Shown: positions 1-47,909 of the stretch, piece after piece
Numbering within the stretch: position 1 is the stretch's first letter
How the letters are laid out: the number at the start of each line of letters is the position of its first letter
NCBI GenBank assembly: GCA_902798685.1
Contig: CADBXO010000018.1
Span: 1-47,909 of the forward strand
Reading direction: 5' to 3'
DNA: 47,909 bases
Source of the DNA: an uncultured Bacteroidales bacterium
GTDB taxonomy: Bacteria; Bacteroidota; Bacteroidia; Bacteroidales; Bacteroidaceae
The notes under the pieces: model-generated
What the model was told of the DNA's origin: nothing
Databases searched by the model: none
Seen by the model: the letters and a program-made list of their open reading frames with translations, nothing else
Translations under genes and position numbers: made by a program

Positions 1-539
1 ATGACGATGGTCAGGTATTTGCTTGAGTCAAATGATGTAAAGAAGGCCATGGCATACTCGTTATGTGCCAGGTCCATCTCCTCACCGGTGGAACGCAGCA
101 GACTGATGGCAAAAAGCAGGAAGCTGAGTCCGAACAGGAAATCGCCCACATATCTGTGTTTTCCGGTCTGGATGAGTATGATACCCACCAGAAAAGCAGG
201 CCAGACTATATTGGCTATATTAAAAGAAAAACCTGCCGACATTATCCATGCCGACAGGGTAGTACCGATATTAGCGCCCATTATGACCGATATGGCCTGT
301 GCAAGAGTAAGAAGAGCAGCGTTGACAAAAGAGACGGTCATTACCGTGGTTGCTGCCGATGACTGAACGGCTACCGTGACAAGGGCGCCAGTAGCTACGC
401 CTGAGAATCTGTTTGTGGTCATTGATCCCAGTAGATGTCGAAGGCCGGGACCAGCCATTTTCTGAAGGGCTTCGCTCATCACTTTCATGCCATAGATGAG
501 CAGGGCAATTGCGCCCAGAAGTTTCAATGCAATCAACAT
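1..539 (-). CDS. Na/Pi cotransporter family protein, N-terminal part (cut by window edge)
   Basis: An open frame reads leftward from an ATG at 539 off the window edge, so only about 180 N-terminal residues are visible. It begins MLIALKLLGAIALLIYGMK and contains QSSAATT and GANIGTT. These QSS and GANIGTT motifs are typical of the Na/Pi cotransporter repeat (NptA/PF02690), a sodium-driven phosphate carrier of the inner membrane. Several hydrophobic segments fit the transmembrane core. In many bacteria the family carries a C-terminal PhoU-like domain; that part would lie outside the window. A TATTTTTG promoter box sits about 19 bases upstream. Family assignment is firm; the substrate is inferred from the family. 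Confidence 0.88.
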   Translation of the reverse strand, partial: MLIALKLLGAIALLIYGMKVMSEALQKMAGPGLRHLLGSMTTNRFSGVATGALVTVAVQSSAATTVMTVSFVNAALLTLAQAISVIMGANIGTTLSAWIMSAGFSFNIANIVWPAFLVGIILIQTGKHRYVGDFLFGLSFLLFAISLLRSTGEEMDLAHNEYAMAFFTSFDSSKYLTIV

Positions 540-557
540 ATTTCAATATTTCAACCA

Positions 558-565
558 CAAAAATA
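558..565 (-). promoter_or_regulatory. -7 promoter box of the Na/Pi cotransporter gene
   Basis: On the minus strand this reads TATTTTTG, matching the Bacteroidetes -7 consensus TAnnTTTG, about 19 bases before the ATG at 539. Confidence 0.6.
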
Positions 566-695
566 GGCCTTATTCCCAATTACACAAATAAAATGGGAAA
601 AATGTAATGAAATTGTAACAGAGCAGTGTGGCGAATCCGTTTCGTCCCCACCCACCCTCGCCAAGGTGGTTTCAACCCCGTTTCCGGGCATAAAA

Positions 696-730
696 ATAGC
701 CGGAGCGCGTTGTAACGTCACCCCGGCTAT
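696..730 (-). terminator. Intrinsic terminator after the CE15-like gene
   Basis: ATAGCCGG (696-703) pairs with CCGGCTAT (723-730). On the minus strand the 8 bp stem is followed by a run of five T, the layout of a rho-independent terminator for the leftward gene ending at 824. Confidence 0.65.
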
Positions 731-742
731 CTCTATAATACT

Positions 743-768
743 CGATTATTTGAAATCGACTTCAGCCC
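743..768. repeat. Diverged second copy of the CE15-like gene's 3' end
   Basis: These 26 bases match 821-846 at 23 positions. Positions 821-846 hold the last codons and stop of the CE15-like gene. Read leftward, the copy still encodes AEVDFK and a TAA, against AETDFK and TAA in the gene. A TAG lies about 13 codons before it, so it is only a relic, perhaps of a lost tandem paralogue. A perfect hairpin, GTTTCGC-GAAA-GCGAAAC, lies just beside it at 771-788. Confidence 0.6.
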
Positions 769-823
769 CCGTTTCGCGAAAGCGAAACTAAAATAAGGTC
801 CGGATTACAAGGGATGGAACCGA

Positions 824-2075
824 TTATTTAAAATCGGTTTCAGCCCATGGAATCCACTTCTGAACCTCTTTGTCTTTTAATGTTTCATCAACATAAAGGA
901 TAGTAGTGTTGGCATCTTCCTTACCCAGGAGGAACTTGTCAATGAATGCCTCTACCTCAGGATACTGGCTCTGGGGGAGCTGGCAATGACCGTGCTTACC
1001 CTGGATTGAGAATCCCATACGATCCTCGATTCCGAACTTTTCCCAAACCTCACGGGCAGCTACGCATGATACGTAACCGGCCTCATCGGCCAACCACTCA
1101 TAGTCGGTGTTACCCAGTACCAGAAGGGCACGCGGGCAAACCAGAGCGCAGGTGGTCATACGGAAGCTTTGTAACGTTATCCTCCTTCCAGTCCCACATG
1201 GACTTCATGAACCAGTGGTCATCGGTGTTACCCAGATTCTCTACGTTGCCAAGAGTCTGTGATACACGCCATGCAGCTGCACCACCGCCACCGGGCTCCT
1301 GAGCGATTGTCAGAGCGATACGCTCATCCAGTGCGCCTGACCAGAGGGCCATCTTACCTGCATATGAGCAACCGGTAATACCGATGTGCTTCATATCGAT
1401 CTTGCTGGCAGCGCCTACTATCTCCAGACCGTCAATGAGGCGGCTAACACCCCATGTCCACTCTGAATATGCACCATTGTCAACCAGCTCGGGATAGAGA
1501 CGGTCAAAGTTGTATGTGCCACGGCCGTCTTTCTTCTCACCGCCGCCGAAGCCGCCCATCTGTGAGTAGCTGTTTACCTGACGCTCGCTGAAGTTCATGG
1601 TAGCGATCTTACGCTCGCTGAAGAACTGGCGGGGCAGGCTGTTGTTTGATGCACCGATCATGAGGGGGAACGGGCCGTCACCCTCCGGGTAGTTGATTCT
1701 GGCTGAGATCTCAAGAGTCTCGCCGTTGCGGGTAACCTTAACGGTCAGTGTATTGTTCTCAAGGGTTGCCTCGATATTCTCCTTGCCGATCATAGGCTTC
1801 TCACCTATCTCGTAGTGCTGGAGTTCGCGTACAATCTCAGCGCGACGCTTCTCCCAATCCTTGAACTTCTTTACCTGCTTCTTGCTGTTTGAGAACTCAA
1901 ACGGGTTGGGCAGGGTCTCAAGGTTTGTGGCCTCGTCAACTGACGGGAAAGCCGGTGCGGGATACTTGGCTCCTGCAAACTCCTGGTCGTATACCAGAGG
2001 TATTGACTTCTGAGCCATTGCGGGAATGACTGCCAGGACTGCGGCGGCCATCACGAATGATCTGATACTCTTCAT
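824..2075 (-). pseudogene. CE15-like (glucuronoyl esterase family) alpha/beta hydrolase, frameshifted
   Basis: The gene is split into two overlapping frames (2075 to 1110, and 1159 to 824). Together they give a secreted alpha/beta hydrolase of about 415 residues. A signal peptide ends near AMAQK. The nucleophile motif is GCSYAGK, and a later HGHCQLP segment could supply the catalytic histidine. The family (CE15 and relatives) cleaves the ester between glucuronate on xylan and lignin. The intact paralogue at 31765 has LPVDQHELIALCAPR where this gene reads LPYDH and then, in the other frame, ALVCPRALL. About 8 bases therefore seem to be missing near 1150-1160. This could be a true pseudogene or an assembly error. 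Both halves otherwise look well conserved. Confidence 0.72.
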
Positions 2076-2126
2076 AATGATTATTGTAAGTTTTTAGGTT
2101 TAAGCATTCGGTTCACTAAAAGTCCC

Positions 2127-2134
2127 CAAATATA
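2127..2134 (-). promoter_or_regulatory. -7 promoter box of the CE15-like gene
   Basis: Minus-strand TATATTTG matches TAnnTTTG, about 50 bases before the ATG at 2075. Confidence 0.6.
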
Positions 2135-2154
2135 GAGTTTATTTCCGATATAAA

Positions 2155-3159
2155 TCAGAATCCTATCCGGATTTTGACGGGAAGATGGTCCGAATATCCT
2201 CCCTGGTAGCGACGGCCGTTATAAGTACGGAATGGTTTCTGCCCACCATAGTTGTCATCGTCCGTAAGAAGGAACGGCAGATCCATGATCTCGGCGCCGA
2301 TAAGTTCCGTACAGCCCAGCCCGTTGACAAAAGAGCCCGATACGATAAACTGGTCATATTTATCCCATTCGCCGTCATACTTGTAACTGCCTTTCTCCAA
2401 CGCATCCGTCACAGTCACCAGGCATCTGTCATCGGCACTTCTTGTAAAAGGCCTGGCCTTAAGACCGTCACGGACAGCGGGGTCATCGGGGCCCTCGTTC
2501 AGGTCACCCATAATAATTATATAAGGTTTACGGCGTACGTTAAAGACGCTGTCGGCCGATGCCCTTAACCTGCGTGCCGTACTCATGCGCAGCGGCTCGC
2601 TCTGCTCCACCCCTCCGTAACGGCTGGGCCAGTGGCATATATAGATATCCAATGTATCATAATTCTCCAACACGCCTGTTACATGGAGGATATCGCGTGT
2701 GGCACCTCCTCCGTAGGGTTTCAGGTCTACCCGCAGCGACTCCTGTGCTATCAGGCGGAAGAAAGTGCGGCGGTACATGAGCGCCACGTCAATTCCGCGG
2801 CGGTCGGGCGAATCGGTCATGACAAAACGGTATCCCGCCTCACGCAGTGCGGAGCGGGCAGTCAGGTCATTAAGCACGGTACTGTTCTCAACCTCGGCAA
2901 GGCCCACCAGCGCGGGTGCCTGGTCCTCATCGGCCGCAACTATTACCTTGGAGACTGCATCCAGTTTATCCCAGTAACGGGACTTGGTCCAATGGTAATC
3001 ACCGTCGGACGTATAGTCGTCATCGTCCTTGAGGGGATCGTCCTCAGGGTCAAACAGGTTCTCGGAGTTCATGAACATGAGAGTCATGCTCTGCTGTGAG
3101 CATAACGTCAGGGGAATCAGGTTGCAAACAATCAGGAAAAGGAGAAGTCGTTTCATCAT
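2155..3159 (-). CDS. Secreted endonuclease/exonuclease/phosphatase (EEP) family protein
   Basis: A 334-residue protein with an N-terminal signal peptide (hydrophobic stretch, then CSQQS). It carries the EEP-fold motifs in order: NSENLFD, GLAEVEN (metal-binding Glu), RRGIDVALMYR, HWPSR, GDLNEGPDD (catalytic Asp/Asn) and SDHLPV near the end. The family includes DNase I-like nucleases, sphingomyelinases and inositol phosphatases, so the exact substrate cannot be told. Export points to a periplasmic or surface role. Its ATG overlaps the stop of the upstream lipoprotein gene (TAATG), so the two are probably translationally coupled. A second ATG follows immediately and could also serve. Confidence 0.85.
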   Translation of the reverse strand: MMKRLLLFLIVCNLIPLTLCSQQSMTLMFMNSENLFDPEDDPLKDDDDYTSDGDYHWTKSRYWDKLDAVSKVIVAADEDQAPALVGLAEVENSTVLNDLTARSALREAGYRFVMTDSPDRRGIDVALMYRRTFFRLIAQESLRVDLKPYGGGATRDILHVTGVLENYDTLDIYICHWPSRYGGVEQSEPLRMSTARRLRASADSVFNVRRKPYIIIMGDLNEGPDDPAVRDGLKARPFTRSADDRCLVTVTDALEKGSYKYDGEWDKYDQFIVSGSFVNGLGCTELIGAEIMDLPFLLTDDDNYGGQKPFRTYNGRRYQGGYSDHLPVKIRIGF

Positions 3160-4577
3160 TATGGTTGATATTGGAAGCAGCCCGCATCGGCCCCAAGAGG
3201 AGGTCTTGGCACTCCGGCCAGATCTATAGGCCAGACTGCAGAAAGCGTATCTGCTATGCCGCGTGCGCGGGAAAGCGAATCAAGTGTAAATACCGAACGG
3301 TAACCCTGATATGAACGGTCCGTGAAGTTGTACGGGCCGAACATATCTGACTCGCGGTCCTCAAAGACCACATCATGGTAGCGGGCATCGGTGGTGTCAC
3401 GTACCATCAGAAGTGAATTGCTCACGCTGTAGGGAGCGGTTTTCTTTATTGAATCTGCAAACAGCGTTACAAGCTCGGTCTCATGACGGCCGGTTATGAT
3501 GCAGTTGCGGAACTGTGCACCCAGGAAAGGAACGGCATAACCGTCGCGGCAGTCCGTAAGCAGGACAGCCTGGCTGCCTATGTTCCAGATTGAGAATCCG
3601 GCTATGGTGCAGAATGTAAACTCTGACCATCCTCCGGTAATATCCACGCATGTTACGCCGGCATTTGTTATCTGAGAGTTTGCCACCTCGATGCGGCAGC
3701 CTGTAGCCTCGATTCCGTTACCATCAACATTATGGATTATGCTTGATACAACGCTCAGTTTCAGCTGATCGGCGTCAGCACTGTCGGCCAGTATGCCCCA
3801 GTCACCGCCGTGAATGTCACACCACTCCAGAAGGTTTCCGTAACTCTGGCTGCGCAGTCTTATGCCACCCCACTGTCCGGCCAGCACATCATAGGGAATC
3901 TCGGGCAGCATCTCGTCAAGGCGGTCACCGCGCATCAGGATCACGCTGTCACGGCTGCCCTGCGCAATCAGACGGCCCGCCACGTCAAGACGTGCGCCCT
4001 TGTGAAAGTAAAGCCTGGTTCCGGGAGAGAGCGTCAGCGTAGCGCCATCGGCCACATACAGACTGTCATAGATGATATACGGCAGGTTTGAGGTGAGAGT
4101 CTCATCGGCCTCAATCCTTCTGCCCTTGAGCCGTACGGCATTCTGTCCATGGGCCGACAGGCTGACCCACTGCACCACTCCGCTCTCGAGCACGAACCTT
4201 ATGGAATCAAACGCATTGAAAACTCCCGTACGGTCATCGGGGGTGATGTTGACCGATACAAAGCAGAACAGGCTGTCACCGGCCGGAATCTCCAGCCCCG
4301 TGATGACTGCGCCGCCCTCACCGTCCAGGTTCATGCGGAAAGGACTGGCCGTGCCGCCTCCCATCAGGGCGTCGAACTTGAGACCAACCTCATTCGGGTT
4401 GTAGATCCTGAACTCGGCCGATGCCGATACCGCCCCCGTGAACACCGTGTCAAAACGCACTGTATCAGTTGAGAATCCCAGCACATAACTTGAGTCCGTG
4501 CTGAAAGTCCAGTCATCCGTGCAAGACCATAAAGTCAGCAGCGGAAGCAGTATATTCAATATCCAAATGCGTTTCAT
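3159..4577 (-). CDS. Lipoprotein with a predicted right-handed beta-helix
   Basis: The frame opens upstream at 4637, but the start is placed at the ATG at 4577 because it begins a clean SPII signal, MKRIWILNILLPLLTLWSC, with the lipid-modified Cys at residue 19. The predicted product is about 472 residues. Its first part is a beta-sandwich-like region (FDTVFTGAVSASAEFRIYNPNE). It is followed by repeating short strands with Asn/Gly turns (for example WCDIHGGDWGILAD and NGIEATGCRIEVANSQITNAG), as in parallel beta-helix proteins. No catalytic residues of a polysaccharide lyase were recognised. It is the first gene of a two-gene unit with the EEP protein, suggesting surface nutrient processing, which is an inference. 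Confidence 0.7.
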   Translation of the reverse strand: MKRIWILNILLPLLTLWSCTDDWTFSTDSSYVLGFSTDTVRFDTVFTGAVSASAEFRIYNPNEVGLKFDALMGGGTASPFRMNLDGEGGAVITGLEIPAGDSLFCFVSVNITPDDRTGVFNAFDSIRFVLESGVVQWVSLSAHGQNAVRLKGRRIEADETLTSNLPYIIYDSLYVADGATLTLSPGTRLYFHKGARLDVAGRLIAQGSRDSVILMRGDRLDEMLPEIPYDVLAGQWGGIRLRSQSYGNLLEWCDIHGGDWGILADSADADQLKLSVVSSIIHNVDGNGIEATGCRIEVANSQITNAGVTCVDITGGWSEFTFCTIAGFSIWNIGSQAVLLTDCRDGYAVPFLGAQFRNCIITGRHETELVTLFADSIKKTAPYSVSNSLLMVRDTTDARYHDVVFEDRESDMFGPYNFTDRSYQGYRSVFTLDSLSRARGIADTLSAVWPIDLAGVPRPPLGADAGCFQYQP

Positions 4578-4591
4578 GTTGTTTTGGTGCG

Positions 4592-4599
4592 CTAAGTTA
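4592..4599 (-). promoter_or_regulatory. -7 box of the beta-helix lipoprotein operon
   Basis: Minus-strand TAACTTAG is a one-base variant of TAnnTTTG, 15 bases before the ATG at 4577. Its position supports starting the gene at 4577 rather than 4637. Confidence 0.45.
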
Positions 4600-4622
4600 A
4601 AACGTAAATCATAAAATAAAAG

Positions 4623-4630
4623 TATATTCG
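4623..4630 (+). promoter_or_regulatory. -7 box of the symporter-family gene
   Basis: TATATTCG, a variant of TAnnTTTG, ends 9 bases before the ATG at 4640. The implied leader is only a few bases long. Confidence 0.45.
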
Positions 4631-4639
4631 CGCCCAAAT

Positions 4640-5614
4640 ATGAAAGGCAGGTTTCTCAAATTCCTAAAGGATTGGATGCTGGTGATTGGAATGATCTCCG
4701 GCGCAGGGGCATATCTCATCTATTCACAGATACCCTCAATCCATAGTGCAGGCCCTGTTCTGGAGGTAATCTGCCGCCGGACACAGCCCATACTGCTTTT
4801 CCTGATGCTGTTTATCAGTTTCTGCCGTATAGAGCCCCGTCAGCTCAAACTCAAACGCTGGCATTTCCGTAACCTGGCATTACAGGTATCCATATTCCTG
4901 GTTCTCTGCTTCGCGGTAATCTGGGCCCTTCACAGCGACACGGCCGCTGCCGCATGGATACTGCGTCACCGCGTATTCTTTGAGACCGGCATGCTCTGCA
5001 TGATCTGCCCCACAGCCACGGCATGCGCAGTAGTGACCGGCAAACTGGGAGGTGATATGGCGCAGGTTGTCATGTACACCATCATCATCAATCTGGCAGT
5101 TTCTATTGCCGTACCGCTTACGGTCCCCCTGCTCTACCCGCAGGCCGGAATAACCTTCATAGCCGCATTCAGCCGAATCCTGGCCAAGGTGTTCCCGCTT
5201 CTGATACTCCCCTGCCTTACCGCATGGACCGTACGCTGGATAATGCCCAGGTTCCACCATTGGGTTGCCTCCAAGATCAACCTGAGTTTCTACCTGTGGA
5301 GCGTAGCACTCACACTGGCCATCCTGATGAGCACCCGTGCCATCATTCACAGCCGCTGCAACATACTCACCCTGATAGGCATAGCGCTTGTCTCACTGCT
5401 CTGCTGCATATTCCAGTTCGCAGTAGGACGCCGGACCGGACGCAGGGACGGCAGCCGCATCGAGGCCAGCCAGGCATTCGGACAGAAGAACACCGTATTC
5501 GGCATCTGGATGGGCTACACCTTCTGGAACCCTCTGGTATCGGTAGCAGGCGGCTTCTACACCATCTGGCACAACATCCACAACACCCGCCAGCTCTACA
5601 AACACGCAAAATGA
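4640..5614 (+). CDS. Bile acid:sodium symporter (SBF/BASS) family protein
   Basis: A 324-residue integral membrane protein with about nine hydrophobic segments. It contains the core GMLCMICPTATACAVVTGKLGGD, typical of the BASS/SBF fold, where the crossover helices bind sodium and substrate. A later segment, ASQAFGQKNTVFGIWMGYTFWNP, matches the second conserved SBF region. Family members carry bile acids, pantoate, pyruvate or other organic anions with sodium; nothing here identifies the substrate. It is monocistronic, divergent from the beta-helix lipoprotein. Its stop codon TGA lies inside the palindromic element at 5611-5645. Confidence 0.82.
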   Translation: MKGRFLKFLKDWMLVIGMISGAGAYLIYSQIPSIHSAGPVLEVICRRTQPILLFLMLFISFCRIEPRQLKLKRWHFRNLALQVSIFLVLCFAVIWALHSDTAAAAWILRHRVFFETGMLCMICPTATACAVVTGKLGGDMAQVVMYTIIINLAVSIAVPLTVPLLYPQAGITFIAAFSRILAKVFPLLILPCLTAWTVRWIMPRFHHWVASKINLSFYLWSVALTLAILMSTRAIIHSRCNILTLIGIALVSLLCCIFQFAVGRRTGRRDGSRIEASQAFGQKNTVFGIWMGYTFWNPLVSVAGGFYTIWHNIHNTRQLYKHAK

Positions 5615-5645
5615 TACAAAAGGGGTCAGGCCCCAATTGTATCAT
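5611..5645. repeat. Palindromic element overlapping a stop codon (type A)
   Basis: A 35-base hairpin. ATGATACAA pairs with TTGTATCAT, then comes a 2x2 A/A internal loop, then GGGG-TCAGG-CCCC. The symporter gene's TGA stop is bases 2-4 of the element. A near-identical element occurs at 33123-33157, also overlapping the stop of its upstream gene. It may also serve as a weak terminator, since T-rich sequence follows. Confidence 0.75.
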
Positions 5646-5651
5646 TTTTCC

Positions 5652-5659
5652 TATCTTTG
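5652..5659 (+). promoter_or_regulatory. -7 promoter box of tilS
   Basis: TATCTTTG lies only 4 bases before the GTG at 5664. Transcription would begin at or next to the start codon, so the mRNA is probably leaderless. This decides the start. Confidence 0.7.
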
Positions 5660-5663
5660 CGGT

Positions 5664-7007
5664 GTGGGACAGGTTTTCGTAAACAGAATCAGCGAGTTCA
5701 TCAGCAGCAACCGTCTGCTTGGTGACGGGGCGCACGTTATTGTGGGCCTTAGCGGAGGTGCCGACAGCACCGCCCTGCTCATGGTATTGCTCCGTCTGGG
5801 CTACAAGTGTACAGCCGTCCACTGCAACTTCCACCTGCGCGGCGCCGAGAGTGACCGTGACCAGCAGTTCGTAACCGACCTGTGCCAAAAGCTGGGAGTA
5901 GAACTGAAAGTCTGCAGTTACGACACCCAGTCATACGCCAAACAGAAAGGAATCTCAATCGAGATGGCCGCCCGTGAACTGCGTTACACAGATTTCGAGC
6001 GAATCATGAATGAGGCCGGGGCCGATGCCATCTGCATAGCCCACCACCGTGACGACTCAGTCGAGACCGTACTGCTCAACCTCATCCGAGGCACCGGAAT
6101 CAAAGGCCTCACCGGCATCAAGCCCCGCAACGGAAACATCATCCGCCCGCTCCTGTGCGTATCGCGCCAGGATATTGAGGATTGGCTTAAGGAGATCGGC
6201 CAGCCCTACATCACTGACAGCACTAACCTGGAGACCGATTACACCCGCAACAAGATCCGTCTGCAGCTCTTGCCCATGATGCGCGCCATCAACCCCGACG
6301 CCGACAACGCCATCGCCACGACAGCCGCCCACCTGCAGGAGTCTTACGCCATCTACCGCGACGCCATTGACAAGGCATCCGCCACAATTATAAAAGGGGC
6401 CGATGAAGGATTCACAATCAACATCCCCCAGCTTGTCAAGCTGCCGTCAGCCAGCGCTTTCCTGTTTGAGGTACTCTCACCCCTGGGATTCAACAGCGCC
6501 CAGATTCAGGACGTGGAGGCATCGGCCCAGGCACAGCCGGGAGTGAAATTCTGCTCAGCCACCCACGAGCTCATAAAAGGGCGTGATGAGTTTTACGTAC
6601 ATGAACTCTCTGCAGACTCATTTGAATCAATTGAAATAAAAATCGAACCCGGAAAGTCAGTCACCCTGCCCGACGGCCGCACGCTCACCATCAGCACCGC
6701 TCCGGCAGGAACTCCCATATCCAAAGATTCTGAAGTTGCCACATTTGACATGTCACTGCTCTCAGGAGGTTCCCTTACAATTCGCCCCTGGACAGCCGGC
6801 GATTCATTCATCCCGTTCGGCATGAATGGCCGCAAACTGGTAAGTGATTTCCTTACCGACATCAAGATCAGCCCCGCCGAACGCAAACGCCAGCTTGTAG
6901 TATCCTTTGACGAGGATATCATCTGGCTGCTCGGCCACCGCGCAAGCAATCTATATCGCGTGACAAAACAGACCGGCAAACAATTAATACTAACTATTTC
7001 TGACTAA
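5664..7007 (+). CDS. tilS: tRNA(Ile)-lysidine synthase TilS
   Basis: TilS converts C34 of the AUA-reading tRNA-Ile to lysidine, using ATP and lysine, which changes its amino-acid and codon identity; it is normally essential. The PP-loop motif GLSGGADSTALL lies near residue 30, followed by HCNFHLRGAESDRD, AHHRDDSVETVLLNLIRGTG and DSTNLETDYTRNKIR, all diagnostic. The C-terminal region (RPWTAGDSFIPFGMNGRKLVSDFLTD) is the TilS C-terminal substrate-binding domain. The frame is open further upstream, but those codons fall in the hairpin and promoter. GTG at 5664 (about 447 residues) is therefore preferred. Confidence 0.94.
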   Translation: MGQVFVNRISEFISSNRLLGDGAHVIVGLSGGADSTALLMVLLRLGYKCTAVHCNFHLRGAESDRDQQFVTDLCQKLGVELKVCSYDTQSYAKQKGISIEMAARELRYTDFERIMNEAGADAICIAHHRDDSVETVLLNLIRGTGIKGLTGIKPRNGNIIRPLLCVSRQDIEDWLKEIGQPYITDSTNLETDYTRNKIRLQLLPMMRAINPDADNAIATTAAHLQESYAIYRDAIDKASATIIKGADEGFTINIPQLVKLPSASAFLFEVLSPLGFNSAQIQDVEASAQAQPGVKFCSATHELIKGRDEFYVHELSADSFESIEIKIEPGKSVTLPDGRTLTISTAPAGTPISKDSEVATFDMSLLSGGSLTIRPWTAGDSFIPFGMNGRKLVSDFLTDIKISPAERKRQLVVSFDEDIIWLLGHRASNLYRVTKQTGKQLILTISD

Positions 7008-7013
7008 TTTTCG

Positions 7014-7021
7014 TATCTTTG
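7014..7021 (+). promoter_or_regulatory. -7 promoter box of the LytTR regulator
   Basis: TATCTTTG ends 7 bases before the ATG at 7029, implying a leader of only a few bases. It overlaps the end of the tilS region. Confidence 0.65.
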
Positions 7022-7028
7022 CCAGCCT

Positions 7029-7895
7029 ATGACAAAGAACAGCGAATATACGGTTCCCAAACAGGTGTTGCAGAGGAAATTCCTTCTGCGTTCAGTTCTG
7101 TTTGTATCCCTTTTCTCCATGCTGTTCATGTCTCTCTACCAGCCATCCTTCGGCTTCTCCACCACATGGTTCGGATTCCATTCATGGAAACAGACAGGTG
7201 TCACCATGTTCTTCTACGCGGTGGCAATATCCACGCTGATAATAAGCAAGCTGCTGCTGTTCAACTACAGCAGGGGACATAGCGTAACCGGCAGGAGAAT
7301 GATAGTCTGGCATATCGTTGAATTCCTGGCTATCGCCACCGAGTATTACATCTTCTCCGTTTCATTCAAACTTGGATCGGTTGAGATACCTGAGCTTCTT
7401 TTCAGGATACCGCTTTGCGTCGCACTTATCCTGGCAATTCCCTATTCGATCATTTGGTTTTACGCGCAATATAAAGCCAACAAAGAGGAGCTGGAACTTT
7501 TCAAGATAACACACAAGCGTGAGATAATCGAGTCCGATCACCGACTCATCCAGTTCCGTGACAGTCAGGGAAAGCACAAGATGTCACTGAGCGAGGACTC
7601 CATTTTCTACATAGAGTCACAGGACAACTATGTACAGATCTTTTACGATCTGGAAGGCAAGCTTTCTAGCTATCTGCTCAGATGCAGCACCCAGAAAATC
7701 GAGGAGGATCTGGCTGGCACTTCAATAGTACGCTGCCGCCGCTCTTTCCTGGTGAATACGGAAAAAATTGTACGTTGGGGAAAAGAAAGAGGCCATTTCA
7801 CCGTAACTTTGGATCATCCGTCGGGAAAAACCATCACAGTAACCCCGGCGTATTACCGCACAATCCTGACTCAGCTGGACAGACGCTCGCTCTGA
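7029..7895 (+). CDS. Membrane-anchored LytTR-type transcription regulator
   Basis: A 288-residue protein. Residues about 20-150 hold four hydrophobic segments (for example RSVLFVSLFSMLFMSLY and LCVALILAIPYSIIWFYA). A charged linker (YKANKEELELFKITHKREI) follows. The C-terminal 100 residues form a LytTR DNA-binding domain, with SEDSIFYIESQDNYVQIFY and a C-terminal IVRCRRSFLVNTEKIVRWGKE block. LytTR domains bind promoter direct repeats and are usually fused to a receiver domain. Here the receiver is replaced by a membrane domain, so the signal may come from the envelope. No histidine kinase neighbour is present. Its target is unknown. Confidence 0.85.
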   Translation: MTKNSEYTVPKQVLQRKFLLRSVLFVSLFSMLFMSLYQPSFGFSTTWFGFHSWKQTGVTMFFYAVAISTLIISKLLLFNYSRGHSVTGRRMIVWHIVEFLAIATEYYIFSVSFKLGSVEIPELLFRIPLCVALILAIPYSIIWFYAQYKANKEELELFKITHKREIIESDHRLIQFRDSQGKHKMSLSEDSIFYIESQDNYVQIFYDLEGKLSSYLLRCSTQKIEEDLAGTSIVRCRRSFLVNTEKIVRWGKERGHFTVTLDHPSGKTITVTPAYYRTILTQLDRRSL

Positions 7896-7907
7896 TTAAA
7901 GGGGGGC

Positions 7908-9200
7908 TTATTTCCCTGAATTATCCGATGAATCCTTGAAAAATGCTGCAAAAAGCAGCGCAACCACCGCCATATAACCGGCAAATACGAGCCATGCGGA
8001 GCTCCAGTCCGCTGAAGCGGCCTTGAACACGAACCTGTCCATTACAGCACCCGCTCCAATCATTCCTACGGTAGCACCCACTCCGTTAGACATCATCATA
8101 AAGAGTCCCTGTGCGCTGGCGCGGATACCCGCCTCCACATTCTTTTCTACATAAAGGGATCCGGCAATATTGAAGAAATCAAAAGCTATTCCGTAGAGTA
8201 TGCAGCTCAGTATGAGCAACAGAACGCCCGGCATATCGGGAGTACCTATTCCAAAAAGTCCGAACCTGAGAACCCACGCGGTCATGGACATAAGCATCAC
8301 CTTTTTAATACCGAACCTTCTCATGCAGAACGGAACGAGCAGGAAACAGAGAGTCTCCGATATCTGCGAAAGTGAAAGAAGTGCGTTGGAATTCTTTACC
8401 GCGAAAGTATCGGCCAGCGCCGGATTTGCCGAGAATGAATTAAGGAATGTGTTGGCATAACCGTTCGTTATCTGAAGGGCCGATCCCATCAGTATGCAGA
8501 AGATAAAGAAAACTGCCATGTGACGCAGGCGGAACAGGCTGAAGGCACGGATTCCGAATGCATCGGCCACACTTCTCTGTGCCCTCTGTCCACCGGTGGG
8601 ACACTCCGGTAATGTAAGAGAATATCCGCACAGGATAAACGAGAGAACTCCCGAAAGGATGAGCTGGGTATATGAATCCTGCATGTGCACACCTCCTACG
8701 GATATGAAGTTGACGGCAAGCATGCTGCAGATAAAGCCCACTGTTCCGAACAGTCGTATAGGAGGATAATCCTTGACGGGATCCCCACCCGCCCTGGTTA
8801 TTATGCTGTATGACACCGAGTTAGTCAGTGCCACGGTTGGCATAAAGAATACAATGCTCAGGGCGTACAGTGAATACAGAGGACCGAATGAAATATTATC
8901 GGCGCCCATGCAGTAAAGTCCGGCGGAAAGCATGAACGCGCCGGCCAGAAAATGACAGACGGAGAGCAGACGCTGACCCTGAATGAAACGGTCGGCCACG
9001 ATTCCCACAAGCGCCGGCATGAACAGTGACACCACTCCGTTTGCAGCAAAAAACCACTTGATCTGACTGCCAAGACCCGCCTGGGCAAGGTAGCGGCCTA
9101 TTGATATAAGGTAAGCGCCCCAAACGGCATATTCAAGAAACACCAAAATGACAAGTCGGAGCCTGAGTTTTCCACCGATAACAACTGATAACCTGTTCAT
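7908..9200 (-). CDS. MFS transporter, NupG-like nucleoside:proton symporter family
   Basis: A 430-residue protein with about 12 hydrophobic segments. The start (RLVILVFLEYAVWGAYLISIGRYL) and the early segment WFFAANGVVSLFMPALVGIVADRFI resemble NupG/XapB nucleoside permeases. DYPPIRLFGTVGFI and AFDFFNIAGSLYVEKNV are further conserved family-like blocks. NupG-type carriers import nucleosides with protons across the inner membrane. The gene stands alone and converges on the LytTR gene with a 12-base gap and no clear terminator. The MFS fold is certain; nucleoside specificity is inferred. Confidence 0.82.
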   Translation of the reverse strand: MNRLSVVIGGKLRLRLVILVFLEYAVWGAYLISIGRYLAQAGLGSQIKWFFAANGVVSLFMPALVGIVADRFIQGQRLLSVCHFLAGAFMLSAGLYCMGADNISFGPLYSLYALSIVFFMPTVALTNSVSYSIITRAGGDPVKDYPPIRLFGTVGFICSMLAVNFISVGGVHMQDSYTQLILSGVLSFILCGYSLTLPECPTGGQRAQRSVADAFGIRAFSLFRLRHMAVFFIFCILMGSALQITNGYANTFLNSFSANPALADTFAVKNSNALLSLSQISETLCFLLVPFCMRRFGIKKVMLMSMTAWVLRFGLFGIGTPDMPGVLLLILSCILYGIAFDFFNIAGSLYVEKNVEAGIRASAQGLFMMMSNGVGATVGMIGAGAVMDRFVFKAASADWSSAWLVFAGYMAVVALLFAAFFKDSSDNSGK

Positions 9201-9221
9201 AACTTTTTCCCTAATCGGCCG

Positions 9222-9229
9222 CTAAGGTA
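9222..9229 (-). promoter_or_regulatory. -7 box of the NupG-like gene
   Basis: Minus-strand TACCTTAG, a variant of TAnnTTTG, lies 21 bases before the ATG at 9200. Confidence 0.4.
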
Positions 9230-9252
9230 GCACTTAATCGTGAAACATGTGG

Positions 9253-9260
9253 TATCTTTG
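9253..9260 (+). promoter_or_regulatory. -7 promoter box of the DUF3575-barrel-GTPase operon
   Basis: TATCTTTG is a full match to the Bacteroidetes -7 consensus. An ATG at 9247 lies upstream of it and so cannot be the start; the ATG at 9274 is used. Confidence 0.65.
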
Positions 9261-9273
9261 TAAAAAGAGTGCA

Positions 9274-10716
9274 ATGAGGACTATGTTTAGAAAAAAACGG
9301 AAATATCTCTATGTATTCGTGGCAGTTATGGCGCTATTAAACACCATAACTGTCCCTGTATATTCACAGGTGAGATACATATCAGAGAACCTTCTGAAGG
9401 TAAAAGATACTTATGTAAAGCGCATTCTTCCCATCATCGAATCTGACAGTACTTTCGCTGATGCCGACTACACAGAGGTTCACTTCAAACAGAATGATGC
9501 CAACCTTGACATCTTCCACATGAACAACCGTATGGCACTGCGTCATCTGGACAAGATGATCGACTCTCTGGGAATAGACAACATAACCGCCATCGAGATT
9601 GTATCGCAGGCTTCACCTGACGGTATCCTTTCACGTAACATCTGGCTGTCCGAGCACCGTTCCGATGTTATGGTAAGATACATACTCAGCGCCTTCCCCG
9701 AACTCAAGAGCAAGATCTCAATAAACACTGTCACAGAGTCATGGGAAAACCTGGCAAGATACGTTGATCAGGATCCCTATTTGTCCGATGGAATCAAGAA
9801 AAAAATCATAAATATCATCGATTCCGAGACTCTCTCAGTCTATGACAAGAAGGCAAGACTCAAGCACAATTTAGGAAGGGAAGCAAAGGTGGGTGATGTG
9901 TATGACTACCTGCTCACAACCTACTATGCGGTAATCAGAAATTCAGGTGTGTACATCCTCCACAACATCGAGCCCGTGACCGTGGTTGACATAGAGCCTC
10001 TCAAGCCTGAAGTTGAGGAGGCAGAGACCGTTCTCAAGGATACGGTCGTACCTCTGCCCGATCAGCCCGAACCTGTTGCTCCGGCGGAGCCCGTACGCAA
10101 GCGTCCGGTTGTCGCTGTAAAGACCAATCTGCCGTACTACGGATTCTACCGTAAAGACCTTGGTTGGGGTCCGATATATAACGTTGAAATGGAGGTTTAT
10201 CCCACAGAAGAGGGTCGCTGGACATTCCTCGGAGAATACGATTTCCCGTGGCATGTATCCAAAACCTCTCACGAGTGTTTCCAGATTCTCAACCTCCAGC
10301 TCGAGGCTCGCAGATACTTCAAGAAAGCCTCCAACCACTCCGGTCATTATCTCTCAGCTTACCTGGGAGCAAACCTTTATGACATCAACTTTGACGGTCA
10401 GTACGGAAACGGATATCAGGGTGAAGGACTGGGCGGCGGTCTTGGTTACGGTTATGTACTCCCCCTGGGAAAGAAACCGGATACCCGATGGAAACTTGAA
10501 TTCTTCGTCAAAGGAGGTGTTTACGTAACTCTTTACGACCCCTATAGTGCCGGTACCACCCTTCCCACCAAATACTACTATGACTGGTGGGATGATCCCA
10601 AACTGTTCATGCGCCGAAACATGATATTCCGTTGGTTCGGTCCCACGGGAGTCGGCATCGATCTGAGCTACGACCTTATACGTAAAAAGGTCAAGAATAA
10701 ACCCAAGAACTTATGA
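9274..10716 (+). CDS. DUF3575 domain-containing envelope protein
   Basis: About 480 residues, starting MRTMFRKKRKYLYVF, then a hydrophobic export signal ending near PVYSQ. The N-terminal half (to about residue 220) is alpha/beta with IEIVSQASPDGILSRNIWLSEHRSD, reminiscent of the OmpA/MotB peptidoglycan-binding fold. A Pro/Val/Glu-rich linker (VPLPDQPEPVAPAEPVRK) follows. The C-terminal half from KTNLPYYG onward matches DUF3575, a barrel-like family frequent in Bacteroides. No enzyme activity is indicated. It is the first gene of a four-gene operon; its stop overlaps the next start (ATGA). A possible role is a peptidoglycan-linked outer-membrane partner of the two barrels downstream, which is an inference. 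Confidence 0.78.
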   Translation: MRTMFRKKRKYLYVFVAVMALLNTITVPVYSQVRYISENLLKVKDTYVKRILPIIESDSTFADADYTEVHFKQNDANLDIFHMNNRMALRHLDKMIDSLGIDNITAIEIVSQASPDGILSRNIWLSEHRSDVMVRYILSAFPELKSKISINTVTESWENLARYVDQDPYLSDGIKKKIINIIDSETLSVYDKKARLKHNLGREAKVGDVYDYLLTTYYAVIRNSGVYILHNIEPVTVVDIEPLKPEVEEAETVLKDTVVPLPDQPEPVAPAEPVRKRPVVAVKTNLPYYGFYRKDLGWGPIYNVEMEVYPTEEGRWTFLGEYDFPWHVSKTSHECFQILNLQLEARRYFKKASNHSGHYLSAYLGANLYDINFDGQYGNGYQGEGLGGGLGYGYVLPLGKKPDTRWKLEFFVKGGVYVTLYDPYSAGTTLPTKYYYDWWDDPKLFMRRNMIFRWFGPTGVGIDLSYDLIRKKVKNKPKNL

Positions 10717-11993
10717 AAAAGCTTTGCCTTCTTTTAACCGCAGTTTCACTGTCACTGCCTATCCTGGCACAAAAGAATGAGATAATCAAAACCGGTTGGA
10801 ACTTCGGACCGCTTCCCGTTGTGGGATTCGATTCCGATCTTGGTTTCCAGTACGGAGTTTGCTGCGACATATTCAACTATGGTGACGGCACCAACTATCC
10901 GCAGTACAATTACAAGATCAACGTAGAGGCATCAACCTACACCAAGGGTTCAAGCGTACTTCGTACATACGGTGACTTCAAGACCCTCATCCCCGACGGC
11001 AAGCTTTTCTTTGACGTTACCTACTTCAACGCCCCCAAGTTCGGTTTCTACGGATTCAACGGATTTGCATCACAGTATGACCCCAACACCATCTTCCCAG
11101 TCGGACTTCCCGCAGACACCAAATCAGGTTACTATTTGATGTCACGTAACCAGTTCCGTGCAGTGGTAAGCGCTCGCAAGACTATAACAGGAAATCTGAG
11201 TTGGGCTGCAGGTCTGGCCTTCTATCACATCAAGACAGCTCCTCTGGGACTCAAGGATTATGAGGGTCAGTCAACACTATTTGACGCATATAAGATATAT
11301 GACCTGATCCGTCCGAATGAGGAGAACGGAGGTAATGTAACACAGCTGCGTGCCGGTCTGGTTTATGACTCACGCGACCATGACAGCGACCCCACAAGAG
11401 GTCAAAATATTGAGCTTTCACTTGTATACAGTCCCGATTTTATCGATGGAAACGGATACAGCAATCTGGGAATGCATCTTAGCTATTCTCACTTTTTGCC
11501 CGTTTTCACCGACAGATTAACATTCGCATACCGTGCTCTGGTGCAGACCAAGCTCTGGGGTGAGATACCTTATTACTTCACGAACAACATCAACAGCATG
11601 TTCTTCCGCAAGATGTACACCGAGGGTTTGGGCGGCAACGCATCAGTCAGAGGACTTAACCGTAACGGCGTTTTAGCAGACGGATTCCTGATGCTGAATG
11701 CCGAACTCCGTTGGCGTATTTATGACTTCAAGTTCATAAACCAGAACTGGCAGATTGCAACCAATCCGTTCTTCGATATGGGCGAGATCCTGCAGCCCTA
11801 TCGTCTGGAGGAACAGAAGAATCATCCTGACTATTATAATGGTGGAGAGAAAAAACCGCATTTCACCGCGGGTTTAGGTATCAAGCTCATTATGAACCAT
11901 AATATGGTAGTATCATTTGAGGGTGGCAAACCGTTTGACAAGAATGACGGAACCGGACTTTGGACAAATATAGGCTTTAACTACCTGTTCTGA
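10713..11993 (+). CDS. BamA/Omp85-like outer-membrane beta-barrel protein, first copy
   Basis: A 426-residue protein with a signal peptide ending SLPILAQ. The rest is alternating hydrophobic/aromatic strands, ending GLWTNIGFNYLF with a C-terminal Phe, the usual outer-membrane assembly signal. A GLGGNASVRGLNRNG block resembles the conserved VRGF/Y loop of Omp85 barrels, and DSRDHDSDPTRGQNIELSL resembles the DTRD-PTRG strand of the same family. No POTRA domains are present; only the barrel is. It overlaps the upstream gene by 4 bases and is followed after 5 bases by a paralogue, so it forms part of a tight operon. Substrate unknown. Confidence 0.82.
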   Translation: MKKLCLLLTAVSLSLPILAQKNEIIKTGWNFGPLPVVGFDSDLGFQYGVCCDIFNYGDGTNYPQYNYKINVEASTYTKGSSVLRTYGDFKTLIPDGKLFFDVTYFNAPKFGFYGFNGFASQYDPNTIFPVGLPADTKSGYYLMSRNQFRAVVSARKTITGNLSWAAGLAFYHIKTAPLGLKDYEGQSTLFDAYKIYDLIRPNEENGGNVTQLRAGLVYDSRDHDSDPTRGQNIELSLVYSPDFIDGNGYSNLGMHLSYSHFLPVFTDRLTFAYRALVQTKLWGEIPYYFTNNINSMFFRKMYTEGLGGNASVRGLNRNGVLADGFLMLNAELRWRIYDFKFINQNWQIATNPFFDMGEILQPYRLEEQKNHPDYYNGGEKKPHFTAGLGIKLIMNHNMVVSFEGGKPFDKNDGTGLWTNIGFNYLF

Positions 11994-11998
11994 TTCCA

Positions 11999-13303
11999 AT
12001 GTCCCTAAGCCGCCTCCCCGCCCTTATTCTGGCAACAGCGCTCATCCCCTTGAGCGTAAAAGGCGCTGACGGCGACAACTCAACAGTAAAGCAGGGCTGG
12101 TCTGTAAATCCTGTTCCCGCCATGGCATATGACTCGGATTTCGGTCTTATGGTAGGCGGTTTCCTGGACATCAATTATTACGGTGGTCTCTACCCCAACT
12201 ACAAACACCGTATCTGTCTGGAGGCACTCACATACTCCAAGCATGCCAGTTTCTTTATGTTCCAGTATGACTCCAAGTATCTGATACCGGGGTTGAGGAC
12301 ATCGGCCAAGCTTTATTATGATGACAATCCTCTTTACTGGTTCTACGGATACAACGGAGCCGTTCATGACTATGACCCCAAACTCAACACCAACCGTGAC
12401 GCCGGAATAGCCTATTACAGTTATAACCGCCGTTACCTCAATGCCCGGTTTGAACTGGGAGGTCCCGTCCTGCCCTTCCTGGACTGGACCGCAAAATTCT
12501 CATATTGGCATTACTGGATATCTGAACTCAACTGGCCGGGATACGATCAGAGTAACACCCTGTTCCGCTGGTACAAGGAGAACGGACTGATTGAAGAAGC
12601 CGAATCACACGGCGGCGACATACTGGAGTATCAGTTCGGACTTAAGGTCGATACCCGCGACATTGAGGCTACCCCAACCCGCGGAGTCTTTGCCGATGTC
12701 AATATGGCATGGGCGCCCGACATCTTCAAGACCGGATATGACTATCTCAAACTGGCCGCCAGGTTCCGTCATTATGTAAGTCTGATTTCTGACCGTCTGG
12801 TGTTTGCCTACAGTCTGGCCTATCAGGGTGTATTTGCAGGCTACCAGCCGTTCTACACCCAGTCATACATTATGCATTTCAAACCGTCAGACGGACTTGG
12901 AGGTGCCACCACACTTCGCGGAGTTCTGTACAACAGGGTTATGGGTAATGATTATCTGTGGGGTAATTTTGAACTTAGGACCCGCGTAATTGACGCCAAC
13001 ATATTCAAGCGCAGGTTCTTTGGAGTCATTACTCCGTTCTTTGATGCCGGAGCCATACTTGAGCCTTTCCGTTTTGACCATCAGGCACAAGCCCTGGCCG
13101 CCCGTGACAATGTGTCAGCACAGTCCTTCGGCCAGTACCGTTCATCACTTATGAACAAAGTCCGTGAGCTCCACATGAGCGCCGGCTTAAGCATGCAGGC
13201 TGTCATAGATTACAATTTCATCCCTTCAGTAACCTTTGGCATACCTTTTGATGAAAGAGACGGTAAATACGGTCTTTATATGACCCTTGATTATATCTTT
13301 TGA
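11999..13303 (+). CDS. BamA/Omp85-like outer-membrane beta-barrel protein, second copy
   Basis: A 434-residue paralogue of the gene just upstream. Shared landmarks in the same order are KQGWSVNPVPAMAYDSDFG, FYGYNGAVHDYDP, VDTRDIEATPTRGVFADV, DGLGGATTLRGVLYNR, FFDAGAILEPFR and a terminal TLDYIF. A signal peptide ends near SVKGAD. It also lacks POTRA domains. Overall the two copies look similar in architecture but clearly diverged, so the duplication is not recent. The next gene, the GTPase, starts 6 bases after its stop. Two non-identical barrels may form a pair or handle different ligands; this is an inference. Confidence 0.8.
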   Translation: MSLSRLPALILATALIPLSVKGADGDNSTVKQGWSVNPVPAMAYDSDFGLMVGGFLDINYYGGLYPNYKHRICLEALTYSKHASFFMFQYDSKYLIPGLRTSAKLYYDDNPLYWFYGYNGAVHDYDPKLNTNRDAGIAYYSYNRRYLNARFELGGPVLPFLDWTAKFSYWHYWISELNWPGYDQSNTLFRWYKENGLIEEAESHGGDILEYQFGLKVDTRDIEATPTRGVFADVNMAWAPDIFKTGYDYLKLAARFRHYVSLISDRLVFAYSLAYQGVFAGYQPFYTQSYIMHFKPSDGLGGATTLRGVLYNRVMGNDYLWGNFELRTRVIDANIFKRRFFGVITPFFDAGAILEPFRFDHQAQALAARDNVSAQSFGQYRSSLMNKVRELHMSAGLSMQAVIDYNFIPSVTFGIPFDERDGKYGLYMTLDYIF

Positions 13304-13309
13304 CGCAAT

Positions 13310-14551
13310 ATGACTGAAAAAACACCGGTCCTGCTGCTCACCGGTTATCTGGGCAGCGGTAAGACAACCCTTCTGAACCGAATCCTCAGCAACAGCAAGG
13401 GTATCAAGTTTGCTGTAATAGTAAATGACATAGGCGAGGTTAACATCGATGCAAGCCTTATACAACAAGGTGGCGTGGTCGGTATGAATGATGACAGCCT
13501 GGTTGCACTACAGAACGGCTGCATATGCTGCACCCTCAAGATGGATCTTGTTGAGCAACTGCATGACATTATTGCCACTCACCGTTTTGACTATATTGTC
13601 ATTGAAGCCAGCGGTATCTGCGAGCCCGGCCCCATTGCTCAGACCATAGACTCCATCCCCCGTATGGAAGCCAAATACAACAAGGAGGGCATTCCTCAGC
13701 TGGACTGCATAGTTACAGTTGTCGATGCTCTGCGCATCCGTGACGAGTTCGGCTGCGGTGATGACCTTGTAAAGAAAAATATAGGTGAAGAGGATCTTGA
13801 GAATCTGGTTATCCAGCAGATCGAGTTCTGCAACATAGTTCTGTTGAACAAGGCATCCGAGGTAAGCGCCGAGGAGTTGCTGCGCATCCGCAAGGTGGTT
13901 CGCGCCCTGCAGCCCCGCGCCCGCATACTCGAGTGCGACTACGGTGATATTGAACTTGAGAACATTCTCAATACCGGCATGTTTGACTTTGAGCGCGTCG
14001 CCACAAGTGCTACCTGGATCCAGGAGATTGAGAAGCGCGGCGACGAACTTGAAGATGAGCATGAGCATCATCACCACCACGATGACGATGATGACGACGA
14101 TGATGATGACGAGCATGAGCATCATCACCATGACCACGAGCACCACCATCACCACCACGATCATGAGGGCGGTGAGGTCGAGGAGTATGGCATCGGCACC
14201 TATGTATATTACGCGCGTAAGCCCATGGACCTGAACCGTTTTGACTGGTTCGTATCAAAGAAGTGGCCCAAGGGCGTTATCCGCACCAAGGGTATGTGCT
14301 ACTTCACCGATGAGTTTGACATATGCTACCTCTTTGAGCAGGCCGGCAAACAGATGTCACTCAAGAACGCCGGTCAGTGGTACGCTACCATGCCCGAGAA
14401 CCAGCTGGCCAACATGCTTCGCTCCGACCCCACCCTGGCAGCCGACTGGGACGAGACCTACGGAGACCGAATGCAGAAGCTTGTCTTCATCGGCCAAAAC
14501 CTGGACAAGGCCTACATCAAAAAAGAACTGGACGCCTGTCTGGTTGACTAA
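13310..14551 (+). CDS. COG0523/CobW-family GTPase with His/Asp-rich metal-binding segment
   Basis: A 413-residue G3E GTPase. Walker A GYLGSGKTT is at 12-20, the hallmark CxCC metal site (GCICCTLK) is at 70-77, and IEASGICEPGP (98-108) is a switch/Walker B-like region. The CobW C-terminal domain is in the last 120 residues. Between them, residues 249-287 are almost only His, Asp and Glu, a chelating stretch seen in metal-handling members. COG0523 proteins are GTP-driven metallochaperones, often for zinc, sometimes cobalt, iron or nickel. It closes the operon with the DUF3575 protein and two barrels, suggesting that operon deals with metal. The metal cannot be told from sequence. A strong terminator follows. 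Confidence 0.9.
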   Translation: MTEKTPVLLLTGYLGSGKTTLLNRILSNSKGIKFAVIVNDIGEVNIDASLIQQGGVVGMNDDSLVALQNGCICCTLKMDLVEQLHDIIATHRFDYIVIEASGICEPGPIAQTIDSIPRMEAKYNKEGIPQLDCIVTVVDALRIRDEFGCGDDLVKKNIGEEDLENLVIQQIEFCNIVLLNKASEVSAEELLRIRKVVRALQPRARILECDYGDIELENILNTGMFDFERVATSATWIQEIEKRGDELEDEHEHHHHHDDDDDDDDDDEHEHHHHDHEHHHHHHDHEGGEVEEYGIGTYVYYARKPMDLNRFDWFVSKKWPKGVIRTKGMCYFTDEFDICYLFEQAGKQMSLKNAGQWYATMPENQLANMLRSDPTLAADWDETYGDRMQKLVFIGQNLDKAYIKKELDACLVD

Positions 14552-14554
14552 AAC

Positions 14555-14589
14555 AAAAAAGACCGACTCAATCGAGCCGGTCTTTTTTT
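14555..14589 (+). terminator. Intrinsic terminator of the barrel-GTPase operon
   Basis: A-run, then GACCG-A-CTC-AATC-GAG-C-CGGTC, then seven T. It starts 4 bases after the GTPase stop. The flanking A and T runs make it work in both directions, so it may also stop the leftward GGGtGRT gene. Confidence 0.88.
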
Positions 14590-14605
14590 ATCTAATCAGT
14601 ATTGA

Positions 14606-15605
14606 TTACTTCTTAGCTGCGAGGGCCTGAGCTACGTCAACGGCGCAAGCTACTGAGCAACCTACCATCGGGTTGTTACCGATACCCAGGAAGCCCATCA
14701 TCTCAACGTGTGCGGGAACTGAAGAAGAACCTGCAAACTGAGCGTCTGAGTGCATACGACCCATGGTGTCGGTCATACCGTATGAAGCGGGACCAGCGGC
14801 CATGTTATCGGGATGCAGGGTACGGCCTGTACCACCACCTGATGCTACTGAGAAGTAAGGCTTGCCAGCCAGAACACGCTCCTTCTTGTAAGTACCTGCT
14901 ACGGGGTGCTGGAAACGTGTGGGGTTGGTTGAGTTACCTGTGATAGATACGTCAACACCCTCCTTCCACATGATAGCTACGCCCTCACGAACGTCATCGG
15001 CGCCATAGCACTTAACCTTGGCACGGGGACCGTCGCTGTAAGGAATGGTCTTAACGACCTTGAGCTTACCGGTGTAGTAGTCAAACTTGGTCTGAACGTA
15101 TGTGAAACCGTTGATACGGCTGATGATCTGTGCGGCGTCCTTGCCCAGACCGTTCAGGATAACGCGCAGGGGCTGCTTGCGAACCTTATCGGCCTTAGCG
15201 GCAATCTTGATAGCACCCTCGGCGGCAGCGAATGACTCGTGACCGGCCAGGAATGCGAAGCACTGTGTCTTCTCTGAAAGCAGACGGGCAGCAAGGTTAC
15301 CGTGGCCGAGACCTACCTTACGGTCATCAGCAACTGAACCGGGGATGCAGAAGCTCTGCAGACCGATACCGATGTTCTCGGCAGCCTTAACAGCGCTCTT
15401 GTCACCGGTCTTCTCACCCTCCTTGAGAGCGATGGCGCAACCTACAACGTAAGCCCACTTGGCGTTCTCAAAGCAGATAGGCTGAGTCTCCGCTGTCACA
15501 AATCTTGTTAGCCTCTTCAATTGAGGAGATTCCATGCTCCTTGAGAGCAGCGAGGATCTGCTTGATGCGACGATCCTGTGATTCGAATTTCACTTCTCTA
15601 ATCAT
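14606..15605 (-). pseudogene. GGGtGRT-family protein with an apparent frameshift near its N-terminus
   Basis: The main frame (to about 15500) contains TQPICFENAKWAYVVG, GHESFAAAEGAIKIA and the naming motif SGGGTGRTLHPDN, ending in NNPMVGCSVACAVDVAQAL. The likely true start is the ATG at 15605, after a good AAGGAG site. It gives MIREVKFESQDRRIKQILAA and EEANKICDSG, which is the family's N-terminus, but that frame hits TGA at 15470-15468. The two frames would join near 15485-15500, apparently with some codons missing. The ATG at about 15535 in the main frame gives an N-terminus unlike the family. The family's function is poorly known. It is almost always beside a NifU-like protein, as here, suggesting an Fe-S role. 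Either a mutation or an assembly error is possible. Confidence 0.75.
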
Positions 15606-15617
15606 AGTAGTATCTCC

Positions 15618-16319
15618 TTATTCTTTACGGGGGTCAATAAACTTAACTGCACCGGCCTCCTTGCTGAAGCGTCCGTAGGTTGAAGTAACCTTCTTCAGAG
15701 CCTCGTTGGCATCGGTACCCTTCTTGATCTCATCCATGAGCTTACCAAAGTTGATGAACTCATAACCGCAAACCTGATCGTCCTTGTCAAGAGCGATGCG
15801 GTTTACATAACCCTCAGCCATCTCAAGGTAGCGAACGCCCTTGGCCTTGGTGCCGTACATGGTACCAACCTGGCTGCGCAGACCCTTACCGAGGTCCTCC
15901 AGACCGGCGCCTACGATCAGACCACCCTCTGAGAAGGCGCTCTGTGAACGGCCGTATACAATCTGCAGGAACAGCTCACGCATAGCAGTGTTGATAGCAT
16001 CGCAAACCAGGTCTGTGTTCAGAGCCTCCAGAAGAGTCTTGCCCTGAAGGATCTCAGCAGCCATAGCAGCTGAGTGAGTCATACCTGAGCAACCGATAGT
16101 CTCAACAAGAGCCTCCTCGATGATACCGTTCTTGATGTTCAGAGACAGTTTGCATGCACCCTGCTGAGGAGCGCACCAACCAATACCGTGGGTGTAGCCA
16201 GAGATATCCTTGATCTCCTTGGCCTTGATCCACTTACCCTCTTCCGGAATGGGAGCGGGACCGTGCTTGGGACCTTTCTGGACCACGCACATGTTTTCAA
16301 CTTCTTTTGAGTAAATCAT
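15618..16319 (-). CDS. NifU-like iron-sulfur scaffold-type protein, partner of GGGtGRT
   Basis: A 233-residue protein. The segment GWCAPQQGACKLSLNIKNGIIEEALVETIGCSGMTHSAAMAAEILQG resembles the NifU/IscU N-terminal fold. Candidate cluster ligands are the cysteines at WCAP, GACK and IGCSG. NifU-type scaffolds assemble Fe-S clusters and hand them to apo-proteins. This protein lacks the usual IscU C-terminal end and has its own extension with YGRSQSAFSEGGLIVGAGLEDLG. It starts MIYSKEVENMCVV; the internal Met at residue 10 is less likely. The GGGtGRT gene begins 12 bases after its stop, so the two form an operon. The target protein is unknown. Confidence 0.82.
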   Translation of the reverse strand: MIYSKEVENMCVVQKGPKHGPAPIPEEGKWIKAKEIKDISGYTHGIGWCAPQQGACKLSLNIKNGIIEEALVETIGCSGMTHSAAMAAEILQGKTLLEALNTDLVCDAINTAMRELFLQIVYGRSQSAFSEGGLIVGAGLEDLGKGLRSQVGTMYGTKAKGVRYLEMAEGYVNRIALDKDDQVCGYEFINFGKLMDEIKKGTDANEALKKVTSTYGRFSKEAGAVKFIDPRKE

Positions 16320-16360
16320 AAATGGAATATGGTTATTTATGTTGATTTCTTAACAGGATG

Positions 16361-16368
16361 CAAAAATA
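16361..16368 (-). promoter_or_regulatory. -7 promoter box of the NifU-like/GGGtGRT operon
   Basis: Minus-strand TATTTTTG, about 40 bases before the ATG at 16319. It is divergent from the lipoprotein promoter at 16413-16420. Confidence 0.6.
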
Positions 16369-16412
16369 CTCTTTTTTCGTTTTTCTTGAGCAGAACTTAT
16401 GTTATCTTTAAT

Positions 16413-16420
16413 AAATTTGC
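16413..16420 (+). promoter_or_regulatory. -7 promoter box of the lipoprotein-smpB unit
   Basis: TAAATTTG matches TAnnTTTG and lies 28 bases before the ATG at 16449. This rules out the upstream in-frame ATG at 16329 as the start. Confidence 0.6.
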
Positions 16421-16448
16421 AACTGAATATTTGAAATCAGAAACAGCT

Positions 16449-17255
16449 ATGAAAAGAAATATCGTTCGCTCTATACTGGCCGTATGCATTGCATCGGCTT
16501 TCATTATCTCTTGTGAGCCGATGGAACCGGCCACATATACTGAGAACTTCTACCGCATCGCATCCGTGAACTACGCTAACGGCCAGGCTTCACTCAAATT
16601 TGACTATACCGGCGAGAAGTATGCCATTGACAACTTCAAGACAAAGGCCGATATGGACCATTTCGGCCTCAAGCACGGTGACCGCATCATTGCAGGACTT
16701 CAGTATTACACAGTAAGTTCAATCGGCAAGATATCACTTCTTAATTACGCCCAGTATCCTATTCTCAAGCTGGAGGAGTCACGTCCGGCCGACAGCCTCA
16801 ACCATGACTGCCGTTTCAACGTACTGAACTTCAACAGCGTTGAGTATCCCGCAATCTGGGCACAGGGACATCTGGTCAATCTGGCACCTATCTACTTTGT
16901 TCCCAACTCCAACTGCGAGAGCAAGTTCTATCTCTACCCCCTGCAGATGAAGGAGGATACCCTCGAGATGCGCATGTACTCATACATCCCCGATAACGAC
17001 CTCGCAATCCACGGATACGCCAGCGCTTCACAGACATGGCTCTGCTATGACATTGCCTCAATCAGGGATTCTGTGGCCGATGCAGACGAGTTCAACCACC
17101 GCAAGCAGATTCTCTCAGCCATTGACAAGCTCAGGGGTGACTCAATGATGGTTCACATCTTCCAGCCCGATACCCTTTGCGGCATGCTGGACACCATCTA
17201 CTACGAGCGTTATCCCAGAGTATCAGTATCAATCAAGATCCCCAGAGATTTCTGA
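16449..17255 (+). CDS. NigD-like lipoprotein
   Basis: 268 residues from the ATG at 16449, which begins an SPII signal: MKRNIVRSILAVCIASAFIISC, lipid Cys at residue 22. The length and layout (an N-terminal small beta domain with FDYTGEKYAIDNF and HGDRIIAGLQYYTVSS, then a C-terminal beta-sandwich) recall Bacteroides NigD-like proteins. That match is by overall resemblance, not a diagnostic motif. Expected location is the periplasmic or outer face of a membrane. smpB starts 9 bases after the stop, so they are probably co-transcribed. Function unknown. Confidence 0.6.
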   Translation: MKRNIVRSILAVCIASAFIISCEPMEPATYTENFYRIASVNYANGQASLKFDYTGEKYAIDNFKTKADMDHFGLKHGDRIIAGLQYYTVSSIGKISLLNYAQYPILKLEESRPADSLNHDCRFNVLNFNSVEYPAIWAQGHLVNLAPIYFVPNSNCESKFYLYPLQMKEDTLEMRMYSYIPDNDLAIHGYASASQTWLCYDIASIRDSVADADEFNHRKQILSAIDKLRGDSMMVHIFQPDTLCGMLDTIYYERYPRVSVSIKIPRDF

Positions 17256-17264
17256 TCCCAAGAG

Positions 17265-17729
17265 ATGGCCAAGCGAACAGCTTCCAAAAGCGTAAACATA
17301 AAGAACAAGAGGGCTACGTTTGACTACGAGCTCCTTGACACCTGGACAGCCGGCATTGTGCTCACCGGAACCGAGATAAAATCCATCCGTGACTCAAAAG
17401 CCAGCCTGGCCGACAGTTACTGCACGTTCATAAACGGAGAACTCTGGGTAAAGGGCATGCATATAGCCCAGTACGCATTCGGATCCTACAACAACCACGA
17501 AGCCAAGCGCGACCGCAAACTCCTGCTCACCAAAAAGGAGCTCCTCAAACTGGCCGCCGACAGCAAGAATCCCGGATTCACCATCGTCCCCACCCGCCTT
17601 TTCATAGGCGACAAAGGTCTGGCCAAACTCGTCATCGCGCTCGCCAAAGGTAAGCACGAGTACGACAAACGCCAGTCTATAAAGGATAATGAGGATAAGC
17701 GGGAGATGGCCCGCGCCTTCATGAAGTAA
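17265..17729 (+). CDS. smpB: SsrA-binding protein SmpB
   Basis: A 154-residue protein of the usual length. SmpB binds tmRNA and brings it to stalled ribosomes for trans-translation. Diagnostic blocks are [52 protein letters not shown], and [16 protein letters not shown]. The C-terminal basic tail ([23 protein letters not shown]) matches the helical tail that enters the mRNA channel. No tmRNA gene was seen nearby. Its stop directly abuts that of the convergent glycerol kinase-like gene. Confidence 0.96.
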
Positions 17730-19217
17730 TCACTTCTTTGCAGTGAGCATCACAGCGTGAACGCTCTGCAGCCAGCCCTGCAGGTTCTTAATACGCTCCT
17801 CAGGCTTCATCTCAGGCAGACAGATCTCACTGATCTTACGAACTTCCTTAATCTGATCCACAGAGGTAAAGATTCCGCAGGCGCAGCAGTTCAGTATTGC
17901 TGAGCCCAGGCCCGATGCCTCCTCAAGCCCCAGACGCTTTACCGGGAAGCCCAGGATATCGGCCTGGAACTGCATCAGGAAGTCGTTCTTGGCCGATTCG
18001 CCATCAATTGAGAGCTCGCGCAGCGGAGTGGTCAGACCGCGCATGGCCAGTTCTACGACATCGGCCACCTGATAAGCGATTGACTCGAGTGCGGCACGTA
18101 CCACATGAGCCTTGGTGGTCTGCATGGTAAGTCCGGTGATCATGGCCTTTGCATCGGGCACCCACCAGGGAGAACCCAGACCGTTGAATGCCGGCACAAA
18201 GTATACGCCGCCGTTGCCGGTAACGCTCTGAGCCAGAGTCTGTGTATCCTCGGTTGAATCCACCAAACGCAGGTTATTGGTAATCCAGTCCAGCACGGCA
18301 CCCGATGAATGTACGTGACCCTCTACAACGTAGTAGTTGTGGTCAAACATTGAGTAGCCCACTGAGCAGACCATGCCGTTGGGAGCCGGAACCGGCTTCT
18401 CGCCCACGTTGAACATGACTGATGAGCCTGTACCGTAAGTGGTCTTGCCCTCACCCGGCTCAAAGCAGAGCTGTCCTACCAGAGCACCGTGTGAATTACC
18501 CAGAACGCCGGCAATCTGCACGGGTTTGGGAAGCAGGCCTTCTATATCGGTCTCACCGAATACACTGTCAGAGGGCTTTGTCTCGGGCAGGATGCATGCG
18601 GGGATGGTGAATACTCTAAGGATATCGGGATCCCACTCCATCGAATTGATATTGAAGAGCAGGGTACGTGATGCGTTTGAATAGTCGGTAACGTGTGACT
18701 TGCCGCCGGTAAGCTTCCAGATGAGCCATGTATCGATGGTACCCATCAGGATATCACCCTTCTCGGCACGCTCTCTAACGCTCTGGATATTGTCCAGGAT
18801 CCATTTTACGCCACTGCCTGAGAAGTATGTATCGGGAATAAGACCGGTACGCTCCTTGATGGTAGCCTCATAACCCTTGTCAATGAGTTCCTGACAGAAG
18901 GCGGCACCGCGACGGCACTGCCACATGACTGCGGGATAGACAGGCTTGCCGGTCTTCTTGTCCCACAGCACCACTGTCTCGCGCTGGTTAACCATTGAAA
19001 TCGAGAACTCATTGCCCTCAAAAGAAGGCAGGGAGAGCTGCTTGATGGCAGCTACGGTATTGGTGTAAATCTCCTCTGCATCGGCCTCAACCCAATCCTC
19101 GCGGGGATGACTGATCTTGTGAGGGATTATCTTATGGTCTATAAGATTGAGTTTCTCATCGAATAGAAGCGCCTTTGATGATGAAGTGCGCTGGTCAATT
19201 GTGATTATGTATCTCAT
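17730..19217 (-). CDS. glpK: Glycerol kinase-like FGGY protein with substituted catalytic residues
   Basis: 495 residues, collinear with bacterial GlpK. Family blocks include NQRETVVLWDKKTGKP (78-92), WQCRRGA (99-105), YFSGSGVKWILDN (131-143), GTIDTWLIWKLTGG (159-172), DYSNASRTLLFNI (178-190) and the TYGTGSS loop (260-266). GlpK makes glycerol 3-phosphate from glycerol and ATP. However, the phosphate-loop DQGTTSS is DQRTSSS here (Arg10). The AGDQQ motif holding the catalytic Asp reads LGNSH (Asn241). The DGG ATP-binding motif reads DGE (Glu407). So activity or substrate may be altered. No glpF or glpD is near. Its ATG overlaps the stop of the transglycosylase gene (TAATG), so the two are coupled. 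Confidence 0.8.
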   Translation of the reverse strand: MRYIITIDQRTSSSKALLFDEKLNLIDHKIIPHKISHPREDWVEADAEEIYTNTVAAIKQLSLPSFEGNEFSISMVNQRETVVLWDKKTGKPVYPAVMWQCRRGAAFCQELIDKGYEATIKERTGLIPDTYFSGSGVKWILDNIQSVRERAEKGDILMGTIDTWLIWKLTGGKSHVTDYSNASRTLLFNINSMEWDPDILRVFTIPACILPETKPSDSVFGETDIEGLLPKPVQIAGVLGNSHGALVGQLCFEPGEGKTTYGTGSSVMFNVGEKPVPAPNGMVCSVGYSMFDHNYYVVEGHVHSSGAVLDWITNNLRLVDSTEDTQTLAQSVTGNGGVYFVPAFNGLGSPWWVPDAKAMITGLTMQTTKAHVVRAALESIAYQVADVVELAMRGLTTPLRELSIDGESAKNDFLMQFQADILGFPVKRLGLEEASGLGSAILNCCACGIFTSVDQIKEVRKISEICLPEMKPEERIKNLQGWLQSVHAVMLTAKK

Positions 19218-19963
19218 TACTTGTTGTTGTCAGCTAATTTTTCAATGGCCCGGAACAACTGTTCCTGGTCCTTGTACTCATTATATTTGCGGTTTACGCG
19301 CTTTACGTAGTTAAGTGTCTCAGTTGCGTCGAATGAACCGTACTGGCATACGCTGTCGTTATAGACCTCGGGGTCCGATAAGGACGCCAGCACCGGTGAA
19401 AGGCTGTTCCAGTTATAGCGGTTGATGCCCTTCTTGCGTGCTATGCGCATAGCATCAAAGATGTGGTTTGAACCGCCGTTGTAACTTCCCAGTATATAGT
19501 TCATTCTCTCTCTTTCGTTGATGAAGCTGAACAGATTGCCCAGATCATCGATATACTTTACAGCCACCCTGATATCCAGCTCCACGCTCTGCGCCATCGT
19601 ATCGGCCACACCCATCTTGGCAAGCAGATGATGATATGTCGAGGGCATGATCTGCATCAGGCCCTGAGCACCGCGGTGTGAGCGTGCGGCGGTATCGAAC
19701 TTGGACTCGACGTATGCTATGGCAGCAAGCATCTTCCAGTCACATACGCTGTCGGCGTAGAGACGGAACAGAGAATCAAAGGGGGAAATGTAGATATAAT
19801 CCTGAGGCTTGGGCTGTACCTCTTCCTCTGCAGGGTTATCTACCACCGGATCCTGTTTACAGGTTCTGGTGAGGAAAAGGATAAGTATCAGGGCAGCTGT
19901 CACAAGAAGTACTATAACCTTCTTGGCATTCATCTCGGGCCCGTTGTATTTAGTCTCCTGCAT
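19217..19963 (-). CDS. Membrane-anchored lytic transglycosylase (SLT domain)
   Basis: A 248-residue protein with an N-terminal anchor (VIVLLVTAALILILFL) and a Glu/Pro-rich linker. The SLT domain includes AIAYVESKFDTAARS (catalytic Glu86), GAQGLMQIMPSTY and GSYNGG, the standard signature of family 1 transglycosylases such as MltF/Slt. These enzymes cut murein to 1,6-anhydro products in the periplasm. The Cys near residue 35 is not preceded by a good lipobox, so a plain membrane anchor is favoured. Met11 is an alternative start. It is the first gene of a unit with the glycerol kinase-like gene, an unusual pairing. Confidence 0.87.
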   Translation of the reverse strand: MQETKYNGPEMNAKKVIVLLVTAALILILFLTRTCKQDPVVDNPAEEEVQPKPQDYIYISPFDSLFRLYADSVCDWKMLAAIAYVESKFDTAARSHRGAQGLMQIMPSTYHHLLAKMGVADTMAQSVELDIRVAVKYIDDLGNLFSFINERERMNYILGSYNGGSNHIFDAMRIARKKGINRYNWNSLSPVLASLSDPEVYNDSVCQYGSFDATETLNYVKRVNRKYNEYKDQEQLFRAIEKLADNNK

Positions 19964-20010
19964 TGCAAACGCCGCGTCTTAAAAGGGCGACTCAATTTTA
20001 AATATCGGCA

Positions 20011-20018
20011 CAAAGGTA
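20011..20018 (-). promoter_or_regulatory. -7 promoter box of the transglycosylase/kinase-like unit
   Basis: Minus-strand TACCTTTG, about 48 bases before the ATG at 19963. It is divergent from the his promoter. Confidence 0.65.
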
Positions 20019-20117
20019 CACCTTTTTTATAAGCCGGCCAAATCAGCAATCCTATAGACATACGTTCTGGAATGCATAAAAATCACCATTTGGCTTGCAC
20101 AATACAAAAAAGGAGCG

Positions 20118-20125
20118 TACCTTTG
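20118..20125 (+). promoter_or_regulatory. -7 promoter box of the his operon
   Basis: TACCTTTG, ending 8 bases before the leader peptide ATG at 20134 and about 150 bases before hisG. Confidence 0.75.
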
Positions 20126-20133
20126 CCGCTGAA

Positions 20134-20184
20134 ATGAAACGTTATACAGTATCATATCACCACCATCATACCTGCAGATCCTGA
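20134..20184 (+). CDS. hisL: Histidine operon leader peptide
   Basis: A 16-codon open frame, MKRYTVSYHHHHTCRS, starts just after the his promoter and ends 94 bases before hisG. Four consecutive His codons (CAC CAC CAT CAT) lie in its centre. This is the signature of an attenuation leader, where ribosome stalling at His codons during shortage of charged tRNA-His prevents formation of the downstream terminator. The terminator at 20217-20249 is in place between it and hisG. The gene is too short for standard gene calling. Sequence alone does not prove translation, but position, content and terminator agree. Confidence 0.88.
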   Translation: MKRYTVSYHHHHTCRS

Positions 20185-20216
20185 TCGGTAGGCTATAATT
20201 GGTGTATAAATATACA

Positions 20217-20249
20217 AGAGGCTTGCCGGTTAACGGTGAGCCTCTTTTT
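20217..20249 (+). terminator. his attenuator terminator
   Basis: AGAGGC (20217-20222) pairs with GCCTCT (20240-20245), with an inner CCG/CGG stem and a GTTAA loop, followed by TTTT. It lies between the leader peptide and hisG, so it must be read through for operon expression. Possible alternative pairings upstream are TACC/GGTA (20169-20190) and AGGCT with AGCCT (20190-20194 with 20239-20243). An antiterminator was not worked out with certainty. Confidence 0.85.
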
Positions 20250-20277
20250 AATTACAAGATTTAAAACAATTTACGAT

Positions 20278-21129
20278 ATGTTGAGAATAGCTGTACAGTC
20301 AAAAGGTCGTTTATACGACGAGACAATGGAGTTGCTTCAGGAGTCAGGCATCAGCCTGGGAGTATCCAAGCGTACCCTTCTGGTTCAGGCCGGTAATTTC
20401 CCGGTCGAGGTTCTGTTCCTGCGTGATGATGACATACCGCAGTCAGTTGCCGGTGGTGTGGCCGATGTAGGTATCGTGGGTGAAAACGAGTTTGTTGAGC
20501 GTGCCGAGAAGGCCGATGTCATCAAGCGTCTGGGTTTCAGCCGCTGCCGCCTTTCACTTGCCATCCCCAAGGCAATTGATTACAAGGGCCTTGAGTGGTT
20601 CAACGGCAAGAAGATTGCCACCTCCTACCCCGGAATCCTCAAGACATTCCTCAAGGAGAAGGGAATCAAGGCCGAGACACATGTTATCACAGGCTCAGTT
20701 GAGATCGCTCCCGGTATAGGTCTAGCCGATGCCATATTCGACATTGTAAGTTCAGGCTCGACACTGGTAAGCAACAACCTTCGTGAGGTTGAGGTTGTAA
20801 TGCAGTCCGAGGCCCTCCTGATAGGTAATCCCAAGATGAGTGCCGAGAAGAAGGCCATCCTTGAGGAACTCCTGTTCCGCTTTGATGCAGTAAAGGCTGC
20901 CCAGGGCAAGAAATACATCATGATGAACGTGCCCGATGACCGCATGAGCGAGGTTCTGGCTGAGCTCCCCGGCATCAAGAGCCCCACAGTAATGCCTCTT
21001 GCAACCAAGGGCTGGAGCTCAGTACACACTGTTCTTGATGAGAAGCGTTTCTGGGAAATCATCGGCAAGCTCAAGAACGCCGGCGCCGAGGGTATCCTGG
21101 TTCTCCCCATTGAGAAGATGATTCTCTAA
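20278..21129 (+). CDS. hisG: ATP phosphoribosyltransferase, long form (HisG)
   Basis: 283 residues from the ATG at 20278; the upstream in-frame region lies inside the terminator. HisG joins ATP and PRPP in the first step of histidine synthesis. Blocks LRIAVQSKGRLYDET, FLRDDDIPQSVAGGVADVGIVGENE and ATSYPGILKTFL are typical, and IVSSGSTLVSNNL contains the PRPP-binding loop. The extra C-terminal domain (KYIMMNVPDDRMSEV to the end, with SPTVMPLATKGWSSVHTV) is the ACT-like regulatory domain of the long form, which is inhibited by histidine and needs no HisZ. It is thus controlled by both attenuation and feedback. Confidence 0.97.
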   Translation: MLRIAVQSKGRLYDETMELLQESGISLGVSKRTLLVQAGNFPVEVLFLRDDDIPQSVAGGVADVGIVGENEFVERAEKADVIKRLGFSRCRLSLAIPKAIDYKGLEWFNGKKIATSYPGILKTFLKEKGIKAETHVITGSVEIAPGIGLADAIFDIVSSGSTLVSNNLREVEVVMQSEALLIGNPKMSAEKKAILEELLFRFDAVKAAQGKKYIMMNVPDDRMSEVLAELPGIKSPTVMPLATKGWSSVHTVLDEKRFWEIIGKLKNAGAEGILVLPIEKMIL

Positions 21130-21162
21130 TTGAGAATTGAAAATTGAAAATTGAAAATTGAA
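21128..21162 (+). repeat. Five tandem AATTGAR heptads filling the hisG-hisD gap
   Basis: AATTGAG once, then AATTGAA four times, beginning inside the hisG stop codon and ending exactly at the hisD ATG. No Shine-Dalgarno sequence is present. The A-rich repeat itself would form the translation initiation region. Confidence 0.85.
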
Positions 21163-22443
21163 ATGAACGTAGTAAAATATCCGTCCAAGTCTGACTGGAA
21201 GCAGTTGCTGAGCCGTCCCGCACTGAGCGTGGAGGGTCTCTACGAGCGTGTCCAGGCTGTACTTGACACCGTACGCAAAGGTGGTGACAAAGCCCTGAAG
21301 GAGTACGAGCTCCAGTTTGACAAGGTTGAGCTTGACTCACTGGCCGTAAGCCAGGCCGAGCTTGACGAGGCTGCCGCTCTGGTACCTGCAGAACTCCGCA
21401 GCGCAATTGACCGAGCAGCTGATAACATCCGCAAGTTCCACGCCTCACAGCTGCCCTCACTGAGCAAGGTTGAGACCACTCCGGGCGTAACCTGCTGGCA
21501 GAAAGCAGTGCCCATCACAAAGGTAGGTCTCTACATCCCCGGCGGCACAGCACCCCTCTTCTCCACAGTACTGATGCTGGCTATCCCCGCCCGCACCGCA
21601 GGCTGCTCAGAGATTGTGCTCTGCACCCCTCCGGGACGTGACGGCAAGGTCAATCCCGCCATACTTTACGCCGCACAGGTGGCAGGCGTAAACCGCTTCT
21701 TCAAACTGGGCGGTTCACAGGCCATCGCCGCAATGGCATACGGCACCGAGAGCGTACCCAAGGTATCCAAGATATTCGGCCCCGGCAACCCCTACGTTAC
21801 CGCCGCCAAGCAGATAGTATCACTCAAGGATGTGGCCATCGACATGCCCGCAGGCCCCTCTGAGGTTGAGGTTATAGCCGATGCCCAGGCCAACCCCGCA
21901 TTCGTAGCCGCTGACCTGCTCTCACAGGCCGAGCACGGACGCGACAGCCAGGTAATCCTGCTCACCACATCTGCACAATTTATCGATAAGGTACAGGCCG
22001 AGGTTGACCGTCAGGTTGCCCTGCTGCCCCGCAACGAGATTGCCGAGGCATCACTGCAGAACAGCCGCATGATACTGCTCAGCAACGATGATGAGATTAT
22101 AGAGATGACCAACGAGTATGCTCCCGAGCACCTGATCATTCAGACTAAGAATGCATCAGAGCTTGCAGAGCGCGTAGTCAACGCAGGTTCAGTGTTCATC
22201 GGCCCATGGTCACCCGAGAGTGCGGGCGATTATGCATCGGGCACCAACCACACCCTGCCCACCAGCGGCTATGCAAAGGCATACTCAGGTGTCAACATTG
22301 ACAGCTTTATGCGCAAGATAACCTTCCAGGAGCTGACCCGTGAAGGTCTGGCCTCACTTGGCCCCGTGATTGAGACAATGGCAGCCGGCGAAAGCCTGGA
22401 CGCCCACAAAAATGCAGTAACCCTGCGACTGAAAGAACTATGA
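21163..22443 (+). CDS. hisD: Histidinol dehydrogenase
   Basis: 426 residues from the ATG at 21163. HisD oxidises histidinol to histidine with two NAD, the last two steps of the pathway. Diagnostic blocks are [64 protein letters not shown] (with zinc/catalytic residues) and NEYAPEHLI. Reading could open earlier at a TTG at 21151, but that lies in the heptad repeat and gives no family residues. The stop overlaps the hisC start by 4 bases. Confidence 0.97.
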
Positions 22444-23477
22444 AACCGTTACAAGAACTTGTAAGACCCAATATCTGGAGCCTGAGCCCGTACACATCGG
22501 CCCGTGACGAGTATCAGGGCAAGGACGCAAAGGTGTTCCTGGACGCAAACGAGAACCCCTACAACGCCCCCTTCAACCGTTATCCCGACCCGCTTCAGCG
22601 CGATCTCAAGAAAAAAATCGCTGTAATCAAGGGCGTTAACGAGCAGTCCATTTTCTTTGGCAACGGCAGCGACGAGGCCATCGACCTGATGTTCCGCATT
22701 TTCTGCCGTCCCGGTGTTGACAACGCCGTAGCCATCGAGCCCACCTACGGAATGTACGGAGTGTGTGCCGATATCAACGACGTTGAGTACCGCCGCGTGC
22801 TGCTGGATGAGAACTTCCAGCCTGATGCCGACAAGATCATGGCCGCAACCGATGCCAATACCAAGCTGATTTTCTTCTGCTCACCCAACAACCCCAGCGG
22901 CAACAACATCGACCGCAAGGTTATTGACAGCGTGCTGGACCGTTTTGACGGCATCGTGATCGTGGATGAGGCCTACATTGACTTTGCAGGCGTACCCTCA
23001 TACCTTGAGCAGTTGGAGTCACGCCCCAACCTGATTGTGCTGCAGACCTTCTCCAAGGCATGGGGAATGGCCGGAATCCGTCTGGGAATGGCTTTCGCAC
23101 AGCCCGAGATCATCGGCATAATGAACAAGGTCAAATACCCGTACAACATCAACCAGCTCACACAGAAGCGCGCCATGGATGAGGTTATGCAGCACGACCG
23201 TGTCCAGGAATGGGTCAAGTCAATACTCAGGGAGCGTGCCCGCCTGATGAAGGAGTTCGCAAAACTGGATTGCACCCTGCAGGTCTATCCCTCTGATGCC
23301 AACTTCTTCCTGGCTCGCGTAAAGGACGCCAAGGCAACCTACGACTATCTGGTTGACCGCGGCATCATTGTCCGCAACCGCAGCAAGATAGCTCTGTGCG
23401 GCAACTCCCTGCGCGTAACCGTAGGCACTGCTCCTGAAAACAACGCGTTGATTGACGCTCTCAAGAAATTTAAATAA
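22440..23477 (+). CDS. hisC: Histidinol-phosphate aminotransferase
   Basis: A 345-residue PLP-dependent class I/II aminotransferase that converts imidazole acetol phosphate to histidinol phosphate. Blocks are [56 protein letters not shown] and [13 protein letters not shown], with the PLP lysine in SKAWG. Its ATG overlaps the hisD stop (ATGA), so translation is coupled. The stop codon is part of an apparent internal promoter box for hisB. Confidence 0.96.
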
Positions 23478-23482
23478 CTTTG
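23475..23482 (+). promoter_or_regulatory. Apparent internal -7 box before hisB
   Basis: TAACTTTG is a full match to TAnnTTTG; its first three bases are the hisC stop codon. It ends 6 bases before the hisB ATG, the same geometry as the near-leaderless promoters elsewhere in this window. Confidence 0.5.
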
Positions 23483-23488
23483 GCAGAT

Positions 23489-24604
23489 ATGAGCAAGAGA
23501 GTCCTATTCATAGACCGCGACGGAACAATAGTAGTTGAGCCGTCCGACGAGCAGCTTGACAGCTTTGACAAGCTGGAGTTCGTGCCCGGAGTATTCAAAA
23601 GCCTGTCATTCCTAAGGGAGCACACAGACTTTGAGTTCGTAATGGCCAGCAACCAGGACGGACTGGGTACCCCGTCATATCCTGAAAAGGACTTCTACCC
23701 CACCCAGAACTTCATCCTGAACACTCTCAAGGGTGAGGGCGTCTCATTTGACGATATTCTGATTGATCCCCACTTCCCCGAGGACAACGCGCCCACCCGC
23801 AAGCCCGGCACCGGAATGTTCGGTAAATATATGACTGGTGAGTACGACCTCAGTGCCAGCTACGTAATCGGAGACCGCGCCACAGACGTGGAGCTGGCCC
23901 GCAACCTGGGCTGCCGCGCCGTCCTGCTGCAGGACAGTGCCGATTCCCTGCCCGCTGACTTACAGGCAGTCTGCGCATTTGCAAGCCGCGACTGGTGGAA
24001 GATAGCCGAGTTCATATTCGCAGGCGAGCGCCGTGCATCGGCCCACCGCGCAACAAAAGAGACTGACATTCTGGTTGAGCTCAACATAGACGGCTCAGGC
24101 AAGTGCGACATCAGCACCGGTCTTGGCTTCTTTGACCACATGCTCGAGCAGATTGGCCGTCACGGCGGCATGGACCTGACCATCAAGGTCAAGGGAGATC
24201 TGAATGTTGACGAGCACCACACAATCGAGGATACCGGAATCGTGCTCGGCGAGTGCATCCGCAAAGCCCTGGGTGATAAACGTGGCATAGAGCGCTACGG
24301 TTACGCCCTCCCCATGGACGACTGCATGGCTCAAGTAGTTCTGGACTTCGGAGGCCGCAGCTGGCTTGTCTGGAACGCAGAATTCAAACGCGAAAAGGTT
24401 GGTGATATGCCCACCGAGATGTTCCTGCACTTCTTCAAGTCCCTCAGCGACGCCGCCGCCATGAACCTCAACGTTCAGGCCCAGGGCGACAACGAGCACC
24501 ACAAGATCGAAGCCATCTTCAAGGCCTTTGCCCGCGCCCTGAAATCCGCAGTCCGCCGCGACATTTGGAACTACACGCTCCCCTCCTCCAAGGGCGTACT
24601 TTAA
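23489..24604 (+). CDS. hisB: Bifunctional histidinol-phosphatase / imidazoleglycerol-phosphate dehydratase
   Basis: About 371 residues from the ATG at 23489. The N-terminal HAD phosphatase (residues 1-165) has [23 protein letters not shown] and [12 protein letters not shown]. The C-terminal IGPD domain has [48 protein letters not shown] and [15 protein letters not shown], with the paired metal-binding histidines. The domains catalyse two non-adjacent steps of histidine synthesis. The phosphatase lacks the Cys cluster of the zinc loop known in E. coli HisB; here the loop reads [15 protein letters not shown]. It is the last his gene here; hisH, A, F and IE are not in the window. The stop overlaps that of fbp by 3 bases. 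Confidence 0.96.
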
Positions 24605-26562
24605 TTGCGGATCAGACCGGTCCGATAAGCTTGGAGCAGCGCCTTGAGGTCCTCTACGCGGGCCATGAGGCGCTTTCCTTTGTCGGTGTCGCGGACCAGG
24701 ATCTGCTTATCGGAAAATTCCACTATCTGGGTGGAGGCGATTACGTCCATGCCCTCGGCTACTGACTTCTGGATTGACTCGAACGGGTGATGACGTACCA
24801 GGCGCATTCCGTGGGAGTTGTAGATGAGGGTGTAGCCTGCTATTCCGGTCTCCTGATGATAGACTTTTGAGAATCCGCCGTCGATAACCAGCAGGCGTCC
24901 GTCGGCCTTGATGGGACTCTCGCCCTTGGCGGCCTTGACGGGAATGTGGCCGTTGATGATGTGGGCGTGCTCCATCTCGGTTATGCCGAACTCCTGCAGA
25001 ATCATCTCGCAGATTTCACGGCGGTTCTTGAGGCGGTAGTAGTTGCCCTTTTCCTCATTGTGCGTGGTTTTATCGGCTATGAAATAACGCTCGAACGTGG
25101 CCATGCTCTTCTTGTCGAAGGGAGGCGAAACGGGACCGCACCAGAGGTACCAAAACAGGTCTTTGCCGTACTCCTTTAGGGCGTCATCGGTGGTTGAGAA
25201 GTATGCCGTGCGCACCAGTTTCTCAATAGTGTCAAAGAGCTCACGGCCCTTGTATTCAACGCCTTGTATTTCCATCGACGCAAACGTGCCGTCCTCATTC
25301 AGAGGTACGCTGCCGTGGTATAGCAGGTTGTTATTGTGAACCAGGTAAAGTGAGCCGTGAGCGAACAGACACTCCATATGGCGTGACAGTGCCTTGCTGT
25401 TGGTAAAGCTGTGTACCAGACGGTCTATGACATTCTTTTCGGCCGATGTCAACTTGAACGGATCGGCAGGATCTACCGTTGGGAAGTTGGTGTCCAGCAA
25501 CTGGTATTCCTTGCCGTTGCAGATGACCGTTCCCTTCTTTAAATCCATCTTATCCAGCAGGTTACGATGCTCCATATGGAACTCCGGATGGCGCGCGATG
25601 ACTGCCGCCTCGATCTTGAACTGGATGATGGCGATGGCCTTGTGCATCTGTGACAGGAGACGTATCTGCGGGACGTCATCAACCGGAGTTTCATCGGTCT
25701 TGACGGGTGTGAACAGCGTGCAGGGATCATCGGCATAAGTCTCCATCGCGAAGGTTGCAAGCGGAAGCAGGTTGATGCCGTAACCGTCCTCGAGAGTAGC
25801 CATATCGGCATATTTGAGGCTGTTGCGGATTACGTTCGCAACGCATGCGGCACTACCCGATGCAGCGCCCATCCAGACTACATCGTGGTTGCCCCACTGG
25901 ATGTCAAAGTCACGGTAGGTGCAGAGCATATCCATTATGCGGTGCGCACCGGGGCCGCGGTCGTAGATATCACCTATTATATGCAGCTGGTCGATGACCA
26001 GGTCGCGGGTGACATCGGCTATGGCTATTATGAAATGGCTGGCGCGGCCGGTGGAGACGATGGTGTCGATAATGGCCTGGAGGTAGTTGTGCTTGGACAG
26101 GAACGTGCCGCGGGTCTCATGCATGAGTTCCTCAATTATGTAGGCGTAGTCCTTGGGCAGGGCCTTACGCACCTTGGAGCGGGTGTATCGGGACGATACT
26201 CGCGTGAGCACCGCGATCATCTGCATCAGAGTGACTTTGTACCACTCGTCAAGGTCGTCGTTATCGGCCTTGATGGCGCGAAGCTTGGCCTCCGGGTAAC
26301 TGATCAGAGCGCTCAGGCTGCGCTTGTCCTCCAGGCTCAGCTCATCGCCGAAAACAGCGTCAATCTTCTGCTGGATTACGCCCGATGCCGAGCGCAGCAC
26401 GTAGTCAAACGCATCGTACTCGCCGTGGATATCGGTCACAAAATGCTCGGTACCCTTGGGCAGGTTCAGGATAGCCTCCAGGTTGATGATTTCAGTCGAT
26501 GCAGCCGCGATTGAGGGGAAACTCTTGGCCAGCAACTGCAGATATTCTATGCTACGCTCCAT
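24601..26562 (-). CDS. fbp: Fructose-1,6-bisphosphatase class III
   Basis: A 653-residue protein, the length of Firmicutes/Bacteroidetes class III enzymes. It removes the 1-phosphate of fructose 1,6-bisphosphate in gluconeogenesis. The metallophosphatase motifs are in order: [43 protein letters not shown] and, far downstream, [14 protein letters not shown] with [10 protein letters not shown]. The start [17 protein letters not shown] is 18 bases after a TATTTTTG box. It converges on hisB with overlapping stops, and no terminator separates them. Confidence 0.95.
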
Positions 26563-26580
26563 ACTTCTGTAAGTTTAGCA

Positions 26581-26588
26581 CAAAAATA
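26581..26588 (-). promoter_or_regulatory. -7 promoter box of fbp
   Basis: Minus-strand TATTTTTG, 18 bases before the ATG at 26562. Confidence 0.6.
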
Positions 26589-26612
26589 GTGTTTTTTCAG
26601 AGAAGTATGGAG

Positions 26613-26630
26613 GTGACAATGGGGACGGTT
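26613..26630. repeat. Solo half of the type B palindromic element
   Basis: GTGACAATGGGGACGGTT is identical to the first 18 bases of the arm at 34013. Here the last bases overlap the TAA stop of the lipoprotein gene ending at 26629. Confidence 0.7.
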
Positions 26631-27150
26631 AGTACCAACCTAGCGTAACGTGGTCATAATTGTTGCTGTCATAGAGACTGTACAGATTATCTTCTGTTAT
26701 TGTTACTTCGGTCCAGGCCCAGGGAATCATACCGTCTGTCAGATAGAAGTCTATGTGTACTTTACCGTTATAGTTGATTATTCCCGGATCGACGGTGAAG
26801 ATATGGGCTGTCAGGTTGTCCGCGATACGGTATCCGTCAGTCGTGACGGTCAAAACGCTGTCAGTCATGACAATCGTAGACTTTATATTGAGCGAATCTC
26901 CACAGGAAACGCCGGTCTCGAATTCTTCAATCGCAATTGTATCATTGATGGTTGTTACACCTTCTCTATACGTTGGTGAACTGTATTTGTCCTCGTAATA
27001 TGAGAATAAAGAACCGACATATCTGTATGCCCAAAGACTTGACATTCCTTTCAATGACTCATCACGATCCCAATCAATACCCTTGCATGATATGAATACA
27101 AAGGATATTGTAGCTATAAAGCCTATTAAAGCAAATATTTTCTTTTTCAT
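26629..27150 (-). CDS. Small lipoprotein, second copy of a barrel/lipoprotein pair
   Basis: 173 residues from the ATG at 27150, chosen because it begins an SPII signal, MKKKIFALIGFIATISFVFISC (Cys at 22). The lipoprotein at 27835 shares its layout. Common features are an early KGMSSLWAYRYVGSL-like block (KGLSEKWSDKYVGEA there), DSVLTVTTDGYRIADNLTAHIFTVDPGIIN near the middle (DSIVVTTDGYIYADKFWAHLFTKDSGIVN there), VHIDFYLTDGMIPWAWTEV, and a C-terminal GWY. No known family was recognised. It probably sits on the outer membrane next to the barrel encoded 8 bases upstream. Function unknown. Confidence 0.72.
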   Translation of the reverse strand: MKKKIFALIGFIATISFVFISCKGIDWDRDESLKGMSSLWAYRYVGSLFSYYEDKYSSPTYREGVTTINDTIAIEEFETGVSCGDSLNIKSTIVMTDSVLTVTTDGYRIADNLTAHIFTVDPGIINYNGKVHIDFYLTDGMIPWAWTEVTITEDNLYSLYDSNNYDHVTLGWY

Positions 27151-27158
27151 ACCAATTA

Positions 27159-27833
27159 TCAGAATGTATATCCCAAACCTAACCTCACACCCGGAATCAG
27201 AACCAATCCGCACAGAGAGTATTCGGATCCTTCTCCCAACTCTGCCATGTAACAGAACCCGTTAGGAGATTGGAATCTCAAACCAAGGAACGTAACAGTG
27301 GCAGTAAGTACTTTTCTAGAATTAAAGTATTCGTTGTACTTCCAATAAAGTGAATTGTCGTCAATATGCCCTCCAACCAAAAACTGTGCATACATCATAA
27401 AGCGTTCTTTTGTCACTAAATGATATCGGGCGCCAACCAGAATATCCAGTTTGTGGGCATTTTCATTACACAGGCTTTTGTTTGTCAGATAGTCAATTCT
27501 TTCAAAACCGACGGTATGGAGTCCGAAATATGCCACAGCCGAGAGCCTTTTTGTAAAACCGTGATCAGGCAACTTATATGCGGCCTGAATAGAAAGACCG
27601 GGATAATAGTTGGACTTGTAGGCATGACTTTCCATGTTAGACAATGAGTGATATTCATACTCATGGGGATAATAGAATACCTCGCCAAATTCGGGCTCTC
27701 CATACTTCTCCCACGTATGAAAACCGGGAGTGGAGATTCCTGCGCTTATCTCAAACCTTTGCTGCGCGTTGATCAATGAAGGAATTGACGCAACAAACAA
27801 AAATGCTATTATTGTTCTGTGTAGTTTATTCAT
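27159..27833 (-). CDS. Predicted outer-membrane barrel, second copy of the pair
   Basis: About 224 residues from the ATG at 27833, which begins an SPI signal ending SLINAQ. The mature part starts QRFEISAGISTPGFHTW and ends IPGVRLGLGYTF, with a C-terminal Phe as in outer-membrane barrels. Alternating strands and aromatic girdles fit a small 8-10 strand barrel. It is a paralogue of the gene at 28371 (FEINAGISTAGN, YPSVSVEMAYRLSDDGKLSRLSAVG there; YPGLSIQAAYKLPDHGFTKRLSAVA here). It starts 1 base after the upstream lipoprotein's stop. No ligand can be suggested. Confidence 0.72.
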   Translation of the reverse strand: MNKLHRTIIAFLFVASIPSLINAQQRFEISAGISTPGFHTWEKYGEPEFGEVFYYPHEYEYHSLSNMESHAYKSNYYPGLSIQAAYKLPDHGFTKRLSAVAYFGLHTVGFERIDYLTNKSLCNENAHKLDILVGARYHLVTKERFMMYAQFLVGGHIDDNSLYWKYNEYFNSRKVLTATVTFLGLRFQSPNGFCYMAELGEGSEYSLCGLVLIPGVRLGLGYTF

Positions 27834-27834
27834 A

Positions 27835-28368
27835 TCAATACCAGCCTGTTTCAGTTTCATCTTTCTTAAAAGAATCATCATAATAGTAGGAGATAGCGGC
27901 ATGGTGGTATCTTATTTCGGACCATGCCCAAGGAGTAGTCTTGCCGGTTTCGTAGAAATCCACATGGAATACGCCCTCACCGTTGACTATTCCCGAATCT
28001 TTGGTAAACAGGTGCGCCCAGAACTTGTCGGCGTAAATGTAACCATCGGTGGTAACAACTATAGAGTCTTTTATCTGACGTAATGAGGATGTTACATTTA
28101 CCGAATCGCCGCTTTGGCTGTAACGGTAAACAATGTCCATGGATAATGTATCCTTGAGGACCGATGTGATAACACGCTCATTGTAAACGTACTTCACTGT
28201 ATAAGAGCTGTCAATTGCAAGGTTTAAGGCCTCGCCAACATATTTGTCTGACCATTTCTCTGACAGGCCCTTGATATCCTCGGCCGGTTCAAAAGTCCGG
28301 GTAATGCAACTTGTCATAAGGACTGTTGCAAGTAGTGCAAACTGTATGTATGATCTAACCTTTTTCAT
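27835..28368 (-). CDS. Small lipoprotein, first copy of a barrel/lipoprotein pair
   Basis: 177 residues, starting MKKVRSYIQFALLATVLMTSC with the lipid Cys at 21. Clear paralogue of the lipoprotein at 26629 (see shared TTDGY, GIVN and HVDFYxTG--PWAW blocks and the final GWY). It follows the barrel gene at 28371 by 2 bases and precedes the second barrel by 1 base, so all four genes are one transcription unit. Family not recognised. The conserved TTDGYxxADxxxAHxFTxDxGI core might define a new small domain. Confidence 0.72.
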   Translation of the reverse strand: MKKVRSYIQFALLATVLMTSCITRTFEPAEDIKGLSEKWSDKYVGEALNLAIDSSYTVKYVYNERVITSVLKDTLSMDIVYRYSQSGDSVNVTSSLRQIKDSIVVTTDGYIYADKFWAHLFTKDSGIVNGEGVFHVDFYETGKTTPWAWSEIRYHHAAISYYYDDSFKKDETETGWY

Positions 28369-28370
28369 AA

Positions 28371-29048
28371 TCAGAACCTGTAACTAATGCCGGCCCGTAT
28401 TCCCGGGACAATAAACACTTCACTCAGAACATACTCCGAGCCGAAACCCAACTCTGTCATAACACCTAAATGGCTGCTCCCATGACCCAGTTTGACCCTG
28501 AATCCCAAAAACGTGAGCTGATACACGAACTCATTGCTGCTTGGGCTATGAGAATTGCCGGTGACGGTCCAGTAATCACTGCCGTTCCTGAAATCGATAC
28601 CCGCCATGGCCTGAGAGTACATGGTCAGATGCGATTTCTCCAATATCCGGAACCTTAAGCCCAACAGGACATCGGCCTTAAAGGCTGTCTGCTTGCCGTA
28701 ACTGCCGCTAATCATGCTTTTGCGTTCATAATCAGCAACATGAACACCTGCCATGCCGACCGCTGACAGACGGCTCAGTTTGCCGTCGTCTGAAAGCCTG
28801 TATGCCATCTCGACCGATACGCTGGGGTATACCTTTGAATAATACGATTCTTCCTTAAGATGATTGAGTACACCGTCGCTGAATTTTGAATCGTATTCGT
28901 CTAAAGTGAAATCATAATCCGTCAGCATGTAGTTTCCTGCAGTGGATATGCCGGCGTTGATCTCAAATCTGCCATCCTGTGCTTGCGCTACAAATGGAAT
29001 GAAGAATGCAAACACGGAAAACGCTAATAGTTTTCTAACAAAGGACAT
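28371..29048 (-). CDS. Predicted outer-membrane barrel, first copy of the pair
   Basis: 225 residues from the ATG at 29048 (MSFVRKLLAFSVFAFFIPFVAQAQ, SPI signal). The frame is open further upstream, but the TACATTTG promoter box at 29066-29073 rules that out. The mature part is strand-rich, DGRFEINAGISTAGN to VPGIRAGISYRF, with a terminal Phe. It opens the four-gene barrel-lipoprotein-barrel-lipoprotein operon. Family not recognised. A porin or adhesin-like role is possible but not supported by any motif. Confidence 0.72.
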   Translation of the reverse strand: MSFVRKLLAFSVFAFFIPFVAQAQDGRFEINAGISTAGNYMLTDYDFTLDEYDSKFSDGVLNHLKEESYYSKVYPSVSVEMAYRLSDDGKLSRLSAVGMAGVHVADYERKSMISGSYGKQTAFKADVLLGLRFRILEKSHLTMYSQAMAGIDFRNGSDYWTVTGNSHSPSSNEFVYQLTFLGFRVKLGHGSSHLGVMTELGFGSEYVLSEVFIVPGIRAGISYRF

Positions 29049-29065
29049 ATAAATCTCATTTTTGA

Positions 29066-29073
29066 CAAATGTA
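29066..29073 (-). promoter_or_regulatory. -7 promoter box of the barrel/lipoprotein operon
   Basis: Minus-strand TACATTTG, 17 bases before the ATG at 29048. Confidence 0.6.
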
Positions 29074-29144
29074 TGCAAATTAAGCACAAAAAGGTCGGCT
29101 CTTTCTGTGCTTTTTTGTGCTTTTTTCCCAAAAACAGTCCTATT

Positions 29145-29288
29145 TTGCCAAAGTGTCCCACACTCACCCTAACGAGAATACGTTCTCTCGCGGGTTGGCG
29201 TGGGACACAGGCTCTAGATGAGGGGGTGTAACACAACGAACCCCGCTACGAGTGTTGTGAGCGGGGTTGTTGTGGGACACTTTGGCAA
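29145..29288. repeat. Composite palindromic element with 18-base terminal inverted repeats
   Basis: TTGCCAAAGTGTCCCACA (29145-29162) is a perfect inverted repeat of 29271-29288. A third GTGGGACAC at 29200-29208 lets the left half form its own hairpin, with CGAGAA/TTCTC inside. The right half is another hairpin (CACAAC and AACCCCGCT at 29232-29247 with AGCGGGGTT and GTTGTG at 29260-29274). No coding frame is present. It fits a small non-autonomous mobile or REP-like element, and may also terminate the leftward pepD transcript. Confidence 0.7.
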
Positions 29289-29310
29289 GAAAGCTCAATG
29301 AGCCGCGCAA

Positions 29311-30756
29311 TCAGGGAATGTTGCGCAGTATAGCCAGCAGATGGTCAAACACCATAGGAACGGTGGCAAGTTCCAGACGCTCGGATGGTGAGTGTACACC
29401 ACGCAGGGTCGGGCCGATGGAGATCATATCCAGGTCGGGATATGAGGTCAGGAAGAGGCCGCACTCCAGGCCGGCGTGGATAGCCTTGACCTTGGGATCG
29501 CGTCCGAACAGCTCCTTATAGGTGCGGACCGATATATCCAGCAGTTCAGATTTGGGATTGGGAGCCCAGCCGGGATAGCCGTCGTTACGCTCCACCTTGG
29601 CACCGGCCAGACGGAAGCAGGCAGCAAGAGTCTCCTGCACGGCGTACTTGCCTGATTCAACTGAACTGCGCTGGCTTGCCAGCATGGTAACCTTACCCTC
29701 CTCGGTGCGGATGCGTGCCAGATTTGAAGATGTCTCTACCAGTCCCGGAACATCCATGCTCATAGCGTAAACGCCATTGAATACGGCAAATACGGAACGT
29801 ATGATATTACGTGCCACAGCAGTCTCAATGCAGGTTTGGGCAGGGTCGGTACTCTCCATGAAGAACTTGGCCTCGGTCTCGGTAACATGATATTCATCCT
29901 GTATTTCCGATGCAAACACGTTGAAATCAACGCGTATCTTCTCGCGGTCAGCAAACGGAACTGCAATCACAGCCTGGGCATCACGCGGAATGGCATTGTG
30001 AAGATTACCTCCGCTCAAAGAAACCAAACGAAGGTCATACTTCTCAAGAGCGGTATTGAGGAAACGCGCCAGTATCTTGTTGGCATTGGCAAAGCCCTTC
30101 TGAATGTCATCGCCGGAGTGACCGCCGTGGAACTTGTCCACGCCCACACGCAGGAAGAAATAGCCTGCAGGAACAGCCTCAGGCTTGAAATCGAACTCGA
30201 CGCTGGTGTTGATTCCGCCGGCACAGCCTATGAATATCTCGCCCTCATCCTCCGAGTCAAGGTTGATGAGCATCTTGCCGTTCATCATGCCGGCCTTGAG
30301 GTTCTCGGCACCGGTCAGACCGGTCTCCTCAGATACTGTAAAGAGGCACTCCACGGGTCCGTGCTCAATCTCCTTGCTGTCCAGAACAGCCAGGGCCATG
30401 GCAATGCCCATGCCGTCATCGGCCCCCAAAGTGGTGCCGCGTGCCTTGAGCCATCCGTCTTCGACGTATGTCTCGATGGGCTGGGTCATGAAATCGTGGT
30501 CCAGGGTGGCATCCTTCTCGCATACCATGTCCTGATGAGCCTGCAGAATCACTGTCTGGTGGCCCTCAAATCCGGGGCTGGCGGGTTTGGAAATCAGCAC
30601 GTTACCAACCTCATCCTTCTTGGCGGCAAGCCCGCGTGCTGCGGCAAAATTCATCAGGTACTCTCCCATCTTCTCCTCTCTGCCTGACGGACGCGGAATC
30701 CTGCAGATCTCCAGGAATATGTCCATCACTCTCTTGGACCAGTCTATCTTTTCCAT
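29311..30756 (-). CDS. pepD: Aminoacyl-histidine dipeptidase (M20 family, PepD)
   Basis: 481 residues from the ATG at 30756 (MEKIDWSKRVMDIFLEICRIPRPSG). PepD is a zinc dipeptidase that cleaves Xaa-His peptides such as carnosine. The metal and catalytic residues appear in AHQDMVCEKD, GTTLGADDGMGIAMALAVLD, FTVSEETGLTGAENL, INLDSEDEGEIFIGCAGG and the final HAGLECGLF. The lid domain lies between, with HGGHSGDDI. No signal peptide, so cytoplasmic. A TATTTTTG box lies about 49 bases upstream. It could supply histidine from peptides, complementing the his operon 5 kb away. Confidence 0.93.
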   Translation of the reverse strand: MEKIDWSKRVMDIFLEICRIPRPSGREEKMGEYLMNFAAARGLAAKKDEVGNVLISKPASPGFEGHQTVILQAHQDMVCEKDATLDHDFMTQPIETYVEDGWLKARGTTLGADDGMGIAMALAVLDSKEIEHGPVECLFTVSEETGLTGAENLKAGMMNGKMLINLDSEDEGEIFIGCAGGINTSVEFDFKPEAVPAGYFFLRVGVDKFHGGHSGDDIQKGFANANKILARFLNTALEKYDLRLVSLSGGNLHNAIPRDAQAVIAVPFADREKIRVDFNVFASEIQDEYHVTETEAKFFMESTDPAQTCIETAVARNIIRSVFAVFNGVYAMSMDVPGLVETSSNLARIRTEEGKVTMLASQRSSVESGKYAVQETLAACFRLAGAKVERNDGYPGWAPNPKSELLDISVRTYKELFGRDPKVKAIHAGLECGLFLTSYPDLDMISIGPTLRGVHSPSERLELATVPMVFDHLLAILRNIP

Positions 30757-30804
30757 ATATTTTAATAAATTATAATAATACCTTAACAACTTGAAAATGC
30801 AATC

Positions 30805-30812
30805 CAAAAATA
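30805..30812 (-). promoter_or_regulatory. -7 promoter box of pepD
   Basis: Minus-strand TATTTTTG; divergent from the TAACTTCG box at 30846-30853. Confidence 0.55.
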
Positions 30813-30845
30813 CACTATTCTTGGCATTAATTCAACTAAAAAACA

Positions 30846-30853
30846 TAACTTCG
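30846..30853 (+). promoter_or_regulatory. -7 box of the small membrane protein/OmpH-like unit
   Basis: TAACTTCG, a variant of TAnnTTTG, ends 8 bases before the ATG at 30862. Confidence 0.45.
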
Positions 30854-30861
30854 CGCCGCAT

Positions 30862-31074
30862 ATGTGGAAAACGTTTCTTACAGTTGTTCTTTTCCTTCTT
30901 GCCGCAGTTGCTTTACTGTCAGTAAGCATTCTGATCAAGAAGAACGGCAAATTCCCCAACATCCACGTTGGAAAGAATCCTGCAATGAGAAAGAGGCACA
31001 TAGGATGCGTTGAATCACAGGACAAAGAGGCTCAGAAGGACAATCCCATGGCCGTAAGTGAAAAAAGTAAATAA
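30862..31074 (+). CDS. Small single-span membrane protein
   Basis: 70 residues: one hydrophobic helix (residues 4-25, FLTVVLFLLAAVALLSVSIL), then a conserved-looking polar tail with NGKFPNIHVGKNPAMRKRHIGCVESQDKEAQ. A promoter directly upstream and the OmpH-like gene 14 bases downstream support a real gene. Similar short proteins occur in Bacteroides genomes, as far as I recall. Function unknown; the single Cys in IGCVESQD is a candidate functional residue. Confidence 0.7.
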   Translation: MWKTFLTVVLFLLAAVALLSVSILIKKNGKFPNIHVGKNPAMRKRHIGCVESQDKEAQKDNPMAVSEKSK

Positions 31075-31088
31075 TTGAATTTAGCTAT

Positions 31089-31667
31089 ATGAACTTCAAA
31101 TCAGTTTCATCATTCGTACTGTCATCAGTATTGGTTCTCGGTTTCACCCAGTGCTCACAGCAGGCAGCCGCTCCCCAGCAGCAGGCTCCCATCGCCGTTT
31201 CAGGCCTTAAGATTGCCTACATTGACGTAGACTCACTCCTGGCCAACTACACTTTCTATCAGGATCTCGCAGAGGAGATGACCCGCAAGGAAGAGAACTA
31301 CCGCCTGGCTCTGACCGAGGAGGCAAACAAGTGGCAGAAGGACGTTGAGGATCATCAGAAGAAGATTGTCAACGGCGTTTACTCATCAAACGAGCGCGCT
31401 CAGTCTGAGGAGAACAGACTCGCCAAGAGACAGCAGGCTCTCCAGGAGAAGAGTGACAAGTACACTCAGGAGCTCCTTGCCGAGAGAGACGCCAACTCAC
31501 AGAAGATCAGCGAGACCGTTGACAACTTTGTAAGGGAATACAACAAGACTCACGGCTACAACATGATCATCAGCAAGGCCAGTCTGCTTTATGCCGATGA
31601 GGGCCTGAACATCACCGCTGAGATTCTGGACGGTCTGAACGCCGCTTACAACCAACCCAACAAGTAA
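31089..31667 (+). CDS. OmpH/Skp-family lipoprotein
   Basis: 192 residues. SPII signal MNFKSVSSFVLSSVLVLGFTQC (Cys at 22), Ala/Gln linker, then KIAYIDVDSLLANYTFYQDLAEEM, the OmpH start. A long charged coiled coil (about 60-150) with many Glu/Lys/Gln follows. The C-terminus is FVREYNKTHGYNMIISKASLLYADEGLNIT, the strand-forming end of Skp-like subunits. Skp is a trimeric periplasmic holdase for outer-membrane proteins; a lipidated version would be membrane-tethered. Followed by a terminator. Confidence 0.9.
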   Translation: MNFKSVSSFVLSSVLVLGFTQCSQQAAAPQQQAPIAVSGLKIAYIDVDSLLANYTFYQDLAEEMTRKEENYRLALTEEANKWQKDVEDHQKKIVNGVYSSNERAQSEENRLAKRQQALQEKSDKYTQELLAERDANSQKISETVDNFVREYNKTHGYNMIISKASLLYADEGLNITAEILDGLNAAYNQPNK

Positions 31668-31686
31668 TTATTTACTTAACCGATAT

Positions 31687-31719
31687 AAAAGGTCATTCTC
31701 AATGAGGATGACCTTTTTT
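31687..31719 (+). terminator. Terminator after the OmpH-like gene
   Basis: AAAAGGTCAT-T-CTC-AAT-GAG-GATGACC then six T, 20 bases after the stop. Confidence 0.88.
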
Positions 31720-31733
31720 GTTGCAAAATTTCA

Positions 31734-31741
31734 TACCTTTG
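31734..31741 (+). promoter_or_regulatory. -7 promoter box of the second CE15-like gene
   Basis: TACCTTTG, 23 bases before the ATG at 31765. Confidence 0.65.
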
Positions 31742-31764
31742 ACATAACGTAAAACTTATAACTT

Positions 31765-33126
31765 ATGAGAACCCTGAAGTATATCATCGGCACTGCCGTA
31801 CTGGCATGCATTCCTTTTTCAGTTAGTGCACAATTCATGTTCGGAGGCGGCGGGAACCGCGCAGCCCAGGACAGTCTAAGAAAGATAGCGGCAGCCGATT
31901 ATGCCGATATGCTGGCCAAGGTTGGCGTAGGCCAGCCCCGTGAAGGCCGTCAGCCCAACAGCCAGGATGAGAGCAAGCATCCCAACTATGACGAGCTCAT
32001 AGCCAACCCCTACCCCTTCTATCCCGATCCTCTGGTGACAGAGAGCGGCAAGAAGGTCAAGAACGCCAAGATGTGGAACAAGGTTCGCCGTCCCGAGATA
32101 GTTAAGCTTTTTGAGGACAATGTTTACGGCCGAATCCCGGAGAATGTACCCGGCGTAAAATGGGAGGTTACCAGCGAGGAGAAGAAGGAATTCGCCGGCA
32201 AACCCGTAGTGGTACGCATGCTCAAAGGTGTAGTCGACAACTCCAGCTACCCCGCAATAACCGTCGAGATCCAGGCCAACGTAGTCTATCCCGAAGGTAA
32301 GGAGAACCTGCCCGTAATCATAGAGTTCGGATTCGGAGGCGGTGATCCCACACGCGTACGCGCCGGCAGCACCTCATGGCAGCAGATGGTCATTGAGCGC
32401 GGTTGGGCCGCAGCCACCATCAACCCCTCTTCAATCCAAGCCGATGCAGGCTCAGGCCTTACCAACGGCATTATAGGACTCTGCAACAAGGGTGAGTTCC
32501 GCCAGCCCACAGACTGGGGTTCACTCCGTGCATGGGGCTGGGGCCTTTCACGTCTGATTGACTACTTTGAGACCGATAAGACATTCGATGCCACCAAGTG
32601 CGCCATCGAGGGCGTATCACGCTACGGCAAGGCATCACTCGTAGCCATGGCTTTTGAGGAGCGCATTGCAGCCGGATTCATCGCCTCATCAGGCAAGGCC
32701 GGCGCAGCAGGATGGCGCCGTGACTGCGGTGAGAGCATCGGCAACATAGTATCAAACGAGGAGTACCACTGGGTATGCGGAAACCTGATCAAATACGGCA
32801 CAGACCCCTACACCGAGAATGACCTGCCCGTTGACCAGCACGAGCTCATCGCCCTGTGCGCCCCGCGCGCATGCTTCATCTCCACCGGCAGCTGGAACGG
32901 TGACAAGTGGCAGGATGTTGTAGGTTCGTTCATATCGGCCTCAAAGGCATCACCCGTATATGAGCTGTTCGGTTACAAGGGCGTGGGCACAGACCTCTTC
33001 CCCGGCATGGATAACGGTCTTATGGAGGGCCGATTAACATACCGTCAGCACCACGGAGGCCACGAAGCCGGACCCAACTGGCCCTACTTCCTTGACTTCT
33101 TTGACCGCGAAGTTGTTTCAAAATGA
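31765..33126 (+). CDS. CE15-like glucuronoyl esterase family protein
   Basis: 453 residues with a signal peptide ending PFSVSAQ. Alpha/beta hydrolase with nucleophile motif GVSRYGKASLVAMAF (GxSRxGK form of CE15), a conserved EEYHWVCGN segment, LPVDQHELIALCAPRACF, and HHGGHEAGPNWPYF, where the catalytic His is expected. CE15 enzymes break glucuronate-lignin or related esters in plant cell wall material. No SusC/D or xylanase gene is near, so it is not in an obvious polysaccharide locus. It is related to the broken gene at 824 and shows what that gene lost. Its stop TGA lies inside the element at 33123-33157. Confidence 0.82.
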   Translation: MRTLKYIIGTAVLACIPFSVSAQFMFGGGGNRAAQDSLRKIAAADYADMLAKVGVGQPREGRQPNSQDESKHPNYDELIANPYPFYPDPLVTESGKKVKNAKMWNKVRRPEIVKLFEDNVYGRIPENVPGVKWEVTSEEKKEFAGKPVVVRMLKGVVDNSSYPAITVEIQANVVYPEGKENLPVIIEFGFGGGDPTRVRAGSTSWQQMVIERGWAAATINPSSIQADAGSGLTNGIIGLCNKGEFRQPTDWGSLRAWGWGLSRLIDYFETDKTFDATKCAIEGVSRYGKASLVAMAFEERIAAGFIASSGKAGAAGWRRDCGESIGNIVSNEEYHWVCGNLIKYGTDPYTENDLPVDQHELIALCAPRACFISTGSWNGDKWQDVVGSFISASKASPVYELFGYKGVGTDLFPGMDNGLMEGRLTYRQHHGGHEAGPNWPYFLDFFDREVVSK

Positions 33127-33157
33127 TACAAAAGGGGACAGGCCCCTTTTGTACTAT
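33123..33157. repeat. Palindromic element overlapping a stop codon (type A, second copy)
   Basis: ATGATACAAAAGGGG pairs with CCCCTTTTGTACTAT around an ACAGG loop. It is the same length (35 bases) and has the same start as the element at 5611. Here the central A/A internal loop is replaced by full A/T pairing, while one outer pair is a mismatch. The esterase TGA is bases 2-4 of the element. Confidence 0.75.
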
Positions 33158-33227
33158 TTTTCAATTTTGATTTAACAATTGGAAGATTCCTGCGTCTTAT
33201 TGATAGAAACACTTAAAGAACGGAACG

Positions 33228-34016
33228 ATGAAAACTAGAATGATGATGATTGGCATTGCAGTTGCAGCGCTTCTGCTTTGCACCGAGAGTGTTCAGGCAC
33301 AGTCCAGAGTAGTCCGCAGGGAACGCAACCCGCAGCGCGTAGACGACCGTCGCATTGACCGTCCCGATCCACGCCGCACACGCGACGTAGTTGTCCCCGT
33401 CCCCGAGCGTCCACGTATAAAAGTCGTTGACAATGAGGTGATACGTTCATTCGACCGCGAGAGATTTGATTCAAACCGTCTCAAGATGGCCGATATGATA
33501 TTCAGCACCGACGGTTACATGACCACAGCACAGATTACACGCGTAGCCGAGACATTCGACTATGACAGCAACCGCATAAAGTTCCTCAAGAACGCATATC
33601 GCAACTGTGTTGATCCGTACAACTACTACATGGTTCTGGGTACGCTTGACTACAGCAGCAGCCGTGAGAAGATCATAAACTACGTACTTGAGGACAAGGA
33701 GAACAGACTCCTCCGCACCGATCTGGTACGCAAGGTCAGCTCATCGGACATGACAGCCATTGTCAAGGCACTCAAGAACGAGAGTTTTGATTCAACACGC
33801 GCAAAACTTGCCAGAATGATTGTATGCGGCAGCCTGCTCACCTCACGCCAGATAGCAGACATGGCCAAGACATTCACCTATGACAGCAAGCGCTTTGATT
33901 TCCTGAATTACGCATATGACTTCTGCGCCGATCCTCAGAACTACGTAGTTGCAGCCAATACACTCGAGTTCAGCACCAACCGCAACGATCTGATGCGTAA
34001 CATCACTCGCAGGTGA
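33228..34016 (+). CDS. DUF4476 repeat protein, secreted
   Basis: 262 residues. Signal peptide ending SVQAQ, an Arg/Asp/Pro-rich basic stretch (residues 25-65, RRERNPQRVDDRRIDRPDPRR), then two tandem DUF4476 repeats of about 90 residues. Repeat 1 starts FDSNRLKMADMIFSTDGYMTT and repeat 2 FDSTRAKLARMIVCGSLLTS; both continue with F-YDS-R--FL--AY--C-DP-NY. The repeat is helical and of unknown function; it is common in Bacteroidetes. The last codon is followed by TGA inside the type B element. No clear promoter was seen beyond AT-rich sequence. Confidence 0.85.
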   Translation: MKTRMMMIGIAVAALLLCTESVQAQSRVVRRERNPQRVDDRRIDRPDPRRTRDVVVPVPERPRIKVVDNEVIRSFDRERFDSNRLKMADMIFSTDGYMTTAQITRVAETFDYDSNRIKFLKNAYRNCVDPYNYYMVLGTLDYSSSREKIINYVLEDKENRLLRTDLVRKVSSSDMTAIVKALKNESFDSTRAKLARMIVCGSLLTSRQIADMAKTFTYDSKRFDFLNYAYDFCADPQNYVVAANTLEFSTNRNDLMRNITRR

Positions 34017-34130
34017 CAATGGGGACGGTTCTCTTTGGCGTAAAGCCTAGATAACAAGAAACCCTCTAACACGGAAATGTGCTAGAGGGTTTCTTATTGT
34101 AGGGCCAAAGAGAACCGTCCCCAATGTCAC
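34013..34130. repeat. Type B palindromic element between two convergent genes
   Basis: 27-base arms (34013-34039 and 34104-34130) starting GTGACA and containing GGGGACGGTTCTCTTTGG are inverted repeats with one mismatch. Each arm's TGA is the stop codon of the gene on its side (34014-34016 on plus, 34129-34127 on minus). Between them, a 13 bp perfect hairpin (AAGAAACCCTCTA 34056-34068 with TAGAGGGTTTCTT 34083-34095) works as a two-way terminator. Confidence 0.85.
34056..34095. terminator. Bidirectional hairpin inside the type B element
   Basis: A 13 bp perfect stem with a 14-base loop, flanked on the right by TATTGT. It would stop transcription from the DUF4476 gene and from the TlpA-like gene. 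Confidence 0.7.
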
Positions 34131-35242
34131 TTGAAGTAATCCTCAAGAGCCTCCTCAAGCTCATGGTCGCGAAGATCACGGCCGATGATAGTGCCGTCAG
34201 CGTCAATCAGGAAAGTGCAGGGAATTGCAGAAACAGTGTACTTGACAGCTGCAGTGTTTCTGGCATCCTCAATACCGTTCCAAAGCTGAACCCAGTTCAT
34301 ACCGTTGTCCTTGACAGCCTTGATCCACTCATCAGTCTCATCATCAACTGATACGCTTACAATCTCAAATCCTTTTGACTTGTACTTCTTGTAAGCAGCC
34401 TTGAGATTGGGAATCTCATTGAGGCAGGGAGTGCACCAACTTGCCCAGAAATCCAGCAGAACCACCTTGTTCTTGCCAACGTAGTCAGAGAATTTTGCCT
34501 TATTCTCAAAACCACCCTTCTTGTCCAGGATGGCAGCCTCAAAATCCAGATAAGGCTTACCAAGGCTGGTAGCCAGCTGAGCCTGTGTCATGGCGGTAAG
34601 CTGCATCATCATAATATCCTGACCGAATTTAGGAGCAAGCTTCTCAAGAAGTCTCATGGTCTCCTCTAGATCAAGCAGGCTGTAGTTGTCCATGAGCTGC
34701 TGATAACCGTAGAACTTGTCGGCATTCTCCTCAATGCTCTGGGCCAGAAGAGCGGCGAAACGCTCCTGAAGGTCACCCATCTGCTTGTAGAAAATACTTG
34801 CATCACCACCTGAAGCAAGAGTCACACGGATTCTGTCCTCTATCTCATCGGCCTCATCATTGAAGACCTCAGTGTCATCATAGAACTTCTGGAAGGCATC
34901 GTTGTTGGGGGTACCGGCCAGAAACTGATTTCCGCTCTCAACGTCAATCAGAACAGTGATGTTTCCTCTCTCAAGGAACAACTGGCAACCTCTCATCATG
35001 TCTTCAACCTCAAATGTGATGACAGCAATCTGAGCGGTATCGATTTCACCCTTGAAGGTAAACTTGCCGTCCTTGACTACTGTTGAATCCAGATTGTTCA
35101 GGCCGTCGTACTCAAGGGTGCTGAGTGTCAGGACGCTACCATCCTCCAAACCCTCAATTTCTCCCTTTATCTTGTATGAATCCTTACCGCCGCATGAAGC
35201 CAGCAGTACGGCTGCCAATAAGGCTGTCAGTATCCTTTTCAT
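34127..35242 (-). CDS. TlpA-like thioredoxin-fold lipoprotein with N-terminal DUF4369-type domain
   Basis: 371 residues. SPII signal MKRILTALLAAVLLASC (Cys17). The N-terminal beta domain (about 22-105, IKGEIEGLEDGSVLTLS, TVVKDGKFTFKGEID) is of the DUF4369 type. A helical middle follows, then a thioredoxin fold with FWASWCTPCLNEIP (Cys270, Cys273), YKSKGFEIVSVSVDDE, and AIPCTFLIDADG holding the cis-Pro341. Such proteins reduce periplasmic disulfides or serve cytochrome maturation. It begins 3 bases after prs, so it is probably co-transcribed, which is an odd pairing. The stop lies inside the type B element. Confidence 0.9.
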   Translation of the reverse strand: MKRILTALLAAVLLASCGGKDSYKIKGEIEGLEDGSVLTLSTLEYDGLNNLDSTVVKDGKFTFKGEIDTAQIAVITFEVEDMMRGCQLFLERGNITVLIDVESGNQFLAGTPNNDAFQKFYDDTEVFNDEADEIEDRIRVTLASGGDASIFYKQMGDLQERFAALLAQSIEENADKFYGYQQLMDNYSLLDLEETMRLLEKLAPKFGQDIMMMQLTAMTQAQLATSLGKPYLDFEAAILDKKGGFENKAKFSDYVGKNKVVLLDFWASWCTPCLNEIPNLKAAYKKYKSKGFEIVSVSVDDETDEWIKAVKDNGMNWVQLWNGIEDARNTAAVKYTVSAIPCTFLIDADGTIIGRDLRDHELEEALEDYFK

Positions 35243-35245
35243 ATG

Positions 35246-36193
35246 TTACTTGATTAAATATTGTGAGCTGATTGACTCGTTACTGATGACCCTGCGGATA
35301 GTCTCGGCGAACATCTGTGCTACAGAGAGCTGCTTGAGTTTCTTGCAGGGGATCGAGTTACGGTAAGGTATGCTATTGGTGAATATGATCTCCTCAAGCT
35401 GTGAGTTGTCAACGCGTACGGGAGCATCACCTGACATAACGCAGTGTGAAGCCAGGGCGCGTACAGACTTGGCACCGGCCTCCATCATGACATCACCGGC
35501 CTTGCAGATTGTACCTGCAGTGTCAACGATATCGTCAACAATAACCACGTTCTTGCCCTGTACATCACCGATAATGCGGATATCATCCACAACATTGGCG
35601 CGGGTACGTGTCTTCTGGCAGAGAACCAAAGGTACATCCAGGAACTTGGCGTATGCGCTGGCACGCTTACTGCCGCCTACATCAGGAGCAGCCATTACCA
35701 GCTCATCGAGCTTAAGGCTCTGGATGTAAGGCAGGAACACCATTGATGCATACAGATGGTCAACGGGAACGTCAAAGAATCCCTGAATCTGGTCTGCATG
35801 GAGGTCCATTGTGATCAGACGGTCAATACCGGCGGTGCTGAGCATATCGGCCACCAGCTTGGCGCCTATTGATACACGCGGCTTGTCCTTGCGGTCCTGA
35901 CGTGCCCAACCGAAGTAAGGAACGACAGCGTTTACAGACTTGGCCGATGCACGCTTGGCTGCGTCAACCATGAGCAGGAGCTCCATAAGATTGTCCGATG
36001 ACGGGAATGTGGACTGAACCAGGAATACATCCCTACCGCGGATGGATTCCTCATAAGACACTGCAAACTCGCCGTCTGCAAAATGAGCCACATTCATGTT
36101 GCCCAGAGGGCAGTTAAGGTAATCGCATATCTCTTTGGCCAGGTACATGGTGTTTGTACCGCAGAAGACCAGAAAGGAATTGCTTGAATCCAT
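35246..36193 (-). CDS. prs: Ribose-phosphate pyrophosphokinase
   Basis: 315 residues, the usual length. Makes PRPP from ribose 5-phosphate and ATP, the precursor for nucleotides and histidine. Blocks are FADGEFAVSYEESIRGRDVFLVQST, PYFGWARQDRKDKPRVSIGAKLVADML, MDLHADQIQGFFDVPVDHLYA and the PRPP-binding loop VVIVDDIVDTAGTICKAG. A TAACTTTG box lies 33 bases upstream. It feeds HisG, encoded 14 kb away. Confidence 0.97.
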   Translation of the reverse strand: MDSSNSFLVFCGTNTMYLAKEICDYLNCPLGNMNVAHFADGEFAVSYEESIRGRDVFLVQSTFPSSDNLMELLLMVDAAKRASAKSVNAVVPYFGWARQDRKDKPRVSIGAKLVADMLSTAGIDRLITMDLHADQIQGFFDVPVDHLYASMVFLPYIQSLKLDELVMAAPDVGGSKRASAYAKFLDVPLVLCQKTRTRANVVDDIRIIGDVQGKNVVIVDDIVDTAGTICKAGDVMMEAGAKSVRALASHCVMSGDAPVRVDNSQLEEIIFTNSIPYRNSIPCKKLKQLSVAQMFAETIRRVISNESISSQYLIK

Positions 36194-36225
36194 TAAGATC
36201 AGTTGTTTAGTAAAATTTTACTCTG

Positions 36226-36233
36226 CAAAGTTA
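36226..36233 (-). promoter_or_regulatory. -7 promoter box of prs
   Basis: Minus-strand TAACTTTG, 33 bases before the ATG at 36193. Confidence 0.65.
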
Positions 36234-36320
36234 CAAATAAATAGGACTTGCAGCCGGCCCTTTTCTCCATTTTTTAGATTATTTATCAACAGGACAAAAC
36301 GTGAAAAATGTAAAACTGAG

Positions 36321-36344
36321 GACAGTACCCAATTGTATTACAAC
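36321..36344. repeat. Decayed half of a type A palindromic element
   Basis: GACAGTACCCAATTGTATTA resembles the right half of the 5611 element (GTCAGGCCCCAATTGTATCA), with four changes in 20. It lies directly before a terminator. Confidence 0.4.
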
Positions 36345-36378
36345 AAAAAAAGGTCGCCCCATTTGAGCGACCTTTTTT
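36345..36378 (-). terminator. Terminator after the barrel gene ending at 36396
   Basis: GGTCGC (36352-36357) pairs with GCGACC (36367-36372), flanked by A and T runs of six to seven bases, so it can act in both directions. It ends the leftward lipoprotein/barrel unit. Confidence 0.85.
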
Positions 36379-36395
36379 ATTACCACTAATATAGA

Positions 36396-37298
36396 TTAGA
36401 AGTAGAAGTTCAGTGTAACGTTTCCACCTATATTACCAGTACCAACGGTAATCTGGTTGCTTGAAGGTGATACCAGCTCTGTCCACTCTCTCTTGGCTAT
36501 ATCAACAGTTGAGAAACCCTCAAGATCCTGATATTGAGCCTGGTCAAATGAAGCAAGTGCTGTAAAGTTCACCTCACCGCCAATAGACATCTTGGGGATG
36601 ATGAAATATTCAACACCTACAAATGTTACGATACCGGCATGCATTGAAGCGCCCAGGTTGTAATCCTTGACAAGACGGTTATAAGAGAAACCGTTCATGG
36701 CAGGAACAGTACCACCGTTTGACTCAGAAGGAGCCTGGTTGATATCTGTAATTGCATTACCATAGGTATATTTGTCATACACATTGTTCATGGCAAACAA
36801 AAGACCTGCGCCATAAACGCCCTGCAGTCTCTCCTTGCCTGCTCTCTTCTCCAGACCAACCATCAGGCTCAAACCTGTATTACTATTCAGGTGTGTGTCA
36901 ATAACCTTCTTCTGTGAGAACGGATTCACTGCGAACTCAGCATCATCACGAGCATAGGTTTTTGTGTTGGTACGCTGATAAATAAGACCCAGGTTAACTC
37001 TAAGTGCTGTCTCCTTGTCAAGAAAATACTTGCCGGAAATAGACATCAGCGGAGCAATCTTACGGAACGGTGCGGTTTTGATATCACCACCCATATATGC
37101 CTGACCGGCAAACTCATCAAGAGTGTTGGCACCAGAGCCGTTAAAGAACTGGCCAATGTACTGTGTCATAGGTAAGCCGCTGACAGATATTGCATAGTCA
37201 CCTGTCTTAGGGGTATATTGAACCTCAGTCTCCTGAGATCTGGCGGTAGCAGTGACAAGGGTCAGAGCCGCCAAAACCATTAACTTAAACTGTTTCAT
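36396..37298 (-). CDS. Predicted outer-membrane beta-barrel protein
   Basis: 300 residues from the ATG at 37298, which follows AAAGGA at a fair distance; codons upstream give no signal. Signal peptide MKQFKLMVLAALTLVTATARSQ. The mature protein is strand-rich and ends TVGTGNIGGNVTLNFYF with terminal Phe. ISGKYFLDKETALRVNLGLIYQRTNTKTY and AGIVTFVGVEYFIIPKMSIGGEVNFTA look like adjacent membrane strands. No named family recognised, though Bacteroidetes have many such proteins. It follows the lipoprotein gene at 37336 by 37 bases and is probably its operon partner. Confidence 0.7.
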   Translation of the reverse strand: MKQFKLMVLAALTLVTATARSQETEVQYTPKTGDYAISVSGLPMTQYIGQFFNGSGANTLDEFAGQAYMGGDIKTAPFRKIAPLMSISGKYFLDKETALRVNLGLIYQRTNTKTYARDDAEFAVNPFSQKKVIDTHLNSNTGLSLMVGLEKRAGKERLQGVYGAGLLFAMNNVYDKYTYGNAITDINQAPSESNGGTVPAMNGFSYNRLVKDYNLGASMHAGIVTFVGVEYFIIPKMSIGGEVNFTALASFDQAQYQDLEGFSTVDIAKREWTELVSPSSNQITVGTGNIGGNVTLNFYF

Positions 37299-37335
37299 AA
37301 TCAAATCCTTTCAGATAATAAAACAATTATTGTCA

Positions 37336-38400
37336 TTACCAATTCCATTTGTAATTCAGTGCACCCTGTGAATAAAGTACCGGACCTTCCGGAGCATCAA
37401 TATTATTATTGCCGATACCCTTGATTCCAGCCTTATCCTGCAGTTCGGGGAAAACAGTCAGATCATTAAACTTAAGAGGTACAAGCTCATTGTCTTCTGA
37501 AACGAACTTGCTGGTGCTTACTGACGGATAAAGAACTGTGCAGGTCTGGCTCTTCCATTGTGCCTTGTCATTATCATAGTACCTACCTGTAAAGTCTGTG
37601 TCAAGCTCGGCCTGAAGTGTAACCTTGAGCTGAGGCTTATTGGTCATACTCTTCCAGTTATCGGGCAGATTAATAGTGAATGAATAAATACCTTCATTAT
37701 TAGTCTGGATTCCGGTCTTGGTATAATTCATATAAGTATTACCTGAGTCATCCCAAGTCTTGATCTCACAAACCAGCTTCCATTTCTTTTCATCAACCTG
37801 AGTCTTGATATCATACTTTGAAGCATCCTTATTCCAAACCCACTGCTGAAGCAGAACCTTACCGCTAACTGAAACTGTCTTTGACATTCTCTCGGCTACG
37901 GTAGCATCGGATGTAACATTGAAATCATAAGTCTTGATATCTTTGTTGGTCATTGACTGTGTAGTAGGACCAACGCCTGTGTTATACAGGGCATTGGGTA
38001 TTGAAACGATCTCACCGGCTGAAACGACCTTCTTTTCTGCATAGAAAGGAACAACTGATACCTTTACGTTAGTAGCGTTAATACCAAGGGGAAGAGTAAA
38101 AGAGAACTTACCTTCCTCATCAATATCAGCAAGGAAAGTCTGATTACCGGTTGAACCGCTTACATATGAACTGTTGCCGACTTCAATCTTAACCTGCTTT
38201 CCGGCTGCCGGAACAAAGTGTTCCTCGAAGATTACTCCGTTAGCATCCTTGTAAGCACCTGCATCATACTTTACAGTACCAACAACAGCACCATGAGGAA
38301 GAGCCTCATTATTGAGGTCGTTGGAATTGAACTCTGATTGCTCTTTTGTGCAGCCTACTATCATAAGAGCAGCCGCAGCAACTAAAAAATACTTTCTCAT
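37336..38400 (-). CDS. Hypothetical lipoprotein
   Basis: 354 residues. SPII signal MRKYFLVAAAALMIVGC (Cys17). The mature part seems to hold two or three beta-sandwich domains: HGAVVGTVKYDAGAYKDANGV at the start, FLADIDEEGKFSFTLPLG and GIQTNNEGIYSFTINLP as repeated strand-loop-strand motifs like carboxypeptidase-regulatory or fibronectin-like folds. It ends YKWNW. Family not recognised. The pairing with a barrel echoes the other barrel/lipoprotein pairs in this window but the sequences do not look related. Its promoter is TAAATTCG at 38449-38456. Confidence 0.65.
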   Translation of the reverse strand: MRKYFLVAAAALMIVGCTKEQSEFNSNDLNNEALPHGAVVGTVKYDAGAYKDANGVIFEEHFVPAAGKQVKIEVGNSSYVSGSTGNQTFLADIDEEGKFSFTLPLGINATNVKVSVVPFYAEKKVVSAGEIVSIPNALYNTGVGPTTQSMTNKDIKTYDFNVTSDATVAERMSKTVSVSGKVLLQQWVWNKDASKYDIKTQVDEKKWKLVCEIKTWDDSGNTYMNYTKTGIQTNNEGIYSFTINLPDNWKSMTNKPQLKVTLQAELDTDFTGRYYDNDKAQWKSQTCTVLYPSVSTSKFVSEDNELVPLKFNDLTVFPELQDKAGIKGIGNNNIDAPEGPVLYSQGALNYKWNW

Positions 38401-38448
38401 TTTTAAAAAATTAAAATGTTTGGTAAATCCTTTTTTATAATGTTGCCG

Positions 38449-38456
38449 CGAATTTA
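38449..38456 (-). promoter_or_regulatory. -7 box of the lipoprotein/barrel unit
   Basis: Minus-strand TAAATTCG, a variant of TAnnTTTG, about 50 bases before the ATG at 38400. Confidence 0.45.
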
Positions 38457-38499
38457 GGATATTAACAATAAAAAACCAAAATTTAATTAAAAAAAATAA

Positions 38500-41064
38500 T
38501 CAATAGAACCACTTTACGTAGCAGAAGTCCTGACGGTGAGGCAGGTCGGCGTTCTTGGGATACATGCGGTATGCAACCTTGAACGATCCTGCAAAGTCAT
38601 TCTTGACGCTGCCGCGGAACGTATAAAGGTTACCGTCACGCTTAACCAGTTCAAGCGGAATAACCTTCATCAGCTTGTCATTGCCGTCGGCATCGGCCCC
38701 TACAACTACCATCTCAACGCCAATTGCATCGTCCAGGCCCTTCTCGTCTATGACATACTCCACGTCATAGCTCTTACCGGTCTCGAACTGGCCCTGATTG
38801 ACAGTCTCGGTCTTGTTGGCGCTTACCACGCTGATGGTATCCCAACGCTGTGCCACAGTCTCCTTCCAGGCTGCAATCTCCTTGGCCTTGGCAAAGTCAT
38901 CGGCCTGCAGCACATGTGAGCGCTCGGCCATCTTGCAGTAGAACTTGCTGAAATAATCGTCCAACTGACGCTTCATAGTATAGTGCGGAGCTATCTGGGC
39001 AATTGAGTTCTTCATTGTCGATACCCAACCCTCGGATATGCCCTCGGCGTTCTTGTTGTAGTAGAGCGGAACAATCTCGTTCTCAAGCAGGCTGTAGATG
39101 GTAGCTGCATCGAGCTGGTCCTGATAGCCCTGGTTCTGGTAGGTACGCTTGTCGGTAAGAGCCCAACCGGCACCCTCACGGTAACCCTCGTACCACCATC
39201 CGTCAAGCACGGAGAGGTTCACTACACCGTTCATAAGAGCCTTCTCGCCCGATGTGCCCGATGCCTCCAGAGGACGTGTCGGTGTATTGAGCCAGATATC
39301 TACGCCCGATACCAGTCGACGTGCCACGTGCATATCGTAGTTCTCAAGGAATATGATCTTGCCTATGAACTCCGGACGGCGGCTTATGTCGATGATCTTC
39401 TTAATAAGACCCTGACCGGCACCGTCATGCGGGTGTGCCTTACCTGTGAACAGGAACTGTACAGGATACTTGGGGTTGTTCACGATCTTGGCCAGACGGT
39501 CCAGGTCAGTGAACAGCAGGTGGGCACGCTTGTATGTGGCAAAGCGGCGTCCGAATCCGATGGTCAGTGCGTTGGGGTTGATCTTCTCCAGCAGTGAGAC
39601 TATGAGTGAGGGGTCACCCTGGTTCTTGAGCCAAGTCTCACGGAAGGTCTTGCGGATGAACTCTATGAGCTGTTTCTTGAGGTCATAGTGCAGATCCCAG
39701 ACAACCTTGTCAGGCACCTTGTATATCTCTTCCCAGATGGCGGCGTTGGACTGGTCTGAGAGGAACTTCTTGTCAAAATACTTGGCATAGAGGTCCTGCC
39801 ACTCCTTGGCTGCCCATGTGGGCATATGTACGCCGTTGGTCACATATCCTACGTGACTCTCCTCGGGGTAGTAACCCTTCCATATTCCTGCGAACATCTT
39901 CTTGGACACCTCACCGTGGAGCCAGCTTACGCCGTTGACCTCCTGGCAGGTGTTGCATGCGAATGTAGACATGCAGAACCTCTCACCGGGATCGCCGGGG
40001 TTGGTACGGCCCATATCCATGAGTTCACCCCATGAGATTCCGAGCTGCTGTGCGTAACCGCTCATGTACTTGCCGAACAGACCCTCGTCAAAGTAGTCGT
40101 GACCGGCAGGAACGGGAGTGTGTACGGTGTAGAGGGATGATGCACGAACCACCTCCATGGCCTGGTTGAATGTAAGACCCTGCTTTACGTACTGTGTAAG
40201 ACGGTACAGGTTGCAAAGTGCAGCATGTCCCTCGTTGCAGTGGTAGAGATCCTTCTTGATACCCAGAGCCTCAAGGGTGAGCATACCGCCTATACCCAGC
40301 AGGATCTCCTGCTTGAGTCGGTTCTCCCAGTCACCGCCGTAGAGCTGTGATGTGATGGGACGGTCGTACTCGCTGTTCATGTCTATGTCGGTATCCATAA
40401 GGTACAGGGACACACGTCCTACGTTAACCTTCCAGATGGCAGCATAAACGGTATAGTTGATATAGGGAACAGCTACTGTCATAGGCTGGCCGTTGCTGTC
40501 ATATACTCTCTCGATAGGCAGGGTGTTGAAATCCGGCGGCTCGTAGTTTGCAATCTGCTGACCGTCCATGGAGAGGGTCTGAGTAAAGTAACCGTGGCGG
40601 TAGAGGAATCCTACACCAACCATATCGACATTACTGTCACTGGCCTCCTTCATGTAGTCGCCGGCCAGGACGCCAAGACCACCTGAGTAGATCTTGAGCA
40701 CGTGAGTCAGACCGTACTCCATGCAGAAGTAGGCCACTGACGGACGCTTGCTGTCGGGCTTTACATCTATATATTTGCGGAATTTGTCATAAATGGCATT
40801 CATCTTGCCCAGGAATGCGGCATCCTTGGACAGCTCCTCCAGCTTGTCGTAACCGAGACGCTGGAGCATGATGATGGGGTTATGACGAACCTCTGTCCAC
40901 ATATCGGGATTGATATCCTTGAACAGAGCCTTGCCATCCTCGTTCCAGACCCACCAGATATTGTGAGCCAACTCGTCAAGTTTCTGCAGAGCCTCAGGCA
41001 TGCTTGATTTTACATAGAAATCATGCCAGGAGGGCAGATTTGAATTACTTGCTTTTATTTTCAT
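38500..41064 (-). CDS. glgP: Alpha-glucan (glycogen) phosphorylase, GT35
   Basis: 854 residues from the ATG at 41064. The in-frame sequence upstream overlaps the glycogen synthase end and is not family-like. The enzyme releases glucose 1-phosphate from glycogen using PLP. Landmarks: [26 protein letters not shown] near residue 110, [45 protein letters not shown] and [25 protein letters not shown], where the Lys binds PLP. This pattern matches the shorter bacterial alpha-glucan phosphorylase subfamily. About 90 residues at the C-terminus form an extra beta domain. It is second in an operon with glycogen synthase, 20 bases apart. Confidence 0.94.
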
Positions 41065-41084
41065 ATCGTCTCTAAAATAATTTC

Positions 41085-42755
41085 TTAACTGTTTTGGTAC
41101 ATTTTGCGCCAAGTCTTGTTGACTGCAAATTGGTATGCTTCAAGGTAATACTTAATAAAGTGTTTCCATAGTGCTTTCTGTGCTATTTTGCCGGCCTTCT
41201 GCCTTATCTCTTCACGCTGAGCCAGGCTCAGCTGTACCCACTTCTCGATCTGGGCGCTTATATCGGTGGCGGCATCGTGCCAGTTGCCGTCAGTGCGGTG
41301 AACCACCTTGACACCATCCTCAATCTCGGCCTTACGGCCCAGTACCGAGTTGACCCAGAGACCGAAACCGGCCAGGTCCGATGTCACCGTGGGCACCTTG
41401 AATGCAGCGCTCTCGAGCGGGGTGTAACCCCAAGGCTCGTAATATGAAGGATAGACCGCCAGATCCTGACCTATAAGCAGGTCATAATATGAACGGCCGA
41501 ATATGCCGTCATTTCCGTCAAGATAACAGGGAACGAACAGAACCTTGATATTGTCATCGGGCCTGTTTTCGAATCCCATGGACCTGAGGGTGCAGAGCAC
41601 ACGGTCCTCATCCATGTTGTGCAGCCAGTGTGTGGTGAGCGGCATGGGTAGGGGAGTGGTGCCGGAGTCCTTGAGTGACAGGCGGTCCTGCAGGTCTGCT
41701 CTGGGCTCCTTGACCCAGGCGGGGACGTTGATCAGTGCCAGGATGTGGGCTCCATCGGTCCTGTTGTTGTCACGCAGCTTGCGCAGCGACTCCAGGAACA
41801 GGTCGATTCCCTTGTTGCGGAACTCGTATCGTCCACCGGTAGCCACGATGACTGTCTCGCTGCCCCAGAATGTTCCGAACAGCTTGTTGGCCACGTTGAG
41901 TATGCACTGACGTGCGTCGCGGCGGGTAGCGTCGAACTTGCTTGCCGGAGGCAGGAATCCGTCCTCAAAGCCGTTCACGGTGATGACATCGGGAGTACGC
42001 TCCAGCAGCTGTGTGCATTCCAGAGCCGTGATGTCGCTGACAGTGGTGAAGCAGTCAACCCTCTGTGCGGTCTGTTTCTCTACGGAGTGCTTGGACTCCA
42101 TATTGAGCTCCTGAGCCATCTGGTCACCGTTATAGCCCTTGAAGAACTCGTACAGTGCCTTGCCGTTACCGCAGATGGAACGTCCTATCGAGGTGGCGTG
42201 AGTGGTAAACACTGTCGCTACCTGCGGTATGAAATGCTTGAGGAATAGTGCTCCCAGACCGGTCATCCACTCATGTGCATGATAGACTACCGTGTCATTT
42301 GGGCTTATGTTGAAGTTGTAGAAACTTTTTACTGCCATTGCAGCGGTGTACGAGAACATTGAAGCTTCGTCATAATCACCGTATGCATGCATGGAATCCA
42401 CCTTGAACAGCTCCCAGGCGCGGCCGTAGATGGAGTTCTTGAGCGGATAGCTCGCCATGAAGTTCACCAGGAATACGATGGGTCGGCCGGGTATGTTCCA
42501 ATAACCGGTACGGACCAGGATGCCGTCGTTTTCACGGGCTACATCCTTCCAGATGGCGTAAAGTGATTTGTCCTCAACAAACAAGGGGTTGTTCTTGCCT
42601 TCCCAGAGATCGGGACCGACATAGATGAGCGTGGCGCCACTCTCCTCCTTAAGCGTCTTGGCCTGAGTGGAGAGCACAGTGTATATGCCTCCAATTTTAT
42701 TGCAGACCTCCCAGCTTACGGAAAATATGAAGTTTGGCTTCCTGTTGGTATCCAT
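41085..42755 (-). CDS. Glycogen synthase, eukaryote-type GT3
   Basis: 556 residues. It begins [25 protein letters not shown], the hallmark of GT3 glycogen synthases of fungi and animals, unlike the GT5 GlgA of most bacteria. [16 protein letters not shown] and [14 protein letters not shown] follow. The acceptor/donor site is [31 protein letters not shown] near residue 440. GT3 enzymes use UDP-glucose in eukaryotes, so the bacterial one may too. Together with the phosphorylase downstream it forms a glycogen build-and-release unit. A TAACTTTG box lies 38 bases upstream. Confidence 0.93.
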
Positions 42756-42792
42756 AATGATAATCCTTTTTATCAGATTTTATTCTAGGCCG

Positions 42793-42800
42793 CAAAGTTA
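42793..42800 (-). promoter_or_regulatory. -7 promoter box of the glycogen operon
   Basis: Minus-strand TAACTTTG, about 38 bases before the ATG at 42755. Confidence 0.65.
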
Positions 42801-42881
42801 GCAATAATCGCAGCTACATTGTTTAATATTTAACACTCTTTTTTATGAGTGCGTGTGCGTATGTACGTGCGTGTAGGGGTG

Positions 42882-44264
42882 TCAGCGTATGACACCTGAG
42901 AGAATCATCTCGTCGTCGGGTGCGTAGCAGACGGCGAACTGGCCGGGCGTGATGCCGCGCTGGGGCTCGTCAAACAGTATGAACAGCCCGCCAGGGCGCT
43001 GAATGAGCCATCCGTCCTGGAGCGGCTGACGGTAGCGTATGCGTATGCGGTAACGGCGGATCTCGCCCATGGTCATCTTAAGGTCCTCACGTATCCAGTG
43101 CTCCTGTCCGGCTGCGATCATAAGGCAGCTGCCGGAGAGTCCGGGGTGGGTGTGACCCTCACCTGCATATACGGTGTTTGACTCTATATCGGTACCTATT
43201 ACGAACAGCGAATTGTCATGTCCGCCCACGTTAAGGCCGTGACGCTGGCCGATGGTGAAGAACTGCGCTCCGTCATGCTCACCGATGATCTTACCCCAGG
43301 GATTGGCTTTCCATCGGGTCTTCTTGACATGTTTGCGTCCGGAGCGGTAGGTCTCGGTCACGAACCGTATGGAGTCATAACGGTAGGGGGTGGCGAGACG
43401 CTCCAGGGTCTCATCGGTCAGGAGTGCTATCCTGGCGGGGTCATAGCAGTTGGAACTGAGTGTTCCCGTGCACTTGTCCTCGCTTATGTATCCTGTCACC
43501 AGATTGGCCTCAGCTCCGTTCGCGGTCAGGCCGGAGAGAGTCTCTTTCTGGAATCTGTAGTGCGGATTCCCCTCATAGAAGGCGGGATAGACCTCTACTA
43601 TGTTGCCCTTGCTGCTCTTGAGTTTCTGTTTGAGGAACTCCGGCAGGTCCACCTTGCCCACAAAACAGATACCCTGTGAGTCTTTCTTGGTGGCCGATGG
43701 CAGGGCGGCCTCGGCTGCTATCCGGCGAACCTCCTTCTTGAGCAGATGACCGATGGGGAACATGGCCCTGGAGAGCTGCTCCTGGCTGAGCTGGCACAGG
43801 AAATAGCTCTGGTCCTTGCCCGGGTCTGTACCCTCCAGTATGCGGTAGACGGTGCTGCCGTCATCGGCCTTGAACTCCTCCTTGCGGCAGTAGTGGCCTG
43901 TAGCGACCATGTCGGCACCCAGCTTGAGGGCGGCGTCCAGGAACGCATCGAACTTGATCTCGCGGTTGCAAAGGACGTCGGGGTTGGGGGTGCGGCCCTG
44001 CTCATATTCACTGAACATGTAGTCCACCACGCGGCGGCGGTACTCGTCACTCAGGTCCACAAAATGGAACGGGATGCCAATCTTCTTGGCCACCATCTCC
44101 GCTACGAGCCGGTCCTCCTCCCATTCGCAGTCTCCGTGCAGGGTGCCCTCGGTGTCATGCCAGTTCTGCATGAACATGGCGAACACGTCATACCCCTGCT
44201 GCTTGAGCAACAGGGCCGCTACGCTGGAATCAACGCCTCCCGAAAGACCTACGCATATTTTCAT
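42882..44264 (-). CDS. mnmA: tRNA-specific 2-thiouridylase MnmA, enlarged form
   Basis: 460 residues against about 360-370 in E. coli. MnmA adds sulfur to U34 of Lys, Glu and Gln tRNAs. Landmarks: GLSGGVDSSVAAL (PP-loop), MQNWHDTEG, NPDVLCNREIKFDAF with the first catalytic Cys, ATGHY, DQSYFLCQLSQEQLSR, KKDSQGICFVGK with the second Cys, then HDGAQFFTIGQRHGLNVGG. An insertion of roughly 80 residues separates LPEFLKQKLKSSKGNIVEV from GKIIGEHDGAQ, where E. coli has a short link. It includes an RSGRKHVKKTRWK basic patch. The start is only 4 bases after a TAACTTTG box, so the mRNA is probably leaderless. Confidence 0.94.
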   Translation of the reverse strand: MKICVGLSGGVDSSVAALLLKQQGYDVFAMFMQNWHDTEGTLHGDCEWEEDRLVAEMVAKKIGIPFHFVDLSDEYRRRVVDYMFSEYEQGRTPNPDVLCNREIKFDAFLDAALKLGADMVATGHYCRKEEFKADDGSTVYRILEGTDPGKDQSYFLCQLSQEQLSRAMFPIGHLLKKEVRRIAAEAALPSATKKDSQGICFVGKVDLPEFLKQKLKSSKGNIVEVYPAFYEGNPHYRFQKETLSGLTANGAEANLVTGYISEDKCTGTLSSNCYDPARIALLTDETLERLATPYRYDSIRFVTETYRSGRKHVKKTRWKANPWGKIIGEHDGAQFFTIGQRHGLNVGGHDNSLFVIGTDIESNTVYAGEGHTHPGLSGSCLMIAAGQEHWIREDLKMTMGEIRRYRIRIRYRQPLQDGWLIQRPGGLFILFDEPQRGITPGQFAVCYAPDDEMILSGVIR

Positions 44265-44268
44265 GCTG

Positions 44269-44276
44269 CAAAGTTA
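44269..44276 (-). promoter_or_regulatory. -7 promoter box of mnmA
   Basis: Minus-strand TAACTTTG followed by CAGC and then the ATG at 44264. Transcription would begin at the start codon. Confidence 0.7.
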
Positions 44277-44343
44277 TAAAAAAAGCAGTCTTTGTCCTGT
44301 GAACTGTCAATGCAATACTTACGGGCATCGGACTCTTCTTATT

Positions 44344-44355
44344 TGTAACGTTACA
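44344..44355. promoter_or_regulatory. 12-base palindrome, candidate operator
   Basis: TGTAACGTTACA, perfectly self-complementary, centred about 55 bases before the expected transcription start of the HTH-DUF805 gene. The identical 12-mer recurs inside that gene at 44797-44808. Confidence 0.5.
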
Positions 44356-44392
44356 GTAACGCCTTTTTCTTGTGTAACAGGGGGGTATGAAT

Positions 44393-44400
44393 TACCTTTG
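44393..44400 (+). promoter_or_regulatory. -7 promoter box of the HTH-DUF805 gene
   Basis: TACCTTTG. The in-frame ATG at 44387 precedes it and is thus excluded; the ATG at 44423 is used. Confidence 0.65.
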
Positions 44401-44422
44401 CCCTATATCAAAAACAGTCCTG

Positions 44423-45433
44423 ATGGAAGATCTGATTAAACTTTTGGAAGAGTGTTCGGCTGCGTTCAGGCAGACCGGTGAGTATCGTATGCTCCAAACC
44501 TACAGTGCACGTGAGACCCGTTTTACTTTCGATGAGCGTCTTGCCATCTCCAAGAGCGTGGAGCAGGCATTCACACCTCTTTTTGACAGGATGAAAGCCG
44601 ATATCCCCACACTCTCCGATACAGACCTGCTGTTCTGTGCCCTGAGTACCCAGGGATTTGAGACGGTAGCCATAGCCGAGTGTTTCTCGGTAACCAAGGA
44701 GGCAGTCAGGGTAAGGAAATACCGTCTCCGCGAGAAACTCGATGACAAGTGGTTCACGCTTTTGTTCGGTGAACAGAAACGTTACAGTTCCGAAAGTGTA
44801 ACGTTACATGCTTCCAAGGCCGATACAGCCCCGATACCTTTGCCCTCAGAACCAATCAAAAATGCAAAGGTTATGAAAGAAAAAATGTCATTCGGTAAGG
44901 CTATAGCCACATGCTTTAGCAAGTTATTGATCTTAAAGGGACGCGCACGCCGTTCCGAGTTCTGGTATTTTACGCTGTTTGTCAGTCTCCTGCAATTGTG
45001 TGTAATGTTGTTGGGAACAATTATTGACGGGGCCGCCCAGATGGCTGATATTGAAGCCGATACATTCAGGTACGGAGGCTCCATTGTCGAGCAGTTGATG
45101 AACTGGGTGTTCTTCTTCCTTACTTTCTCCGTGACGGTACGCAGGCTTCATGATATCGATACCAGCGGATGGCTCGTGCTGCTTCTGGGTGTATTCCCGA
45201 TGGTAACCATGTCATTCTTCTCATCGTATATCATAATCGATCCGTCTCAGCTTGCCGCCGCGATGGCTACAATCACTCCGAGTGGAATGTTCGCATACTT
45301 GCAGCCACGCATTATGATTCTCTTCATCATTCTGGTCATCCTGATAGTAGGCGTAATCCTCTTATGCCGTCCCGGAACCGAAGGCCCCAACACCTACGGC
45401 CCCGATCCCATCCGCTCCATCCCCAAAGAGTAA
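44423..45433 (+). CDS. HTH domain fused to a DUF805 membrane domain
   Basis: 336 residues from the ATG at 44423 (MEDLIKLLEECSAAFRQTG). Residues about 50-115 form a predicted helix-turn-helix of the LuxR/sigma-region-4 type: LSDTDLLFCALSTQGFETVAIAECFSVTKEAVRVRKYRLREKL. After a polar linker (about 120-155), DUF805 begins: FGKAIATCFSKLLILKGRARRSEFWYFTLF, then TVRRLHDIDTSGWLVLLLGV. Four hydrophobic segments and a C-terminal RPGTEGPNTYGPDP follow, all typical of DUF805. DUF805 is a small inner-membrane family of unknown role; fusion to an N-terminal HTH is unusual to my knowledge. A membrane-bound transcription regulator is the simplest reading. Palindromes upstream and inside could be its binding sites. 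Confidence 0.8.
   Translation: MEDLIKLLEECSAAFRQTGEYRMLQTYSARETRFTFDERLAISKSVEQAFTPLFDRMKADIPTLSDTDLLFCALSTQGFETVAIAECFSVTKEAVRVRKYRLREKLDDKWFTLLFGEQKRYSSESVTLHASKADTAPIPLPSEPIKNAKVMKEKMSFGKAIATCFSKLLILKGRARRSEFWYFTLFVSLLQLCVMLLGTIIDGAAQMADIEADTFRYGGSIVEQLMNWVFFFLTFSVTVRRLHDIDTSGWLVLLLGVFPMVTMSFFSSYIIIDPSQLAAAMATITPSGMFAYLQPRIMILFIILVILIVGVILLCRPGTEGPNTYGPDPIRSIPKE
44797..44808. promoter_or_regulatory. Second copy of the 12-base palindrome, inside the gene
   Basis: TGTAACGTTACA lies in the codons joining the HTH and DUF805 parts, about 450 bases after the upstream copy. A half-match, AACGTTACAG, is at 44779-44788. Confidence 0.45.
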
Positions 45434-45455
45434 TCACACCGGTTTGAAGCATGAA

Positions 45456-45491
45456 AAAAAAGAAGACCGCCGTTTTGGGGTCTTCTTTTTT
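45456..45491. terminator. Bidirectional terminator
   Basis: AAAAAAGAAGACC (45456-45468) pairs perfectly with GGTCTTCTTTTTT (45479-45491). It serves both the HTH-DUF805 gene and the convergent gene ending at 45496. Confidence 0.9.
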
Positions 45492-45495
45492 CATC

Positions 45496-46521
45496 CTATC
45501 CGCGAATGTGTATTCTTGGCGCTATATTAATCCTGTATCTGTTTCCTGTTATTGTTATGAGAGGAACATCGTGACTGGCATTGTTATATCCGATAAACAG
45601 AAAATCATCAGGATTTTTTATGGCGATTGCAAATTTGCCATCCTTATCGGTCTGTGTCTTTGAAACTACCATACCGTTAGAATCAATTTCCGCTATCATA
45701 CAATTGCTTACAGCGGTGCCTTCAACCAAAAGCACTCCCGATATCGTATCATCGGCCTTTGTCATGTCTCCGGTTACCGTGATTTCAGTCTTTCTGTAAC
45801 CGTAATTGTTCTGAGCCCTTTCCGCATTCTGTCTGCCAAGGTCAACATCGGATTCGTTCAAATAAGGATTCTTTTTCATCGTTATTTCAATCCTGGTACC
45901 TTTGATTGACTGGTAAACGCCATGGTATCCGGGGCTTTGGACCTTGATATGGTCGCCCGTATAATCAAGGCGGAAAGCCAGACGACCGTCCTTATCGGTA
46001 CTGCCCAGACTGCGCATCATCTGCTTTTCATTCCCAGGAAGCTCAACCGTTGCCGTCAACGGACCGTTTTCATCCTTCACTTCAACAAGAATGACATCAC
46101 CTTCCTTAGGCCTTTCCCCGGAAACTTTCATTTGGGAAACAAAGTTGTTTTGATTTGTGCCCACCTCAAGGACTCCATACTTACCACGGCTCCCCCATGC
46201 CTCGATTGCATCGTCATCTTTAAGATACCTGACAGAAACAATATCTTCAGGATTCAGATTCAGGAAATCAGAGGCCTTTTTCCTGAGTTCCGATATGTTT
46301 TCACAATCAAAAAAATCACTGTCATAAAAATCAATGTCCCAGGAGATACCATCCATGAATATCAGGACTTTCTCTTTTGACTTGTTGTTCTCTGACATAC
46401 TCGGCAAACCCTGCCCGGCAGAATATTCGGTGTCGGCGCGATTCGCAATGGGTATAAGTACGGGGTCAGCTATTTGAACAGACAGGAATAACGTGAGGGA
46501 TATGAGTTTCGGCGCTTTCAT
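45496..46521 (-). CDS. Secreted protein with a TonB-plug-like segment and carboxypeptidase-regulatory-like repeats
   Basis: 341 residues from the ATG at 46521 (MKAPKLISLTLFLSVQIAD, likely SPI signal), supported by the TACATTTG box just upstream. The region LNPEDIVSVRYLKDDDAIEAWGSRGKYGVLEVGT strongly resembles the plug-domain end of SusC-type TonB receptors, where the usual form is a vLKDaaA-iYGsRg-NGVi-i-T block. No barrel follows. Two beta domains come instead: GDVILVEVKDENGPLTATVELPG with DKDGRLAFRL, and TISGVLLVEGTAVSNCMIAEIDS with DKDGKFAIAI, like carboxypeptidase-regulatory folds. Similar plug-like pieces occur at the ends of BlaR1-type proteins in Bacteroidetes. Function unknown. Confidence 0.7.
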   Translation of the reverse strand: MKAPKLISLTLFLSVQIADPVLIPIANRADTEYSAGQGLPSMSENNKSKEKVLIFMDGISWDIDFYDSDFFDCENISELRKKASDFLNLNPEDIVSVRYLKDDDAIEAWGSRGKYGVLEVGTNQNNFVSQMKVSGERPKEGDVILVEVKDENGPLTATVELPGNEKQMMRSLGSTDKDGRLAFRLDYTGDHIKVQSPGYHGVYQSIKGTRIEITMKKNPYLNESDVDLGRQNAERAQNNYGYRKTEITVTGDMTKADDTISGVLLVEGTAVSNCMIAEIDSNGMVVSKTQTDKDGKFAIAIKNPDDFLFIGYNNASHDVPLITITGNRYRINIAPRIHIRG

Positions 46522-46539
46522 ATACTTTTGTTTTCGTGA

Positions 46540-46547
46540 CAAATGTA
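46540..46547 (-). promoter_or_regulatory. -7 promoter box of the plug-like gene
   Basis: Minus-strand TACATTTG, 18 bases before the ATG at 46521. Confidence 0.6.
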
Positions 46548-46627
46548 AGTATAGATAGATTGTCAAAACAACAATTAGGCGTTGCAATATCGTTGCTTTC
46601 ATATACACATGTATTATTCAGTATCGA

Positions 46628-46713
46628 TTCTGTACAATATCGTATTGGTTAGTGTGCTATTTCTGTAAAATATCGCATTCCTATAGAAATGTTTTCTGTA
46701 AAATATCGCATTT
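46628..46713 (+). repeat. Three direct repeats at exact 33-base spacing
   Basis: TTCTGTAAAATATCGCATTY and a variant (TTCTGTACAATATCGTATTG) start at 46628, 46661 and 46694. The 13-base gaps between them are unrelated. A degenerate partial copy (TTGCAATATCGTTGC) is at 46582-46596. The repeats end 16 bases before the ATPase promoter, so they could be binding sites for a regulator. Confidence 0.7.
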
Positions 46714-46729
46714 TACTGCATACTTTTCG

Positions 46730-46737
46730 TATCTTTG
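46730..46737 (+). promoter_or_regulatory. -7 promoter box of the ATPase gene
   Basis: TATCTTTG, 21 bases before the ATG at 46759. Confidence 0.65.
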
Positions 46738-46758
46738 CAAGAGTAAAATGCAGTGACT

Positions 46759-47909
46759 ATGATAGACAAAAGGGTACTGGAATTAATCCTCACAGACCAG
46801 CAGGAGGAGCTTGAAGAGAGGGCTGACGAGGCATTATGCCCCAGACGTGAAGAGGTTTTGGTTGACACAAAGAGTTCACAAGCACAAGTTATTATAGGCG
46901 TAAGGCGTAGTGGAAAGTCCACGCTCTGCTATCAGGCACTACATGGCAAGGGGTTGAAGTTCGCGTACGTTGACTTTGACGATGAGCGTCTAGTGAAGCT
47001 TGAATCGGACCAATTGAACGATGTACTGGAGATACTGTATAAGATATACGGTGATTTTGATTATCTGTTCCTGGATGAGATACAGAATGTGGAGGGTTGG
47101 CATCTGTTTGTAAACAGGATACTCCGCAAGAAGATGCACGTAATAATAACCGGATCAAATGCCAAGCTGTTAAGCAGTGATCTGGCAACACATCTAACGG
47201 GGCGTAGCAAGGAGATTGCGCTCTTTCCTTTCTCTTTTAAGGAGTTCTGCATAATGAAGAGTGTTGACACCCAGAGACGTACTACTAAGGCTGAAGGATT
47301 TCGCCGTGCCGCATTTGACGAGTACCTGAAACAGGGCGCGTTCCCTGAGTTACTGAGTATAGAGGACAAAAAGAGTTACGTGAGCAGTCTGGTAGAGAAC
47401 ATACTGAAGCGTGATATTGAGCAGCGCTACAAGATAACATACAAGGCTGCCTTTGAAAATATGGCCCACCATCTGCTAAACGTTTCGCCCACAATAGTTG
47501 TTACCACAGATCTGGCTGGGCAGTTCCACTTCAGGTCTGAGCATACTGCCAAGAACTATGTGAAATATCTTAAGGAGGCTTACATGCTTATAGGCATACA
47601 GAAATACTCACAGAAGAGCAAGGTTCGTTCAGTTCAGGAGAAGGTGTATGCAGTTGATGTGGCTATGATGGACCAGAGAGAGAACGCGTTTGCAGGAGAT
47701 AATCTTGGTTACCGCCTTGAGACCATAGTCGCCATACATCTGATAAGAAAGTGCAAGATAGAAGGACTGGATGTATATTACTTAAATGACAGATCTGGCG
47801 AGTGCGATTTTTTGGTTTGTAAGGGCAATAAGGTAGTACAGGCTATACAGGTGTCATACGATATATCGGCCGATAAAACCCGCAAACGTGAGATAAACGG
47901 CCTGCTACT
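46759..47909 (+). CDS. AAA_14/DUF4143 family ATPase, cut by window edge
   Basis: An open frame from the ATG at 46759 runs off the right edge (about 383 residues visible). Walker A is GVRRSGKST near residue 53, Walker B is YLFLDEIQN near residue 111, and sensor TGSNAKLLSSDLATHLTGR near 140. After these come the AAA_14 segment (ALFPFSFKEF) and DUF4143. The latter includes RLETIVAIHLIRK and GECDFLVCKGNKVVQAIQVSY, a PD-(D/E)XK nuclease-like core. The family is widespread in Bacteroidetes and archaea, often in many copies, with no firm function. Codon use (many ATA, CGT, GTA) looks different from the neighbours, suggesting transfer. Confidence 0.88.
   Translation, partial: MIDKRVLELILTDQQEELEERADEALCPRREEVLVDTKSSQAQVIIGVRRSGKSTLCYQALHGKGLKFAYVDFDDERLVKLESDQLNDVLEILYKIYGDFDYLFLDEIQNVEGWHLFVNRILRKKMHVIITGSNAKLLSSDLATHLTGRSKEIALFPFSFKEFCIMKSVDTQRRTTKAEGFRRAAFDEYLKQGAFPELLSIEDKKSYVSSLVENILKRDIEQRYKITYKAAFENMAHHLLNVSPTIVVTTDLAGQFHFRSEHTAKNYVKYLKEAYMLIGIQKYSQKSKVRSVQEKVYAVDVAMMDQRENAFAGDNLGYRLETIVAIHLIRKCKIEGLDVYYLNDRSGECDFLVCKGNKVVQAIQVSYDISADKTRKREINGLL

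Follow-up and report, generated by a model that had tools for sequence, protein, structure and literature searches.

Stop codons supplied by the termini of repetitive extragenic palindromes are already in print for the GTAG-type REPs (Di Nocera, De Gregorio and Rocco 2013, PMC3733652); in the part of that article drawn on here they are reported for GTAG REPs and not for TIRs. Another described group, TnpAREP subclass 2.6 or RAYT group 5, comes mostly from Bacteroidetes, and the portion of PMC6006769 used here attributes to it "atypical secondary structures", which occur next to the gene as well as at other genomic places and lack GT[AG]G, and lists the motif FQ for subclass 2.1, in which no REP was found. 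During translation the ribosome may hide a hairpin located directly behind a stop codon, according to the excerpt of PMC4824070 that bears on this point. The palindromes described here come from a Bacteroidales genome, the host being a gut bacterium with kinship to rumen species.

The window, i.e. the whole stretch of 47,909 nt analyzed, contains two type A palindromes, at 5607..5650 (CAAAATGATACAAAAGGGGTCAGGCCCCAATTGTATCATTTTTC) and 33119..33162, neither of them assigned to a strand. As a preliminary description had claimed, their 35-base hairpins at 5611 and 33123 both open with ATGATACAAAAGGGG and bases 2-4 (TGA) are the stop of the upstream gene. TGA 5612-5614 ends ORF 4640-5614, an SBF-like transporter (Pfam match below cut-off), and TGA 33124-33126 ends the glucuronyl-esterase-like ORF 31765-33126, both genes having been called with a codon-usage script. 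A type B dyad lies at 34013..34130 (no strand assigned) and consists of two inverted arms round an inner hairpin. One arm reads TGACAATGGGGACGGTTCTCTTTGGC and the other is its inverse, the two differing at one of the first 17 bases. Both open with GTGACA and, again as described before, the convergent ORFs 33228-34016 and 34127-35242 each end at one of the outer TGAs. The inner hairpin, AAGAAACCCTCTAACACGG...GAGGGTTTCTT (34056..34095, no strand), was absent from the list of the terminator consensus scanner, and we call it terminator-like from its fold and T-rich flank. Convergent genes often have hairpins. All three elements folded much better than shuffled sequences, the two type A hairpins with z of -5.8 and -6.8 and the dyad with -13.5 and -17.4 on its two strands. 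The 13-base type A core alone was unremarkable in the window (two or more matches, each with no more than 2 mismatches, in 34 of 100 shuffles), and the TGACAATGGGGACGGTT arm was beyond chance, its 3 matches being reached in none of 100 shuffles. Terminator-like sites in the scanned stretch numbered 3 (shuffle mean 1.2), and the Rfam search of the window gave nothing at gathering scores.

Two further copies are less regular. The solo type B arm at 26614..26630 (+ strand), upstream of an FBPase_2 gene, had been described as overlapping a TAA stop. Its contact with a TTA, which reads TAA on the minus strand, is limited to the inner end of the arm, and the ORF involved (26629-27213) scores poorly in the codon-usage gene caller, so that there is no convincing gene stop there and the geometry differs from that of the intact elements. 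The decayed type A half noticed before at 36321 corresponds to an intergenic copy at 36304..36338 (+ strand), 71% identical to the reference copy at 5608. The coincidence of every intact palindrome with a stop codon stands for the three intact elements of the window but not genome-wide, where no more than 29 of the 62 type A copies in intergenic DNA have a gene stop exactly in the foot.

This fraction is nevertheless far above the 1.36 copies expected when each was slid within its own gap, and among type A sides facing a gene 3' end 44 of 76 show an overlap with the foot's first 7 nt; the copies gather at gene 3' ends with a precision well beyond chance. The type A core has 68 exact matches in the genome against none for a reversed-pattern control. 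When one mismatch is tolerated the counts are 82 (forward) and 75 (reverse), the control giving 10 and 8, and the one-mismatch cores analyzed further are those in retrieved DNA. Poor arms led to the exclusion of 7 of the 73 core matches in retrieved DNA, three of them exact. Type A feet, mostly TGA or TAG within AAAATRRTAC, carry these triplets on both strands, and the triplet is present in 38 of 51 feet facing gene starts. AAAAT(GA/AG) occurs also at feet that serve as no stop, indicating that the triplet was not simply taken from the target. It is intrinsic to the type A element, and the earlier suggestion that the elements evolve from stop codons finds no support. Furthermore, in 32 cases the reading frame of the gene meets the element in the stop frame, and in 5 it reads through (four copies inside called ORFs and a transposase gene on contig 2 running into its own palindrome). 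Random frames predict 1:2, and the preference of 32/37 has a binomial p of 3e-11.

That REP-like palindromes are tied to Y1 (RAYT) transposases had been stated in the preliminary description, and RAYT genes flanked by the same palindromes were indeed found. The genome has two, on contigs 2 and 8, the former flanked by type A and the latter by type B palindromes, so that each is accompanied by cognate palindromes that are multi-copy elsewhere. Both are above the cut-off for PF01797 and carry the NHVH and YIHQNP motifs of a Y1 (IS200-like) domain with HUH and catalytic Tyr. With NF047646 (REP_Tyr_transpos) they scored 63.3 and 55.6 bits, below the equivalog cut-off of 80 bits, and the contig-8 protein matched TnpAREP (PDB 4ER8) weakly (E 0.0018). 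Their lengths are 284 and 270 aa and the W motif reads FQ (HLFQDRF, HVFQGRF). Across the genus, a broader pattern for HUH plus Tyr was found in 26 of 31 ORFs picked at RAYT loci, the other 5 being a cut ORF, a neighbouring ORF or another Y1 type. The 37 genomes contain up to 185 exact type A cores each, with a median of 44 in those with a Y1 gene versus 1.5 in those without. Five genomes without a detected Y1 gene (G002, G007, G012, G029 and G034) have 39-83 cores. A hairpin detector run on the RAYT loci located a foot on the stop codon for 10 of 74 RAYT genes versus 21 of 106 other genes of the same loci, figures that do not favour the explanation preferred below and are to be read knowing that the other genes include same-genus element carriers and that several palindromes plain by eye (e.g. 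L358) were scored as "no hairpin".

Type B feet mostly read TGACA, and of the 36 type B arms that face the 3' end of a gene, 17 have a stop exactly in the foot. The retrieved part of genome G000 has 20 dyads, of which 13 are 118 bp long with a related inner hairpin, one of them (C35) diverged as judged by eye; the terminator-like hairpin lies some 40 nt from the stop. It is hardly credible that all these are ordinary intrinsic terminators or chance palindromes, immobile in either case. The T-rich terminator-like tail of the type A element at 33127 and the frequency of hairpins between convergent genes would suit this reading, but RAYT genes are flanked by the same palindrome families. Chance palindromes are ruled out by the 68 exact cores without a single match of the reversed pattern, and plain native terminators by dyad arms and inner sequences that recur at unrelated loci.

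Orthologues from the same genus, mostly from closer relatives, stop for the most part at the same residue with or without the element, in a comparison of the kind proposed in the preliminary description. C-terminal ends such as FC[IV]GK in MnmE, FDFDE in S4, RKK in Lgt and KGK in MutS recur in both situations, so that a gene is able to host the element with its protein unaltered; in MnmE the element is present in G000 and in 0 of 13 others. End offsets were computed ignoring alignment gaps, and the genes counted had been selected since G000 has an element at their stop. In this set stops within a foot (n=61) were TGA 52, TAG 7 and TAA 2, or TGA 47, TAG 7 and TAA 2 (n=56) when the G000 loci L098, L157 and L187 are left out. 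The stops without element (n=164) included 85 TAA and 51 TGA, the two classes having been separated by an automatic rule that leaves some other-family or decayed elements (e.g. L158, L168, L172 and L175) in the second. Insertion into the last codons, with an in-frame foot stop creating a tolerated shorter C-terminus, would account for the AMP-ligase family, in which element-bearing orthologues end early and the old stop is kept downstream, and for the last residue lost in G026 MutS and G009 DPP4 (Lgt of G026 has gained one). Most orthologues of MnmE, MutS, Lgt, S4 and p1 keep their terminal motifs, however, and we consider this explanation quite improbable. Random-frame truncation as the general case is ruled out by the exact stop coincidence and the stop-frame preference.

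In a second genome, G030, the figures speak against strict targeting of stops. Of the 46 type B arms that face a gene 3' end no more than 7 match the stop exactly, and 0 of 30 dyads supply both stops, but 42 of the 46 arms lay between -3 and +18 nt of the stop, most of them 2-18 nt behind it. By eye, the gap between p2 and p3 has its own hairpin in G009, G002, G006, G032 and G035 and exactly a dyad, from stop to stop, in G000 and G033, in which the native junction is entirely absent. The precise match at both stops together with the complete loss of the native junction is hard to explain by simple insertion. Selection together with genome compaction, and not targeting, could have produced such arrangements if elements were inserted anywhere behind genes and the spare 3' DNA was deleted until the palindrome reached or entered the stop codon, its TGA or TAG then serving as stop. 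The missing junction, the scatter of the G030 arms and the native hairpins of G006 and G032, which overlap the p2 stop too, all agree with it. However, deletions are expected to end at random residues and frames, and both the strong stop-frame preference and the mostly identical protein ends with and without element make this explanation unlikely.

The explanation that we favour, and regard as rather probable, is that REP-like palindromes are mobilised in trans by Y1 HUH transposases of the RAYT/TIRYT type and insert at or just behind stops, the stop being rebuilt by the element. Insertion would often take place right after the T that opens every stop codon, and the first bases of the element (GA.., AG.. 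or an A-run) would remake a stop at the same codon, e.g. TAA to TGA or TAG. An empty site in G007, GGCAAATGATCAGATAA, can be compared with its filled version in G029, GGCAAATGATACC...GTACTGTTTTCAAGATAA. Insertions that rebuild the stop would be harmless and persist, those elsewhere in genes being purged. Paired type B arms would enclose a bidirectional terminator-like hairpin and could replace the whole 3' junction of convergent genes. Established elements may turn over by replacement with other subfamilies; at sites shared by G003 and G028 the arms were swapped between subfamilies in 3 of 9. Against this explanation stand the offsets and dyads of G030, the AMP-ligase shortening and the one-residue changes, the triplets at feet that serve as no stop, the TGA stops of element-free orthologues, the five core-rich genomes with no detected Y1 gene and the loss of the junction in G000 and G033. 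A bolder version, which we put forward as possible but doubtful, is that of a transposon family built for invisibility at gene ends, with feet that remake a stop when insertion follows the opening T of any stop codon, whichever the strand (T+GA, T+AG, T+AA-run), dyads serving as bidirectional terminators that are mobile and take over from the native ones where genes converge, and copies replaced where they stand by whichever subfamily prevails locally in each species. If insertion rebuilds stops, this would be a simple route for a mobile element to spare its host, and the shift from TAA to TGA or TAG at occupied genes would be explained. The dyads suggest that a terminator of transcription may itself be a mobile unit. 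This genus, which offers 37 genomes and the same stop codons in both occupied and unoccupied form, permits direct tests of RAYT site choice and of REP crowding at gene 3' ends.

Like the GTAG-tagged REPs, as presented in the part of PMC3733652 used here, the elements occur as monomers, dimers and clusters and are associated with RAYT genes. They differ in their feet, TGA or TAG within AAAATRRTAC, TGACA and related sequences and not GTAG (GT[AG]G is lacking at the 5' foot), in their host, a Bacteroidales genus, and in that orthologues with and without element have been compared here. TIRtrons (TIRYT) share with them, in the same text, a Y1 transposase between inverted repeats with the common GGGGWSAS; the type A cores GGGGTCAG and GGGGACAG beside the contig-2 RAYT fit this sequence, whereas type B GGGGACGG beside the contig-8 RAYT misfits it at one position. 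With TnpAREP subclass 2.6, as far as the excerpt of PMC6006769 describes it, the NH[LIV]H and YIH[QN]NP motifs, the non-GTAG structures and the host order agree, but both proteins have FQ where the table has WQ and are longer than the 179 given in what appears to be its length column. The type B dyad is, like a BIME or REPIN, a repeated unit of two inverted REP arms; what sets it apart is that related terminator-like hairpins occupy the spacer in the 118-bp dyads and that its outer feet often double as stop codons. We have filed the elements under a known kind, the RAYT/TIR palindromes, the new part being the TGA/TAG feet, including those of dyads that wrap a terminator-like hairpin.

Both type A palindromes (short and REP-like) found in the window, of 44 nt each at 5607-5650 and 33119-33162, carry an outer TGA that is the stop of the adjacent ORF, and at the type B dyad at 34013-34130, two inverted arms of a second family around a terminator-like hairpin, both neighbouring ORFs end in the outer TGAs. 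The preliminary description had reported these stops, and sequence and ORFs confirm them; all three elements fold far better than shuffles. The type A half that it had called decayed near 36321 was found as a copy at 36304 and is decayed indeed. The claim for the solo type B arm at 26614, said to overlap a TAA stop, needs correction, its geometry differing from that of the intact elements of the window. Other repeats were also seen. An inverted repeat with GCCAAAGTGTCCCACA at 29140-29293 is probably another repeat family, and a similar stretch lies downstream of DPP4-like genes in G004, G034, G006 and G025. Repeats of the AATTGAAAATTGA type, common to G003, G028 and G029, are located 3' of genes at about 21125-21157 and in the fetched loci L112-L114. 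In the intergenic region 46627-46712 a 20-nt unit occurs three times in direct orientation at 33-nt spacing, and 14041-14160, inside ORF 13310-14551, is repetitive and apparently rich in His and Asp codons.

The source genome (G000, a 2.26 Mb draft whose contig 18 is the window) contains two Y1_Tnp genes, one in contig 8 flanked on both sides by 118-bp type B dyads and one in contig 2 flanked on both sides by type A copies, so that the association of these palindromes with a REP-type transposase (RAYT) gene, anticipated earlier, was found twice. Around the contig 2 gene 13 type A cores are crowded (112.5-126.3 kb); two palindromes of this region, at 112963 and 113161, fall within a predicted ORF, which continues through both. 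Both proteins have the NHVH and YIHQNP motifs and match Pfam Y1_Tnp above the cut-off and NF047646 (REP_Tyr_transpos) below it, the contig 8 protein also weakly matching PDB 4ER8, and their nearest relatives are from Bacteroidales MAGs, mostly ruminant-derived. Among the 37 genomes of the genus, 30 have exact type A cores, 10 the type B 18-mer and 23 a Y1 match, some apparently of other Y1 types (e.g. G019:C66). The median number of type A cores was 44 in the 23 genomes with a Y1 match versus 1.5 in the 14 without (one-sided Mann-Whitney p 0.01). By eye, the stop of the RAYT itself was in the palindrome foot, the outer end, which mostly carries TGA or TAG, at 11 of 26 loci with an HUH+Tyr ORF (L135, L136, L139, L140, L141, L145, L146, L151, L153, L154 and L155); at L001, L002 and L132 the transposase ORF continues into the palindrome and its stop is not in the foot. 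At C7:53-55 kb, C10:30458 and C22:30132 of the source genome, type B arms enclose another inner sequence, GACTTCGTCGAGCTAAACCTTC or a close form of it, and these copies may represent a chimeric subfamily.

The fetched DNA of the source genome gave 73 type A core hits for analysis, including all 68 exact cores; 66 of the 73 had good arms. Seventy-six sides face the 3' end of a gene: at 32 of them the stop was exactly the foot triplet (24 TGA, 8 TAG), and at another 12 it overlapped the first bases of the foot. At least one exact match was found for 29 of 62 intergenic copies, against 1.36 expected when each copy was slid within its own intergenic gap. The TGA/TAG triplet is intrinsic to type A, since 38 of the 51 feet directed towards gene starts have it as well. 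Among 60 type B arms examined, 36 face a 3' end, with the TGA exactly the stop in 17 and four abutting a stop, and three of 20 dyads supplied or abutted both convergent stops. For a second genome, G030, 60 type B arms in 20 fetched regions were sampled (the genome has 92 exact 18-mers): 46 face a 3' end, seven exactly at the stop and 42 from -3 to +18 nt, and none of 30 dyads supplied both stops. Therefore, nearness to the gene end is common to both genomes, and exact stop supply differs between genomes and subfamilies, which limits the stop claim.

Fourteen genes with a stop inside an element in the source genome were compared with orthologues from the genus, for which 37 genomes were searched, itself included. 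The 237 distinct orthologous stops were in a foot in 61 cases, had an element nearby in 12 and none by the automatic rule in 164. TAA was used by two of the stops in feet (52 TGA, 7 TAG) versus 85 of those without element (51 TGA, 28 TAG), with a Fisher p of 3.6e-13 that is optimistic, as related species were treated as independent. Feet per gene went from MnmE (0/13), Zip (1/9) and DPP4 (1/9) to AMP-ligase (11/16) and Lgt (13/18). Protein ends are mostly unchanged among orthologues (MnmE FC[IV]GK, S4 FDFDE, Lgt RKK, MutS KGK, p1 EREVV.K), and the end offset of the 61 foot cases was 0 in 40 and +1 in 11, nine of the latter belonging to p1-p3, where the query is one residue longer. As exceptions, AMP-ligase is a few codons shorter with the old stop still present downstream, the last residue was lost in G026 MutS and G009 DPP4, and one was gained in G026 Lgt. 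A single stop can have different subfamilies by species, such as TGATACCA, TAGTACCA with an ACGG core, TAGTACAA and TGACACAA among those at Lgt.

The gap between the convergent genes p2 and p3 (ORFs 33228-34016 and 34127-35242) was inspected in ten genomes. One dyad fills it exactly, stop to stop, in the source genome and G033. The dyad of the source genome is a repeated unit, because both G009 and G030 have copies with 90-92% identity elsewhere. In the other eight genomes the gap is element-free. Of these, G034 has TGA at both genes and 12 bp between them, G030 has TAG and TGA with 150 bp, and in G009, G002, G006, G032, G035 and G019 both genes end in TAA, 14-65 bp apart, with a hairpin by eye in five of the six. 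At the p2 stop of G006 (L101) and G032 (L104) native terminator-like hairpins overlap the stop codon too, with the 5' arm in the coding end. The inner hairpin of the source genome dyad starts about 40 nt 3' of the stop, a distance that may be relevant, since an E. coli study reports almost complete repression of terminators that follow a gene by several base pairs (PMC4824070).

Ten G003 sites were also compared with G028, G029 and G007 (s7 was not orthologous); the p1 gene is 93.7-96.3% identical pairwise among G003, G028 and G029. Site s8 reads GGCAAATGATCAGATAA in G007 versus GGCAAATGATACC...GGTACTGTTTTCAAGATAA in G029, a pair that fits insertion right at the stop codon. ACAA and ACCA subfamily arms were swapped at three of nine sites shared by G003 and G028 (s4, s5 and s8), with flanks agreeing on at least one side, and a second copy made the difference at two (s2 and s10). 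The swaps suggest replacement in place, and paired mutation may be an alternative source of them.

In the open-access literature we found no orthologue-level account of stop replacement, no TGA-footed elements in Bacteroidales and no terminator-carrying dyads. The passages of published work that bear on these palindromes describe atypical structures without GT[AG]G for subclass 2.6 in Bacteroidetes (PMC6006769), a GTAG foot that matters for cleavage to a degree varying among systems (PMC8266576), E. coli REPs at 15 nt or less from a stop in 446 of 4,072 cases (PMC12306157) and REPs immediately behind or very near the RAYT stop codon (PMC2817692). Landing at stops is the mechanism that we infer, and it is well supported that the palindromes are a real variant of this already known kind of element.
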